Assembly (NCBI GenBank): GCA_001661515.1
Contig: LUVW01000007.1
Span: 925,455 to 989,454, forward strand
Direction: 5' to 3'
Length of the DNA stretch: 64,000 bases
From: Capniomyces stellatus
Lineage: Eukaryota > Kickxellomycota > Harpellomycetes > Harpellales > Legeriomycetaceae
A program made the position numbers and the translations under genes. Position 1 is the first letter of the stretch. Each line of letters begins with the position of its first letter. Under the pieces are notes generated by a model. The model was not told the DNA's origin. It made no database searches and saw only the letters and a list, made by a program, of their open reading frames with translations. This document shows, in pieces, positions 1-64,000 of this stretch.

Positions 1-651
1 GGAACATTCCATTGTTGTTTTTGAAGCAATAAACAAATTTAAAAAAAATAACGACATATATCTACAGAAAGAGATAGAAAAAAAAAGCAATGGCATAACT
101 TGCTGGCAGAGTTACTTTATTCCAAACCATTAATTTGTGTTTATATTGGTTCATTTAGCATTTTACGTAAACCCAGGCCATTGCTACCTTCTTCAGATGC
201 GAATGCAAAGATCGATTTCATAATTGATACAACTTGCAACTAAATACCACCCAAAAATATCTTATCCAACAACAACAAAAAAAATGATAATATTGTTCTG
301 GGTTAAGAAAGTCGACAAACAAGCCAACTAAAAGGTATTGCTACCCCTATTTTGATACCGAAATCCGAGCAGCAAAAATATAACCAAGCAAAACAACACT
401 ATTAGCCACCAATTGTATCGAATAAATGAAAAGGTAAGTTTAAAGCTAGTGGCTACCCACTAGAAACCCGGTGCAATCAACGCACAGCATATACCGGCCC
501 AATTGAACTCTTGGCTCAACTTATTGTTGTGAGTAGTTTGTATCTATAGTTAAAATTTACATCCGGCAATGACTATTACATACAAACCAGATATAGTCAC
601 ATTAAAGTAAAAGGTATAACCAACTACTGTCTACAAAATCAAAAAAAAAAA
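1..651. other. Intergenic, no gene seen
   Basis: AT-rich sequence downstream of the Ecdysoneless-like gene. No reading frame or RNA gene could be supported on either strand. It may hold the 3' UTR of that gene and flanking spacer. Confidence 0.5.
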
Positions 652-2808
652 TTAATCTTTGGGAGGTGCAAACCCAAATTGGCTGAACAGAACTCCAGCT
701 GGGCCTGGTAACCCTTGCTGCGATTTAAAAGAATCGATGAGATTTTTGACAAGATTCACATCTACGTCTACATTCGATAAAGGTCCGCCATAACCCTCAC
801 CCCCGTTGCCACTATCACTATCACCATCGCTATCACCGCTACCATCTTCATCCACACTACTGCCACCCTCGTCGTCTGTATCAATTTTGGAAAACCTTAC
901 ACCTGTACTGTTTTTAGCACCTCGTGCTGGGTTTGTGCCATTGCTGTTCAAAACACCAGTGCCATGTTTTGTTTTAGCACTCTTGGATTCGCGTTTTCGC
1001 GAAACAAACGATTCTGATATTGTTGTCTTTGATAGCTCTGACTCCATCGACCTCATAGCGCTATCAAACTCGTCCGATTCATTATTACCACCAACGTCAA
1101 ACTCAGAATCTAAACCAGCCCCGAGCAGCTGGCTTAGTGACTCAAAAACGGACTTGGGGTCGATATCGATTTCTTCATCTGAGCCTTCTATATCGTCGTC
1201 GTCGTCTCCAGCCACGCCTCTTTTGACTGATGACGATCCAAACTTTCTGGACCCATCATTGGTAGCACCGTCTATGTCATCACCATTGTCATTGTCGTCA
1301 TCATCACTATAACCTTCGTCGGCATAATCCTTGTTTACAAACTCTGCACCTTCATAACTAGTGTCTGTATTTAAAAACGACTGGATGTTATGGATAACCT
1401 GGCGCAGGTTGTTTGCAGACTCCTTCTCCTCAAAAGTGAAGCTTTCAAACTCTGAACCCTGCTTTTCTTTGCTTTCGTCTGAAAACATGGTGTCCTTTTT
1501 CATTTTTGCTTCTGTAGTTTGTAGAATCTCGTCTAGTTGCTCTGGCGAAATAACCATCCAGCTATCATCGTCCTCGGCTTCCACCGTTTTTTTATTTTTA
1601 AACTCCTCCAGATTTACCTCGTTTGATAAAATTCTGTCAATGACCACCGCTGCAGCCTCGTTAGCTGATTCTTCGTCACTGTGCCCACTTTTGGGTCCGT
1701 GCTGAGTGTTAAAGAAGTGGGTCTCGGCAAATCTCAGTTTCTCATTGTATCTGACAGTATTTGGCAACGCAGTTCCAAAGAACCCCAACGACCCAAGCCT
1801 TGTTGTGTATTTTTTTAGCTCTAGCTTGTAGGATGAGTCTTCACTAGTTCCAGATTTAGCATTGTTCGAGTAAAGTACCTCAAAGCCACAGGTAATCTTC
1901 ATTCCCATTAGCGCCGCATTATAATCAGTGCTATCTACGCCCGGAAGTTGAAACAGCAGCGGCGGCTTGAATTCCTGGTTCATAAGCTTGGCATACTGTG
2001 CTCTATTGAACTTCACCAACGCCTTTACCATGTTTTTAGGGTTGAATTTGGTCATCTTTTGGCAAACCTGTAGCGTGATTGGGTCTCTCAAGTAAAAACA
2101 ATCCGTGGCCTTGGACACCAGTTGCGGCATAGCGTTTAAAACAACGGCAAGATTCTCTGGAACAACACAAAACGCTTTGTGGTTGATCTCACCAATTTCA
2201 GCAGGAAAACGCGCAACCCGTGACTCTATAATCGATGTAACTCGCTTATCTGCTGTATCCACACTATTGTCGTTGACTATTAAGACGGCTTCTTCAATAC
2301 CCATACCTGCACTTTTCACCTTTCTCCCATCTCTTTGCGGGTAGCTTAATGGGATTATGTGTATTTTGCCTTTGCTTATAAATACTCTATTTTTGCTGTT
2401 TTCTGGCGACAACCAAGCCGGAATTTCCATGGCCGCTTCAGCAAGCAGAAACTCTCCATCATTGTCAACCACGCTTATGACTATCTCTGGAAATTTCTTT
2501 GATATCTCAATTAGAAGCCACACTATTAGCCATTCATCGTCGATTGAATCCCCGAAGCATACTTTTCCTCGTATATCATACTGTCCCCTTGTGCTACTAT
2601 CTATTATAAAATCCATTGATTCTTGATTCCATATAAATCCAGCCGTTTGTGTCTCAACGTATTCCAGAATTTGTGCTTGCAGCACTTCTACCAAAGAGCA
2701 TAACGATCTGCTCTGCTCCTGTGCAGTCTGATTCGTTTTCTGAGCTAAACCATGTGTGTGCAATACATATTTTATATAATTCTCTTCAAAGTTATTCTCT
2801 TCAAACAT
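652..2808 (-). CDS. Ecdysoneless/SGT1-family protein
   Basis: A 718-residue intron-less frame. The N-terminal two thirds match the ECD (SGT1/ecdysoneless) family: a block with FGDSIDDEW near residue 85, then DNDGEFLLAEAA and IPAWLSPENSKNRVF (about 113-143), the IHIIPL strand, the FYLRDP motif (about 240) and the GMKITCGFEVL segment (about 305). The C-terminal third is acidic and disordered, with several Asp/Glu runs, as in the animal protein. ECD proteins are linked to pre-mRNA splicing/U5 snRNP assembly (Prp8 interaction), transcription and cell-cycle control; the role here is inferred from the family. The start at 2808 is the first ATG of the frame and precedes the conserved region without a gap. 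It lies in its own unit, tail toward the window edge. Fungal members are often called SGT1 but are unrelated to the SKP1-binding co-chaperone Sgt1. Confidence 0.9.
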   Translation of the reverse strand: MFEENNFEENYIKYVLHTHGLAQKTNQTAQEQSRSLCSLVEVLQAQILEYVETQTAGFIWNQESMDFIIDSSTRGQYDIRGKVCFGDSIDDEWLIVWLLIEISKKFPEIVISVVDNDGEFLLAEAAMEIPAWLSPENSKNRVFISKGKIHIIPLSYPQRDGRKVKSAGMGIEEAVLIVNDNSVDTADKRVTSIIESRVARFPAEIGEINHKAFCVVPENLAVVLNAMPQLVSKATDCFYLRDPITLQVCQKMTKFNPKNMVKALVKFNRAQYAKLMNQEFKPPLLFQLPGVDSTDYNAALMGMKITCGFEVLYSNNAKSGTSEDSSYKLELKKYTTRLGSLGFFGTALPNTVRYNEKLRFAETHFFNTQHGPKSGHSDEESANEAAAVVIDRILSNEVNLEEFKNKKTVEAEDDDSWMVISPEQLDEILQTTEAKMKKDTMFSDESKEKQGSEFESFTFEEKESANNLRQVIHNIQSFLNTDTSYEGAEFVNKDYADEGYSDDDDNDNGDDIDGATNDGSRKFGSSSVKRGVAGDDDDDIEGSDEEIDIDPKSVFESLSQLLGAGLDSEFDVGGNNESDEFDSAMRSMESELSKTTISESFVSRKRESKSAKTKHGTGVLNSNGTNPARGAKNSTGVRFSKIDTDDEGGSSVDEDGSGDSDGDSDSGNGGEGYGGPLSNVDVDVNLVKNLIDSFKSQQGLPGPAGVLFSQFGFAPPKD

Positions 2809-3915
2809 TATTCCTGTACTTTGCCTTTGGTGTCTTTTTTATCAAATATTCTCTGTTGTAACTTATTCTTGGCTTTCCAAAGTGATGGGATTAGGATCGC
2901 TTTTTTACTCAGTATCAAGAAGAAGATAGAATATTTACCAAGCGCTTGCGTTCGTAAAATATCACCAAACCGCACCAACAACAGAAAACGCGTGTATCGT
3001 TGAGCTAGTTTTTTTTTTAAAAAAAAAAAAACGCCAAGCACTTTTATTGTGTTAAATCCGGGCAACGTTTAATTAAAAAAGAGTAAACCTCAATTTAAAC
3101 GGCAGTGGTTTGCTGTTTTACTCTTGAAGCTCGTGTTTGCTGTATAGGCCTTTTGGCTTGACTAAAAGTGATTCGTATCAATATATAGATTTTTATTTTG
3201 GTATTTTGGTATTTTTTGAGTATTGTCAAAAAATAAATATAAATACGAAAAGTGTAAAATGGATTTCAGTAAGAATAAAGAAAATTTCACCAAAGTTTCT
3301 GATGAAAGATTCATTAATTTTTTTCTTTTTTACTAACTAGATTTTAGTTTTTCCATTCAATTTACTGTATTGTTCTCACTGAATCGACTCCAGTTGGGTT
3401 TGGGCTTTCAATTATTTATCTTTATTCTGGTACAAAAAGTCAATCAAATACGAATAAATAAACACATACTCGCTATATTATGTCGGCGATATTCCATCCC
3501 AAACTGTAAATATACTTGTGCCTTCCTATTCGCCTAATAAGATTATATACTTTATGCCTGCTGTCTTGGCAGTGAAATTGAGTTCATATGGAATGTGTTA
3601 ATCAGCAGCACAGAAAATCATGGCGAGTTTATTGGTACCATGACGCATAGTAGGTGCGCATCGCTGGCTTGTCAAGCTTTAAACAATGTGCGGTGCATTT
3701 CCAAGTGTTACGACTGGGTTTACATACTTGTATCGCCCGATAAAGACAATATATGGGCGGTTATTGTTATTTATCAAATAATTAAAAGCGTTTATTTTGT
3801 ATGTTGAAAAACTTAAACAAAAACAACCAACTAAAAAACAACCAACAAGACTAATCTCAGTGCAACAAGTAGTGGCGGGTGTAAAGAAAAGGATACTACC
3901 CCAACTGTAAATCAT
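2809..3915. other. Intergenic, no gene seen
   Basis: About 1.1 kb between the start of the Ecdysoneless-like gene and the stop of the calmodulin-like gene. It contains A/T runs and short open frames without coding character. It presumably carries the promoter of the former and the 3' UTR of the latter. Confidence 0.5.
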
Positions 3916-4359
3916 TTATTTTGTCATAATAATCTTGACGAATTCTTCATAAGAAATTGATCCATCACCGCTTACATCGGATTCGTGGATCAATTCTTTG
4001 GCCTCAGCTTCAGTCAGCTTCTCTCCTATGGCGGCAAAAATACCAATAAGTCCATTGGAGTCGATTCTTCCATTAACCTGGAACATTTGGAAGGATTCAG
4101 AGAGTTGCTCCTCGTTGTCACTGTTCTTCATCTTGCGGCTCATCATTTCAAGGAACTCTTTGGTGTCAATTTTTCCGTCGCCTTTGGTGTTGACTTCCTT
4201 GATCATATCTTTCAATTCCTCCTCTGAATGGCTAAGCTTGAATGAGGACATGACGGTTTTGATATCTTCAATGGTGATTGAACCACTGTTATCCTTGTCG
4301 AAGACCTTGAATGCGCCTTGGAGTTCAGAAAGTTGGACTTCGGTAAAGTTTGCAGCCAT
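3916..4359 (-). CDS. Calmodulin-like EF-hand protein with degenerate sites
   Basis: 147 residues, starting at the ATG at 4359 (MAANFTEVQ), which aligns with the calmodulin N-terminus; an upstream in-frame ATG at 4446 would add an unrelated hydrophobic leader and was not used. Four EF-hand units are visible. EF1 (21-32, DKDNSGSITIED) has Asp rather than Glu at loop position 12. EF2 (57-68, NTKGDGKIDTKE) lacks Asp at positions 1 and 3. EF3 is destroyed: the loop reads QVNGRIDSNG, two residues short and without the acidic ligands. EF4 (128-139, DVSGDGSISYEE) is canonical. This accounts for the length of 147 against calmodulin's 149. Calmodulin is nearly invariant, so this is more likely a calmodulin-like regulator or a myosin-light-chain-type protein than the organism's main calmodulin. 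No intron is visible. It probably binds Ca2+ mainly at EF4. Confidence 0.85.
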   Translation of the reverse strand: MAANFTEVQLSELQGAFKVFDKDNSGSITIEDIKTVMSSFKLSHSEEELKDMIKEVNTKGDGKIDTKEFLEMMSRKMKNSDNEEQLSESFQMFQVNGRIDSNGLIGIFAAIGEKLTEAEAKELIHESDVSGDGSISYEEFVKIIMTK

Positions 4360-4960
4360 TTTCAAAAAAAATAGTGATAGTATATAAATTCTTATTACAA
4401 CGAGTGAGTTAACAAAAATAAACAGGGAAAGGTGGTGTTTGTCCAAACTGTGTATTTTTTAAACTGATGGTTAATTAAGGTTTCCTTTATGTTTACTACA
4501 ACTTGAGAGCTATTTCGCTTATTTTTAATTTTTGATTTCTGATTCTTTTTTTTTTTTCAAGGCTCTTTTTTCCTTTTAGTTCCTTTATGAACCTAATCTA
4601 AGCTTGGTTTGTTAGCAAAAAAAAAATAAAAATAAAAAATAGAACGTTGTTGGGTTTTTAGTAACGATAAAAAAGTAGAATATTTGTAGTAAAAATAATA
4701 GATTTGGGATATTTTATTTGATGGTGATGAGCAGCAATTGGATAAAAAGCCAAGTTAACTACATGAAACATTTATTATTTACATAAATTGACGAGATACT
4801 GATTCTTACTCGCCATCTGCAATTCCTTTTTTTTTCACCCATTCAAAACATGGCTTTTATGCGACGAAAGCATTTCAAATCAATCCAAGAGGTTCCGACT
4901 TGGTATCAATTTTAAATGAGCACTTATGATAAGGATGCTAAAGCACTATTATTTTATTTT

Positions 4961-4988
4961 TTTGAATTTGAATTTGAATTTGAATTTG
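4961..4988. repeat. (TTTGAA)n microsatellite
   Basis: Four to five tandem TTTGAA units in intergenic DNA, read directly. Confidence 0.9.
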
Positions 4989-7054
4989 CTAAAGAAATTG
5001 TATAGTTTTGTAAACGTGGTAAAAGGGATAAAAGCATAGAACGGGTTTATCGATCTTGAAAAATCTAGTTTGATTGCACTAGTGAAAATATTTGTCTCGA
5101 CTCTTTAATTTAATCCAAGTAAAGTCTCCGTTTATTTTTCGCAGGCTTAATGCCAGATTTACCATAAATACTGAAGAACAACGAAATAATCTGGTTCATG
5201 TTGAACAATCCAGAATTTATTGGCCATTCTGAATTGTAGAAATTACCCGTGTTTACCAATATACTAACTTTCAAATCTCCAGTATTGATGGAAACATGAT
5301 TCCGATTATTTAACGAGCTTTATTGCCGAGAATAGCATTCCTTACTCTTTCCAAGATGCGTTGGCTTTTTATACTGATTGCAGCAGCATTAGAAAATACT
5401 TTGAAACCTTCTCCTGATAAATAGCAGAAGCTCCAAAGCCAATACAACTAAACCCCCCAATCGTTCCTGACGTAACATGATGGTACGAATTTGAGCTTTA
5501 TTAATTAGTGGAGTTTGCGCTGAGCGTTTATTTATTATTTTTTAAAAAAAAGTTGGTCATAGTTGAATATAAAATAATGATTAGCCAAATGCTAACTGAG
5601 TTTTGTTTAGGATAGATCCTAATTATGTAAAGACTATTCTCAAAAAGAAACAAATTCCTTAGCGAAGAAAGAAAAAAAACACACCGAGTAACTCGCTAGT
5701 AATGAGGCCGACAGGAATAATAAAACTTGAACACTTGATAAAAGTACCAACGGAGGTATAACTGCGAAATAATAATTACAATATACATAAAATAACAACC
5801 CATACAAAACAAAACATGAAATAAGATAAAACCCTCCGAAAAACACACCATCTATTGTAACTGTGCCAATTTCGCAGGGTTAAGCACCTTTTTTTCAGGA
5901 TAATTGATTGATTAATAAGTTTATTACAAAACATAACCATGATGACAGTCTACCCAAACAAAATATAAATAAAAGTATATAAAGGCGCAGAAACAGCTGG
6001 TGATAGCTACATTTCAAAGCACTGGCGGTAATTATGTATATAGCCAAAGCATCGTGCACACAGTATAGCTTTACAAAGTGTTCAGTTGTTTATATAATAT
6101 CTATACGCATATCACTCTTTGGCAACGTATACCTGGCTGCGACGTCGAAGACCGTTTGGCCATGCGCTTGGTGTGCTTGTGTTTGCCTTCTCAAAAATAG
6201 CACACTCATTCTGACCTTGCTCAGCCCGAGAGTCTTCGTTGTATAGCCTTTCTTGCTTAGAGTCATTGGGGCATTCAAGCTCAGAGTCATCCATGCAATG
6301 ATCTTTGATGTCAAGCGCCTTTGATTTAAACGTGTCGTTTAATTTGCGTAAGCTTATCATAGTGGAATTCCGGTTGCTTTAGCTTATTTAGTATGGTTTG
6401 CTTACAGGTTGTGTATATCTACAAAGGTTTCGAACTAGAAGGTTGCTTTTAACAAAAGAGTTGTCCAAGTATATGGTGTTTGTGGTTTGGAAATAAATAC
6501 CCAAATCTATAATATACCATGTTTAAATACAGGCTGCACTTTGGGATTTATGGTTTAAAGTCTAGGCTGCAATAACACGTGGATCTTTTCAGTCAATAGC
6601 CAAAGTAGTATATACGTAAATATCAATAACGATGCGGGGCATCAAAACAATTAAAACTCTTTTGTTGTTGCCATTGCATATAATCTGTTGAGATTTTCGA
6701 TACGAGAGTTGGTTTTGGTTTGATGAGACATTTTGTGTTTTAATAGGCGAATGCGGTATTTAAATCTGTGCCACTGGAACCAAAAATCTCGAGTTTGTTT
6801 AATAGGAAAAACAAAAATCTCGACTTGGTTCAAGTCTCTTTGTGTAAGTGATAGGCAAACTAGTTTATGGATTTGATATACAAGATATTTTTGGATCGAC
6901 AAAACCGCCAGCTTTGACCAAATATTAATTATAAATAAATGGTCATAGTGCAAACACAAAAGAAGAATGAAAAAAAATAAAAAATAAAAGAACGATTATT
7001 TGTGCACAAGCTAAAACCAAATTACAACTTTGCAAGTAAAATGCAAAAAAATAT

Positions 7055-7060
7055 AAAAAA
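7055..7060 (-). terminator. Pol III terminator of tRNA-Phe
   Basis: A run of six A on the + strand, i.e. six T in the transcribed sense, starts 5 nt past the tRNA discriminator base, with further T runs beyond it. This is the usual RNA polymerase III stop. Confidence 0.8.
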
Positions 7061-7064
7061 GAAT

Positions 7065-7137
7065 TGGGGACTCCGAGGATTGAACTCGGGACCGTACGAA
7101 CTTCAGTCGCACGCTCTCCCAGCTGAGCTAAGTCCCC
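7065..7137 (-). tRNA. tRNA-Phe (GAA), no intron
   Basis: The reverse complement folds as a full cloverleaf. It has a 7-bp acceptor stem GGGGACT/AGTCCCC, a D arm GCTC/GAGC, a 5-bp anticodon stem with one G-T wobble around loop CTGAAGT (anticodon GAA, Phe), and a T arm CCGAG/CTCGG with loop TTCAATC. The discriminator base is A at 7065, and CCA is not encoded. Internal promoters are present: A box TAGCTCAGCTGGGA and B box GAGTTCAATCC. No intron lies at position 37/38. An 18-bp motif shared with a retrotransposon relic sits about 115 bp upstream of its 5' end. Confidence 0.97.
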
Positions 7138-7639
7138 AATTATTTTTTTTCAAGTTCGTTTATTATTATATGAATTACAAAAATCAATAAAATGAATGTT
7201 ATTCTACCAACACAGACCAAGTTCAGTAACCTGTATTTGACCAGAAAACAAAACGACTCTATTAGCCAGTCCCCCCTTTGAGGCTCAGACGCAAAAAGCA
7301 AAAAAAAAAGTAAACGCTAGTATTATTTCAAATCTCTATTCTAAAGTATGGTTTGACGGCAGAATTGGCGGTATTTATATTTATCTTTAAGCAGTATGTA
7401 CATTTTATGGTGAAAAAGCTGACCATATCACAAGTAAACACAGCACTTGTCAATTGATTTTCGTGGATTCAAAAAGGTGATTTCTGCAAAGAAAAAAAAA
7501 TATCAAATAATCATAATTAAGGTAAAAGTAGTAACAGCTAAATACAACCAAAGCAAAATGAAACAGAGAAATGGTATTCAAAAAAAACTAAGCTGACTCA
7601 AACTACTGGCTGAACCGAATAGACTGAGGTAAAGCAAGA
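7138..7639. other. Intergenic between tRNA-Phe and S1P lyase
   Basis: About 500 bp containing the 7251-7278 shared motif and the probable 3' UTR of the lyase gene. No gene seen. Confidence 0.5.
7251..7278 (-). repeat. Copy 1 of dispersed motif (possible retroelement tail)
   Basis: AAACGACTCTATTAGCCA followed by two variable bases, a run of six or more C, then T. The same 18 bp recur exactly at 10128-10145, next to a non-LTR reverse-transcriptase relic on the minus strand. Copy 1 has no coding sequence beside it. It may be a severely 5'-truncated copy of the same element. Confidence 0.55.
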
Positions 7640-9838
7640 CTAGTTGGTAGCGAACAGAGCATCAATAAAGCCACGGGTGATTCTATCTACCGGAGATTTG
7701 TCCGGAAGTGAAACAGCCATCCCATACATTGCAGACGACCCCTTTGAAAATTTATCTGGGTTTGCTTTAACATCAGCAATAGACTCCTTCAGATCCTCAA
7801 TGAACTTTCCGATCACTGGGATTGTGGGCCTTGTGCATGCCAAGTGTAATGCTGGAGGGTATTGCAGAGGTGAAAGTGCCCAGCCTCTGTTGTGCATAGC
7901 GTCCATAATGGCGTATATGTTCAGCGGCGCGTGCGAGGAAAAAGCGACAACGGAGCTAATAGGCTCTCCAATAACGTACAGTTCCTTGATAGACTCAATC
8001 CTGGTAGCACAAATTAATAGTTGGAAAAGGCATTAGCAAAACTTAGTAAAGCAGAGTAAAATATAATGAAAAGAAAAGTGGGTGTGGTGGCAGATTAACT
8101 AGTGGTTTGAGTTACCCTTTTTGTATCTCAATACGCGTGCGAACAATATCCTTGCAGCTCTCGATATATCCTTTGCGGCCCATGCTGACCATTGACGCCC
8201 AACACCCAGCAATCAATGAACCAGGTCTATACCAGTAAAGCGTGTTTATAATTTTTTTGATTATGTTAGTAGCATACTGGCTGTTGAGGTTGTGGAGATT
8301 AGAATCCGGAAATGTTGGCCAATATCCAATTTCTAAAATATAAACATTACCTTGAACCTGCAATAGTGGGCGACGCATAAATACCTCCAGGCCATTTGGT
8401 GGTTACAAAATATTGACAATGTCTTAGTTCCTTGGTTGAGTACATTATAACCGATGATCCTTTAGGTGCAAATCCGTACTTGTGGGTGTCACAGGAAATG
8501 GCTGTTACACCAGGTACTCTAAAATCAAACCCTGGGATATCGAATCCAGCAGCCTCCATAAATGGCATCAAAAATGATCCAAGGCAGCAGTCCACGTGAA
8601 GCCCAATATTATAAAGTTGTGCCAGTTTTCCAAGCTCCTCAATGTCGTCCATAACCCCATGAGGATAGTTTACAGCGGAACCTACAAGCTAAACACCAGA
8701 AAGTTCGCAAAGGAGTGTAGTTATATCAAGTTGCGTGGGGTTTAGTATAATTGTGGTTGCAGGTTTGGAAAATTCGGCTTAGCTATAAATAAAAACAGAA
8801 TAAAGAGTGTGTAAAAAAAAAAAAAAAGAAAAAAGTGGAAAAGCAATAGTTACCATTATAGTGTTGCGGTCGATGGCACGCTTGGCAGCTTCAATCTGGA
8901 CTTTTCCGGTTTTGGTATCGATGGGGATGTGTATGAGTTTAATACCAAAATACTCACAGGCCTTGTCAAAGGCAACGTGGACAGTTACAGGAGCGATTAA
9001 ATTTGGAGTTTTGATGTTTTTAGTTTTTTTTGCAAATTCCAGATGGGCACGTACGGACATGATGATTGATTCGGTTCCACCAGAAGTAGTTGTTCCGCAG
9101 CCTTCAGAGGGGGCGTTAAACATGGCAAGTGTCATGGAAACAACCTCAGCCTCAAGCCGGCGTAGTCCAGGAAATACATCGGGGTGTAAAGGATTTGTTA
9201 TGTTGTATAAACCCATAGCCTTGTTTGTAAGCTCAATGATTTCGTCTGTTCCGCAATAAACGGCCCCAGAAACTTTCCCCCCCTTCCAGTCTACATGGCC
9301 TTCAGCCGATCTGGCGGTCAAAATAGAGAATATTTGTTCGTCTTTAAATCCCTTTTCAGGCAAAATAAGGACGTCAGGTATACCGTTTTTGTCTGAATTA
9401 TTGATCATTTTGGCTGTCAAATCGCCAATAGATTTGTTTACTTGTTCGTCAACAGCCTTTTGTACTACTGGTGCATTTTGAAGCAATCGAAATCCTTTCT
9501 ACAATTGTAATGCCAATGAGATTAGATATTGCCGGTATATATTTAAATTCGGGAAATAGATTTAAAGAAAGCGGAAATATTGCGTGTTGTAGATATAAAG
9601 ATGGAGTTGTTCATTTATTTAGTATGCTTACAGCTAAAATACTGTTGAGTAATTGAGTGATAGAATCGGCAAAACCGTAAATGTAAATATGGCGTCCAAC
9701 ACGGTATACAGCAGATACAGAGTAATAAAGTATAGCGATTTGACCTATGGTTCGCATCCTATCGTCAGGTGTTCTGGTGGAGCTTTGAATGAGTTTTTCA
9801 AGATTGATTTGGTTAAACCGGTCAAGAATTCTATCCAT
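7640..9838 (-). CDS. DPL1: Sphingosine-1-phosphate lyase (Dpl1 type), 5 exons
   Basis: A PLP-dependent lyase that cleaves (dihydro)sphingosine 1-phosphate to a fatty aldehyde and phosphoethanolamine, the exit step of sphingolipid catabolism at the ER. Exons: 9632-9838, 8854-9498, 8351-8688, 8116-8226, 7640-8000. All introns are GT..AG (115-165 bp) and phases agree, giving 553 residues, normal for the family. Visible signatures include [46 protein letters not shown] and [13 protein letters not shown]; the lysine of THKYG (about residue 354) should form the Schiff base with PLP. The C-terminal exon carries the conserved tail with MDAMHNRGW and PPALHLACT. The first exon is a lineage-specific N-terminus with a modestly hydrophobic stretch, probably the luminal/membrane anchor region. 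No truncation or frameshift. Identity is secure; exon 1 is the least certain part. Confidence 0.95.
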
Positions 9839-10272
9839 TTTGCTTTATTGTGTTTTGTGTTTAGTAATAGTGTGGAAAAAAGATGTGCTTTATTTGGTAT
9901 TGAATATATCTTAATGGAGTAGTGGAATATGAATAAACAAAAGTGTAAATGGAAAGAGAAAAAAAAAAGTAATTCGGAAATACAAATATTGTTATTAAAA
10001 ACCAGGCTGAATTCAAGTTTTGTTTATTCAATTTAATTTATGCGATTTATTGGCAATAAAATCAACAAAATAATACATACAATATTAAAAGAATACTATA
10101 AAACACTGTACCATTTTGATTTGATAAAAACGACTCTATTAGCCAATACCCCCCTTCTACCAACTAGGTTGCCCGTACCTGATAGGCATTGGCTCAGGGA
10201 ATTCAAGTTTTATCAATGCGAACATCATTTTATTCTCGTCCTCTGCAAGGATTACAGCGTCTTATGCAAGGA
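9839..10272. other. Intergenic with retroelement debris
   Basis: Upstream of the lyase gene and downstream (element sense) of the reverse-transcriptase relic. It contains two 13-bp direct repeats GAATTCAAGTTTT (10009-10021 and 10199-10211), the second copy of the 18-bp motif (10128-10145), and a 13-bp direct repeat TGCAAGGATTACA (10244-10256 and 10265-10277). No gene seen. Confidence 0.5.
10128..10155 (-). repeat. Copy 2 of dispersed motif, beside RT relic
   Basis: Shares AAACGACTCTATTAGCCA with 7251-7268 exactly, again followed two or three bases later by a C run and TT. In the orientation of the RT relic this reads as a downstream tail, consistent with a non-LTR element 3' end. Confidence 0.55.
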
Positions 10273-10731
10273 TTACAATATCAACTGCAAACAGCAGTCC
10301 GCGTATTCTTTTTCAAAACCAACAAAGCAGATACAAGTTGGTTTCCGTTTCATTTTTCTTCGGTTGATTATTCCAAATAAGGCTGTAGCTTGACCAATGC
10401 TTTCTTCCTGCATCCGGAAGCCAGCCTGCTCCTTACAAAAAATATCGTGTTGTAAATCTATTTGGTCTAGTTTTACTACAGCCACTTTAGCTAGCAACTT
10501 GGTTGTTGTGAGTATGAGCGAAATTCCCTTGTAGTTGTTAGGATCTCTGTTGTTGCCTTTTTTAAATATTGGTACTACTATGCTAATGTTGCATTTGTCA
10601 GCAAGGATACATTCTCTCCATGCACTTTTCACTAGTTTAAATATCGATTTTGTCAGATGAAAAGTTGGAACATCCTCTTCTTGGACTAACTTCCATAGCC
10701 TATTCCCGTCCAAGCTGGCTCCATGTCGCAT
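10273..10731 (-). pseudogene. Non-LTR retrotransposon reverse-transcriptase relic
   Basis: A 152-codon open frame matching the middle of a LINE-type reverse transcriptase. It has a GASLDG..LWKLV finger region, the SIVVPIFKKG..NNYKGISLI block, an EQAGFR segment and a CFVGFEKEY motif. In active enzymes the last motif carries the catalytic aspartate (F-V-D-F-x-K-A); here that position is Gly, and the frame stops soon after. The YxDD motif, endonuclease and RNase regions are absent. It is a truncated, inactive copy of an element of the gene's family. It lies 255 bp beyond the stop codon of the PX-BAR gene, perhaps within its 3' UTR. Confidence 0.85.
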
Positions 10732-10985
10732 TCGGGATAATATGACTCTGGTTCTGGTTGATTATTCAATAGATTGTCTTTAACTGGTGATATTACGACT
10801 AGATTATTAAAATGATCCTAGATACTTTATTGCTGTTTAAATTAGTATTACAATTGCTGCTAGCTGAGACACAATGATCAGAGTTAATAAGAAATGGCAC
10901 GTAGTCCAAAGTGGCATTAGCAAGTTCAAAATCAGTAGTTACAAGGGATTGGTAGTAAATAATAGTAAGTGGTGTGGGAAGGTGG

Positions 10986-13900
10986 TTAGCAAAAGGAATT
11001 TGGTATTTTGTCATATGATAGCGTCATTTGGGTGACTTCAGAGTTGAAATATAGGTCGCGATTGTCTGCAAACGCGTTATACTCGGATTTGGACAGCACA
11101 GTGTTGCAGGAGTTTGTATTGTTGGGCTGGGTGTGAGTATGGGTATTTGAGCTGGCATTGCGTGGACTGGCCAATTTGCTAATAAAATCATGTGTGTGCA
11201 CTTTGTTTTGGGTATAGTCTACGGTGTGACAGAGATCTTGGGTTTTGTCTTGGTTCTGACTCGGGCTTTGACTCGGGCTTTGACTTTGGTATTCACCTTG
11301 GTTTTGACTTTGGTTTTGACTTTGGTTTTGACTTTGGTTTTGACTTTGGCTTTGTTGGCTGGTGTGAATTACAGTATTGGAGGATGAAGAGTTGGTGAGA
11401 GAAAAAAGAATTTTTGAGTTGTGCATGGTATCGGAGGCTGCAGTGTAACCCGAGCTTGAAACGGAGCTGATATTTGAGTTGTTACTACCCAAGTCTTTGC
11501 TGGAACTGGAACTGGAACTGGAACTGGAACTGAGGTTGGGGTTGGGGTTGGGGTTAGGACTAGATTTGGAATGGGGGTTGAGATTATTCTGTATATTGGA
11601 GTTAAAATTGGGGGATGTAAAAGGAACGGAGTTTGGAGAGCTTTTGAAAGATTGGTTTATGATGTAGCTTTCCGAGTCCGCAAACGGGTTATCAGAGGTG
11701 TATGTGTAGTGTACAGAAAGTGTGCTTTGGTGATTGGGGATGTTATTTGAGCGAGAATTAGCACGTGCGTGTTTGGCAGCAGTTGATTGTGGAGGGAGAG
11801 GTGGAGGCATTGAGTTTGTTGTAGAAATGAGGCTTGTATTGGAGGTTACTCGTGGATTGGATATGCAGCTGTGTGTGTTGGTAAAATGGAGTGAACGGCT
11901 GGACAAGCCAGGGTGGGAGGATCTTGGCATTATGGACTCGGAAACAGAGCGGGAGTTGAGGGCGTGTAGCCTTGTTGGGCTCTTTGAGCGGTGAATGCGG
12001 TTTGGGCGGCTCTTGTAGGTTGGCAAGTCGGTTGGCAAGTAGCAGCCTTGGTGCTCGGCCTCAGCGACTTTAAGCAAAGACCGCCGCAAGTCGATGTGGC
12101 TCTGCTGCTCGGCATTGGGGCTGGGGTTTGTTCCATACTGGGTGCTGACCCTTGGGACGTAGAGATCAATTCCAACAATGTTGTCAAGATCAAAAGAGTC
12201 GATGACCTCATTGTCGATTATTTCATATTCTGCTGAAGTTGGCTGTTGGGATGTTTCAGCCGCTTTTGGTCTTGAAGATTGGTAAACAGAGTTGTGTGGA
12301 TTTGCTGTAGTTGCAGTTCTAGCATCGCGATTGGTTCTGGTTCTGGAATTGATGCTGGTATTGGCTCTAGTGGTGGTGGTGGTGGTGGTGGTGGCGTGGG
12401 TGCCAGATTTGTAGAATGTGCCATCAGGCCTTTTGTGGCGGTGTTTGGAGGTTTTGGAGGATGGATTTAATAGCTTGATGTTACCGAGAACAGATTTTGG
12501 AAGAAGTCCACAGCTGACCAGACCAGCCTTCAGTTCAAACTCCTGTTGGATTGTAAACGGAAGCAAGTACGGATCAAGGTTAGTTGAATATAGACTGATG
12601 TTTATGTCAGAATTGATATGTGATATATAGGCAGAGTTGGGTATTGGGGCTGATGCTGAGGGAAAACGCGATCCGGAACTCCAGCTGGAATAACTCGTGC
12701 TTGGGTTTGACCCACTCGAACCACTTGACCTCAAATTTCTTTTTGCTTGGGAAGACAGTGGTAGTGGTGGTGTGGATGATTTGGACGCCTTGGACGACGA
12801 TGGCTGTGAGTCTGAAAAGACGGTGCTGAAATACAAGGTAGATGCTGGGTTGGAGTAGTTTGGGTACAGTCCAAGCTTGATGCTGGAGTTTGAAAGCGAG
12901 TATTGCGGGGTAGTACGGGTCTTTTTAGCCACACTCATAGTGCTGTTTTCAGCAAAAGTAGCCTTGTCCTTACAGTCCCTAACCAACAGCTCACCAATCC
13001 TGGTCAGCGGTGTGTAGTCTGCATCAAGCCTCCTGCCAGCCCGGACGTTGTCCAGTGCTCTACCCAGTGTCTTCAGCTTAGACCTCGCGTCCTCAGCCTT
13101 CATAATCGATAGCTTCAACAGCTGCTGCCTCAGCGAAACAAGCCTCAGCTTTGCAATAGTGAAAATCTCGCTGTCGATTTCACCACACGCCAAGCCCAAC
13201 TCCACCTTTGCCCTTTCCGCCTCTGCCTCAGCCTTCATCTCAGCCTCAACCGCCTTCGCTGTCTTTGAACTGTCGCTGTTGTAGTTGTTTCTGACCTCAT
13301 CCATGTCTTCCCTCAAGCCTCCATGAATCATCGATGCTCGCTCATACCTTGCAAACAATCCAACCTGTCGCTTCAAGTGGTGTTTGACTCCATTAATTAG
13401 CTGCAAAAGCTCGTCTGATTGGTCAACCACCTCCTGCGCCTCCCAGTAGTTCATCTCGCTGTTTTCAATCCTGAAAATCCGCTGCACTGTGCTCAACGTA
13501 TCCAGGTTGTTGCCAAACCTTACCGACTCCCTCTCCAGCCTCGTGTTGCCTTCAGTTCCGTTAGTGTTTGTCTTGCTCGCCATGCCATCTCCCGTTTCGT
13601 TTTTTTGGAACACTGCCCGCATCTCGTTAAAAAACTCCATCTGTATCCTATCGAGGTCCTCCTGCTGGCTCCACAACGTCGCCATAGACTGCTTCAAAGT
13701 CTTGTAAGCCTTTTCTAGCCCCACAAGGCTCTTCCGCCGCGCTTCCATTAATTCTTCATCGCTCTCTTCCAAATAGCTCATAGTATCATACAAATTACAG
13801 TCCTCCTCCTCTGGTCTTTCCATAAACGACGAAAGTAGCCACGATATAACCCCGCTTTTACTTTCCTTTTTAACCCTATAATTCTATTGATTTGCCAGCC

Positions 13901-14723
13901 ATAAAAATCATATTTACATGCCCAGATTATTGTATATTTTACCTTTTATTTACTACTCTTTATATTCATTTCATTTCTTTTCTAAAACATTCCAAATCCA
14001 CTTACATTGCTCATCAGAAATTCCTGTAAAGCCTGGCAAACCTCCACTTCCTCAACTCTTCCCAAATGGTTCAGCCATCGCTCCACCTGTGATCGTTTCC
14101 GCTCCAAATATATATTATTGATCGTTCTATCCTTTTTGTTCTCTTTGTTCAGCCTCAATACCGCGCATTTACCAATCCCTGTCGTTATTTTGTCGCTTAA
14201 AGCCACACACTGCTCATAACTCCGGTTTACATTTCTCCACTTGTTCTCTAATTCCTTACTTTCTTTTCGATGCTGGCTGCTTGCTGCATCCATCTTTATT
14301 GCCGTTTTATCAGTCCCCGCCCCCACTTCATTCATCCCCGTGTTCTCGTTTCCTTTAAGGTTCAACACCCTTGCGTTCAAAACAGCTCCATTATCTTCCT
14401 CTAGTCCCGAATCATACCTTCCCTTATCGCCTCCATCTACAGGTATACTGTTTTTCATAGGTTTCCCATGCCCGCCCTCTTTTCTTGCATTCGCATTGTC
14501 TTTTAGCCCACTCTTCTTTTTGTCCTAAATTGGTAAATCCAAGCTTCGTTTAACAAAGTTACCATATATTCCGCTTGCCAATACTCTAATACATTTTCAA
14601 TCAGCTTAAGGCTGCTGTGAGATAATACTTAGCTATAAATCTTACTTGGATTCGGTAATATATCAAGAAATTCAGATCTGCATTTACTAGCTCCACATCC
14701 GTCACTATACACTCTATAACCAT
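10986..14723 (-). CDS. PX-BAR-type sorting nexin candidate, 3 exons
   Basis: Proposed exons: 14646-14723, 14006-14524, 10986-13865 (all phase 0), giving 1,158 residues. Exon 1 (ECIVTDVELVNADLNFLIYY) resembles the first strands of a PX phosphoinositide-binding domain. Exon 2 starts with a disordered insert of about 75 residues and resumes with NRSYEQCVALSDKI and ERKRSQVERWLNHL..QALQEFL, the typical second half of a PX domain. Exon 3 begins with a 200-residue helical, charged region (LRLVSLRQQLLKL, KAEAEAERAKVELG) compatible with a BAR dimer. This suggests a membrane-bending endosomal or autophagy sorting nexin; the interrupted PX recalls Atg20/Snx41, but the exact family is uncertain. The remaining 600 residues are disordered Ser/Asn/Thr/Gln-rich sequence. 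The last acceptor (AAAAAG) is weak, so the 13865 boundary is provisional; 13823 holds an alternative in-frame ATG. Confidence 0.55.
11297..11350 (-). repeat. Coding 12-bp tandem repeat (SQNQ)n
   Basis: GACTTTGGTTTT-type 12-bp units in tandem on the + strand, encoding Gln-Asn-Gln-Ser repeats in the disordered tail of the PX-BAR candidate. Nearby are a Ser homopolymer (about 11500-11530) and a Thr run (about 12370-12392) from similar slippage tracts. Confidence 0.85.
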
Positions 14724-16836
14724 CTCTAACCAACTTTGCTGTTGTCAGCCTGCTCTATATCCTTCTATCCTTATACTTTTCCTTTTCCTTTTCCGACTTT
14801 CTTCTTGGATTCTTATTCCTTTTGTTTTGTCCTATTCTGTTTTGTTTTGTTTTGCTGAATATCCTATACTTTTTCAAATACTAGTAAACATAAAGCAGGC
14901 GTTTTCAGTACCGAAATTCAACACTTATTATTACTTTCAACAAAAATATAAATATATTGGCACCTACCTGTCAAGCCCAAGTCTAAATTATCTAGCTATA
15001 AGAACAGCGGACAAATCCTATTCAATAAATATCCCAATTTAATATCTAGACTCTCTAACTCATACATTCTGGCTTATTGCGTCCAATTTAACAATTTAGT
15101 GCAGCATTAGTAGCCGCTTTTGTAAATGGTCTTGTCCATTATTTCTCCCTTTAAATTGGCTGTTACAAGTACAGAATAACACCCTAGTTAAGCATATTCC
15201 CAATTATAGGCGTGCGATGGTTCTAACTATAACCATATACATCTTTTTATAGGGTCCTGCAATTCCACACTTCTACAATTGGTGTCTGTAAGTGGCACTT
15301 TACCAAATCAAGTTGTTAACTCTGATTTACAGAATTGTGCTAAAAATAACTGGTGCCGTTATAAAATATCGAAATTCCACGCTGGAGTCTCCAAGTGTCT
15401 TAAAAATACAACTCTTGATAAATATACGTATTCTATGATCCGAATTTCTTGCATACAATTCGGAGCAAGCAATTCCACTCAAAAAATAATAGCACTATAC
15501 ACAATATCACATAGTTGTATCTCTGTTGCCCAAGCTGGCCTTTCTTTATATAAACACCGCTTAAATGGCTCCCGCATTAATAACATCCTTAAATGGAATA
15601 ACTCCAGTTCTAGCACTAATATACCACTACATGTTACTATTGATAACTAATAATAGCAACGAAAACACAATTTTGCAAATATACACCGACTAGGTACCCC
15701 ATATGCGCATTACCCAATACCAGCATCATTAGACCACAGCAAACACTCCAAACTTGGGATTTAGATGGTGGAGATTATTGAACTGTGTTGGATTGTATTG
15801 AATTGGCTCTAAAGTAATCCAATTCTAAGCCATTTTTACATTTCCTCACAACCATAACTTTTATACCTGCACACATGCAACTAAAATGACTACTGTCCGT
15901 TTTTTTTTTGGTTGTTTTTCTTTTCTCGCTCTCACCTTTTTTTCCTTGGCTAAGCTGGTAAAAGTTGTTTTTTTTCCATTAAATATAAAAAGGGAGAATA
16001 CTTACCAGATGTTCTAGGACAATACGTTTGTCAAAGTTTTTTTTCTTTTATCAATCGATCCGCTTTCTTACGTTTTCTTTCTTATTTCTGAAGTCTATTG
16101 ATCTACGGATATTCACCTGTTCTCTCTGTCCTCTTTTCCCTCTTTTTCTATTCCTGACTGTCGATTATTCCACTCAACACTCACTTATGTTTTCTTTTAC
16201 AAAAGAAAAAAAAGCAAATGTAATAAATTAGAATTTCAATTGACTATTTCTCGGCTTTCGGTTTTTGAACTTTTCTTTCTACCACTAGTACATTGCTTAT
16301 TTTATAGCTCCAATTGTTCTAAAAACACTTTTTTTTATGCTGTCTCACTTTGACAGTATAGTTCTAATTGTTAGCGGCAGGCTTGTGTGTTAAAGATTCT
16401 CTTTTGTAGTTTCTTTCGTGTTATTTTTGTGCTCCTTTTCTCTCTAAAGAGTTATATAAACGATGTTCGAGATATTTACTACTGTTGGAACACACTAATT
16501 TGTAAGTTCTTGCGAGTAAGCAAGTATAAAAACAGTCCGTGTTTGGATTTCACTTTTTTTTTTCCTTTTGGATTATTTAACTTTGCTATTAGCCCTCATT
16601 ATTGCAACCAAAACTTGCTTTGATTCTTGCTTCTCACTTTTGAAATAGTAATATTGGCAGTTTTTATTTAATCGCTTTATTACTTTTAATGTTAATCTTT
16701 TCATATCCAAATAGGTGATTTGCCCAATACCGATTTTGTTTTAAAATATTTCCGCATTAGTTTAGATAATTCCACAAGAGTTGTCGTTAATTTTAAGTCA
16801 AGTATTATCAATCTCGAACAAGCTAAACTTACTATT

Positions 16837-16908
16837 CGTTATTTTATTTTATTTTATTATTATTTTATTATTATTTTATTATTATTTTATTTTATTATTA
16901 TTTTTTTC
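16837..16908. repeat. (ATTTT/ATT)n low-complexity tract
   Basis: About 70 bp composed only of A and T in repeating TTATT and ATTTTA units on the + strand. Confidence 0.85.
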
Positions 16909-17294
16909 TTTTTTTCATACTTTCAATTGAGATTGATTATTAACATTTTTCTTCATTTCTTTAGCTAAAAGCAGCTTGCATTTTGAATGATGTTAACCAA
17001 ACGTTAGACATCTATTGAGCCTAATTGTTCGATGTTGTATCTTCTCCTTTATTATATAAATCTACTATCTCATCCCTTCCCCCTCTCCAATCTATTATAA
17101 CTATTTGACAAATGGTGCTCAACTACATTCTAATCATATTTATAAAGTCCAAACCAAGGCTGGTTACTTGATTTGTCTTGGTTGCAGCTTGATTGTTAAG
17201 GTACACTCGTATCTCTTAGCTTACGTGCTTTATAGTTACGTTACGTATTTACGCTAACCAGAATTATGAACTAGTAAAGTAAATAAATACTTTG

Positions 17295-17320
17295 TCATGC
17301 TTGTAAGCATGATTTTTTTT
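17295..17320 (+). other. Palindrome followed by T8
   Basis: TCATGCTT-GT-AAGCATGA forms an 8-bp stem with a 2-nt loop, directly followed by eight T. Such a shape could end an RNA polymerase III transcript, but no transcript start was recognised. Read directly; function unknown. Confidence 0.5.
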
Positions 17321-17526
17321 CTTCACTTTCTGCCTAACTAGTATATATTCAAATTATTTTCGGAACATTTTGCACTTTATTTTTGTCTGATTAAACGTTA
17401 CTACCTTGATTTTTATTGTGTCCAAACTTGGACCGTTTATGTTTAATGCGTATCAACATTAATAAGGTATATTTTACTTTTTTTCTTGATATACAAACCA
17501 CGAATCGTCGTTGCATAGCCCATAAG

Positions 17527-17578
17527 TCCGGTCTTTTTCCATCGCATTGATGAAATGCTCGAAACACTAAAGACCGGA
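17527..17578. other. Nested hairpin (10-bp outer, 5-bp inner stem)
   Basis: TCCGGTCTTT (17527-17536) is the exact reverse complement of AAAGACCGGA (17569-17578). Between them GCATT (17544-17548) pairs with AATGC (17554-17558) around loop GATGA. The stem is GC-richer than its AT-rich surroundings. It could be a structured RNA element, a remnant of a small inverted-repeat element, or chance. No known RNA family was recognised. Confidence 0.5.
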
Positions 17579-17972
17579 TATTAAAACTTTAATAATAAAA
17601 AAGGCCAAGCATGAAAAACTAAAAACTGATACCTAGCGACTAAAAGCACTTTGGTTGTCACTAGTATTGGTATATAAATCGTAGACATTCTAGTTGATTA
17701 TTTTCTGCCCAAATTTTCCGCAGCTCGTACCTTTTCTGTTTTTTGTTTTTTTATTTTGAAAGGGGTGGATGTTAGGGTTCATCAAAAGGAGGCTGATAAA
17801 TCTGACAAATCCATTCTTCAAGTGCAGTTAATTAGAACAATCGCTATTTATAGATATCAGCTTTATATTTAAACCACCCCACATTTTAACTGATTGTGTG
17901 TTTTGTTATTTATTCTTTATTTTGGTATTTGGACGTCAATTGTATTACTTACATTTTACTATTTTCTTGAAA

Positions 17973-18206
17973 ATGGACAATGATATTGATGGCAATTTTA
18001 TTCTTTATCGAAATAAGCCAAGTGTGACGGGGTTTGGGTTACCTTACTACCAAGTGACATTGAAGCTTGCCGCTTATACCGTAACCACAATAGAGACCTA
18101 CAAACCGGCTCGATGCGAGCGATTGAGACTATTGATACAAACAAGCTTGGTTGATGTTGTTATGGATAAAAGCGGAAGAAATGGTGCTTGTACCAGTGGC
18201 ATCTAA
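17973..18206 (+). CDS. Hypothetical small protein, 77 aa
   Basis: Open frame from the ATG at 17973. It is mixed in composition (no low complexity) and contains Cys, Arg and Lys at ordinary levels, unlike the hydrophobic noise frames nearby. No domain is recognised. The next 50 bp stay open in another frame, so either an intron or chance may be involved. It may be the first exon of an unrecognised gene or spurious. Confidence 0.25.
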   Translation: MDNDIDGNFILYRNKPSVTGFGLPYYQVTLKLAAYTVTTIETYKPARCERLRLLIQTSLVDVVMDKSGRNGACTSGI

Positions 18207-18700
18207 AGCGCAGACACCAGAACAAGACATACATAATAAACCAAGCAGTTCAAATATTGATCAAGCCGGATAAAGCTATGCGGAATGTCTATGTCTTTAC
18301 TGTTTCCTCGAAAGTTATCAATAAAAAAAAGGCTTATTTAACTCAAGAATATTATCAATGATATGATTACACACATATGATTGGGAAAATGCATACGCCA
18401 TAAATGAGCTGGCCAATAAAGTATATATGTAGAAAACGAAATCTGACACCAATTAAAGGAGTTGTGTAATTGGTCACTTTGTGTTACCAAACCACAAAAG
18501 CACAAGGTGTTTTTGATCGTTAAACTTACCTTAATTTTCAACTAGGCAAAAAAAAAAAAGTTTTGTTAAAAGCTCAAACTCAAACTTGAGCTCAGAATTT
18601 TAAGTCCGAGTTTCGAATTCTAAATTTCCAAGTTCCAAAGCAACACAATAGGAAAAAAAAAATACAGGCAGAGCTATTACACCGCCAAACATAAACCAAG

Positions 18701-19479
18701 ATGGAAAACAGAATTGAAACCGACTGCATTCTTTTTGACCTTGATGGCACACTGATCGGTAACTAATTTGAACATTTCTATTAGCCAAGTATCTTGATGA
18801 ATTCGATTAGCTTGTTCACACCAACACTTTGAGTTTGAATATTGAAAGTTCATTTATGCATCCTTGAATAGATACAACGATCTGCATAGAGAAGCACTGG
18901 ATAAGATGCTGCGAGCAGTATGGTATCAATAAGGACGAACTACTTGCATTTAACCATGGTGTTCAAACAATCAAGGTATTAGAAAAGTTTTTCCCAAAGG
19001 AAATGGTGAACGAAAAAACAGTTAAGGAGTTGGAAGATGTGGTAATGAACGACACCGAGGGTGTAAAGTTGGTACCAGGGGCTTTGGAGATCCTAAGCCT
19101 GCTTCCCGAAACCAAATGGGGTATTGTAACCTCTGGCACCAAGCTAATGGCACATCTAAGAATGAACCAAATGGGTGTTCCATTTCCCAAATCATTCTTT
19201 ACTGCCAATGATGTTTCAAGCAGTAAGCCAGACCCTGAAGGCTACGTCAAGTGTGCAATGGACCTAGGCTATGATCCTAAAACGTGTATTGTTTTTGAGG
19301 ATGCACCAGCTGGTGTAAAAGCAGGTGTCAGTGCAGGCTGCAGGGTAATAGGAATTACGACATCGCACACAGAGGAGCAATTGAAAGGGCATGGCGCAGT
19401 AGAGTGTATTAAGGATTATACCGAGATAGACATTACCTTTGAGAATGGAAAGCTTGCACTGGTTTTCAATAAATTGTAG
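18701..19479 (+). CDS. HAD phosphatase, DOG/GPP (glycerol-3-phosphatase-like), 2 exons
   Basis: Exons 18701-18758 and 18872-19479, joined across a 113-bp GT..AG intron in phase 1, give 221 residues. The intron separates the first catalytic motif from its usual follow-on. Motif I is LFDLDGTLID, with nucleophile Asp13 and acid/base Asp15. Motif II is IVTSGT, motif III is the lysine in SSSKPDPEGY, and motif IV is VFEDAPAGVKAG. The cap between motifs I and II has the DOG/GPP pattern (KHW, then a short helical region). Fungal relatives are glycerol-3-phosphatase (Gpp1/2, osmotic and redox glycerol production) and 2-deoxyglucose-6-phosphatase (Dog1/2). The sequence alone does not decide between these substrates. 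No targeting signal, so probably cytosolic. Confidence 0.9.
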
Positions 19480-20659
19480 CTGTTTTATGCGAATTCAAGT
19501 GTATTTCAGTAGCCTGTAGTTGTCCAAATGGGTTATTCAGTAGTCTTACCAACCGGTTAATATTACTGGATCACCATTTTATTGTTGCCAGATTCAAAGA
19601 ATTGCCTTGTATCAACTTTGCACAGTACATTTGTTTTGTAATTTGATAATAAATAAGCAAATGCCTTGTAAGAAGAGTATTGTAGTAATTGGTTTCGACG
19701 ACCATTTGTTAGAGTTGCCACTGAAATAATATATACATTTATCAAGAGGCATTGTCTAATGCTAATGTGGGGTTAGATGTGGATGCATTTACGAGTGTAC
19801 TACTAAAACAGACGCAACCGCACAGCTTGGAATGGGTTAATTTAAAATATAGTTGGATTGGTTAGATTGAGAGTATTAATCGGAAAATCCCCAATTTCAG
19901 TAAAATTGGTTGTAGAATATAATTCTGCGGGTTTAAATAATTGGTTGATGTGCGAGTAGAATTCACTTTGTTAGCTGGTTTAGAAAGTAGCATTGGTTTG
20001 TTGTTTGTATAAGGTCTTCTCCCCTTCCCCTCTTTCGCCATAGTTGGAGACAGTGTGGGATCGGGGTTTAAGGGCGCCATACTGTGAGTTAATTAGCCAA
20101 GAGTCTATAAGGGTGAACCGCTTGATGGAGTAGTTTTGTTTCCAGAGTTATATTTGATGTGTTGATGATTTGTTTTCATAATTAATTGTGGGTTTAAACC
20201 GAATTTACATAAAATGGTAATGCAAATTTTGAAACTGAAGTCATAAATAAATCGAAAAAAAAATCACCAAAAGAAAAAGCTCTGGTATTAGTTTAAAAGC
20301 AGAAATTGAATAAAAGACAATAAAGTAAATAAAGGGGTCAGGAATTTATTAAAGCAGAGTAGTTGGCAGGAAACAGAAAACAGTAAACAAAGTGTCATTG
20401 AATCAGCAACATTAATTTAAAGTCGAGGCTGACAATATATACCGAAACATAAAAAAGGACTTTGATGAAATCCAAAGCATAAACCAACAGAGTATAAACA
20501 CAGTGAAGTAACAATCTAAACCCGAGAAAGCCTTGTTTAGAAGAACAGACGAGAAAAGCAAAAATAACAATAAAAACACAGAGTAGACAAGAGTACAAAT
20601 AACAGAAAAAAGAGACAGAAATTAGTCGAGCAAGGCCTTAAGGGAAGGTAAAAGCCAAA
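19480..20659. other. Intergenic, promoter region of the giant SZT2-like gene
   Basis: About 1.2 kb with no supported gene. The final 300 bp before 20660 are A-rich and purine-rich, as in a leader. A short minus-strand frame at 19862-20080 was judged spurious. Confidence 0.45.
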
Positions 20660-23600
20660 ATGGACAGCGCGACACAAGCCGAGTCTAGCAAAGCCCGCAA
20701 AAAAAGTAAGAGCCAGGGTAGAAAGAATGAAAGAGATAAGAGGGATAGGCGGGACAGGAGAGAACAAAAGGACAATAAGGGTAAAGAAGGTGGCGGAAAT
20801 AGCGTGAATGGAAATGAAAAGAAGGACGCAAAGAGTAAAAAAAGTCAAATGAAAGCCAAAATAGCGCGTACAGTAGTCCTAAGGTTTCCTAATGGAGGGG
20901 GCTTTAGCAAAACAGAGCAGGCATTATGGTGTATTGACAATATGTTTAGATTAAGAACGATTAGCGATTTTCAAAAATATGGATTGGAGTTAATCGACAT
21001 AAATTTTAGGGATAAGAAGAGTCTGCATCCAAAAAGAATCGGGACGGCAAAGCGCGAGTTGAATGAAGGTAGTGTGCGGGGCAACAAAAAGATAAAGACA
21101 GAGGGGGATGAGCATGGTTTACAAGGGGCAGAGGATGCGGCGAAAGGCACCGACGAAAGGCACCTAGCCGAGTCGAGCAAAGAGGCCAACGAGTTTGAAG
21201 AGAGTCAGAGCAGCTTTGCTTTTGAGGAAATAAAGTTCAAGGGAGCAATAGTATACACACAAGATACAACTTTCTATATTGTTGAAGAAAAGTACAGAAT
21301 GGTGTTTATTCTTGATGTAAGCGATAGTATGTACGTTTTGGATGTGGAGTCGGGGCGTCCGCTGCTGGATATTTCCCTAGAGACGCTGGAGAAAAGTTTG
21401 AATGGGATGGTTCAGCCGTACACTTTGCACTCGCACATTGGGCTGAAGCCATTTAACTGTGAACCGGTGATATGTGCCAGCATAATAGCGTACTATCCGG
21501 TTGAGAGGAACGAAAAGGAGTATGGTATTAGTTATGAGAGCAGTGCTAAGGCTGGCGGGAGTGTGGGGAGCGAGGGTGAGTTTAGGAATAAGGAGGGCGA
21601 GATTCCTTACTACCGGACGCTGGTGCATGCAGAGTACATTAGTATTGGCGGGGTTGGTCAAGTTATGGAGAAGGTAACGAGAAATTTGCACCAATTCAAG
21701 CAAGAAATACACGAGCGCAAAAGAAAGACAAGAGAAAAGAGAGATAATGACATGGAGCTGAGCGATGTTAATACCAACGATGACTACGAAGTCAGTAAGG
21801 CGAGCGGAGAGGGGTGGAATAGCGGAAAAAGTGGGGGAGTACCGGTGTCACCAATAGCAGAGTGTTTGCAGCTAGCGCAGTATTTTTTGGAATTATTACC
21901 AAGTTACTATGCAGGAGGAGTTGTGTTGATTACTGATGGGGTTTTGGAGTCGAATATAGGGGTTAGAAAAGTTTTTGACTCTATTGGGTGGTTTGTAGAA
22001 ACCGACACACAGCTGGTGATTATCCAAGTTGGTGCAAGCGGGGGATTCAATCCAGCGGTGTCGCTGGGTAATGTGGCAGACAACGAGTTGCTTAGATTTG
22101 TTGCAGAGTCGTTTTCAGGAAAGTTTATGTATGTGACGGATTGTCCGGATTTTGTGATATCAGGGGATATAAATTTTTACCACGACCAGCTGCTCATAAA
22201 AGCAGTCAAGTTGCGAAATATGGTGGCAAAGAATCAGCACCAACAGATCCACACGGGGCTACCGAGGCTTGGAGATATTCCGCGAGAAAGATTGAATGCC
22301 CAGCCTGGGCTTCCAAGAAGAAACCTGAACAACTGGGCAACCGCTTTTCCTTGGGACGAGTCGTCAGTATCGCCGGAGGTGGAGACGGTGAATGCGAGAT
22401 ACCTTGACTACCAAATGCCAATTGGGCTGGGGTTAATTATACAGGCACGGATCCACGAAGGGTTTGTATTGGCGGATGTGAAAGTGCAACCAATTTCGCA
22501 AAGGCTAGATGCGGGGAGTGGTGGGATTGGGAGCGAACTTTTGGTTGGAGAACAGGTGCAAGTGACACTAAAGCTGAACTGGTTAGCTAATGTGACCATT
22601 GTGTATAGAATAGTCAGCACGCATATAATAAAGAAGGCGGGGGGTCAGTTTGTGGATGGCGACAAGTCGAAGCTGCGAGGAACGATGCTTAGATCACAAG
22701 CGTTTCAAAATCTAGTGAAGATTAACATTAGGTCATACAAGCTCTTTACTCTGCAGTTTTTAGAATCATCACCTGAGGATGACCGGGATAACGCAATGTC
22801 TAAAAAGGCAAGGCTGATTCATATTTTTTTGAAGTCAATGGTGGAAAAGGACGAACGGCTACGAGCACTGTACTCACCGGCGATGTTCCCAATAACCAGC
22901 GTTGCAGAAAGGCAGCTGGAGCTGGGACGGGGAAGCAAGAAACAGCCTAGATGGGAGCTGATAGCGAATAAGCTTGAAGGGCACAAGCGAAGAATATACA
23001 AGCTGTTGGTGTCATGGGTTCATCTGGGCGGAGTGCAGGGGAGCTATAAGCAAACATCGGGTTCGCAGAGATCATCCACGTATCTGCTGTCAAGTAGGCT
23101 AGTTGAAATGTGCATTCCCAACTTGACGTTCAAAATGATGAACCAGTTTGCGGCTGACGTTTTTGAAGAGTTTGAGAACACGGTGCTGTACAGCACTGAT
23201 AGTAGTGGCGGTGTTGCTAAACAGGAGGGCGGTAATGAGGATGAGGTTGGAGCGCTGGACCAAAGCAGTGCTGGTGCAGAGTACAAAGACTTGAAGGGCA
23301 AATCAGAGACAGAGCCATATAAGAATGGGTCGAAACGGAGTCCACAGAACTTGACCTTTATTCCACTGGGCGACTCGCCTCAGTTGGCAATTGCATTTTT
23401 GCCCGACGAAATAGGGCTATACTTTGGATCGCCAACGTTTGTAGTGATGCAATGGGAGTTTTTGACCAACTGGTCCATAAGAACGACACTTAGTTTGTTC
23501 AACGGAGGAGTGTTTTCAAACAGGATGGTTTCAAGAAGCTTGCTGAACTCGATAATCAACTTTTTCCCCGTAAAAACCCTAGGCAAGTACGTCTCTCAGC

Positions 23601-26600
23601 CAATGTATAGACTTCCAACTGCTTCACAGTGCGGCCTTGAAACTGTCCATGAGGAAAATGGGCCGATAGGTGACATTAAAATGAGTACCGATGAGCTAAT
23701 TAGGAGTATTCACCTTTCTCAAAAGAGCTCGTTTGATGAAACTGGTATTTGTCTAATTAAAATGGATCGGCCTATCCATTTGCTGTTAAGCCCACTTTCA
23801 ATTGGCGCGGCGTTTAGGAGGAAGCTGATGGATAATATTGAGGCGGCCAACTCGCTTAAAGTTTCAACTGGCCTGCACTTGAGGAGTTCAAGCTGGGAAT
23901 GGAGGTACATGGCTGTTAAAAAAGACGAAAAGCCGGGAGAAAACACTGGCAAAAACCAAGAGAGTGTGTACGTTCAATCTGAATACGATCAAATCGAAAT
24001 AACGCAAACTTTATACCGGGTCGCTGTGGAGGTCTGCCTAAACCGACTGCAACTGGGATACAGCATATTCTCAGCTTCTTTGGGCTCAATTTTGGCATCT
24101 GAGAAGGACGCAAGGCTGTCGCCTTCGTTGTTTACCGACAAGAAAGAGGATGTTATAGACGGATGCGATTGCACTATTTTCAATGAGCAAAGCAGGAACT
24201 TTAATGTGACTTTTTACAGCGAGTTTCCTGGGGAGGACGATAAAACGATTTTAACTTCGTGCAGATACACGGTTTTGATTGATTTGGAAAGGTCGTGTGT
24301 TAGAACCGAGGTGTGCATTGAGCCGTTTTCGTACTCGTTTATGAGAAATGTGTTGGAGGAGGATGTATCGATTCAGGTCCCAATAGCGAGTTTCCAGCAG
24401 ATATTACAACCGAATCGAAAGTCAGAGTTTTTGCCACCCCAAATTCCAGGGTTTTTGCATCCAACCAGCATGTTTGCGCCTGTATCAATGTTACCAATGT
24501 CGAGATTCCAGCTTAGATTGATCAGCTTGCCTAAAATAGAGTCGCTACCTAGAGCCAACATGAAGTATAAAAGAAAAAACACCCGCAAGCTAATTGAGCA
24601 GGAAAAAAACAAGTTGGATTTATTAGCCAGACACCTCAAGCTGGAGGGAAATGGGATTGATTACCCAGAGAGGTATTATTCAGAGTACCACAAGTCGGCC
24701 TACTCAAACGTTGAGGGCAAAGGACTTGAGATGCCGCCACCACAAAACAATGAAGCCAAGCTAAGGATCAAGGGGCATACATCAAGGGGTTTGGCTGCGA
24801 GAGGTCGGCGACTAAGTTCTGCAAGCGGTCAAGGAGGCTTTATCACTTTCCCAGTAAACAAGCAAGCTAGCAGCAGAGTGGATACCAAGGAGAGAACCGA
24901 TGTATACTTTTCTAATCACGCAACCCAGTCAAGAAGACAGTCGGTAGATGGAAGTGTGGTAGTGGACGACATGGATGTGGACAATGGAGGTAAAGATGAG
25001 ATGGTGGTTGCGGCAGGGCCATCTGATGCTTACTCGGCGTCAAGGCACAGAGAGTCGAGTTCAAGGAAGAGAGTAATCAGTAGTCCATCCAAGGTGTTGA
25101 TTAATAAGATAGCAGAGAAGAGATCAACGTTTGTAGCGTTTGACCAGCATTTATACAACCCAATGTCCAATTCGAACACAAACTCCAATTCGAACACAAA
25201 CTCGAACTCGAATTTTAATCCCAACTCCAACCCAAATTCAGTTTCAAACTTGATCATCAGTTCAAAACACAATTCGCATCCAAATTCGGTTTCAAGTGTG
25301 AATGCGGGCTATGATGCTGGATCTGGGGCAAATTCAGAATATAACCATAAAGTCAATGATAAACCCACCAACACCGAGTTGCTAAAGTGCAGTCTAAGCC
25401 CAAACAATGTATCAAACACAAACACCAACACCAATACAAACACGAACACAAACACCAATACAAATACCAATACAAACACAAACACAAGCACGAATACCAA
25501 CACGAATTCAGATATAGATAGTATATCGATTGCAGGAACAAGCGATGTTGAAAGCATCATAACTGATGAGATGGGTAGACATCCCGTACACAAGAGAAAG
25601 AAGGATGTTCGTTTAGCAAATATGGCTGAAACTGAGTTTGATACCAGATTGGTGGTTGAAAAGGCGACATACATTATTGAGAAGTCAGACCTGATGGATC
25701 CAGCAGCCAAGGTTTCCAACTTTGATGGGTCAGACTTGAACCCGTTGGCGCATTATAAAGAGTACGAAAGAAACCCGCTGATTTCACAGCTATTGGAATC
25801 AGTTCAAACAAGCGAGCCTGGCCGACAAAAGGTGACATTCAAACCCGAATCCGACACAGCAACTAAGGCAAGTAAACAAAGCGAGGATGCCTCTTTAAAA
25901 AACGCAGAGATATCGCTTTTGGATTTGGCATATGACCTGGATGCGAGTGGGGACTTTGCATCAGTAGCATTCAGAATTTTTCTCGAGTATTCGCTGTTTT
26001 CATATAGCGATGCTTTTGTGGTGTTGAGAGAAAAGTTTTACCAGCTTCAATTTTCAGGGCGCATTATGAATCAGCTTCTCAAGTTTGACAAGGGTGTTAG
26101 AATTTCTTCGTCATCGCCCAGTCAGTTGGTCAATAACCCAGTAATCGATAAATGGTTTGTAAAGCGACTTTCAAACAACAGGTCATTTTTGCTCATAACT
26201 TTTCCAGACATAACGACTTGTACAAGCACCAAAAGGTTTAGCACAAGTAACGGTGAGTTGGACAGTGAGAACGGAGGTTTAGCTGGGCCAAGCAATGTGA
26301 ACAGAGGGTTTAGGATGAGTGGTGGCAATAATATGTCCAGAGATGGCGAGGCTTTTGATGAAAATGCTAGATACAGCACTAGGGAAAGCGCTAAGGATGA
26401 TGCTTTGGAAAGCAAAAGCGACATTTACACAAACAGTATTGGCACTTCAAGCATCAAAGATGCATTGCAAATGAACATTGATTCAGCAAACGTGGCTAAG
26501 CACACCGGTGCAGCTCGAGGTGCGGAGCCAGCCAGCAAGTCGTTGGATCAATATTCACAGAACTATACGATAACGTTTGAATGTAGTATTGAGACAGAGC

Positions 26601-29600
26601 ACCTGAGAAGACAGAGGTTGATATCAATCGATACTGGTGTGAAAGGCAGTCTGGGAGCTGAGCTTAGGATGGTCAACGTAGATGTTCCCAAGCCTTTTTT
26701 AGGTAAAAATAGTGGTTTATCAAGCTCAGAGCATGCGGATGGTGTTGGTGCTGATTTGCCCAGTTTGAAAAGTGGAGCTAACTTGGACGCTGGGGCTCGT
26801 TTAGGCAAAGGTAGTGGCAGCTTAGGTAGTTTGGAAGGCGGTAAGCAGGAGGAACAGGGGCTAATAAACGATATTGGGTATGCGTTTAGTGGCAGTGTTG
26901 CCAACTCTATCAAATGTCCAATGTTTTCCAAGGAGGCTGACAGCGAGCTGGGATACCTCGAAATACTGTACAAAAGATCACATGCGCAGTCGCTGTTCCT
27001 GGCTCAGCTCAAGGGGAGGAAGGTGTCGAAAACAGATATGAGTATAGCACTTGATTCAGGGATATTTGAGACAAAGCTGCTGAGGATAGATCTGACAACG
27101 TTGCTGTATGGCCTAGATAACTCAAGACAAGTTAGGTATGGCGGAGACCCGGAGCTGATATCTGCCAGCATTGAGCAAGACCACTCGAACGTCAACACTA
27201 GGTTTTACAAAAGCCTTCTGGTGTACTTTCATCCGCTTGATTTATTTAGTCAGGAGGGCTCAGGAGATCAAGAGTACCAGGTAGATCAAGAGTACCAGGT
27301 AGATCAAGGGTATCGGTTAGATCAAGAATGTCAGATAGATCAAGGGGATCAGGGGGAGATGAGTAAAGACCCTGTAGTGGCAAACTTTAACTCATTCTGT
27401 GGCAAACTGTTTTATTGTCATCCAAGAAACTCGTCAAACTGGTCAACCAAGCAGATGGTCGAGTACGCATTGAACCCATTGTATGCAAAGCTCAAGTATC
27501 AGATAGAGCTGAGCGGCGAGGCATTGGAGTTTGAAAACAAAGAGTTGGGCATAACGGATGTAGCAAATTACAAAAAGACTTGGTTGGTTGAGACTGGTCC
27601 ATTGCCGCTTTCTGTCAACTCGGCATTAGAAAATGCAGGAATTAGGTGGAGGCTAAAAGACTACAAGCTAGATTCGCACAAGAAAGTGAACATATTTCTG
27701 TTAATTGATTGTATGTGTCTGTCAGATGAAGTTTCTGGAAATATAAACGAGTTTGCAGAGCGCAAAGGAACAAACGCGTCATTTTCCAGCATTGACTCGC
27801 TTAGACAGACTAGTGGATTTAAAGGCAATAGTTTCAAATCAGCAAACTCGCTGGTGATCAACTCATTGCCATTATTGCAGGCTAAGCAAGTTGGCGACAT
27901 GTGTTCGGCAATAGAAAATTTCCTGTATCATCAAACACTTTATTCACTACATGACGCAGCGGTAGAGTCAGAGAGTCTTCTCGATACTGTTTGGAGCACG
28001 GTGGCAATAGCTAATAAGTTGAAAGTTCCCGAACTAGTAACGCAGTTTGGAAATTTTATGGTGCGCAGATTTGACTTGAATTTAAGAAAAGTGATTTCTT
28101 TGATTGACAATGATAAGAGTACAAACAGGAACACTGGACCGCATACAGCCAAGGGGCCAAGTACCATTAGGCCACAGAACGGTAACTTTAGTGCTGTTGC
28201 AGAAACGGCAGCTGATGACAGTGGGATCAACATTGGCGATGAGGTTGGTGACGACAATGACAGCAGCGACAGTGAAGACGATGAGTGCGACTTTAGTTTG
28301 GGGAGAAAAGATTCGGACATTGTATCAGCTGAAGGCCAAAGATTGCAGAAGGGATTCGATATTTTTATCAAGGAGTTTGTTAAAAAGGATCTGTTAGTTG
28401 GCGAGATTAAAGTGATTGGCAAATACTTTAGAGTGGATATTTCAAAGGCGGTGAAAGACTCGTTTAAAAAAGTCAGCAAGTACAAGTACAACAACAACGA
28501 TATGGATGACCTGGACAAGGATTTAATAAGGATAAACAAGTGGGATTCGTCGAGTTCGTACAGAGAGGATGTACGGGTAAAGGGCAAGTCTTACCGGATT
28601 TCAGTGCCAACAATCAATGATAAGAATCCCAGGGCGTGGTTGTTGATGAAGGTTAACAAGGCCAAGCATACAATATCGCTAGCAACGCACTACTACTTTG
28701 AAGGCTATGATGCACCTGTTTGGTTCCAAAACAAGGTTTTTAGGGTGGTTCGGAATCGTATAGGGTTGGCGTTGAAGCTAACAACAACAAGGCTGCTGCT
28801 TGAAAAGCTTGCAAACACTCACATCTGTTCCAGTTTGATACTTCCGCTGCACCCAGCCGGTACCTTGGCAACAGAGTCAGGCGTAAGCACAGCCAGCACA
28901 GCCAGCACGACTAAGTTTGGTTCGATTGCTGCTTCGGGCTATATCAGCGGCTCAACGGTAGACGTAGGTCTATTTTCTAATGGAAAGGGCAAGTACACCG
29001 AGTTAAGCGGTGGCATAATTACGGCAACCTGTTTGGACAGTGCAAAGGAACCAGTTGATTTGTTTGAGTATGAAGAGTTTGAGGGACATCAAATTGATGG
29101 TGCAAGGGTTGGCGATATGGGTCAGTTGGCTGTGGATGAGAATGAGTTGACTGGCAGCATTGACAAAGTTGAGGATTTGGACAGCAAAGTCAAAAGTGAT
29201 GATTTTGAAGTGTGGAGTGATGGAGCAATTAAGAGAAGCGAAATGGTTGATATTCTCCAAGGAAACGTTATTGATAAGGGTGGATATTACGGTTGCTCAG
29301 AAAAGTTTTCTGCTGCCTTCCCAGTCCATCCGAGAATCAATTCCAGCACAGCCTTGCAGGTAATAGGGACCACTGGGTTGAGTAATAATAGGATAGATAA
29401 CCGTGAGAATCACTTTGTGTTCAGATACGACAACACCGTGTTTTACGCTAAATTGTCGGCTCAAGAGTTGCCAGAGTTCAGCGAACTAAAGCTTCCAAGA
29501 AACGACGCAGCAAGCTCTGCTGGAAGCACAACGCGTCAACTGCCGAATGAACATAGGCCAAAAAGCCTGTTTGCTCAGTCTAGTAGTCCAATAAAATTGG

Positions 29601-32600
29601 TGCAAAAGAAAACTTTGAATAGCAGTGAAGTGCAGACATCAGACTTGGCAGAAAGAAACTATGGCTCGGTTTACTGCAAGAGTAACAGTGGCAGTCGTAA
29701 TTTTGCACGAAGCGTCAGCAGTGACATAATGGACGTGTCCAGTAGGATTGATAGAGCAGGGTTTGGAAATTATGGCACAAACGAGGAGGGTATACCAGAG
29801 GTTGGATTTAACGCGCACAGTTTGGCTGGTGTAAATTCTGGAATAGAAATAGCAAGAAATGGTCAAGATATTGTGAGCGGAAAAGCAGCAGGCCACGGCG
29901 GGGAAGCTGCTCCTAGAACCGAGCACTTTTCCAATAAGAGCGAGTCGTTTACTAGACAGTTGCCAAGGCTAGATGAAATCGATTATCTGCATGAAGACCA
30001 AAGGGAACGTATAAACGGAACACAGAGCGTTGGGAACGACAGCAGAGGTAGAGCGAGAAGGGCCAGCAGAAACCAGGAGGCGTATGTGCATAATAATAGC
30101 GCAGACGCAGCAGGTGAATATGGCAGTGTCAACCCTGTGCTTAAAGACGAATGCTTGGAAATCAAGATAGGCCTATCGTCAGTATTCTCATACCCAAGCT
30201 CGTCAAAGCTGCACAAGATAGTAGGTGGCCGTGAGCGGTCGAAGTCAAATGCAGCGGATAAGTTTTCATCAAGCTTGTTGTACTTGACTAGATCAGATGG
30301 CGCGATAGGCAATACCAGTAACTCATATGAGTCCAAGAGTATAGCTAAATCAAAGCCTTTCAAGTCAGCGCCTGTTCAAACAAGCAGGCTTGGTCCTAAG
30401 ATCAGCAATTTTCTGTACCAGACCCAAAGTCAGGATAGAGCCGGCAGAAAGCAGGTGGTGCCAGAGTTTGACGACTTTGAATTTGATTTGTTGAGCGATG
30501 TCATAATCGAGAACGAGGACGGGTTGGCTAATAGCAACAACGTTGTATGCGAGGACAAGGCGTCTAAAAAACATACTGGTGATTTGGTAAACTACAAGTT
30601 CGCGAACTCGGACGGTGTTCCAAAAGTAGACAGTAGCGAGTGTCAGAAGTTCAGGTCATTGCCAGGCACCGCACAGATAGTTTCGCCAAGCCTAAACAGG
30701 CCCAGAAACCTTCCAAAGATTGCAACATCAGTCAGCAACCAACTGCAGGCAAACAAGTCTCGATACGGGAGTCTGAAGCATAGCGAAATATCAAGATTTG
30801 CGAGTTCGGTAGGCGAAGATTCTAGGATCCCTAAACTGTTGCAGCGATCCAGCGAAACTTACGGCCCAGCTCACTCTAATTCTGCAGAAGCTAGTTTCAG
30901 TCTAGATTTTAGTCGAAGAAAGACTTTTCCAGCCTCCATAACATCCTCGTCATATGTGGGACGGCAGGTGGTTAGACCCACTGGTGAGCCAAGTCTCAGG
31001 TCGGTGCAGACTAGTAGCGATAATAATGAGCCGGGCATGAGTTTGGTGTCACCGGGGTTGGTGCTTAATCGAGTACCATCGCTCAAAAATAGCGATTTAG
31101 TGGACAGCAGCTCGTATAATACCAATAAAGAATACGCGTCGTCTTTGCTCAACAACAGGTCAAATTTGTCAACCCAAAATGGGGTTTCGGGCTATGAGAT
31201 TGATGACAATAAGAGCCTGAGCTATGCCCGAGGTTCAGTGGAACTTAGACCTTCAAACAGTTTGGCGCAGATGGCGGATAGACAGCTTAGCCTAGCCAAA
31301 AGCTCGTTGGGATCGGCTCAGCCACAGACTCATTATAGATCTCAGCAGTCAAGCAAGCACTATTTGGTGTTGCAGTTTTATGGACTAGACCAGCCTCCAG
31401 AAAAGATTACCCATGATTTAGTGGAATTCATATCGGAGCGGCTCGCGTGCTATGCGGTGCTGCCGGTGCTTTGCTTGCACCTGGAGAGGAACTCGAGGAT
31501 GTCCAATGAGGATTTGGACTTTATCTTCAACATTAAAAACAAGCCAGTGACCATTTATTTACCAGTGCCTAAATTTGCGCATTACGATAGCCACGCTACT
31601 AGGAAGGCAATAAACAAAAGGATGAAGTCCTTGAATCTTTTCAGAGGCAAAACTAAAGGTGCTAATGACGAGCCATTGTGTGGTAAATCGTCAATAAGTT
31701 TTGACGAAACGCCTATGGGGAGTACAGGGCTGATCCAGTTGCTTAAAACCAACATGGGGCGGTTGATCTCACCGTTCCTGATTCACTCGCAGAATTCGGT
31801 TAGGAATTTGGTTGGAGCAAACTTGGAAAAGTACTATTTGCCTTGCTTGAAGCAAAATTTACCCAAAAAACAGTTTGCTGGTGTTTCAGAGGTGGCAGAC
31901 AGCGACAAAGGCAAAGATCTGCGCCACACTGGACCAAGACCAAGCACAGGATTTGATGATAAGATACATACTCTGTCAATAAATGGAAGCAGTCCTAGAT
32001 CGTCACTGTTGGATGATCAGGACGCTGGTTTCTTGGGAGCTTCCCAAGCTGGGCTTAGCGAAGAGGATCTGATTTTGCTTACAAACTATGTGTACCTTTA
32101 CAACTGCCACCCAAGCAGAGCGCCGCCAGCAGAAAAAGCAGACATTGGCCATGGTATTGCTTCGTTGCAGATGGCACCGCTTGATGATAATTACAACATT
32201 GTGTGGGATGTATTGTACCCGAAAGAACCAGCAAACTGTGCTAATGACACTCCCAACGTAGATTGTGCCCGCAGCGTATTAAGTTCAGAGGCTGGGTTTG
32301 GTGGAGAAGGTTACACTGATACTGACTCTGACCCAGAAGCCGATGATGAGTTTTATAACAGATTGGAGCTGGATCCAAGGGGAGATACGGTAGAGATTTT
32401 GGAGCAGATACGAAGTGTGTCTAGAGTTTTGGAAAGCTACAAAACGCAAATAGGATCGCTCTGCAAGTCCCAAAAAGATTCGTATGTTTTGCAGGAACTA
32501 AAACCGAGTTCCAGCACCAATTCGAGCTCAACCTCTAGCTCCAACCCCACTCCTAACTCAAAAGCTATACCTGAAATAAAGTCAAATTCAAATCTAAGAA

Positions 32601-35600
32601 ACAAACCAAAGTCAAAGCCAAAACCAGTGTCAAAGCAATATAAAGGCAGGGATAAACACACAGAGGGTGGTGGGGTTACAGAATCTGAGCTAGGGTTAAG
32701 GTTGTCAAAAGTCCAGAGCCCGGATTCAGATGTTTTTAGTGGTTTAGGAATCGATGGCTGTAAAGTTGAGCAACATTCTTCAAGCAGCAGTAAACTCACA
32801 GGGCTTGAGTACCATGATGAAAGCGGTACCGAGTCTGAGCTGTCAAGTGCAAAACAAATGACAATGGTTGGGTTTACGGTATGGGGCGTTGGCCACATAA
32901 ATCTTGATAGTTTGTTGAGAAGGATTATTCGGGTTTATTGGGAAAGTGTTTGCGAATTAGTAATGGAGAGTTATTTTTCAATAATTCTAAAAACAGTGCA
33001 GATAAAGACATTGATGGCTAAAAGACGGCAGGCGGAGATCCAGGATCTAGTTTCATTTTTGGGTATGCAAAACATTGGGTCGATTCCGGCTACCGAGATG
33101 CGGTTTATAAAAATGGGCAATGACGTGGCCAGGCTTGCAACAGCGGTCAAGGACATAATCCGGCATTCTTGTGCCCAGCTAGACCCGCATTTGAGCTTGA
33201 CGGATATTGTAGCTAAGGATAACCTGGTTGACAATGACGACTCTAAGGCCTTGAAGTCTCGAGCTAAAAGGAGACAGGATGTGTTGAAAAAGTTGGGTGG
33301 AGTAGAGTTGCACGATTTAAATAAACAAAACAAAGAAGCTCTCAACATTCTGTCCAAAGCCAGTCAGGTAGCAATGATATCAGGTGTTTTTTCGTATGCA
33401 TCCAGTTCCCAACTCAATGGTAACGGTACAGCGGCTGAAATGGACTTGGGCCATGGTACCTTAGGCCACAACCCGGTGTATAAAATGCCAAGTTCATTGG
33501 TCAGCTTTGGCAATAGGCAAAGCGTAGGGCCTTCAGCTGGAATAGCAGCCGAAAATGACAAGCTAAAAACAGCATCACCACTTGGTGCAACCAACCAAAA
33601 ACTAAATGATGCTAAAAGCATACATGCTTTGAAATTCAATGATATTTCCAATAGACACAAGAGTGCAGGATGGTTGAAAAACATTGATAGTATGAGGCAA
33701 GAAAGCGTTGTTCGACCATCAAACAGCCCTGACGTTAAGGCGTCGCCACTGGTGCCTTCAGCTGCATCAAGTTTTAGCAGGCTACGAAATAGTCGTACAG
33801 TTTCCACGATAAACAGCATTTCAGAGCAGTATATAAGCACCACGAATAACAGGAATGAAGGTGTGGTGGATGCTGTAAACAACAGGACTGGCTTTGCTCT
33901 GCCTTTTAGCTCAACCAACGATTTTGCTCAAAGCGGGGTTGCTGGAAAGGGACAAAACTCTAGCCAGCCAAGGGTGGCAGCCAGTGTAATGCCCTCTCCA
34001 GATAGACACGAGGGCCATGGTAACAAATGTGCTGATAACAAGGTATCTGACACTAAGCAGAGCAGAACAGGAGCTGCGTTGAATGCCAGTAATAGCAGTA
34101 GCCTAAACGAAAACATCAACTTTCTCGGTAAATCATATTTGAGCCTTAAGCATGTAAACCGAGGTCGGAAATCAAGCTTGAAACAGCTGGTGGGAGCAGG
34201 TGCGGGTGTGGGAGCGGGTGTAGGTGTGGAGAATGACACTGTACTTGCGGTTGAGAATGACTCTGAGCCTGTATTAAAAAGTAGGGATGTGGCTGGTTCT
34301 GATTTAGTTGCGAATGCCAGCTATTTGTTTTCAGGAGTCGGCAGAAATGGAAATAGAGCTACAGAGCCGAACCAAGCTGCCAATAACACCAACACCAACG
34401 CCAACATCAACACCAGCATAATCCAAAATAATTATTTGTTTGGTTCTGATTCAACGTCACAAAAGCAAACACCAAAGATAAAAAGCAAATACAGCAGCTC
34501 TTCTAAGCTCCAAAACCTCAGTAAATACCCCAAAAACCACTCCAAATCAAGCGCCAACATACTGTCAAGCAGGGCTGCTAATATTACGGGTCCTGAACCT
34601 GTCTCCAACTCAATTTTAAGTGCGAATCCTGTCCATTCCTTGTATAAGCAGGATGTTCAGAACGCGGTAAGCAGCAAATACGAGTCATTGGATATGCATC
34701 ATCATAGCTCAAGAATCCCCTCGCTAAACGACGAGCACATCAACGAAAGCCTAACAAAGTATCCTTATCCCGAGTTGGTTGGGATGTCGGCTTTAGACAC
34801 ACACATTCACGAAACTGTTTACCTGTACAGTAATGCTGAAAAGGTAAGCAATCAACCCAACAGCAGCAATCCACCAAGCGCGAAAATTGAAGCACGGCCC
34901 TCCAAGTCTGTCCAGCTATCAGGTGGACAGCATCATGATAGTCTAGCGAAGAGTGGCGGGGTGCCTTTGTCGTACTACGGTGATCCCGTTATGTCTTGCA
35001 AGAACATTTTATGCAAGCCTGTTTTACGCCATGTTTTTGTTTTCATTCAAGTGTTTGGCGAGAGAGTCAATCTTATTGGGTATAATGTGTCAAGTGAGTA
35101 CTGGAGCCTGCTGAGCACTGCGATTGAGGAGCGGCTCAAAGTCGAGCAGCTCCGCTATGAGCTTGGAAGATTGGTTGCTCACTATGAGTACGGCATCTTT
35201 GAGGGAGTTCGTGTTCTTCAAAACATGTTGTTTGGACTAAACTGTTACCTAGACAGAACAGGAGTGACGTGGATGGATACCAATTTTAGCAGGGATCTCG
35301 TCAATCACTATGACGAGTCTTACAAAGTCCAGGTTGGAAATCAGATATCGTATTTGAAGCCTGAGATTGTAGAGTTCTATTCCGAGCTGGATAAGTCGAC
35401 AACTGGATCAGCGATTGGAGTGGACTCAGTGTTACCAATAGATCTAGACAGCTATAAAATCACTTCAAACGTCCAAAAAAGTGACGCGGGCAGAACTGAT
35501 GGTATACTGGGCCTTGAGTCAGGATCACGTGTTTTGAGCGCTCAGAGACAAAAACCAGCCACAGTCTCAACCGACACAGATGTTTTAAAAACGAGGCGTG

Positions 35601-38600
35601 AAAAGGATGTGGTTGAGAAAAAGCTTAATGTGGAGCTGAACCAAAAGGTTTTGAAGATGTATTTGAAATGGGCTAGACAGATGCTGTATGTGGACTACAC
35701 AGTACCGTACAAGGAGACCCGCAACATAAATTATGTATTTGAAATGGCCTCCAGGATTTTCAGAGCTTATGACTCGCGCTTACAACTGGTGGTTTGGCAT
35801 AACAAGCTGAATCAAATAGCCGACAACTGGTATAAAATGTGTTCAAAAAAAAGAACGGACAAGCCGATGCAGGTCAAAAAGCGGTTAGGAGGAAATATGA
35901 TTGAGAGTGACGACGGCCAATCTAGCTATCCCAAACACTTGGGCACGAGCCAGGCCACGGAGTTGGGTGGAGAGCTAAGCGGGTTGGGCCCTGTTGCTGT
36001 TGACAATTCGGACCTTCCGCTTTCTTTGCCTAGCAACGAGCCACGGTCAGAGGTACTGACGAGTGAAATTTACGAGTTATTGAATAAGTCGCGCATTCTG
36101 CACTCAGTGAATGCGGCGATACCAATCACAACGTGTTTGCAGCCACCCTCGTACACGATAAAGTCGATAAACAGACACTTTGTGGTTATAAGCAGGATGT
36201 TAAAGAATTTTGCCGAAGAGTATATGGCTTACTTGCGATCTGTTGGAATGATTGAGGTTCATCGGATTGAGCGAAAGATTGATGCGGAGGAAGCGCTCGA
36301 GTTGTTGGCGATCCCTGCTTGGGTTAAGAACAAGATATTGAATGGCAGCCTGCCTTATGACGACTCGGCTGATGAAAAACTCCGATTTAGCACCGAAATT
36401 AGGGGAAATTCTCATTCTAGCTACGGCGTAGATAAAAAGTATCATGGTTATAATGGCGAAGCGCTTTGTGGTAAAAATAAAGTAAAGAGTAAGAGCGTTG
36501 GGGTGGTGTCTTTAGACAACAAAGCGGGGGGCTACAGTAAGCTGCCGAGAGACGCTCGCTCAACTCTGAATGTGAAACGCAGCCAAAGCCAGGATGGTTT
36601 ACACAGCAGCGACATAAAGGGAAGTTCAGGTCCAAGCTCAGCCTCAGCTTCAGTTGCAAACGCAAGCACAAGGACAGACGCCAATAGAATTGACTCAAGC
36701 ATCGCTGCCAATAAAATGAGAGCCAAAAAGAACAGAGTTCGAGTCAAGAAGTACAAACGCAGCAGTAGTGATGGGGGCAACCTCAAAAGCGAGTCAAGTA
36801 GCTCAGATAGCACGAATACCGGGAATAGTGTAAACGACTATGCTGGAGACAGCCTAAGCGGATCTACGACCGGTGAGTCGGATAGTGGGTCTGAAGATGG
36901 AATCAAGGACTGCGAGGAGACTGACTCGTACAGCGATAATAAGAGAAGGAACCCAAAGTCAATGATGGGTATGCTGGAGTCCTTGAGCGTTTTTGACATG
37001 TTTTTGACAGTAACAACATCGCAAACCTTTTTGTTGGTCAATGTTCGAACTGAGCCAAACTCGATGAACTTGATTATGAATGTGGTTACTAGACATTTAT
37101 CCATTTTGGCGACAACGGTTCCTGGATATAACAAGTCGCCGGTATCCCCAGCAGCACTCAAACTGATGACGTTTGAGATTGGCCAGCTGAAGAAACTATT
37201 GCAGATCAAATCGTTCACATATGATATCCAACTGAGGTACTTGTCAGAGCTATCAAGAATGGTGATTGCCAGGCCATTCAGTAGTACCAACAAGCGCGGA
37301 AATGATAGCGATTCTTTGGAAACAGAGCCGTCGTTGCATAATGAGCTTGATGACGGTGACTACGATTATGGAAACCTAAGCGACGATTCGTATTTCAAAA
37401 CAAGGGCGGATTATGACACCAATGCACCGCTTTCCACATCACTATCGTCCTACTACTCATCAAGCGACACGTATCCCCACAAATCCAGAAACAAAAAAGC
37501 TAAAAAGTACAGCTCAGTTAGCAATAATGGACTTAATGGGTATAAAGGGAACAACAAGAACCGCGCCATACCGGTGGCAGAAAAAATTGGACTTAAAGTT
37601 GATATGATGGCGGCAATGAAGCAGCTGAGTAAGCAGCCCCACTATTCGATAAGGTACTCAACGCATAGGCTGACCAAGACAAAGTTCCCGTTGATAGACT
37701 CTACAAAGTACGGTGATGAGTTTTGCGAGTCGTGTCTTTCCAACTTTAACGTGCAAGGAAAGCATAGTGGCACAGGATTTTATTCTGATACAGCAGTTTC
37801 AATGACAAACTCTGAATTTAGGGCTGGTGACCGTGGCGAAGGTGATTTGGGTGGTAGTAGCGACTTGAGAGGCGCTAAAGCGAGAACAAGCAGTAACAGT
37901 GTTTATAACAGAGACAGTTCAAGCTACTTCCTCAATACAAACAGTAACCTCAACGTCCGTGATAGCTCAAAGGCTTACAAGCATACTCATGCACACAAGC
38001 ACTCGTTTAACTCTAATCAAACGAACTCGGTTCATAGCTCAGAAATCAACGGCTTGTCTCAGCCTCAACACAACCCAAAGCCAAGCACCCGAACCTTAGG
38101 TGGTCAATATCGATTGACGCACAAGCAAGGTAAGATGAAGTTCAGCAAGGAGATTGTCGACTTTATGCTGGATAATAGCCAGAACTATGGATTAAGTTCA
38201 AGCGGACTAGTAAAGTCCTCGCTGGGCGTTGTCTACAGGTCGTATTTGGGATGCGAGAATATAAATAGACTGAATGCCTCTGCACCAAAGAAATACAGCT
38301 CAGGCCTATATATCCCTTCGATAAACACGACGTCTGAATCTGGCTCTAACATCAACGCCAACACCAATACCGACTTTTACTACAATTCAAACTACAACAA
38401 CAATGTAAACGGCTATAGCAACGACTTCAATAACTTGTTGAATAGCAAGTCTCTGTCAACACAACCACTGGAAGATGGGTCGTTGCTGTCTAATCGAGTG
38501 AATAGTAGCTATCTGCTTAACCAGGATGGATCGAAATCTAAGATGAGTCTATTTTTAGTCTCGTGTAGCTGCTACTACTGCAATTCCACCACAGCTGCTC

Positions 38601-41600
38601 GAGTGGCTAAAAGAAACAAAGCCAAGTCAAGCGCTGTTTCACCATTAGCCAACCAAATTAACGATTTAGATATGGCCAACTCTGATGAGCTAGAAATTAG
38701 CAATGCTAACGGTGCCGACAGCGATGGACTTGAGATTATTGTAGACAGCGACTCGCCAGTTTGTGGCGGATATGTCAGCGGATACAGCTTGCGAGATACA
38801 TGCCACAGCCAATTTCAGACCAAGGGTCGAAATCGGAACAAACACGAAGTTTCAAATAGTCGTAAAGGTAGAGATGCCAAATTGTCTGCATTTAACAGCG
38901 AGCCGCAGAGCCAGCCACAAATCCTGAACCAAAAGAGAGTTTATGACAAAGATATATCTGGCGGGATGTACGGCAGACGGCTTTGTGATTCTTGCGCCAA
39001 AGGAGCGGAGATAGATCAGAGAGCAAACACACAGAGTGGCTATAATTTAGAGTGTTATGGAATTGTGGATCTGGACCCAATATCTACTCAGTGGGTTGAA
39101 AGCACAAGAAAGTCTACAACGGACAACAACTTTATATCAAAGAACGAACCAATCGTTTTGAACCAGAACTACTATGACAGCAAGGCTAAATCCTGGGCTT
39201 TGCATGATGCAGTTGTCAATTATCATTCAGACTATCATTCCAGCGACTCGCAATCCAATCCAGCTCAAGGTTCAAGACTGAACGCAAACAATTATCCCAA
39301 CGCCTACAAATCACAAAAACCAGATATTGACCCTGCACATTTCCCATACTTTGATAATGCAAACACAAAGTCCGGCACTGATGTGGCGGCTTTGGGCACT
39401 AAAGACGGGCAATACCGAGCTAACGATGGATGTTCTCTGGTATCTGTTCCCGGGATATTGACAAACAAGTTCACTGCAGGCAATAGTGGAAACTTTTTTG
39501 GGTCCAAGGGCAGCAAAGAAGGTGTACAGTTCAGTGTCAATTCAAAGGTCAGGTTTGGTTCTAGAGCAGCTGTGGACTCAAACAGATTCGCTAGCTCCAA
39601 AAATGGATTTATTGAACCTGGCAAACCCATCAGTGGCGAAGGCCAGCCAGGCGGTATCAGCAGAAGCGCCCGCGCTGATGTTCGGACAGTTGGGGGCAGA
39701 GGTGTGGGAATGTTTGGTTCGCAGACTAAAGATAGCGACAATGCAGCGATTAGCACAAACTATCTAAAGCACCAGCAGATCATTTCGTCGGGATTACAAG
39801 CGATTTTCAGACCCAACAGCGCAGTGAAGCCAGAAGCTAGGAATGGTGGGTTGGTCAAAAGCGATGGTGTTGGGGCTCGTGGTTTTGCAGGGAACTTGGC
39901 GAACAACAGTGCAGCTATTGATGGCGGTGAGCAGGCGCACCCTGGCATAGGGTTGCACGGTTCAAGCAACGCCAATGCCAACAATAATGGCTTTGGAGGA
40001 ACAACAGAAGCTGATGATGATGGCGACAGTGATATGGTTTGGGTGGATATGTTTGATTGGCAAATAAAAGGGGCCGAGTGGGTTCGTGACACTGCGTTGG
40101 TTCTGGACCTTACTAATCCTACATCAACTAACGTTGACTTGAACATTGAGTTTAAAAACTGGTCAAACGCCTTGATTAGCGATACCTTGTACAAGGCGCA
40201 GTCAGATTATCTCCGAGAACGCAACTGGTCAAAGGTGTACAAGAATATAGCCTATCCAAAGCCGCTGAACTCCACGCTTGCTGCAAAGACTAAAAGTTCT
40301 GGAAGCCTAAAGCAAGTACAAATCGACTCGCTTCCTGTAATTGAATTTCTTGAAACCATGCCAGAGCTTATTCTGGCATCGAGTGAAAGCGAGTCCTTTA
40401 AATCGTTTTTGAGCTTGCAGCTCCCCGTAACCACAATTATTAGCTCGCTGATCGAGCACCACAAGTCGATGTTTGTTGCAAACTATGTCAACGGAGTAAC
40501 GTTGGCAAACGAATCTAGACTAGTCAAGGACACCAAAGTGACCCCTTTCAGCAACACGTCAAGCAAAAGAGGACTTAAACACAAGCTAAACACTAAACCC
40601 AAACCATTGCATAAACCCGTATCAAACAAGCTTGTTAGTGTGTACAACAGCAAGAATAGTCCAACGTTGAAGATGTTGGGTAGAAGCAGAAGAGAACTGT
40701 CTGTTTCCTCAGGCCATAATAACCATTCTAGAAATCCAAGCAATGCCAGTGCTCAGCTCCAGAGGTCATTGGTCGGCATTTCAATTGACCGTAACATTGA
40801 TGAAAGCGATAAGGCCGAAGCCCAGATGAAGCCCGTGTACCATAAAAACGGCTTGCTGGGCGTAGGGGGCGGTGTGGAGGTGAAACCTAACTCCAGCACT
40901 CTATTTAACTGGGCCAATTTGTCTCCGCTGATTCCAAACTTCCAGGCATTATCGCACAGTTCGTCGGTTATGCAACAGCTGACCACCGAAAACGCTAGCT
41001 TTAATTCGCGGATTGTGTCTCAAGACGAAGACCGATTTTCAACAAAGAACAGGATGGCTGGAGATGCTGATCGCGGAGCGCTGAAGACTCGGCTGGATAA
41101 ACATGGCTTGGTTGTCAGAGATATGGATGATAATGAGCACCCTGTTTTAAGCGACGGAGATGCATCTGAGAATGATCTGTATAGTGATAGCTCCAGCGAT
41201 ATAGCTGGGAACGGATCTAGAAACATGGGTTTAGACCCTGGCCATAGCTCAGGCAAGAGTCCATATGCTAGACCAAAGAACAAGTTCCTAATTGAAAACC
41301 ACAAGCTGGTTGGCAACAGCTATTCCAAGGCCAGCAACAGACAAGGGTCCGGCTTTGAATCGAGACAAAGGAGAGTAAGGCATGGGTCTGCTGATTTCCG
41401 GACCTCTGGGTCAAATTTAGATCCGATTTTTAATTCTGGTGTCAAACTTGGGCATGCCAAACACAAGTCTATGAATGGCGGCAATAGCAGCATCAACGAT
41501 CTGCCGGGGCAAACCAAACGCAGATCTGTATCGTGTGCAAATAACGAGTATTCTCGGGTCAAAGTGCCTGATTTGCGAGTAAAAATTTCTGCTAAAAGGA

Positions 41601-44600
41601 AACAGCGTGCTGTAAATGTAGTTTCTCCCTGGATTTGCAAATCACACTACAAATCCAACAAAACAAAACGCAAAAGTGGTTCACAAAGCGAAGACTCAAC
41701 TGCTTACAAAAGCGGAGGTGATGGCATTCAGCCTGGTTCAAAGTTCCGCTTTAAGAATCCGGCTCATGGTAGTATCGACCTGACCTCAAAGATTCTTTCG
41801 ACTCCCAATTTTGCAATATCCCCTGTTCTCCCCAGCTATCACACAGCCTATGCCGAGTTTAACAGCAAGAGTTCGTTAGCTAAAGCTGATGCAACCAACA
41901 ATAACTTTGGTTCTAATAGACTCATGAATGCTTTTTCCAACAATAATGTTCAGAGCCGTATTGGCAGCTATAACAGTTTTGTTGGCGATTCAAAATTGAC
42001 ACAGCCTTCCTCATTCTCTTACTCTAACATGGAATATCTTGCTGCAAATCTTCTAAACACAAACAAAAACACGAATACAGCACACATACCTTTAGAGCCG
42101 AGCAACCACCATCTCCGGCGCCATAGAGCATCACAGTCGGTCAATAACGCAGTTTCGTTTATGGCACGGTCAAGCAATTTGTCATTGGTTTCTGGTATTG
42201 ATAGCAACGAGACTGATCAATCAAACTCAATTGCCAAGACTGGATTTAGTAAATGTATTGACAAAAAACCAAGAAGTAAATGCAGATCCAAAACGCAAAA
42301 ACTTAAAACACTTGCTGGTTCTTCATTATCGTACACCAATAAAAGCAATGCCTGGCCTCAAAAGTCAAAATACAATACCGAGCTAAGAACAATGGTTGAG
42401 CTAGCTCCTGGAACCTTATTGACGCTGTTTCCATTCTCAACAGACTCACAGGAAATTATGATTAAAAACAAGAACTTTGACGGATTCTTCAATGGCTGCG
42501 ACCTCGTTTACCAACACTGTGCTTTTAGAGATATGCTTAAAGCACACGGGGAACAATGTAAAGCTGGTTTTAGATCCAATAGCAACAGTAGCAACAGTAG
42601 CGAGAATGACAATAGTAGCGAATACTTTGACCAGCTGACAACTGGTTGGTTGGATTCCCGAGTTGAGCTTACAAACTGGTGTTGCAATCCCAGCTTTGCT
42701 AGACTCGTTTTGCTGAATCCTTACAGCCCAGACTTTATGGTTGTGATTTGGTTGTGCAGGCCGCAGTTGAAACTTGCGCCCAAACATGGCAAGAATGCCA
42801 AGCTAAGCCATAACGAACAGCATTACCAGTCTACTGGACACAGAAATGCCGACTTCCAGCACCAGGATCATAAAAAACGCTCAAGTCCAAACAAATACAA
42901 TCCAGAAAAACCAGAATCTTTCTCTCAACCAACCCATGGTAGTTGGTCCAATTCTGGTGGGTTTGGCAGTAAAGAATTGGCAAAGTCAGATTTGGCCAGC
43001 ACAAGTAAAAATAGCCAATACAAACCGGAAAAACCGCTTGGGAGCTTCCAATCGATATACAAGAACTCGTTTGAAGCGAAAAGATCTAAGCTTGGAAGCT
43101 TGCACGTCAATACAGATTTGAAGTTCAAGTACCACCTGAATAATGAATTAAACATGAAATCGCCCAACCTATCCTATAACTGGCTGAGCTCAATGCTGAA
43201 CTTTAAGCTCAGTTTGTACAAAACGCCGTGGCTAAATCCCCATGAAAACGGACATTTGAGCCAACTTTACCGCACTCGCAATACTGGCTACTCTTTAGCC
43301 GACAATAGCTACAACGCTAATAATGCAGATTCGGTTTTGAGAACCATCAAAGACAACAACCTCTCCAGCGATATCGCATTCAACAACGTTGCCTACAACA
43401 ACACGAACGCCTTAACCACCAAAGGATTGGCTGGAAATACCATCTACGGGAACGCTGTTAGCAGGGGCTTAAAGAACAGTGGATTTGCTTTAAGCGGCGT
43501 AAAGACTGGCAAGCTTCAGGCTGATAACCAAACTCGTGGAGCTGACAACAGCACTCAGATCAACAACCTTGGCAACGAACTGCAGTTTTCTAATAATTTC
43601 GGCTTGGGAAGCGTCAATGACGAGATGATAATGTACAGCGATTTGGCTCTGCTAAGAGATGACCCCGCGTTTGACTCTGTCACAAGCGACAGCGACTCTA
43701 GTGGAATATACAACACCCAAAGTCACGACACGGATGCAGGCACAGATGTCGGCAGCAAACTTAGCAGTGGAATCGAGCCCAACACCTCTAGAAAAGGATC
43801 TAATGCTCTTGGGTTTAAACTAAGCTCTGCAGACAGCAGTGACAACAACTCTGATACTGACCCTGACTCTGCCTCTGACTTTGGCTCAGACTCTGGCCGA
43901 ACCTCTGGCGCGTCATCTAGCTACTATTCTGGCGCTAGTCCCGTACTGAACTCGGAAATGACACACAAGGCCGAGTCTTATGAAAACAGCGATGCTATAC
44001 AGCTGGTAAGGAATTTGAGTCTACGAGTCAGCCTCGAAACTAGGAACGAGCTCAACAGTTTACCTAGCAGCACCAGGAACGCTAGGAACAAAAGTCCCGG
44101 TTCTAGTAATAGAGAAGCTATCGATAATGCCCTTAACTCATCAGTTTCATCTTTGCAAACTGTCAAATCAATCAAGATTCAAAATAGTGGATCCCCAGTC
44201 AGCCAACATTCTCCAAATCCTACTAACCTGTCCAATACAATTCCAGACTCAACACCAAGTCCCTTGTCTAACTCAAATACAAGTTCCGCCCAGCCAATAG
44301 ACCATGACACTGCAAGCCCTGAAAGTCCCAAAAAGCTGAATCCAAAAAACCTGAAATTGAATCTAAACGCTTCCAACAAAGCATTGGTTCACCGCCACCT
44401 ACAATACACCCCAAGTCGCATTCATTCTGCCCCACTACTTCCAATTACAACTATATCTAACCATGGCGAATCCACGGCAGATGAGTTCCAAAATTACACC
44501 GAAATCATATCATTAATAAAGCCAAATAAACATGAGGCCTCGGGCACATCTCCAAACTTTAGTAATGAACCAGCTAACAACCCACACGCGTCCAGTAGCA

Positions 44601-45340
44601 ACACATTTTATATCGGTGGCGATGGTTTAAGCACGACTGGTATACTAGACAATTCTACTTCTAATCCCCCACTTACCGATGCCACTTGCAACGATAAAAG
44701 TGTCCATCCCACTTTGGAGTCCGATGAAAAAGATGATGATAAGCTCAATGCTGGTCCAACACCAGTTCTAACTTCAACACCGGGTCCAATCCAACCTGTA
44801 CTTAAAGGTTCAGATGCTGGTTTGTGTTCGACTTCAGAGTCTAATCCAGAGTTGAGCCACGAACCAAGGCCTGTTAATGAGAGCTGTTCTAATCTGGATA
44901 CTGGCGATTCCACCAGTCTGAACCAGCCAACCAAGGCGCTTGAACACAACGCAAAGGCCAGCTCAACCTCGAACCTTTATTCCGTTTTGCGAAACAATGA
45001 TAACTTTGGCTCGCCACTCAAGATTACGCACAAAGCTGGTAAACAGAATGAAAACCACCGCTTGGACAACCAAAAAACCGAAAACGAAAGTGCCATGAAC
45101 AAAAACCCAGGCCCAAGCCAAGGTGTGAACGAAACTTTGACTATCGATGATTTACAAAAGCTCGCCAACATCCCTCAGGACTTTGAATCATACAATGATT
45201 GGACTATTGTAGACATTGCATCTATTTCAAAGTACAGGAGAGTTGATGGTCTATTTGAGGCAGAAAAGAGACATCTCAATATCATCCTTTCCATCATTAG
45301 TGGTGGTACTTGGTTTAGTTGCTTGCCTAATGACATCTGA
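20660..45340 (+). CDS. Giant SZT2-like protein (KICSTOR scaffold homologue), 8,226 aa
   Basis: One uninterrupted frame of 24.7 kb. SZT2 in animals is the largest KICSTOR subunit; it holds GATOR1 on the lysosome so that nutrient loss shuts off mTORC1. After a Lys/Arg-rich leader (1-70), residues about 72-510 follow the SZT2 N-terminus: an opening strand-helix block, then a von Willebrand A-like domain with DVSDS (219-223, a MIDAS-type DxSxS) and VVLITDG (421-427). Next comes the segment IGLGLIIQARIHEGF (about 585-600). Further conserved-looking islands lie at about 3,565-3,640 (LVLQFYGLDQPPEKI), 4,790-4,870, 5,440-5,560, 6,455-6,530 and 7,325-7,370, plus the C-terminal end at 8,150-8,226. They are separated by very long Ser/Asn-rich disordered stretches with Asn-Thr and Asp-Gln repeats. 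No intron is needed, unlike most neighbours. The N-terminal assignment is fairly strong; homology of the later islands is weaker. In-frame introns inside the low-complexity parts cannot be excluded. Confidence 0.8.
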   Translation: MDSATQAESSKARKKSKSQGRKNERDKRDRRDRREQKDNKGKEGGGNSVNGNEKKDAKSKKSQMKAKIARTVVLRFPNGGGFSKTEQALWCIDNMFRLRTISDFQKYGLELIDINFRDKKSLHPKRIGTAKRELNEGSVRGNKKIKTEGDEHGLQGAEDAAKGTDERHLAESSKEANEFEESQSSFAFEEIKFKGAIVYTQDTTFYIVEEKYRMVFILDVSDSMYVLDVESGRPLLDISLETLEKSLNGMVQPYTLHSHIGLKPFNCEPVICASIIAYYPVERNEKEYGISYESSAKAGGSVGSEGEFRNKEGEIPYYRTLVHAEYISIGGVGQVMEKVTRNLHQFKQEIHERKRKTREKRDNDMELSDVNTNDDYEVSKASGEGWNSGKSGGVPVSPIAECLQLAQYFLELLPSYYAGGVVLITDGVLESNIGVRKVFDSIGWFVETDTQLVIIQVGASGGFNPAVSLGNVADNELLRFVAESFSGKFMYVTDCPDFVISGDINFYHDQLLIKAVKLRNMVAKNQHQQIHTGLPRLGDIPRERLNAQPGLPRRNLNNWATAFPWDESSVSPEVETVNARYLDYQMPIGLGLIIQARIHEGFVLADVKVQPISQRLDAGSGGIGSELLVGEQVQVTLKLNWLANVTIVYRIVSTHIIKKAGGQFVDGDKSKLRGTMLRSQAFQNLVKINIRSYKLFTLQFLESSPEDDRDNAMSKKARLIHIFLKSMVEKDERLRALYSPAMFPITSVAERQLELGRGSKKQPRWELIANKLEGHKRRIYKLLVSWVHLGGVQGSYKQTSGSQRSSTYLLSSRLVEMCIPNLTFKMMNQFAADVFEEFENTVLYSTDSSGGVAKQEGGNEDEVGALDQSSAGAEYKDLKGKSETEPYKNGSKRSPQNLTFIPLGDSPQLAIAFLPDEIGLYFGSPTFVVMQWEFLTNWSIRTTLSLFNGGVFSNRMVSRSLLNSIINFFPVKTLGKYVSQPMYRLPTASQCGLETVHEENGPIGDIKMSTDELIRSIHLSQKSSFDETGICLIKMDRPIHLLLSPLSIGAAFRRKLMDNIEAANSLKVSTGLHLRSSSWEWRYMAVKKDEKPGENTGKNQESVYVQSEYDQIEITQTLYRVAVEVCLNRLQLGYSIFSASLGSILASEKDARLSPSLFTDKKEDVIDGCDCTIFNEQSRNFNVTFYSEFPGEDDKTILTSCRYTVLIDLERSCVRTEVCIEPFSYSFMRNVLEEDVSIQVPIASFQQILQPNRKSEFLPPQIPGFLHPTSMFAPVSMLPMSRFQLRLISLPKIESLPRANMKYKRKNTRKLIEQEKNKLDLLARHLKLEGNGIDYPERYYSEYHKSAYSNVEGKGLEMPPPQNNEAKLRIKGHTSRGLAARGRRLSSASGQGGFITFPVNKQASSRVDTKERTDVYFSNHATQSRRQSVDGSVVVDDMDVDNGGKDEMVVAAGPSDAYSASRHRESSSRKRVISSPSKVLINKIAEKRSTFVAFDQHLYNPMSNSNTNSNSNTNSNSNFNPNSNPNSVSNLIISSKHNSHPNSVSSVNAGYDAGSGANSEYNHKVNDKPTNTELLKCSLSPNNVSNTNTNTNTNTNTNTNTNTNTNTNTSTNTNTNSDIDSISIAGTSDVESIITDEMGRHPVHKRKKDVRLANMAETEFDTRLVVEKATYIIEKSDLMDPAAKVSNFDGSDLNPLAHYKEYERNPLISQLLESVQTSEPGRQKVTFKPESDTATKASKQSEDASLKNAEISLLDLAYDLDASGDFASVAFRIFLEYSLFSYSDAFVVLREKFYQLQFSGRIMNQLLKFDKGVRISSSSPSQLVNNPVIDKWFVKRLSNNRSFLLITFPDITTCTSTKRFSTSNGELDSENGGLAGPSNVNRGFRMSGGNNMSRDGEAFDENARYSTRESAKDDALESKSDIYTNSIGTSSIKDALQMNIDSANVAKHTGAARGAEPASKSLDQYSQNYTITFECSIETEHLRRQRLISIDTGVKGSLGAELRMVNVDVPKPFLGKNSGLSSSEHADGVGADLPSLKSGANLDAGARLGKGSGSLGSLEGGKQEEQGLINDIGYAFSGSVANSIKCPMFSKEADSELGYLEILYKRSHAQSLFLAQLKGRKVSKTDMSIALDSGIFETKLLRIDLTTLLYGLDNSRQVRYGGDPELISASIEQDHSNVNTRFYKSLLVYFHPLDLFSQEGSGDQEYQVDQEYQVDQGYRLDQECQIDQGDQGEMSKDPVVANFNSFCGKLFYCHPRNSSNWSTKQMVEYALNPLYAKLKYQIELSGEALEFENKELGITDVANYKKTWLVETGPLPLSVNSALENAGIRWRLKDYKLDSHKKVNIFLLIDCMCLSDEVSGNINEFAERKGTNASFSSIDSLRQTSGFKGNSFKSANSLVINSLPLLQAKQVGDMCSAIENFLYHQTLYSLHDAAVESESLLDTVWSTVAIANKLKVPELVTQFGNFMVRRFDLNLRKVISLIDNDKSTNRNTGPHTAKGPSTIRPQNGNFSAVAETAADDSGINIGDEVGDDNDSSDSEDDECDFSLGRKDSDIVSAEGQRLQKGFDIFIKEFVKKDLLVGEIKVIGKYFRVDISKAVKDSFKKVSKYKYNNNDMDDLDKDLIRINKWDSSSSYREDVRVKGKSYRISVPTINDKNPRAWLLMKVNKAKHTISLATHYYFEGYDAPVWFQNKVFRVVRNRIGLALKLTTTRLLLEKLANTHICSSLILPLHPAGTLATESGVSTASTASTTKFGSIAASGYISGSTVDVGLFSNGKGKYTELSGGIITATCLDSAKEPVDLFEYEEFEGHQIDGARVGDMGQLAVDENELTGSIDKVEDLDSKVKSDDFEVWSDGAIKRSEMVDILQGNVIDKGGYYGCSEKFSAAFPVHPRINSSTALQVIGTTGLSNNRIDNRENHFVFRYDNTVFYAKLSAQELPEFSELKLPRNDAASSAGSTTRQLPNEHRPKSLFAQSSSPIKLVQKKTLNSSEVQTSDLAERNYGSVYCKSNSGSRNFARSVSSDIMDVSSRIDRAGFGNYGTNEEGIPEVGFNAHSLAGVNSGIEIARNGQDIVSGKAAGHGGEAAPRTEHFSNKSESFTRQLPRLDEIDYLHEDQRERINGTQSVGNDSRGRARRASRNQEAYVHNNSADAAGEYGSVNPVLKDECLEIKIGLSSVFSYPSSSKLHKIVGGRERSKSNAADKFSSSLLYLTRSDGAIGNTSNSYESKSIAKSKPFKSAPVQTSRLGPKISNFLYQTQSQDRAGRKQVVPEFDDFEFDLLSDVIIENEDGLANSNNVVCEDKASKKHTGDLVNYKFANSDGVPKVDSSECQKFRSLPGTAQIVSPSLNRPRNLPKIATSVSNQLQANKSRYGSLKHSEISRFASSVGEDSRIPKLLQRSSETYGPAHSNSAEASFSLDFSRRKTFPASITSSSYVGRQVVRPTGEPSLRSVQTSSDNNEPGMSLVSPGLVLNRVPSLKNSDLVDSSSYNTNKEYASSLLNNRSNLSTQNGVSGYEIDDNKSLSYARGSVELRPSNSLAQMADRQLSLAKSSLGSAQPQTHYRSQQSSKHYLVLQFYGLDQPPEKITHDLVEFISERLACYAVLPVLCLHLERNSRMSNEDLDFIFNIKNKPVTIYLPVPKFAHYDSHATRKAINKRMKSLNLFRGKTKGANDEPLCGKSSISFDETPMGSTGLIQLLKTNMGRLISPFLIHSQNSVRNLVGANLEKYYLPCLKQNLPKKQFAGVSEVADSDKGKDLRHTGPRPSTGFDDKIHTLSINGSSPRSSLLDDQDAGFLGASQAGLSEEDLILLTNYVYLYNCHPSRAPPAEKADIGHGIASLQMAPLDDNYNIVWDVLYPKEPANCANDTPNVDCARSVLSSEAGFGGEGYTDTDSDPEADDEFYNRLELDPRGDTVEILEQIRSVSRVLESYKTQIGSLCKSQKDSYVLQELKPSSSTNSSSTSSSNPTPNSKAIPEIKSNSNLRNKPKSKPKPVSKQYKGRDKHTEGGGVTESELGLRLSKVQSPDSDVFSGLGIDGCKVEQHSSSSSKLTGLEYHDESGTESELSSAKQMTMVGFTVWGVGHINLDSLLRRIIRVYWESVCELVMESYFSIILKTVQIKTLMAKRRQAEIQDLVSFLGMQNIGSIPATEMRFIKMGNDVARLATAVKDIIRHSCAQLDPHLSLTDIVAKDNLVDNDDSKALKSRAKRRQDVLKKLGGVELHDLNKQNKEALNILSKASQVAMISGVFSYASSSQLNGNGTAAEMDLGHGTLGHNPVYKMPSSLVSFGNRQSVGPSAGIAAENDKLKTASPLGATNQKLNDAKSIHALKFNDISNRHKSAGWLKNIDSMRQESVVRPSNSPDVKASPLVPSAASSFSRLRNSRTVSTINSISEQYISTTNNRNEGVVDAVNNRTGFALPFSSTNDFAQSGVAGKGQNSSQPRVAASVMPSPDRHEGHGNKCADNKVSDTKQSRTGAALNASNSSSLNENINFLGKSYLSLKHVNRGRKSSLKQLVGAGAGVGAGVGVENDTVLAVENDSEPVLKSRDVAGSDLVANASYLFSGVGRNGNRATEPNQAANNTNTNANINTSIIQNNYLFGSDSTSQKQTPKIKSKYSSSSKLQNLSKYPKNHSKSSANILSSRAANITGPEPVSNSILSANPVHSLYKQDVQNAVSSKYESLDMHHHSSRIPSLNDEHINESLTKYPYPELVGMSALDTHIHETVYLYSNAEKVSNQPNSSNPPSAKIEARPSKSVQLSGGQHHDSLAKSGGVPLSYYGDPVMSCKNILCKPVLRHVFVFIQVFGERVNLIGYNVSSEYWSLLSTAIEERLKVEQLRYELGRLVAHYEYGIFEGVRVLQNMLFGLNCYLDRTGVTWMDTNFSRDLVNHYDESYKVQVGNQISYLKPEIVEFYSELDKSTTGSAIGVDSVLPIDLDSYKITSNVQKSDAGRTDGILGLESGSRVLSAQRQKPATVSTDTDVLKTRREKDVVEKKLNVELNQKVLKMYLKWARQMLYVDYTVPYKETRNINYVFEMASRIFRAYDSRLQLVVWHNKLNQIADNWYKMCSKKRTDKPMQVKKRLGGNMIESDDGQSSYPKHLGTSQATELGGELSGLGPVAVDNSDLPLSLPSNEPRSEVLTSEIYELLNKSRILHSVNAAIPITTCLQPPSYTIKSINRHFVVISRMLKNFAEEYMAYLRSVGMIEVHRIERKIDAEEALELLAIPAWVKNKILNGSLPYDDSADEKLRFSTEIRGNSHSSYGVDKKYHGYNGEALCGKNKVKSKSVGVVSLDNKAGGYSKLPRDARSTLNVKRSQSQDGLHSSDIKGSSGPSSASASVANASTRTDANRIDSSIAANKMRAKKNRVRVKKYKRSSSDGGNLKSESSSSDSTNTGNSVNDYAGDSLSGSTTGESDSGSEDGIKDCEETDSYSDNKRRNPKSMMGMLESLSVFDMFLTVTTSQTFLLVNVRTEPNSMNLIMNVVTRHLSILATTVPGYNKSPVSPAALKLMTFEIGQLKKLLQIKSFTYDIQLRYLSELSRMVIARPFSSTNKRGNDSDSLETEPSLHNELDDGDYDYGNLSDDSYFKTRADYDTNAPLSTSLSSYYSSSDTYPHKSRNKKAKKYSSVSNNGLNGYKGNNKNRAIPVAEKIGLKVDMMAAMKQLSKQPHYSIRYSTHRLTKTKFPLIDSTKYGDEFCESCLSNFNVQGKHSGTGFYSDTAVSMTNSEFRAGDRGEGDLGGSSDLRGAKARTSSNSVYNRDSSSYFLNTNSNLNVRDSSKAYKHTHAHKHSFNSNQTNSVHSSEINGLSQPQHNPKPSTRTLGGQYRLTHKQGKMKFSKEIVDFMLDNSQNYGLSSSGLVKSSLGVVYRSYLGCENINRLNASAPKKYSSGLYIPSINTTSESGSNINANTNTDFYYNSNYNNNVNGYSNDFNNLLNSKSLSTQPLEDGSLLSNRVNSSYLLNQDGSKSKMSLFLVSCSCYYCNSTTAARVAKRNKAKSSAVSPLANQINDLDMANSDELEISNANGADSDGLEIIVDSDSPVCGGYVSGYSLRDTCHSQFQTKGRNRNKHEVSNSRKGRDAKLSAFNSEPQSQPQILNQKRVYDKDISGGMYGRRLCDSCAKGAEIDQRANTQSGYNLECYGIVDLDPISTQWVESTRKSTTDNNFISKNEPIVLNQNYYDSKAKSWALHDAVVNYHSDYHSSDSQSNPAQGSRLNANNYPNAYKSQKPDIDPAHFPYFDNANTKSGTDVAALGTKDGQYRANDGCSLVSVPGILTNKFTAGNSGNFFGSKGSKEGVQFSVNSKVRFGSRAAVDSNRFASSKNGFIEPGKPISGEGQPGGISRSARADVRTVGGRGVGMFGSQTKDSDNAAISTNYLKHQQIISSGLQAIFRPNSAVKPEARNGGLVKSDGVGARGFAGNLANNSAAIDGGEQAHPGIGLHGSSNANANNNGFGGTTEADDDGDSDMVWVDMFDWQIKGAEWVRDTALVLDLTNPTSTNVDLNIEFKNWSNALISDTLYKAQSDYLRERNWSKVYKNIAYPKPLNSTLAAKTKSSGSLKQVQIDSLPVIEFLETMPELILASSESESFKSFLSLQLPVTTIISSLIEHHKSMFVANYVNGVTLANESRLVKDTKVTPFSNTSSKRGLKHKLNTKPKPLHKPVSNKLVSVYNSKNSPTLKMLGRSRRELSVSSGHNNHSRNPSNASAQLQRSLVGISIDRNIDESDKAEAQMKPVYHKNGLLGVGGGVEVKPNSSTLFNWANLSPLIPNFQALSHSSSVMQQLTTENASFNSRIVSQDEDRFSTKNRMAGDADRGALKTRLDKHGLVVRDMDDNEHPVLSDGDASENDLYSDSSSDIAGNGSRNMGLDPGHSSGKSPYARPKNKFLIENHKLVGNSYSKASNRQGSGFESRQRRVRHGSADFRTSGSNLDPIFNSGVKLGHAKHKSMNGGNSSINDLPGQTKRRSVSCANNEYSRVKVPDLRVKISAKRKQRAVNVVSPWICKSHYKSNKTKRKSGSQSEDSTAYKSGGDGIQPGSKFRFKNPAHGSIDLTSKILSTPNFAISPVLPSYHTAYAEFNSKSSLAKADATNNNFGSNRLMNAFSNNNVQSRIGSYNSFVGDSKLTQPSSFSYSNMEYLAANLLNTNKNTNTAHIPLEPSNHHLRRHRASQSVNNAVSFMARSSNLSLVSGIDSNETDQSNSIAKTGFSKCIDKKPRSKCRSKTQKLKTLAGSSLSYTNKSNAWPQKSKYNTELRTMVELAPGTLLTLFPFSTDSQEIMIKNKNFDGFFNGCDLVYQHCAFRDMLKAHGEQCKAGFRSNSNSSNSSENDNSSEYFDQLTTGWLDSRVELTNWCCNPSFARLVLLNPYSPDFMVVIWLCRPQLKLAPKHGKNAKLSHNEQHYQSTGHRNADFQHQDHKKRSSPNKYNPEKPESFSQPTHGSWSNSGGFGSKELAKSDLASTSKNSQYKPEKPLGSFQSIYKNSFEAKRSKLGSLHVNTDLKFKYHLNNELNMKSPNLSYNWLSSMLNFKLSLYKTPWLNPHENGHLSQLYRTRNTGYSLADNSYNANNADSVLRTIKDNNLSSDIAFNNVAYNNTNALTTKGLAGNTIYGNAVSRGLKNSGFALSGVKTGKLQADNQTRGADNSTQINNLGNELQFSNNFGLGSVNDEMIMYSDLALLRDDPAFDSVTSDSDSSGIYNTQSHDTDAGTDVGSKLSSGIEPNTSRKGSNALGFKLSSADSSDNNSDTDPDSASDFGSDSGRTSGASSSYYSGASPVLNSEMTHKAESYENSDAIQLVRNLSLRVSLETRNELNSLPSSTRNARNKSPGSSNREAIDNALNSSVSSLQTVKSIKIQNSGSPVSQHSPNPTNLSNTIPDSTPSPLSNSNTSSAQPIDHDTASPESPKKLNPKNLKLNLNASNKALVHRHLQYTPSRIHSAPLLPITTISNHGESTADEFQNYTEIISLIKPNKHEASGTSPNFSNEPANNPHASSSNTFYIGGDGLSTTGILDNSTSNPPLTDATCNDKSVHPTLESDEKDDDKLNAGPTPVLTSTPGPIQPVLKGSDAGLCSTSESNPELSHEPRPVNESCSNLDTGDSTSLNQPTKALEHNAKASSTSNLYSVLRNNDNFGSPLKITHKAGKQNENHRLDNQKTENESAMNKNPGPSQGVNETLTIDDLQKLANIPQDFESYNDWTIVDIASISKYRRVDGLFEAEKRHLNIILSIISGGTWFSCLPNDI
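25415..25504 (+). repeat. Coding Asn-Thr microsatellite
   Basis: 90 bp of AAC/AAT-ACA/ACC/ACG hexamers encoding an Asn-Thr dipeptide tract (residues 1586-1615 of the SZT2-like protein), with one Ser replacement. Synonymous differences between units suggest it is old enough to have drifted while the amino acids were kept. A second Asn/Ser run lies just upstream at about 25170-25240. Confidence 0.9.
27266..27355 (+). repeat. Coding 18-bp tandem repeat, 5 units
   Basis: Five 18-bp units starting GATCAAG at 27266, 27284, 27302, 27320 and 27338. They encode DQEYQV, DQEYQV, DQGYRL, DQECQI and DQGDQG (residues 2203-2232). The first two units are identical and the later ones progressively diverged, indicating recent duplication at the 5' side. 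The tract adds an acidic hexapeptide ladder between structured segments. Confidence 0.9.
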
Positions 45341-45613
45341 TAAAAACTATTTCCATTTCCGTTTCCGTTTGCATTTGCATTTTTTTTATTAATGCACCAA
45401 TTACTTTATTTTTATCTTCTTGATTTCTACACTCTTCTTTCCTTTCTTTTTATTTATATTGATATTTCGTTACTATTACTTTTTTTTTAAAAATAATAAA
45501 AAATTCATAATTAAAATAAAGCCAAAGCCAAAACCAAAACCAAAGCCAAAACCAAGCTCATTTGCAATGCTTGATCGGTTTAGAATTTCCCAGTCAAATG
45601 GGACAGGATATGT
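45341..45613. other. Short convergent intergenic region
   Basis: Between the stop of the SZT2-like gene and the stop of the secreted-protein gene (tail to tail). It carries TTTCC(G/A)-type hexamer runs (45345-45380) and a GCCAAA/ACCAAA tract (45518-45556). It probably serves both 3' ends. Confidence 0.6.
45518..45556. repeat. (ACCAAA/GCCAAA)n tract
   Basis: Six-base units AAAGCC/AAACC in tandem on the + strand, just beyond the stop codon of the secreted-protein gene. Confidence 0.85.
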
Positions 45614-46210
45614 TTATGCGGCCCCCTCTTGCTCGCTGTTGACTCGGATCGGCGAGAAAATAACAAACGCACAACCTCTCTTGACGGGCTTATTAAATTC
45701 ATTTCTTTCAATTTCTAGGTATTGATAGTTGACATGGTACTGGTCAGCAGATATACACAGTCTTACTCCGATAAAGTACTTTTCACCTGAAATAGGCCTT
45801 GAGTGATAGAAAAAATTGTTCAAATGATTGTAAATAGGATACGAGCACCTATATCCATTTCTTGAGTTGTCAATTCTATTTCCTGTAGTGTCCCAAACCA
45901 CGCCTTTGGTGGTTTCAGTCAATTCGTCACTGCAGTCCTCCTTTATAACAGCCAATTTGCCATAACTCCCGTCAAGACCCAGCTCATTCGAAAATCCTAT
46001 CTTTGCGTATCCCAGGATACTTTTGTCTTTGTGAAACGGCGAAAGTCCCTCAATAGCCTTCAACAGAAGTGATCCGCTGTTGTAGTAAGGGTAATCAACT
46101 GATATCTTTTTGGACTTTGAAAGCTCCAGTATATCGTCATACGCAAGTGTTTGCATTGCAAGAAATGATGCCGACATAAGAATAATAGCTGAGCTGGTTA
46201 TTTTAAACAT
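45614..46210 (-). CDS. Small secreted protein, lineage-specific
   Basis: 198 residues with no visible intron. The first 23 residues form a classic signal peptide (hydrophobic core SSAIILMSASFLAM, likely cleavage after LA before YDD). The mature part has four cysteines (EDCSD, YRCSY, RLCIS, RGCAF), suggesting two disulfides, and no transmembrane segment or ER-retention tail. Composition is ordinary, with Tyr/Asn/Ser. No domain is recognised. It could be an extracellular or cell-wall protein, or a host/substrate-directed secreted protein; this is inferred only from the signal peptide and cysteines. It is convergent with the SZT2-like gene, stop codons 273 bp apart. Confidence 0.7.
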   Translation of the reverse strand: MFKITSSAIILMSASFLAMQTLAYDDILELSKSKKISVDYPYYNSGSLLLKAIEGLSPFHKDKSILGYAKIGFSNELGLDGSYGKLAVIKEDCSDELTETTKGVVWDTTGNRIDNSRNGYRCSYPIYNHLNNFFYHSRPISGEKYFIGVRLCISADQYHVNYQYLEIERNEFNKPVKRGCAFVIFSPIRVNSEQEGAA

Positions 46211-47740
46211 TGTTTTTATATTGCTGGATTTCCAATGTGATTTCGTTGTGTATTTTTTTTTGTAAAACTTTTAGTTTGGTTTGGCTCGAGTATTTATTGA
46301 AAAATAAATCAGTTTCAAGCGAATTTATACCTTAAAAGACATTCCGATAATACGTATATTTCTATATATATATATATCCCAAAAGTCGACTTGTCCATTC
46401 CCTACTCTTGCTCTTACTACTTTACAGTAGCAAAGCATCAATTCCTTCCTGCTCGACTTTCTGAATCCTAAAAGGCGATAGTGCCATCCAACTATATCCG
46501 GTTAAATTATTAAACTCTTATAAACTACACTTCTTGAATCGATTACAGCACCATTTCACTATATCACTAACGATACACTGTTTTCTACCAACAAACATGA
46601 TTTTTTATAAATCTGACATTTAAAATCCAGGTTATATTAGATGTTCTTGTATCATCCTTAAATGGATACATGTATCCATCTAACCGGTTTTGTCTAGATA
46701 TATTGGGTCAAAACTAATTCTAGATTCCCTTTTTCACTCCGTAAATTCCCGCAAGCAATACGGTTTGTTCATCAAGGAAAGTCCGACGTTTAGAAAAATG
46801 TCACTGGAATATTACTAATTCTATAAATCAAATAATCTTACACCCTAACCCTAATACTTTGCTATTTCAATAAATATATGAATATATATACTTTGCCGCT
46901 GTGCCGCAAACAAAGGTGGAAAAATAAAAATGAATGAATAATGGGGCAACAGTTTGATTCTCAACTGATGTAATGGCGTAAGAAAATCGGGGTTTCATAT
47001 CCAAGCAATATATTACACATATTTGCTTTGAAAAGAATAAGGTCCAAACGTATTTATATAAAGTGTGTATGCTTTAGTCACACATGGCTATCCCGGTTTA
47101 ATTTAACGATGTACCAACGGTGCGCCGAAATGAAAATCTGTCCAAGATTGCCTGTATCGTTGCCAACACTATTGTCACACTCGCATTATCAATAGGATGA
47201 CTCTTGCTATTTGGTCTGCAACATTTTTCTTTTTTTTGGCTATACATTTTGTGCTTTGAAAATGTTTAATAGAAAATGTCGCTTTGAAAAAAAAAAACAA
47301 ACTCCCCCCCCTCACTACAATACATAAATGGCCCACTTGGTGTAACCTTCAAAAAAAAAGGAAAGGAAAAAAAACGCCAAAAATTTGCCAATGTTAGCTC
47401 TAGTTAAAACAACAAAACCGCAGTCAAAAGTTGCTTTGAAACACTTGAATAACCGAACAATTTCACTTTTCTGCTTTGTTTCCATATAAATTTCAGTTTC
47501 TGTAATATCATTCTGGATTCAACACATTCCAAAAACACTTACACACACCCTGACCCACTTGATTCTACAAGGCCATACCCCCTGTGAGTTTATACCAATT
47601 TAACATAGCTCAGAGCAACCGATAGCCGAAAGAAACAACAATAAACAACAACAATAAACAACAAACAAATCCTTGGGACAAAAGCGAATTGCAATAAGAT
47701 TTACACAAAAGGAACAACAATAAAAAACAGCGATAGCAAA
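46211..47740. other. Intergenic, divergent promoter region
   Basis: About 1.5 kb between two divergently transcribed genes. It holds TA repeats (46358-46375), a short telomere-like CCCTAACCCTAA (46843-46854), and near its right end an A/C-rich leader with repeated AACAACAATAA units (about 47630-47720), probably the 5' UTR of the next gene. No gene seen. Confidence 0.5.
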
Positions 47741-49309
47741 ATGAGAGTTGTTCAGGGAGAATTTTTGGGAAAAAACAACAAGTTCATTTTGGCTTGGTAT
47801 AACCAGATCCCTAAAAAGGATGAAATATACAATTTAGTAACTAATCGAGACGAATCTATAAAGGAATTCGCATTTATTAATGGAAAAATGTTAAGTGTTT
47901 ATGATTTTCTATTGACAAGTTTGACGACCTAGCAGCGTCTTTTTTCATTGTGAATGATATTAAAGTAGTGGATTCGAGCGTATGCTTGCACAGACACAAA
48001 ATAATAAGAAAAGAGTCGATACATGTTTTATAACTTGGACTAATTTTGTTTTCGTTTCAATTGTACCATTTTTACTACACACGGATCGTGCCTCGAAATA
48101 GATTGTGAACGAGTTATGTTTAATAGCAGCGGCCAACAAAGCCTTAAGGCTCGAACAAACTTGCCAGATGAAAACCGAAAATGTCTATAGTGAATTAGTG
48201 TATAGCTTGTCTCCAAAAACCAGTGTACGTGTTTCGATTTGTATTTGCTATTTATGAAAGCAAGCAGAAGCAGAATAAGTCAAAAAGTAAACATTTGGCG
48301 TAAATCTTTGGCTGTGCCTAACTCTGCACTGTTGTAACTTAGATCAAAACTTCGTTTGAGTGGTTTGGACTCGGCTCTGATTTTGAAACTGTCCTTGTTG
48401 TTAGATTTGGGAGCGATGTTGAGCGAGTAAGTTTGATTTATTTTTGCATTATTCTTGTTCTATAGCCATTGGCTTTTGTGTGTGTATGCGTGTGCTGTTT
48501 CTTCTTTCCAGAAAAAAAAAACAACACAATTATACTGCTACACTTGCTTCAATCTAAAAACCCCATACCAACAATAGTTTAAAAAGGATCTGGAAAGCCT
48601 TGGGTTGGGACCTGAGTGGGAACCGACAGATACACAGCTATTTGAAAATGCAGATTTGAACCAACTTTCTAAAGTAAGATTTGCTAACCATATATGAAAA
48701 TAAAGTCTTTTTACTTTGATGACGTTCTAAAAGTAGCTGGAAACTGACCAACGATATTTTTTACTTTTAGATTTATGGGTTTTCTGTCGAGTTGGCATCT
48801 CCTTCAAAGATCAACAATATTATCTGCACAAGTATTGCAACAAAAGGATTCATTTGATTTATCTAGTCCATTTTTTTTATCTAGTTCATTTGATTTATTT
48901 AGTTTGTTTTATTTCATTTTCAATAGTGATCTACCCTATCTTAAATTGGCAGCTTTTATACTTGTATACCCACAATACACTCTATTAACATACATACATA
49001 CATACATACATACATACATACATACATACATACATTTATATTTTCGACTTTTTAAACGCACGAGAATAGACAGGCTGTTGTTGTTATTTGTAAATCCAAA
49101 GCGTATAACTACTAACTGGATGGCACAGTGACGCTGTTTAAATCAATTAAGGAGCGATTGTTATTCACAGCGCGCATAACAGACTATTACAAGTTTATTT
49201 TTGTGTTTGTGTTATTTTTTTGGAAAAGTATAATGTAAACTAAACTAAGAACTTGGCCATTGCAGCATACAACTTTGACCCCGAGTCTAAGCATTGGTCT
49301 ATTCCCTAA
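47741..49309 (+). CDS. Unidentified small protein, 5 exons
   Basis: Five exons fit splice consensus and phase: 47741-47836, 48343-48426, 48578-48673, 48771-48831, 49266-49309, giving 126 residues and a TAA stop at 49307. The joined protein is non-repetitive, with motifs such as WFGLGSDFETVLVVRFGSD, LGLGPEWEPTDTQLFEN and YNFDPESKHW, and has no signal peptide or membrane segment. No family is recognised. The donor at 47837 is GTAACT; exon 1 could instead run on for another 31 codons to a stop, so the start region is less certain than exons 2-5. Its stop lies only 16 bp from the stop of the convergent exosome gene, so the 3' UTRs must overlap. The last intron contains a CATA microsatellite. Confidence 0.5.
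48989..49034. repeat. (CATA)n microsatellite in intron
   Basis: About eleven tandem CATA units inside the proposed last intron of the 47741-49309 gene. Confidence 0.95.
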
Positions 49310-49325
49310 AAAGTTGGAAAGTCGA

Positions 49326-50871
49326 TCAAGTATGACAAAACAATGGAGTTAAAGCGGGGTTCTTGTTGCGTTTAGTAAAATAAGTATATCGGGCTTCTTG
49401 TTGAATTCGATGGCAGATATCGAAGCAACCCCATTCACATACATTCGTCTGATATGTTGATTAAAAGAATATTTTTAAACATGGTTACCTCTTGTGTTTT
49501 TTCTAATGAAATTTTCCCAACTTGGATTATGTGGGTGACTTCTTGTGCGGAGGGCATGGATGCGACAAGTATTGAGCCATCTTGCTCATTTTCCTCCTGC
49601 TGGTCACAATCGGTAACCCATGTTTTACCAAAAATCCCCTAAATTGGATAAACAAGTGACATGGCGTTGATATGTTTGTATTTTTATTAGCAAATGCGTT
49701 TGGCAGAAATAAATCAGCACGAGCCAAATACAGTAATTTGAATCCCACTGCTTGAAAATGTACTTACCAAAGACGAGCATGTAACCAAGTCGTACATATC
49801 AATGGATGCATCCACTAGCGCGCTGGTTGCACATAAAATGGCTGCAGAAATAGTTGCAGATTTGCCGTCACTCTCTAATACTGTGATGTACAAATCGATC
49901 GAGGCTTTGGGGAACATGTGTAGGCATATTGCTGGTCCTAGCGCCTGGTTCAGTATAAACGATATTTCTTTCTCCTCAGAGTCCTATTATATAACCATGA
50001 TTTAGCCCAGTTATACCAATTTTATGCCCATAACATATTGCGCAGACAGTTTCAAATCAATATTATTGTTCATCGATAGGTCAGTATCAACCTCCAGGCC
50101 AGTTGTATCTTACCCGTTGTTGGAGTTTTCGCCAGCTGCTAGAAAACGATGAGAATTTGAATTCGCATTCAAAATTGCCATGGGTAGCAGATACGATAGC
50201 ACCAGACTTCTTTATCGGTCTTGGGCCATACCTAAATAGTTTAATGATTTTTTGGTTTCAGCGTTTTAAATCATTGTATTCTGGCTTTAACAGCAAATAG
50301 CCTCTGTTGTTTTGGCACTTGGTATTTTGCTTTGTATTTTCTAAACAATTGTACTTACACTGCACAACTAATTCTGATTTTCCCTTGTTCCAGGTATGCT
50401 GAGCCACTAGCTTTATCTACTAATCCGGTCTGGATAACTATATTCATTTTTACAAGTTTTTATTTCTTGGGCACTCATTTGACTGTCTAATAAAGTATTC
50501 GCTGCGAGAATTCACGTGTATATGTACAGGTGGGTGTCGGAGTGGTGTGCATAGACACATTCCATGGCACTCTAATCCCTTTTTCCAAATTTCAAACAAA
50601 CAATTTCTCATCGCTGAATAAAAATTTCGTTTTGCTCGCAGGCTGGTTTACTGCTAGTTCCGCTTTTTCAAAGATAGTAATAGTAAAAGTTGCATATATT
50701 TTGTTTTTGCTTACATAGCGGTCTAGGTTGAGAGATCGGCCTATTGTTTTTTCGCACTCCCTTTTCAATGTTTTCCTTTTCGTTGGTTTGTTCTAAATCT
50801 GGAAAAAGTGGCGGTACACTTCTTTCAGGTCCGGGAACTTGTCTTCTATCGATATATCCTGTTGATGCCAT
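49326..50871 (-). CDS. MTR3: Exosome subunit Mtr3 (EXOSC6) homologue, 6 exons
   Basis: Six exons, all GT..AG with consistent phase: 50715-50871, 50359-50437, 50114-50231, 49768-49983, 49489-49638 and 49326-49448, giving 280 residues. It is an RNase PH-fold subunit of the RNA exosome core ring (nucleus and cytoplasm, RNA processing and decay). Visible signatures are RPISQPRPLF, TGLVDKASGSAYLEQG and VYGPRPIKKSG, then FPKASIDLYITVLESDG, the DASIDMYDLVT segment that fits Mtr3 better than Rrp41 or Rrp46, and the C-terminal MPSAQEVTHIIQVG. Catalytic residues of bacterial RNase PH are not expected here: the eukaryotic ring is structural. The last intron is only 40 bp; if retained, the protein would end about 18 residues after exon 5. 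Tail to tail with the preceding gene. Confidence 0.85.
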
Positions 50872-51771
50872 TTTCGATTTTAAATGTTCAATATTATGTA
50901 GATTTAATCTGTCTCTTCAAGTACAACTAATCAATTTTCATAAATGAAACCAAGAAATCAAGAAATCAATTTGAATTGAGAAAAAAAACAAATGTGTAAT
51001 AAAACTAAAGAAAACTAAAGAAAAGGAATTAAGAAAAAAAAAAGTTTTATTTTTAATCGTTTATTTGTGTCATTGGTGGTGTATTCCAAAACTTTCAATT
51101 GATGGTTCAATTTTACGTTTTTTTTATTTATTGAAACTGATTTAACCGTTTTTACTCTTTTTTTTTACTTTTTTATACTTATTTTTCAGTTCTTGTTTAC
51201 TGAATTGATTGGTATAGTTGAAAGTGAAAAAACGAAGTTATATTGTGATTTTATACAGCTACAATGTGCCAAAAGACCAGCCCAGATGTGTTGGCTCCAG
51301 ATTGTGTAAACTATAGAATATATAAAACTGTAGTAGTGTCCGGAAGCTTTATTACTCGGCTTGCTTGACTTGGGCTTGGCGGAGCATCAAGCGTGGGGCT
51401 TACAGCAACAATACACGCAATGTATCATTCCATCGCTGCGTTGTACGCTTTATACTTATATTCCAAGTCTGCCAGCAAAAGGTCTTTTGGGTCAGTATCC
51501 CATTCTCTATCAACTCCAGCCAGACAGCAATCAATTGGCAGTCATATAGGAGCATATCCAATTGTAGCGGAAACTATTCAGCTGCAAAAAAATAAAATAA
51601 ACTAAAATAAAAAAACGCTATGTACATAATCTTCAATTAGTAGTGGATATTTCCTTCCTAATCTGGAACCAAAACAAAAATGACAGACTCGCAGCAGACT
51701 GGGAGTGGATCAATGTAGCCCCTATACCCTGCTGCTAACAACCACCTCGCTGATTAGAATTTCTTCAAGTG
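50872..51771. other. Intergenic, no secure gene
   Basis: About 900 bp. A stretch at 51361-51605 is open in all three plus frames, and a short frame begins at the ATG at 51264, but no exon combination could be chosen. It contains the promoter of the Mtr3 gene and the 3' flank of the next minus-strand gene. Confidence 0.4.
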
Positions 51772-52358
51772 CTACAAAAGACAAGTTTGGCGTAATGTTA
51801 AAATCGATTGAACAACCAGAGTAGCATCTGAATAGCAAGTAAAAAAAAATAGAAATGTGAGATAAAAACATGATATAAAGGGGGGGGGGGGTGGGGCGGG
51901 GTATTACCTTGGTATTCGGCTTCAGACATCTCATTCAGCTTGGAGAAACTCAGTTCAAAGTCGTGTTCCAAAATATCTCTAAGCTGCTTGAATTGCGGGT
52001 TTTCTTCTACTATATTGTTTTGGATTCCAAACTCTTCAGCCTTTTCATCAAGATCCACGCTCAAGTCCTTGATCGATTTTAATTTTTGTTCAAGTTCTTG
52101 GTTGGACTCTAGTAGACGCTCGCCTTTTATCAGATACGTCTCCAAACTGTCTCTTATGTCTGTGATTCTGATTAATCTCTCCCTCATAACTTCTTCAGAT
52201 TCAAGAATTGGCATGTTGTTGTTTTTGTTTGCAACCCTGTTTTTTTTCTCTAGCAATATGGTGTTGGTTTTAGATAATTCTGTTTCGTGCCTTAGCAGCG
52301 TCTTACATAAGCCTTCAATCGACTCGCCCAACTGAGGCAAGCTTAAACTGTTGTCCAT
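51772..52358 (-). CDS. Coiled-coil protein, unidentified, 2 exons
   Basis: Exons 51908-52358 and 51772-51827, phase 1, giving 168 residues. Almost the whole protein is charged and helical with heptad-like Leu/Ile spacing (for example LLESNQELEQKLKSIKDL and EENPQFKQLRDILEHDF), so it should form a coiled coil. There is no signal peptide or membrane segment. The length and layout would suit a small structural subunit of a larger complex (kinetochore, cytoskeletal or tethering), but no family was recognised. The 80-bp intron contains a 12-base C run next to the donor. The ATG at 52358 is 109 bp from the start of the divergent gene at 52468. Confidence 0.6.
51880..51901 (+). repeat. Poly-G tract (G12-T-G4-C-G4)
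   Basis: A G run in otherwise AT-rich DNA. In the sense of the overlapping minus-strand gene it is a C-rich block within the intron, 5 bp inside the donor site. On the + strand it has several G runs of four or more. Confidence 0.95.
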
Positions 52359-52467
52359 CCCAACTAATTTTCTGTTGCTTTGTTTTGTGCTATAGTACGT
52401 TTACTTGTTTAGCAAGGTAAACTGTGCCATCGTTTAGCAAAGCTTGAACTTAAAATATACCAGAAAG

Positions 52468-53242
52468 ATGCTTAATTGCTTGGTTTTAAAAGTAGATAAA
52501 AATAAAGTAAAGCAAGTTGGTAAACAAAAGCAAGAGACTCGTCATGTTGGTAACTCGTATCTAGATCCATTAAAACCATACCCGACACCTGATTTGCTTA
52601 ATTCTTTTTTAACTAGCGAAAACGAAAATTCACTTTTCTTTTTGAATAAAGATTGGTTGATATTTAAAAAAAAAAAATTCGAGTTTAAACATGCCTTTGG
52701 CTTGGAAGGTTCGTACCAATTCACTATATTTGTAAAACGAGGAATATGATGAACATTTTTGGCTTCGGCTAAATACAAGGTCGAAAGCTGTTATAATCAT
52801 ACGATTATATTCTAGCAGTACAGTATTCCAACTATATACTTCTGAAACAGCTATAGGAAACCGAAATCACGTTCAGGGAAAGCCTGCTAAATAGGCTGAT
52901 GTGTTGAATATTACCAACTGATTTCCTCTTTTTTTTTCAAGATAACAGCGACAACATTGAAATTAGAGCGTTTTGGGCGATAGCAAATGACAAAAGTCAA
53001 AATGATCAAGGCTCAGTTATCACTCACGAAAGCGTACAGTAAGAAAAGTAATGGTGTGAAGGTGATTATGCCATGGTACTATCGACACTTGCTCCAAGTG
53101 AATATTAGCATACTTGCTTTGGTTGGTGTTGGTGTTGGTGTGTTCTTTGTAGAGATGCTTATTAGTGGTTGCTATTGGCTGATATAATCACAGTGAAGTG
53201 CAGAGTGTTAACATGCTTGAGGATTTGTGGCACGAACTATAA
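52468..53242 (+). CDS. Unidentified small protein, 3 exons (provisional)
   Basis: Exons 52468-52708, 52942-53038 and 53194-53242 join in phase to 128 residues ending in MLEDLWHEL. Exon 2 follows a strong pyrimidine-tract acceptor (T8 CAAG) and its reading IEIRAFWAIANDKSQNDQ has protein-like composition. Exon 1 is Lys/Asn-rich and its donor (GTTCGT) is unusual, so it is the weakest part. There is no signal peptide, membrane segment or recognised domain. Divergent from the coiled-coil gene with only 109 bp between the two start codons, so they may share a promoter. Confidence 0.4.
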
Positions 53243-54145
53243 TCACACTCGCCAGTTTTTATTTTATTTTTATATTGCAAAGTTTATTTTATTTTTATGT
53301 TGTTGGGTTTATTTTTTTTTGCTGCAAGTCAATCGCTTGGTTTTGACTGTAAATTCACGTTCATGGGTTTTGAATTTACAAATGCGTTGCTTTAGCTTTC
53401 TAGAGCTAGTTGAAAGTCAAGGTTTGCTTGGACTGCAGCCAATAGATGGCAGATGGGTTTGGATGATTTAGTAGTATTCCACTAACCCTTTAAAGTGTTT
53501 TTCCTGCTATCGTTTGTCTAGGCTTTACTATCAACATAGCGCTACTCTTAGTGGCCAAACTGCTCTTTTTTTATTTTTATTATATTGATTATTTTCTCTT
53601 TTGCTGATTTGATTTTTAAAAATGAAAATAGATCTAGAGTTTGGATAATAATTTAGTGACAAATTAGCAGTCCTAAAAGATGAATGATGGTTGTGATAAG
53701 AGCTTGATTAGATTAAATACAAGGTAAGCATTGGAGTAACATTGTGACTTTTAAACCATATTTAAAGAACAACGTTTACTGGATTTGGGTTTAAATCAAT
53801 CCAACTCCACACAATAAAATAAGAAAGAAAAAAAAAGTGGTAAAAAAAAATAAAAATAGGATGAAAAAAAAACTCGAAAAATAGCTTAATTTGGCACTGT
53901 TCGTTTCTAAAAACATCGAGAAAAATCGAATAAATAAGTAAATAAACACAAGAGAATAATGCATTCATCCTTTTTATATTGAATAGATTATCGAGTTTAA
54001 TACAGTATAAAAACTGGTTTAAAGCACTGTTCGCCCTCGCTTCAACTATATATACATATATATCGATTCATTTATCTTTTTGTAACATTTATAGTTTAGC
54101 TTAACCATTCTATTTTATATTTAAAATTTTTTTTTTAAATTGAGA
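53243..54145. other. Intergenic, promoter region of ETF-QO
   Basis: About 900 bp of AT-rich sequence without a supported gene. TA-rich blocks lie within 150 bp of the ETF-QO start. Confidence 0.5.
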
Positions 54146-56294
54146 ATGAATAGAGTTGTGATGATAAACAGATCATTGGCTCGAAATGGGCACAAGGTCA
54201 AGCAGCTAAATGGGTTGGTTTCAAGATCACTCAGCTCAGTTGTGGTAAACAATGGTTCAGCAAAGAGATTGGGTGCTGTATCTTTAGGCAGAACAAAAGC
54301 CTTGGTTTCAGGAGCCCCGTATCAAAAGCAGTACAGTACAATTACTGAAGAAGAGGCAGAGGTAGATCCAAGAAAGGAAGAGCGTATGGTCGAAGAGGCC
54401 GATGTGGTTATTGTAGGAGCAGGGCCAGCTGGTCTTTCTGCAGCTATTAGAATCAAGCAAAATGCAATCAAGGAGAATAGGGAAATAAGAGTAGTTGTGA
54501 TCGAAAAGGGCGCTGAGGTTGGTGCACACACTTTGTCAGGCGCTGTTATTGAAACCGGGCCTTTGGAGCAGCTCTTCCCTGACTGGAAAGAGCTTGGTGC
54601 GCCTTTGCACCAGCCAGCTTTGCACGACCACATGAAGCTTTTGACCAAAAAGCTAGCTATCCCATTCCCACACCCACCCACAATGTCAAACGCAGGCAAC
54701 TACATTGTTAGTTTGAGTAACGTTGTCAAGTGGTTGGGCGAGAAGGCTGAAGAGCTAGAGATTGAAATATTTGCTGGTTTTGCTGGTTCCGAGGTTAGTG
54801 CCCAACTTTAAGTTCTTAAGATATACAAATGGTTCATTTGGTCCGGCTTTATATATATATATATTTATTTATTCATGGTTTTATTTTGGCAATTTGTGAT
54901 TACAATACTGCTGCTCCTCCACGTCACAAACAGGATATTGTGTGCAGAGTATATGCCTATTTTTAAAAGCCAGACCGGACTCCAGCAATTCGGTTTTGAG
55001 TCATACTAGACCATGTGCTGAAAATAAATGTGAACTTTGTATAACTTGTTAGGTTGTTTATGGCGAACAAGGCCAAGTTGTTGGTGTTGCCACTAACGAT
55101 GTTGGGCTGGACAAAAACTACAAAGCAAAACAAGGGTTTGAGAGGGGAATAGAAATTCACGGAAAAGTTACTTTGTTTGCCGAAGGGTGCCACGGGTCAC
55201 TGTCAAAGCAAATCATCAAGAAATATAATCTTAGAAGTGAGGGACAGTTCCAAACATATGGATTAGGTATCAAGGAGGTGTGGGAGATTGACCCAGCCAA
55301 GCATGTAGCTGGAACTGTTGTTCACACAATTGGCCAGCCCTTTGACACCCATACTTATGGAGGTGGGTTTATTTACCACATGCAGGATAACCTGCTGTCC
55401 TTGGGTGTAGTAATTGGGCTTGATTACGAGAATCCATACATTTCACCATACCAAGAATTCCAGAAATACAAGACCCATCCTTACATCCACAACCTTCTTG
55501 AAGGCGGAAGAGTTTTGTCGTATGGAGCAAGATCATTGGTTGAGGGTGGTTTGCAGTCATTGCCTAGACTTGTATTCCCGGGTGGAGCTTTGTTGGGAGA
55601 CTCTGCTGGTTTGCTAAATGTTCCAAAGGTTAAAGGAACACACAATGCTATGCACAGTGGTATTTTGGCTGCTGATGCTATTTGCAAAACACTGTCAGAC
55701 GAGTCTGCCCAGTCAGGAGGTCCAATTGTTCTTGACAATTACCAAGAGTCTTTCAACAACAGCAGCATTTACAAGGAACTGAAGGCCGTCCGTAACATCA
55801 GACCGTCATTCAACTCTCCCCTGGGACTGTGGGGCGGTGTAATGTACTCTGGAATAGACACCTTGCTTTTAAAAGGAAAGGTGCCGTTCACGTTTAACCA
55901 CAAGGAGCCTGACTATAAAGCCACTCACAAAGCTGGCCTTTTCAAGCCAATCGAGTACCCTAAACCAAACAATGTCACGACTTTTGACATTTTGACCAGT
56001 GTTTCACGCACAGGCACCAACCATGCTGAAAACCAGCCCGTACATCTCCAAGTTGCGGATATTGCTACTAATCCCGAAAGAAACTTTATTGAGTTTGCTG
56101 GATTGGAAGCCAGGTTCTGTCCAGCCGGTGTATACGAGTACCTCGACAGCGAAACTCAACCAGGGAAAAAGCAGTTCCACATAAACTCGCAAAACTGCAT
56201 TCATTGCAAAACATGCGACATTAAAGACCCTTCACAAAAGATCAACTGGGTCGTGCCAGAAGGTGGTGGTGGTCCAAACTATGTAGACACATAA
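54146..56294 (+). CDS. Electron transfer flavoprotein-ubiquinone oxidoreductase, 2 exons
   Basis: Exons 54146-54793 and 55053-56294, phase 0, giving 629 residues, the normal family size. It is a mitochondrial inner-membrane flavoprotein that passes electrons from ETF (fatty-acid and amino-acid dehydrogenases) to ubiquinone. The first about 70 residues are basic and Ser-rich, with Arg/Lys and no acids until about residue 70, consistent with a mitochondrial presequence. A Rossmann FAD site GAGPAG sits at 91-96. The quinone/FAD central region includes EGCHGSLSKQ, YGGGFIYHMQDN and GDSAGLLNVPKVKGTHNAM. The C-terminal 4Fe-4S ligands are Cys572, Cys598, Cys601 and Cys604 in CPAGVYEYL and CIHCKTCDIKDP. 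The intron is 259 bp with a TA-rich core. Equivalent to ETFDH in animals and CIR2 in yeast. Confidence 0.97.
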
Positions 56295-57969
56295 TTCAGT
56301 TAACTACCACCAATTAAGCTTTTGGCTTTTGGCTTTTAATATATCCAACTTTATTGTTTTTATGATTTTTATTTTTATTTTTATTTTTGTTTTTGTTTTT
56401 GTTTTTGTCTTTTTTTTTTTTTTACTTTTTTTTTTTGTTGTTCATTACCAAGATTTTCTTTGGCTCAGAGTTTACTGCTGTGTTTTGGAAAAGATTCTCA
56501 GGTTCTTACCCAATCCAATAAAGTTCCGTATTGCTACATAGCACTTCTATCACTTTTCGTTTACAGTCTGCACAAACCCTCCTCATTCCATACCTACTCT
56601 ACTTTTAATTTTCCCAATTAAACCACTAAACCCGTTTGCTGCCGACGTTGCCTACTCGCTCATGCTACTTGACTACCTTTCAAACTAATCAAACTACATT
56701 GCTACTAGTACAAACCTGCTATTTACTCTTTAAGCCTAAACTGGATTTTACAAATCTTGTTTTGGTTGTTAAATCGGCCTTATTGTAGCTCTTACTTTGC
56801 ATTTAAAAGCAAGTTCTGCTTTACAGGTGCATTTCATTGGATTGTATCTCAATATATAAATCATTTATATACTCTTCAACTCTGACCCGGTATTGTATAG
56901 TTGCTTTTGCTTTTGCCTTTTAATTGATAAAATATCTTTAGAGAAACAGTTGCTTATAAGACTCAAGGTTCTAATAGTCCCGATTTAGCCCAAAGTAAAA
57001 AAGAATCGAACAAAAGCTTGGAATTCCCTTACACGTATCGATTGTGGTACAGAAGGCAACCCAATGGTGAAGCACACACTCACTCTAACCAGTTTTCCAC
57101 GAGCTCTACAAGTTTTTTTTTAGAGAACCCAATTAAAAGTCAACTTGTAAGCTCAAGAACCTTGACTTGTATGCACGCAATTTACAGGGTTACAAACATA
57201 ATACAATTGGGCCAATATCTTGCACTTTAAACAAATGTGTTGCCAACCATCAGCATGCCATTACCTCAACCAACCCTTTGTCTCTGATAATGGGAGTCTG
57301 TCGTTTCTAGATTTAAAAAAAGATCTGAAAAAAGCCAATTTATTACAGTGATATAAGGGAATCAGGTTTAAATGCGTCGTACTGAAACTGTAACTACCAG
57401 CATATTCAGATTCCGTATTGGCTTTGAGGTATTTTTTTGTACTGATACACATACACAACACACACAATTGCACACAGATATTTGTCCAGTAGTTGCGCGC
57501 ACTGTTACTACTCTCCCGCATTGGCCTTCAGCGTTGCCTTGTTACAGTTTATCCTAGCTTTGTAGAGCGCGATATACATGATATCTTTCCAATTTAACAC
57601 AAAAAGTGTTTCCATAAAAAATAATTTGTTCTAGATAAACTTGGTGATTCTATTAGTCGAAGAGCATGTATACATAACGCCTTCTTTAGAAACACAACCC
57701 ACATACGCCAGAATAAAACACCAAAAGTTGTGCTAACTCAAGCATGCTATCTCGCTACTATTACACCATTGATCTGCTCCAGTGGCTAATTCTTTTCAAA
57801 ATATTACAAACTTTCAAGGCAGCGAGCAAATGCATCCAAGTCTAATGGCTAAGTCAGTGCTTTGCAAAAAATAAAGTCATGTTAGAGTTTTTTGTGATTA
57901 GTATTCCATAATACATTTTATTATTGTTGAAATCCCAAGCTACTTTTGAAAAGTATGAATATGAATATG
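56295..57969. other. Intergenic, no gene seen
   Basis: About 1.7 kb after ETF-QO. It starts with a T-rich tract, (ATTTTT)n then (GTTTTT)n at about 56365-56410, probably in the 3' UTR. The short frames in both directions have no coding character. Confidence 0.45.
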
Positions 57970-58057
57970 AAAAGGAAAAGGAAAAGGAAAAGAAAAAGGA
58001 AAAGGGAAAGGGAAAGGGAAAGGGAAAGGGAAAGGGAAAGGGAAAGGGAAAGGGAAA
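57970..58057 (+). repeat. Polypurine tract: AAAAGG units then (GGGAAA)9
   Basis: About 90 bp of pure A/G on the + strand: six or so AAAAGG-like units from 57970, then nine perfect GGGAAA units at 58004-58057. It ends 2 bp before a TATA box and 172 bp before the start codon of the first PNPOx-like gene. Regularly spaced GGG runs make a G-quadruplex or triplex possible. Confidence 0.95.
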
Positions 58058-58059
58058 AG

Positions 58060-58067
58060 TATAAAAG
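58060..58067 (+). promoter_or_regulatory. TATA box of the 58230 gene
   Basis: TATAAAAG at 58060-58067, 162 bp upstream of the ATG, directly after the GGGAAA tract. It is a close match to the eukaryotic TATA consensus in a plausible position. No equivalent box was seen in front of the downstream paralogue. Confidence 0.6.
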
Positions 58068-58229
58068 CGAACTTCAACTACTCTTCAGTCGACTAGAAGT
58101 GAAGTCAGTTTAACTTAACTCGATTCAATTCAGATTATTTGGTACAAATATATCCAAGCAAGCAAACAGCTCTACCTTTTGAACACTAGTTGGTGAATTT
58201 TATATTTAGCTTTTGGAAATCTTTACAAA

Positions 58230-59302
58230 ATGGAAATGGTGACAAATTACATCCAACCTGCGCCTTGGAGACCAATGATAGACCAGGCAACAAAAAAACA
58301 CTTTGATACCAGTCCAGACCAAAGTAAGTGCCGTGGCTCTAATCTGATCGTCATTTTCTTTGATTTTATTATTTTATTGGTTTGTTTGGCGATGTATTTG
58401 CAAAAATATTAAATGCACTCTGTATCACTGAGACTGGCTCATTGTAAAGAACGCATATCTAATATAGCTGTTAATACTCTTGACTGTCTCCCTGATTTAA
58501 AACTAGTTTACGTAAATATGGCAAGCTTTGGAGCTGATGGATACCCAAAGGTTAGAACTATGGAGTTTCTAGGCTTTTTAGGAGACCAAGGTTCTGCTTT
58601 TGACGCAACTGAAGGGTATACTTCCGACTTGCTAGTTTTTGGGACTCACGGACACTCCCCAAAAATGGACGAGCTTAAAAACAACAGCAAATCCGAGGTT
58701 TTAATGTGAGTATTAGCAATACACGGTGCTTTGATGTGCTTTGCCAAGGCCAAATCGTAGCTAAAAAAAAAGAAGTTCGTCTTTACTAAAACTTGCTCTG
58801 AATAAACCCGAATAGGTGGTTTGGAAAATCACTTGAGCAGTTTCGTTTCACAGGAAGCTTCCACATAATAACAGATAAAACCACAATGGCCAATGGTGGA
58901 GAAGATATAATCAAATATCTGTATCCATCCTCGTCACTAAAGTCCGGAAAGTCAAAGGATGGAAAAATACCAAGTTCGGAAATTGAAAAGACCTCAGAAG
59001 TTGAAAAGACTTCGGAGCTCAGATTTGACATTGAGCCGGTGTTCAACAGCGTATTCCTTAATCTTAAAGACTTTTTTATAGAATGGCTAGCTGGACCCAC
59101 ACCTGGTTCAAAAATCAACAAATCTATAAAAGTCGACGACCAGGCAATCAGCAATGACGTCTTGACCAGAGGCAAAGCAGGGTTTGCGCTTTTAGCTCTA
59201 AGTGTAAAAAGGGTGGATCATATTAACCTTTCAAGCAGACACAACAGAGACATCTACACAAAAACCGATGGCGGTTGGATTAAATCAAGCGTTGTGCCTT
59301 AG
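58230..59302 (+). CDS. FMN-binding PNPOx-like protein (Alr4036 type), paralogue A, 3 exons
   Basis: Exons 58230-58323, 58507-58705 and 58816-59302 (phases 1 and 2), giving 259 residues. It matches the Alr4036-type pyridoxamine 5'-phosphate oxidase-like family: an opening APWRPMIDQA, a split-barrel strand region VNMASFGADGYPKVRTMEFLGFL, a DLLVFGTHGHSPKMDEL block, WWFGKSLEQFRFTG and the C-terminal FALLALSVKRVDHINL. The family binds FMN; the substrate in fungi is unknown, and real PNPO activity should not be assumed. The middle carries a variable Ser/Lys/Glu insert (about residues 130-165). It is followed 593 bp downstream by a paralogue with introns at the same places, hence a tandem duplication. 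It may be separately controlled by the TATA box and purine tract upstream. Confidence 0.85.
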
Positions 59303-59895
59303 GCTTTTTAGTTTGCATGAATTTTTTCAGCTCGTAATTTATTTATTTTTGTGAAATTTTGGATTTGGAAAAGTTGGCTGAAAAGTTGGTTTAATAAAGC
59401 TTTTATTCTACAAAATGATGATGCTTTTGCATAAATGTCTTGGATTACAGTTTGCAATGGATATTGTAATGAGAAATAATAACTTACAAAGGCAGAAAAA
59501 AAGATACAGTGTAGGTGAGAAGGTGAGAAAGATATAACTGAGTTGGGGCCATTGGCTGATTTAGTTTGATTCGAGCAGATCCAACAAAGACGCAGTAATA
59601 TATCTGTGTTTTTGTTTTTTTTGTTCCACTTTGAAATGTATTATTATTGTATTTGTAATTTTGGCCACTTATTTGTCAGCCGGTTTTAGCTTTAAACTGA
59701 CTAAAGCAAAGCAAAAATTGCATTGATTCTTGGCAATATATTTTAAACCCATATATTACTCTTCCAGAAAAATTATCGGAGCAAGTTGCAGTTCTTTTAA
59801 TAAAAGTTAGAAATAAAATACAACAATCAAAATCGAGTCAATCGAGGTTTAAAACAAAATAAAATAGAATAAAACAATCAAAGCATACCAAAGAG
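59303..59895. other. Intergenic between tandem paralogues
   Basis: About 590 bp without a gene; it holds the 3' UTR of paralogue A and the promoter of paralogue B. AT-rich, with no clear TATA box near 59896. Confidence 0.55.
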
Positions 59896-60884
59896 ATGGC
59901 ACAAGCTAAACCTGCGCCTTGGAGGCAAGTTATTTCCGATTCGATTAAAGCGCATTTCGAAAGTAATCAGGGGCCAGGTAACTGCAGCGTCAGTACTTTA
60001 CTCTTCTTTTCTTCAATTTTCTACCTGGGTTCAAAGTTACCTCATTATGGCCATCCGGTTTAGCTTTATATTAAGAGATAAAAATGAATAAACCATAGTT
60101 GTCGCAAGTCTAGCAACGGTTACAAAAGATAACAAGGCCAGGGTGAGAACGTTAGTTTTTAGAGGGTTTTTGGGCGAGGAAGAACCACAATTTTTTCCCA
60201 AGACAAAATATACCTCAGATTTGCTAGTTTTTAGCACTCACTTGAAGACTGAAAAAGTAGAACAGCTGAAAAACAACAACAATGCTGAGTGTTCAATGTA
60301 AGCCTCAGTTAGTAAAGTTGTATTTTTTCTAAACCAAAGCTGTGTTGGTTCTAAATAACGCAGACTAGCGTAGTGTTTAGACTTGACTTATGAAAGCTGT
60401 CGGGTAATGTAGGTGGTTTGGGAATTCATCTGAGCAATTTCGTTTTTCAGGGAGAATGGATATCATTACTCAGGCTCCAGAATGTGGTCTTTCGACGTTC
60501 AATGTAGCAAAGCATCTGTATCCATCAGTTGCACTAAACGAGAACGGCTTGGACGCAGCCAAGACTGTTACTGATGAGCTAAAAGAAGGGCCGATAGAAG
60601 AGCTTGATCTGAGTAAAGTGTGCTTAAACTCACTTAACCAACATTCTGATGATCTTAAAATGTGGTTTGTTGGTCCATCGCCAGGCAAACCGGTGGCTAG
60701 TAGTCCAAAAACGAGTTTGCCAAAAGATCAGGATAAGCTGAATGAGTTGGCAATGCGCAACTTTGGTTTGCTGGTTTTACAGGTTGAAAAACTTGACTAC
60801 TGTGGCCTTGCAGGCACTCATCAAAGAACCATATATTCAGAGACCAGTGGCGGTACCTGGGAGGCTGTCGATGTCATTCCATAG
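59896..60884 (+). CDS. FMN-binding PNPOx-like protein (Alr4036 type), paralogue B, 3 exons
   Basis: Exons 59896-59977, 60099-60297 and 60413-60884, giving 250 residues. It is closer to the family consensus than paralogue A: APWRQVISDSI, VVASLATVTKDNKARVRTLVFRGFLG, DLLVFSTHLKTEKVEQL, WWFGNSSEQFRFSGR, and the C-terminal FGLLVLQVEKLDY with a GGTWEAVDVIP end. Both introns sit at the same sites and in the same phases as in paralogue A, and exon 2 is exactly 199 nt in both. No signal peptide. Probably a cytosolic flavin-dependent oxidoreductase of unknown substrate. Tail to tail with the acyl-CoA oxidase gene. Confidence 0.9.
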
Positions 60885-61273
60885 ACACATGAACGTGTAT
60901 TCTTGTTTTTCTACATTATATTGGCGGACTTGGCATAGTCTTGCTACTAATTTTTTTCTTCTTTTTTTTAGTTGTGAATTTTGTAGTTTACCGAATTTGT
61001 CAAATCCAGATCTCATCGGAAGAGTAATGATAGCAGTGTTAACGTTGATTTTGAAGTTAATTCCTGTGTTTATTTTGAGCATGTGGTTAAACTGTTCGAG
61101 TAAAACTGCGCTCTTTTCAGATCAAGAGCCAACTAAATATGAATTAAAATAGACTAGGACAAAACCAATCAAGTAAAATAAAGTTCGAAACAAAAAGGGA
61201 ATTTCTCATTAAAAAAAATAAAATAGAAAGAGCCTCACACTTGGTGAAATAATATCGAGCTTATTATGGAGAC
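60885..61273. other. Convergent intergenic region
   Basis: About 390 bp between two stop codons on opposite strands. Short frames cover it in part but show no coding signature. Confidence 0.55.
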
Positions 61274-63178
61274 TTAGAGTCTTGGTCTGTTGTAGAAGTT
61301 GGCACCGTCATATCCATACCCAAAGTTTCTGTTTTCTGGCCAGCCAGAGACAATGGGATTTCTAATGATCTCGTCAGGAATGCCAAATGACTCTACCAAA
61401 TATGGAGCCTGATTAGCCAGATCGTTAACAGCATCGGTCTTTGCCTCGTAAATCTGGTCACCTTTTTCTGGGGTGAAAACACCGTTGACAAACAGATAGC
61501 CTAGGTCTTTCTCGATACAGTCAAGCATAAACGTACGGATAACCTTGATAAGAACTTGTTTTGATGACCCAGAAACACTGCCCATCACTTTGCGCATTTC
61601 GTTTGCGCAAATGTACTCGCCATAGGACTTTGCGCACTTTTGGATGAGCCTGGCCTCCTCGTTGACCCAGGTCTCAGACGCGCTTTGGCCTTGGTCCTGC
61701 CTGCGGTTGAGTTTTGCGCCCAGCTTGTTGATTCTGCTAACAAATCTGAAAACCATCACATCAAATAGGGATTCGACGTTGTTTGGGTTCATTGAGCCCT
61801 TTGTTGGTTGGGTGCCATTCAGGTATTGAGGAATTTTGAAGGTGTTTTTGCCAAACCCTTCCAAAAGCTCTCTAGTAACAAACTGCTGCAAAACAGAGTT
61901 GTCGCCTTCAGATGTAACGCCAGCGTGGCCAATGCCGATCACTGATGACCAGCGGTACCAATTGTGCTGTCCCTGTCCAGATGACTTTTCTTTGCATACA
62001 GATGCAGTGCGCTCGGTGTGCCAGGTGACTAGGGCTTTGATGGCGTTGCAGATAACAATTGCGTCCTTGCTAGTAGGTCCTTGCTGTTGCCAAACATTTT
62101 TAGCGTGGTTTAATCCAAAGTTGTAAGCAATTGTTTTGGCCAAAAGCGGAACGAGCACATCCTTTTGATGATAAAAGTTGGATCTGCTGTTGGCAAATCC
62201 GTTGGTGGTGTTGGGGTTGCTGTAAAACCATGGCGCCTTGATGGCTATTCCCAGTGCAGTTTTGGCAGCTGAGAGACTGGCGCTGGCAACAAACAACCTG
62301 GAAACCAGTATTTGGTCAGCAATCTTGGCGTACCTGTCTTGAACAATTGGGATTTTTGAGGAAAATACACCATGCTCATCAATGTTTGAGTATCTGTTTA
62401 GCAAGTATTCCCGAGGAATGCGAACATTGCTGAACCCAAACCCACCGCTTTCAAGAGAATTCCCAAGAGAGTTCCAGCTGGATTTATTAAAGGTGATGCC
62501 GGGATAAAAACCTGAGCCATCGCCTCTAACCTTTACTAAAAATGCATGAACACCCTCATTTGCACCGTTGACAATAAGGTGGGCATACACAATAGCCCAG
62601 TCCTGGTGGCCATCTCTCCCGTTGGTAACCCACGAGTTTTGGCTGTTCATTGGTGAGTTGATGATGATTCCACCACTGCGTTTATCATAAACAGCAGTAG
62701 CTTCCAGGTCAGAGAAGTTGTGTCCATAACCATTTGCGGAGTGTGGATACCACCCAGAGTTTTCCCAGCTGTTCAAGCCCTTGAACATCTGCTGGTGGTA
62801 ATCGGTACCAAGTCTAAGAACAGTGCCACCAAACATGTTGTAGTTTGCAGCAATGTTGTTTTGCGAGGCTCCGTCAGTAAATCCCATAATCTCGTTGACT
62901 GCAAGAGCATTGAGTGGGTTGTTTTCAAAATCATTGAATGAGATGAACCCATTATCGCCAATAGACTGATACTTTTTGAAAGCCCAATCTCTATCCTGGC
63001 TAAAACTGTTTCCAAAGCGTGGAACAAACAAGCTGTTGTAGTTTTTGGAAATGAACCCACGCAAATTTCTGCGGTTGTCTCTGTTATCAGGTTCCAGAAG
63101 CTGGTTGATTTCATCTGCATCAAAAGCAGGAGACGAGCCTTGGATTGGCGTTGGTAAAGTAGTTTTGGTGAAAAGCAT
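61274..63178 (-). CDS. Acyl-CoA oxidase/dehydrogenase-family enzyme
   Basis: 634 residues, intron-less. It has the two-part acyl-CoA oxidase layout. The N-terminal half is a helical then beta domain with SANGYGHNFSDLEATAVYD and GVHAFLVKVRG (flavin/substrate domain). Next come VRIPREYLLNRY and DRYAKIADQILVSRLF, typical of acyl-CoA oxidases. The C-terminal half includes GHAGVTSEGDNSVLQQF, where the Glu of EGDN is the expected catalytic base. It probably oxidises acyl-CoA to trans-2-enoyl-CoA with O2 as acceptor, the first step of peroxisomal beta-oxidation. The last three residues, PRL, are a weak match to the peroxisomal PTS1 tripeptide, so localisation is uncertain. The start at 63178 gives normal length; no obvious mitochondrial presequence. 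Confidence 0.9.
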   Translation of the reverse strand: MLFTKTTLPTPIQGSSPAFDADEINQLLEPDNRDNRRNLRGFISKNYNSLFVPRFGNSFSQDRDWAFKKYQSIGDNGFISFNDFENNPLNALAVNEIMGFTDGASQNNIAANYNMFGGTVLRLGTDYHQQMFKGLNSWENSGWYPHSANGYGHNFSDLEATAVYDKRSGGIIINSPMNSQNSWVTNGRDGHQDWAIVYAHLIVNGANEGVHAFLVKVRGDGSGFYPGITFNKSSWNSLGNSLESGGFGFSNVRIPREYLLNRYSNIDEHGVFSSKIPIVQDRYAKIADQILVSRLFVASASLSAAKTALGIAIKAPWFYSNPNTTNGFANSRSNFYHQKDVLVPLLAKTIAYNFGLNHAKNVWQQQGPTSKDAIVICNAIKALVTWHTERTASVCKEKSSGQGQHNWYRWSSVIGIGHAGVTSEGDNSVLQQFVTRELLEGFGKNTFKIPQYLNGTQPTKGSMNPNNVESLFDVMVFRFVSRINKLGAKLNRRQDQGQSASETWVNEEARLIQKCAKSYGEYICANEMRKVMGSVSGSSKQVLIKVIRTFMLDCIEKDLGYLFVNGVFTPEKGDQIYEAKTDAVNDLANQAPYLVESFGIPDEIIRNPIVSGWPENRNFGYGYDGANFYNRPRL

Positions 63179-64000
63179 TTTTTTATCTTATTATTGTTTG
63201 TTGAAACTTTGGTTGATTTTTATTATTATTTCGTAGATGATAAACGTTGTAAAATCTTGAAGACTCCAGTGAACATTGGAAACTGGAGAATTCATCGTGT
63301 ATTTATATGTTTTTTATTCTGGGCTGCAGTGAGGGATTCCCCAAGTGTTAGTAAAAAAAACAGTTGGGTTTGTGATATAGAGCAAAAAGAGGTTATTGCA
63401 GTGTTCTATATGCGATTAAGCTTAGATATTTTTGAGTTTGAAAAAAAAAAAAAAGAAAGAAAAAGTTTTATGGAGTATCAAGGACATATACTGGTGTTTG
63501 TAAAGTGTGTGTGTTAAGTAGAGGTGAGTGTATGTATGTTTTGGGATAGTGAAGGCGTGATATTTATTGTTTACTAGAGTAAAACAAGGCGAGTTTTTAT
63601 ATGTATTTTTAGTTTGGTATTAAAACTGTCTGGCCACCAATGTCAGCAGACGACGAACAAGTTGAAATATCTTGTAATATTAAACGATTTACAGAAGCAG
63701 GAACTTGTGTTTACGTTGTATTTTCACTTTAGGCTTTACCTGTTAGTGTAGTGATTCTGGCACTGCAACACTGGCCCATTTAACGTGTGTACTTAAAGAA
63801 TACGATGTATATATATAAAAATAAAAAAGAGACTTGGCTTGACATAACATTGAAAAGCTTTAATTCTTATTATGTTTGACTGAGCATTTTACGTTTCCTT
63901 CCTAAAGGATCAGAGTTACAGAGACTAAACTAGCACTATATTGTATATGCACATACAAGTTGACAGGGAAAAGCAAAAAAAAAAAAAAAGAAAAAAAAAA
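63179..64000. other. Window end, promoter side of acyl-CoA oxidase
   Basis: About 820 bp upstream of the oxidase gene, reaching the window edge, with A runs in the last 30 bp. An open plus-strand frame (63194-63517) lacks coding signature. No gene seen. Confidence 0.45.

Follow-up and report, generated by a model that had tools for sequence, protein, structure and literature searches.

In animals, SZT2 is a scaffold that helps to hold in position a brake on growth that responds to nutrients. In fungi outside the Dikarya, KICSTOR was reported in the main text of Barua et al. (2025; PMC11836306), which also describes KICSTOR components as missing in Kickxello- and other lineages. This paper was found in our literature search for KICSTOR together with Kickxellomyc-; a paper joining SZT2 with Harpellales was not found, and the main text of PMC11836306 mentions neither Harpellales, Smittium or Zancudomyces nor protein length. 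An earlier note on the DNA analysed here had argued that an SZT2 homologue in an early-diverging fungus would place SZT2-type control of GATOR1/TORC1 deep in opisthokont history. Since KICSTOR in non-Dikarya fungi is already described in the main text of Barua et al. (2025), the novelty of this claim has largely been pre-empted. The unusual part that remains is mainly the size of SZT2; neither this size nor long frames of ITFG2, DEPDC5 and NPRL3 turned up in that main text.

The window, i.e. the whole stretch of 64 kb that was analysed, runs to the end of a contig of 989,454 bases. Of its five frames with 250 aa or more, the longest is an uninterrupted ATG-to-stop open reading frame of 24.7 kb without internal stop (Table 1). 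The encoded protein is 2.4 times as long as the human SZT2 chain (3,432 aa), bearing out the single frame and the more than twofold length relative to the animal protein that had been proposed in the earlier note. The proposed SZT2-like order of motifs at the N-terminus was likewise found, with an opening block followed by DVSDS, VVLITDG and an A-R-x-H-E-G-F segment. Tandem repeats within the frame are short, and a genome search with the N-terminal 682 residues found a single copy. We consider it very probable that this frame represents the only SZT2 orthologue of a fungus akin to the Harpellales, most likely serving as KICSTOR scaffold by descent from the common ancestor of animals and fungi.

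Table 1. Position and supporting matches of the SZT2 frame and its parts (window coordinates).
Feature	Residues	Position	Strand	Evidence
SZT2 orthologue, single 8,226-aa frame		20660..45340	+	16-homologue profile, E 7.8e-284
Island 1: N-terminal block, VWA-like domain, next domain	60-741	20837..22882	+	390.8 bits, Kickxellomycotina profile; AlphaFold/Foldseek
VWA-like part	187-518	21218..22213	+	Aligned with human SZT2 chain 9v0j_D residues 53-351
Island	2638-2960	28571..29539	+	77.0 bits; residues 2696-2728 weakly align to human 1954-1986
Island	3472-3641	31073..31582	+	36.5 bits; weak collinear match to human SZT2 about 2156-2228
Three islands	4793-5217	35036..36310	+	31.1, 41.8 and 48.8 bits; BLASTP against one Coemansia homologue E 1e-34
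Island	5421-5681	36920..37702	+	100.5 bits; Kickxellomycotina counterpart matches human SZT2 3020-3055 (profile against PDB)
Long spacer	5682-6458	37703..40033	+	777 aa versus 591 in profile
Longest spacer	7260-8182	42437..45205	+	923 aa versus 34 in profile; codon usage still best in SZT2 frame
C-terminal island	8183-8218	45206..45313	+	Profile positions 5036-5071 of 5079, E 7e-07; eight residues short of protein end

Neighbouring frames of SZT2 include an SGT1-family protein, an acyl-CoA oxidase and ETF-QO. The five closest relatives of ETF-QO among the best 120 of 8,000 candidates came from Smittium and Furculomyces (70–75% identity), genera assigned to the Harpellales, which places the genome near this order. 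ETF-QO (54125-56294, plus strand) is split over two frames and must contain at least one intron, in clear contrast to the SZT2 frame. On the minus strand, a 945-aa frame at 10986-13823 had no Pfam match and carries 12-base tandem repeats at 11237-11354; a PX domain at 13985-14524 (minus strand) lies just upstream and may belong to the same spliced gene. An A-rich run (63961-64000) closes the contig, whose last 400 bases contain no telomere-like repeat.

The search for pathway partners proposed in the earlier note found ITFG2 and all three GATOR1 subunits (DEPDC5, NPRL2 and NPRL3) encoded in the genome. ITFG2 was recognized by Pfam (E 4.8e-22) and by the ITFG2 entry of the PDB (9.8e-08) in a single frame of 2,782 aa (L015:778-9126, minus strand), about six times the length of the human protein (447 aa), with two Pfam stretches some 2,100 residues apart. 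DEPDC5 (IML1 1.4e-88, DEP 1.6e-12) occupies an uninterrupted frame of 4,889 aa on contig C14 (L016, L017) and NPRL3 (3.1e-56) a frame of 1,364 aa; the human proteins have about 1,600 and about 570 aa, respectively. The lack of introns in SZT2, regarded as unusual in the earlier note, is thus not special, since long uninterrupted frames also contain the matches to ITFG2, DEPDC5 and NPRL3 in this genome, whereas NPRL2 (1.5e-25) is broken into pieces. Rag GTPase matches were located on two contigs, and Raptor, TSC2 and a TOR FRB domain are present as well, with frame lengths (TOR 2,118, Raptor 1,685, TSC2 2,291) that are less extreme than those of SZT2, ITFG2, DEPDC5 and NPRL3. NPRL3 (C57:913994-916873) lies on the same contig and strand as SZT2, about 29 kb before it, a linkage that may be due to chance. 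KICS2 gave no PF09404 match in this genome and none in the control genomes either, and Sestrin gave no match in a search without fungal positive control.

These two negative results would be compatible with an SZT2 orthologue that has left KICSTOR and now serves another scaffold role, and the main text of Barua et al. (2025) regards the activity of a KICSTOR lacking components as hard to judge in Kickxello- and other lineages. Nevertheless, we consider such a change of function improbable, because ITFG2 and every GATOR1 subunit have been retained, conservation is highest in the N-terminal island and the KICS2 search lacked a positive control. Retention of SZT2 as KICSTOR scaffold is the preferred reading. 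Somewhat speculatively, the KICSTOR-GATOR1 arm might have swollen as a set, with shared spacer growth giving all members a novel property (for instance, assembly driven by linkers or dense phosphoregulation at the vacuole), perhaps with fewer subunits (no KICS2), but we regard this as rather unlikely.

Judged from the sequence, 20660..45340 is one gene. For comparison, a profile was built from 16 of the 18 Kickxellomycotina proteins returned (4,762–5,297 aa), excluding the shorter P0018 and P0019. After removal of numbers 4 and 18 (E = 1, low complexity) from the 19 profile stretches, 17 islands with E <0.01 remained, two of them weak (0.8 and –1.6 bits, E 0.001 and 0.0053). All 17 are collinear and extend from position 9 to 5071 of the 5,079 profile positions and from residue 60 to 8218 of the protein, indicating that both ends are part of one conserved protein. 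In controls with the reversed protein and with ten block-shuffled sequences, a single stretch reached 0.044 and none fell below 0.01. The islands comprise 3,181 residues. The protein is 3,147 residues longer than the Kickxellomycotina profile, and 2,902 (92%) of these additional residues lie between the islands. Relative to the islands, Ser, Asn and Gly are enriched in the spacers, and Trp, Phe, Ile and Leu are depleted.

The extreme length and the spacers, which reach 923 aa and have no homologues in the profile, might suggest that the single frame arises by chance from a row of neighbouring genes, the outcome by which the earlier note would have been overturned, or from exons separated by in-frame introns. 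This is very unlikely, because the Kickxellomycotina homologues contain the same order of islands inside single predicted proteins, codon usage in 16 of the 17 spacers fits the usage of the islands best in the SZT2 frame, and the only intron-like arrangement found is out of phase (not a multiple of 3). Together with the collinear islands and the clean controls, this speaks for a single SZT2 gene. A homologue search with residues 1-1400 returned only one of 1,553 candidates, since candidates were restricted to 0.55–1.75 times the length of the whole query; this closest homologue found had 26% identity. Searching with a Coemansia protein returned 18 of 1,233 scored candidates, including the query itself, and neither search reached SZT2 of animals or Mucoromycota. 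Seven further pieces were aligned against full-length homologues, and the test alignments were mostly misplaced.

Homology searches support the assignment of the frame as an SZT2-type KICSTOR scaffold homologue in an early-diverging fungus. In searches against the PDB, SZT2 was matched with E 0.0017 by the single sequence, 2.1e-05 together with one homologue and 1e-06 by a profile built from 8 of the 18 homologues, and it was the only family below E 0.01 in the single-sequence and profile searches. The profile aligned in five collinear stretches to residues 90-3055 of human SZT2; single stretches were weak, the best reaching 10–12 bits, and most of the sequence had no direct match to the human protein. 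Pfam searches with either half of the protein matched no family. An AlphaFold model of island 1, calculated from an alignment of 15 of the 18 homologues and the window piece, was of low confidence (mean pLDDT 51; 316 of 682 residues <50), and with this model the top four Foldseek rows were human SZT2. The rows with the best Z scores had an rmsd of about 14, owing to a different placement of two domains. Sequence identity in the structural alignments was about 15–23%. Membership in another VWA-containing family (Ku, TFIIH subunits or DEPDC5/Iml1), the rival envisaged in the earlier note, is highly improbable, since SZT2 ranked above the VWA domains of all of them in both VIA-align and Foldseek with the low-confidence model, the sequence searches gave a single non-SZT2 row (E 0.4, judged as chance) and the islands C-terminal of the VWA-like domain match SZT2 in order. 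An identity as DEPDC5/Iml1 was rejected separately: a Pfam IML1 match was lacking, the DEPDC5 row was 25th in the Foldseek ranking and the genome carries its own DEPDC5 gene on contig C14.

As KICSTOR scaffold, the N-terminal VWA region of this SZT2 would bind GATOR1 (DEPDC5, NPRL2 and NPRL3), because in the GATOR1-KICSTOR structure 9v0j the modelled SZT2 chain comprises 292 residues and aligned at residues 53-351. A module that includes ITFG2 would be bound by the C-terminal half, since PDB 25ge contains ITFG2 and a 1,245-aa SZT2 chain that matches the C-terminal part. GATOR1 held in this way, presumably at the vacuole, would switch off Rag GTPases and TORC1 under low nutrients. The spacers most likely serve as flexible linkers that the scaffold tolerates, and they may provide phosphorylation sites. 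Full-length homology, the presence of the partner genes and the location of most of the excess length between islands are observed; binding, location and direction of the effect are inferred. The retention of SZT2 and ITFG2 together with a complete GATOR1 in a Harpellales-like gut fungus favours loss over late gain as the reason why classical yeasts lack KICSTOR. The protein is also a natural size extreme, and comparing its islands with its spacers shows where the scaffold is not free to change.

Like human SZT2 (PDB 9o5a, 9o5d, 9o5e and 9v0j), the protein has at its N-terminus a VWA-like domain containing DxSxS and ITDG motifs, then the next domain, and its central and C-terminal stretches are arranged as in the human protein; it differs by its low identity, its total length and its long spacers. 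The SZT2-like hypothetical proteins of Kickxellomycotina (Coemansia, Martensiomyces and Kickxella) share the collinear islands from end to end but have about 5,000 aa, the additional residues of the present protein lying mostly between the islands. With KICSTOR of other non-Dikarya fungi, as described in the main text of Barua et al. (2025; PMC11836306), it has in common the occurrence of a fungal SZT2 and ITFG2 beside GATOR1.
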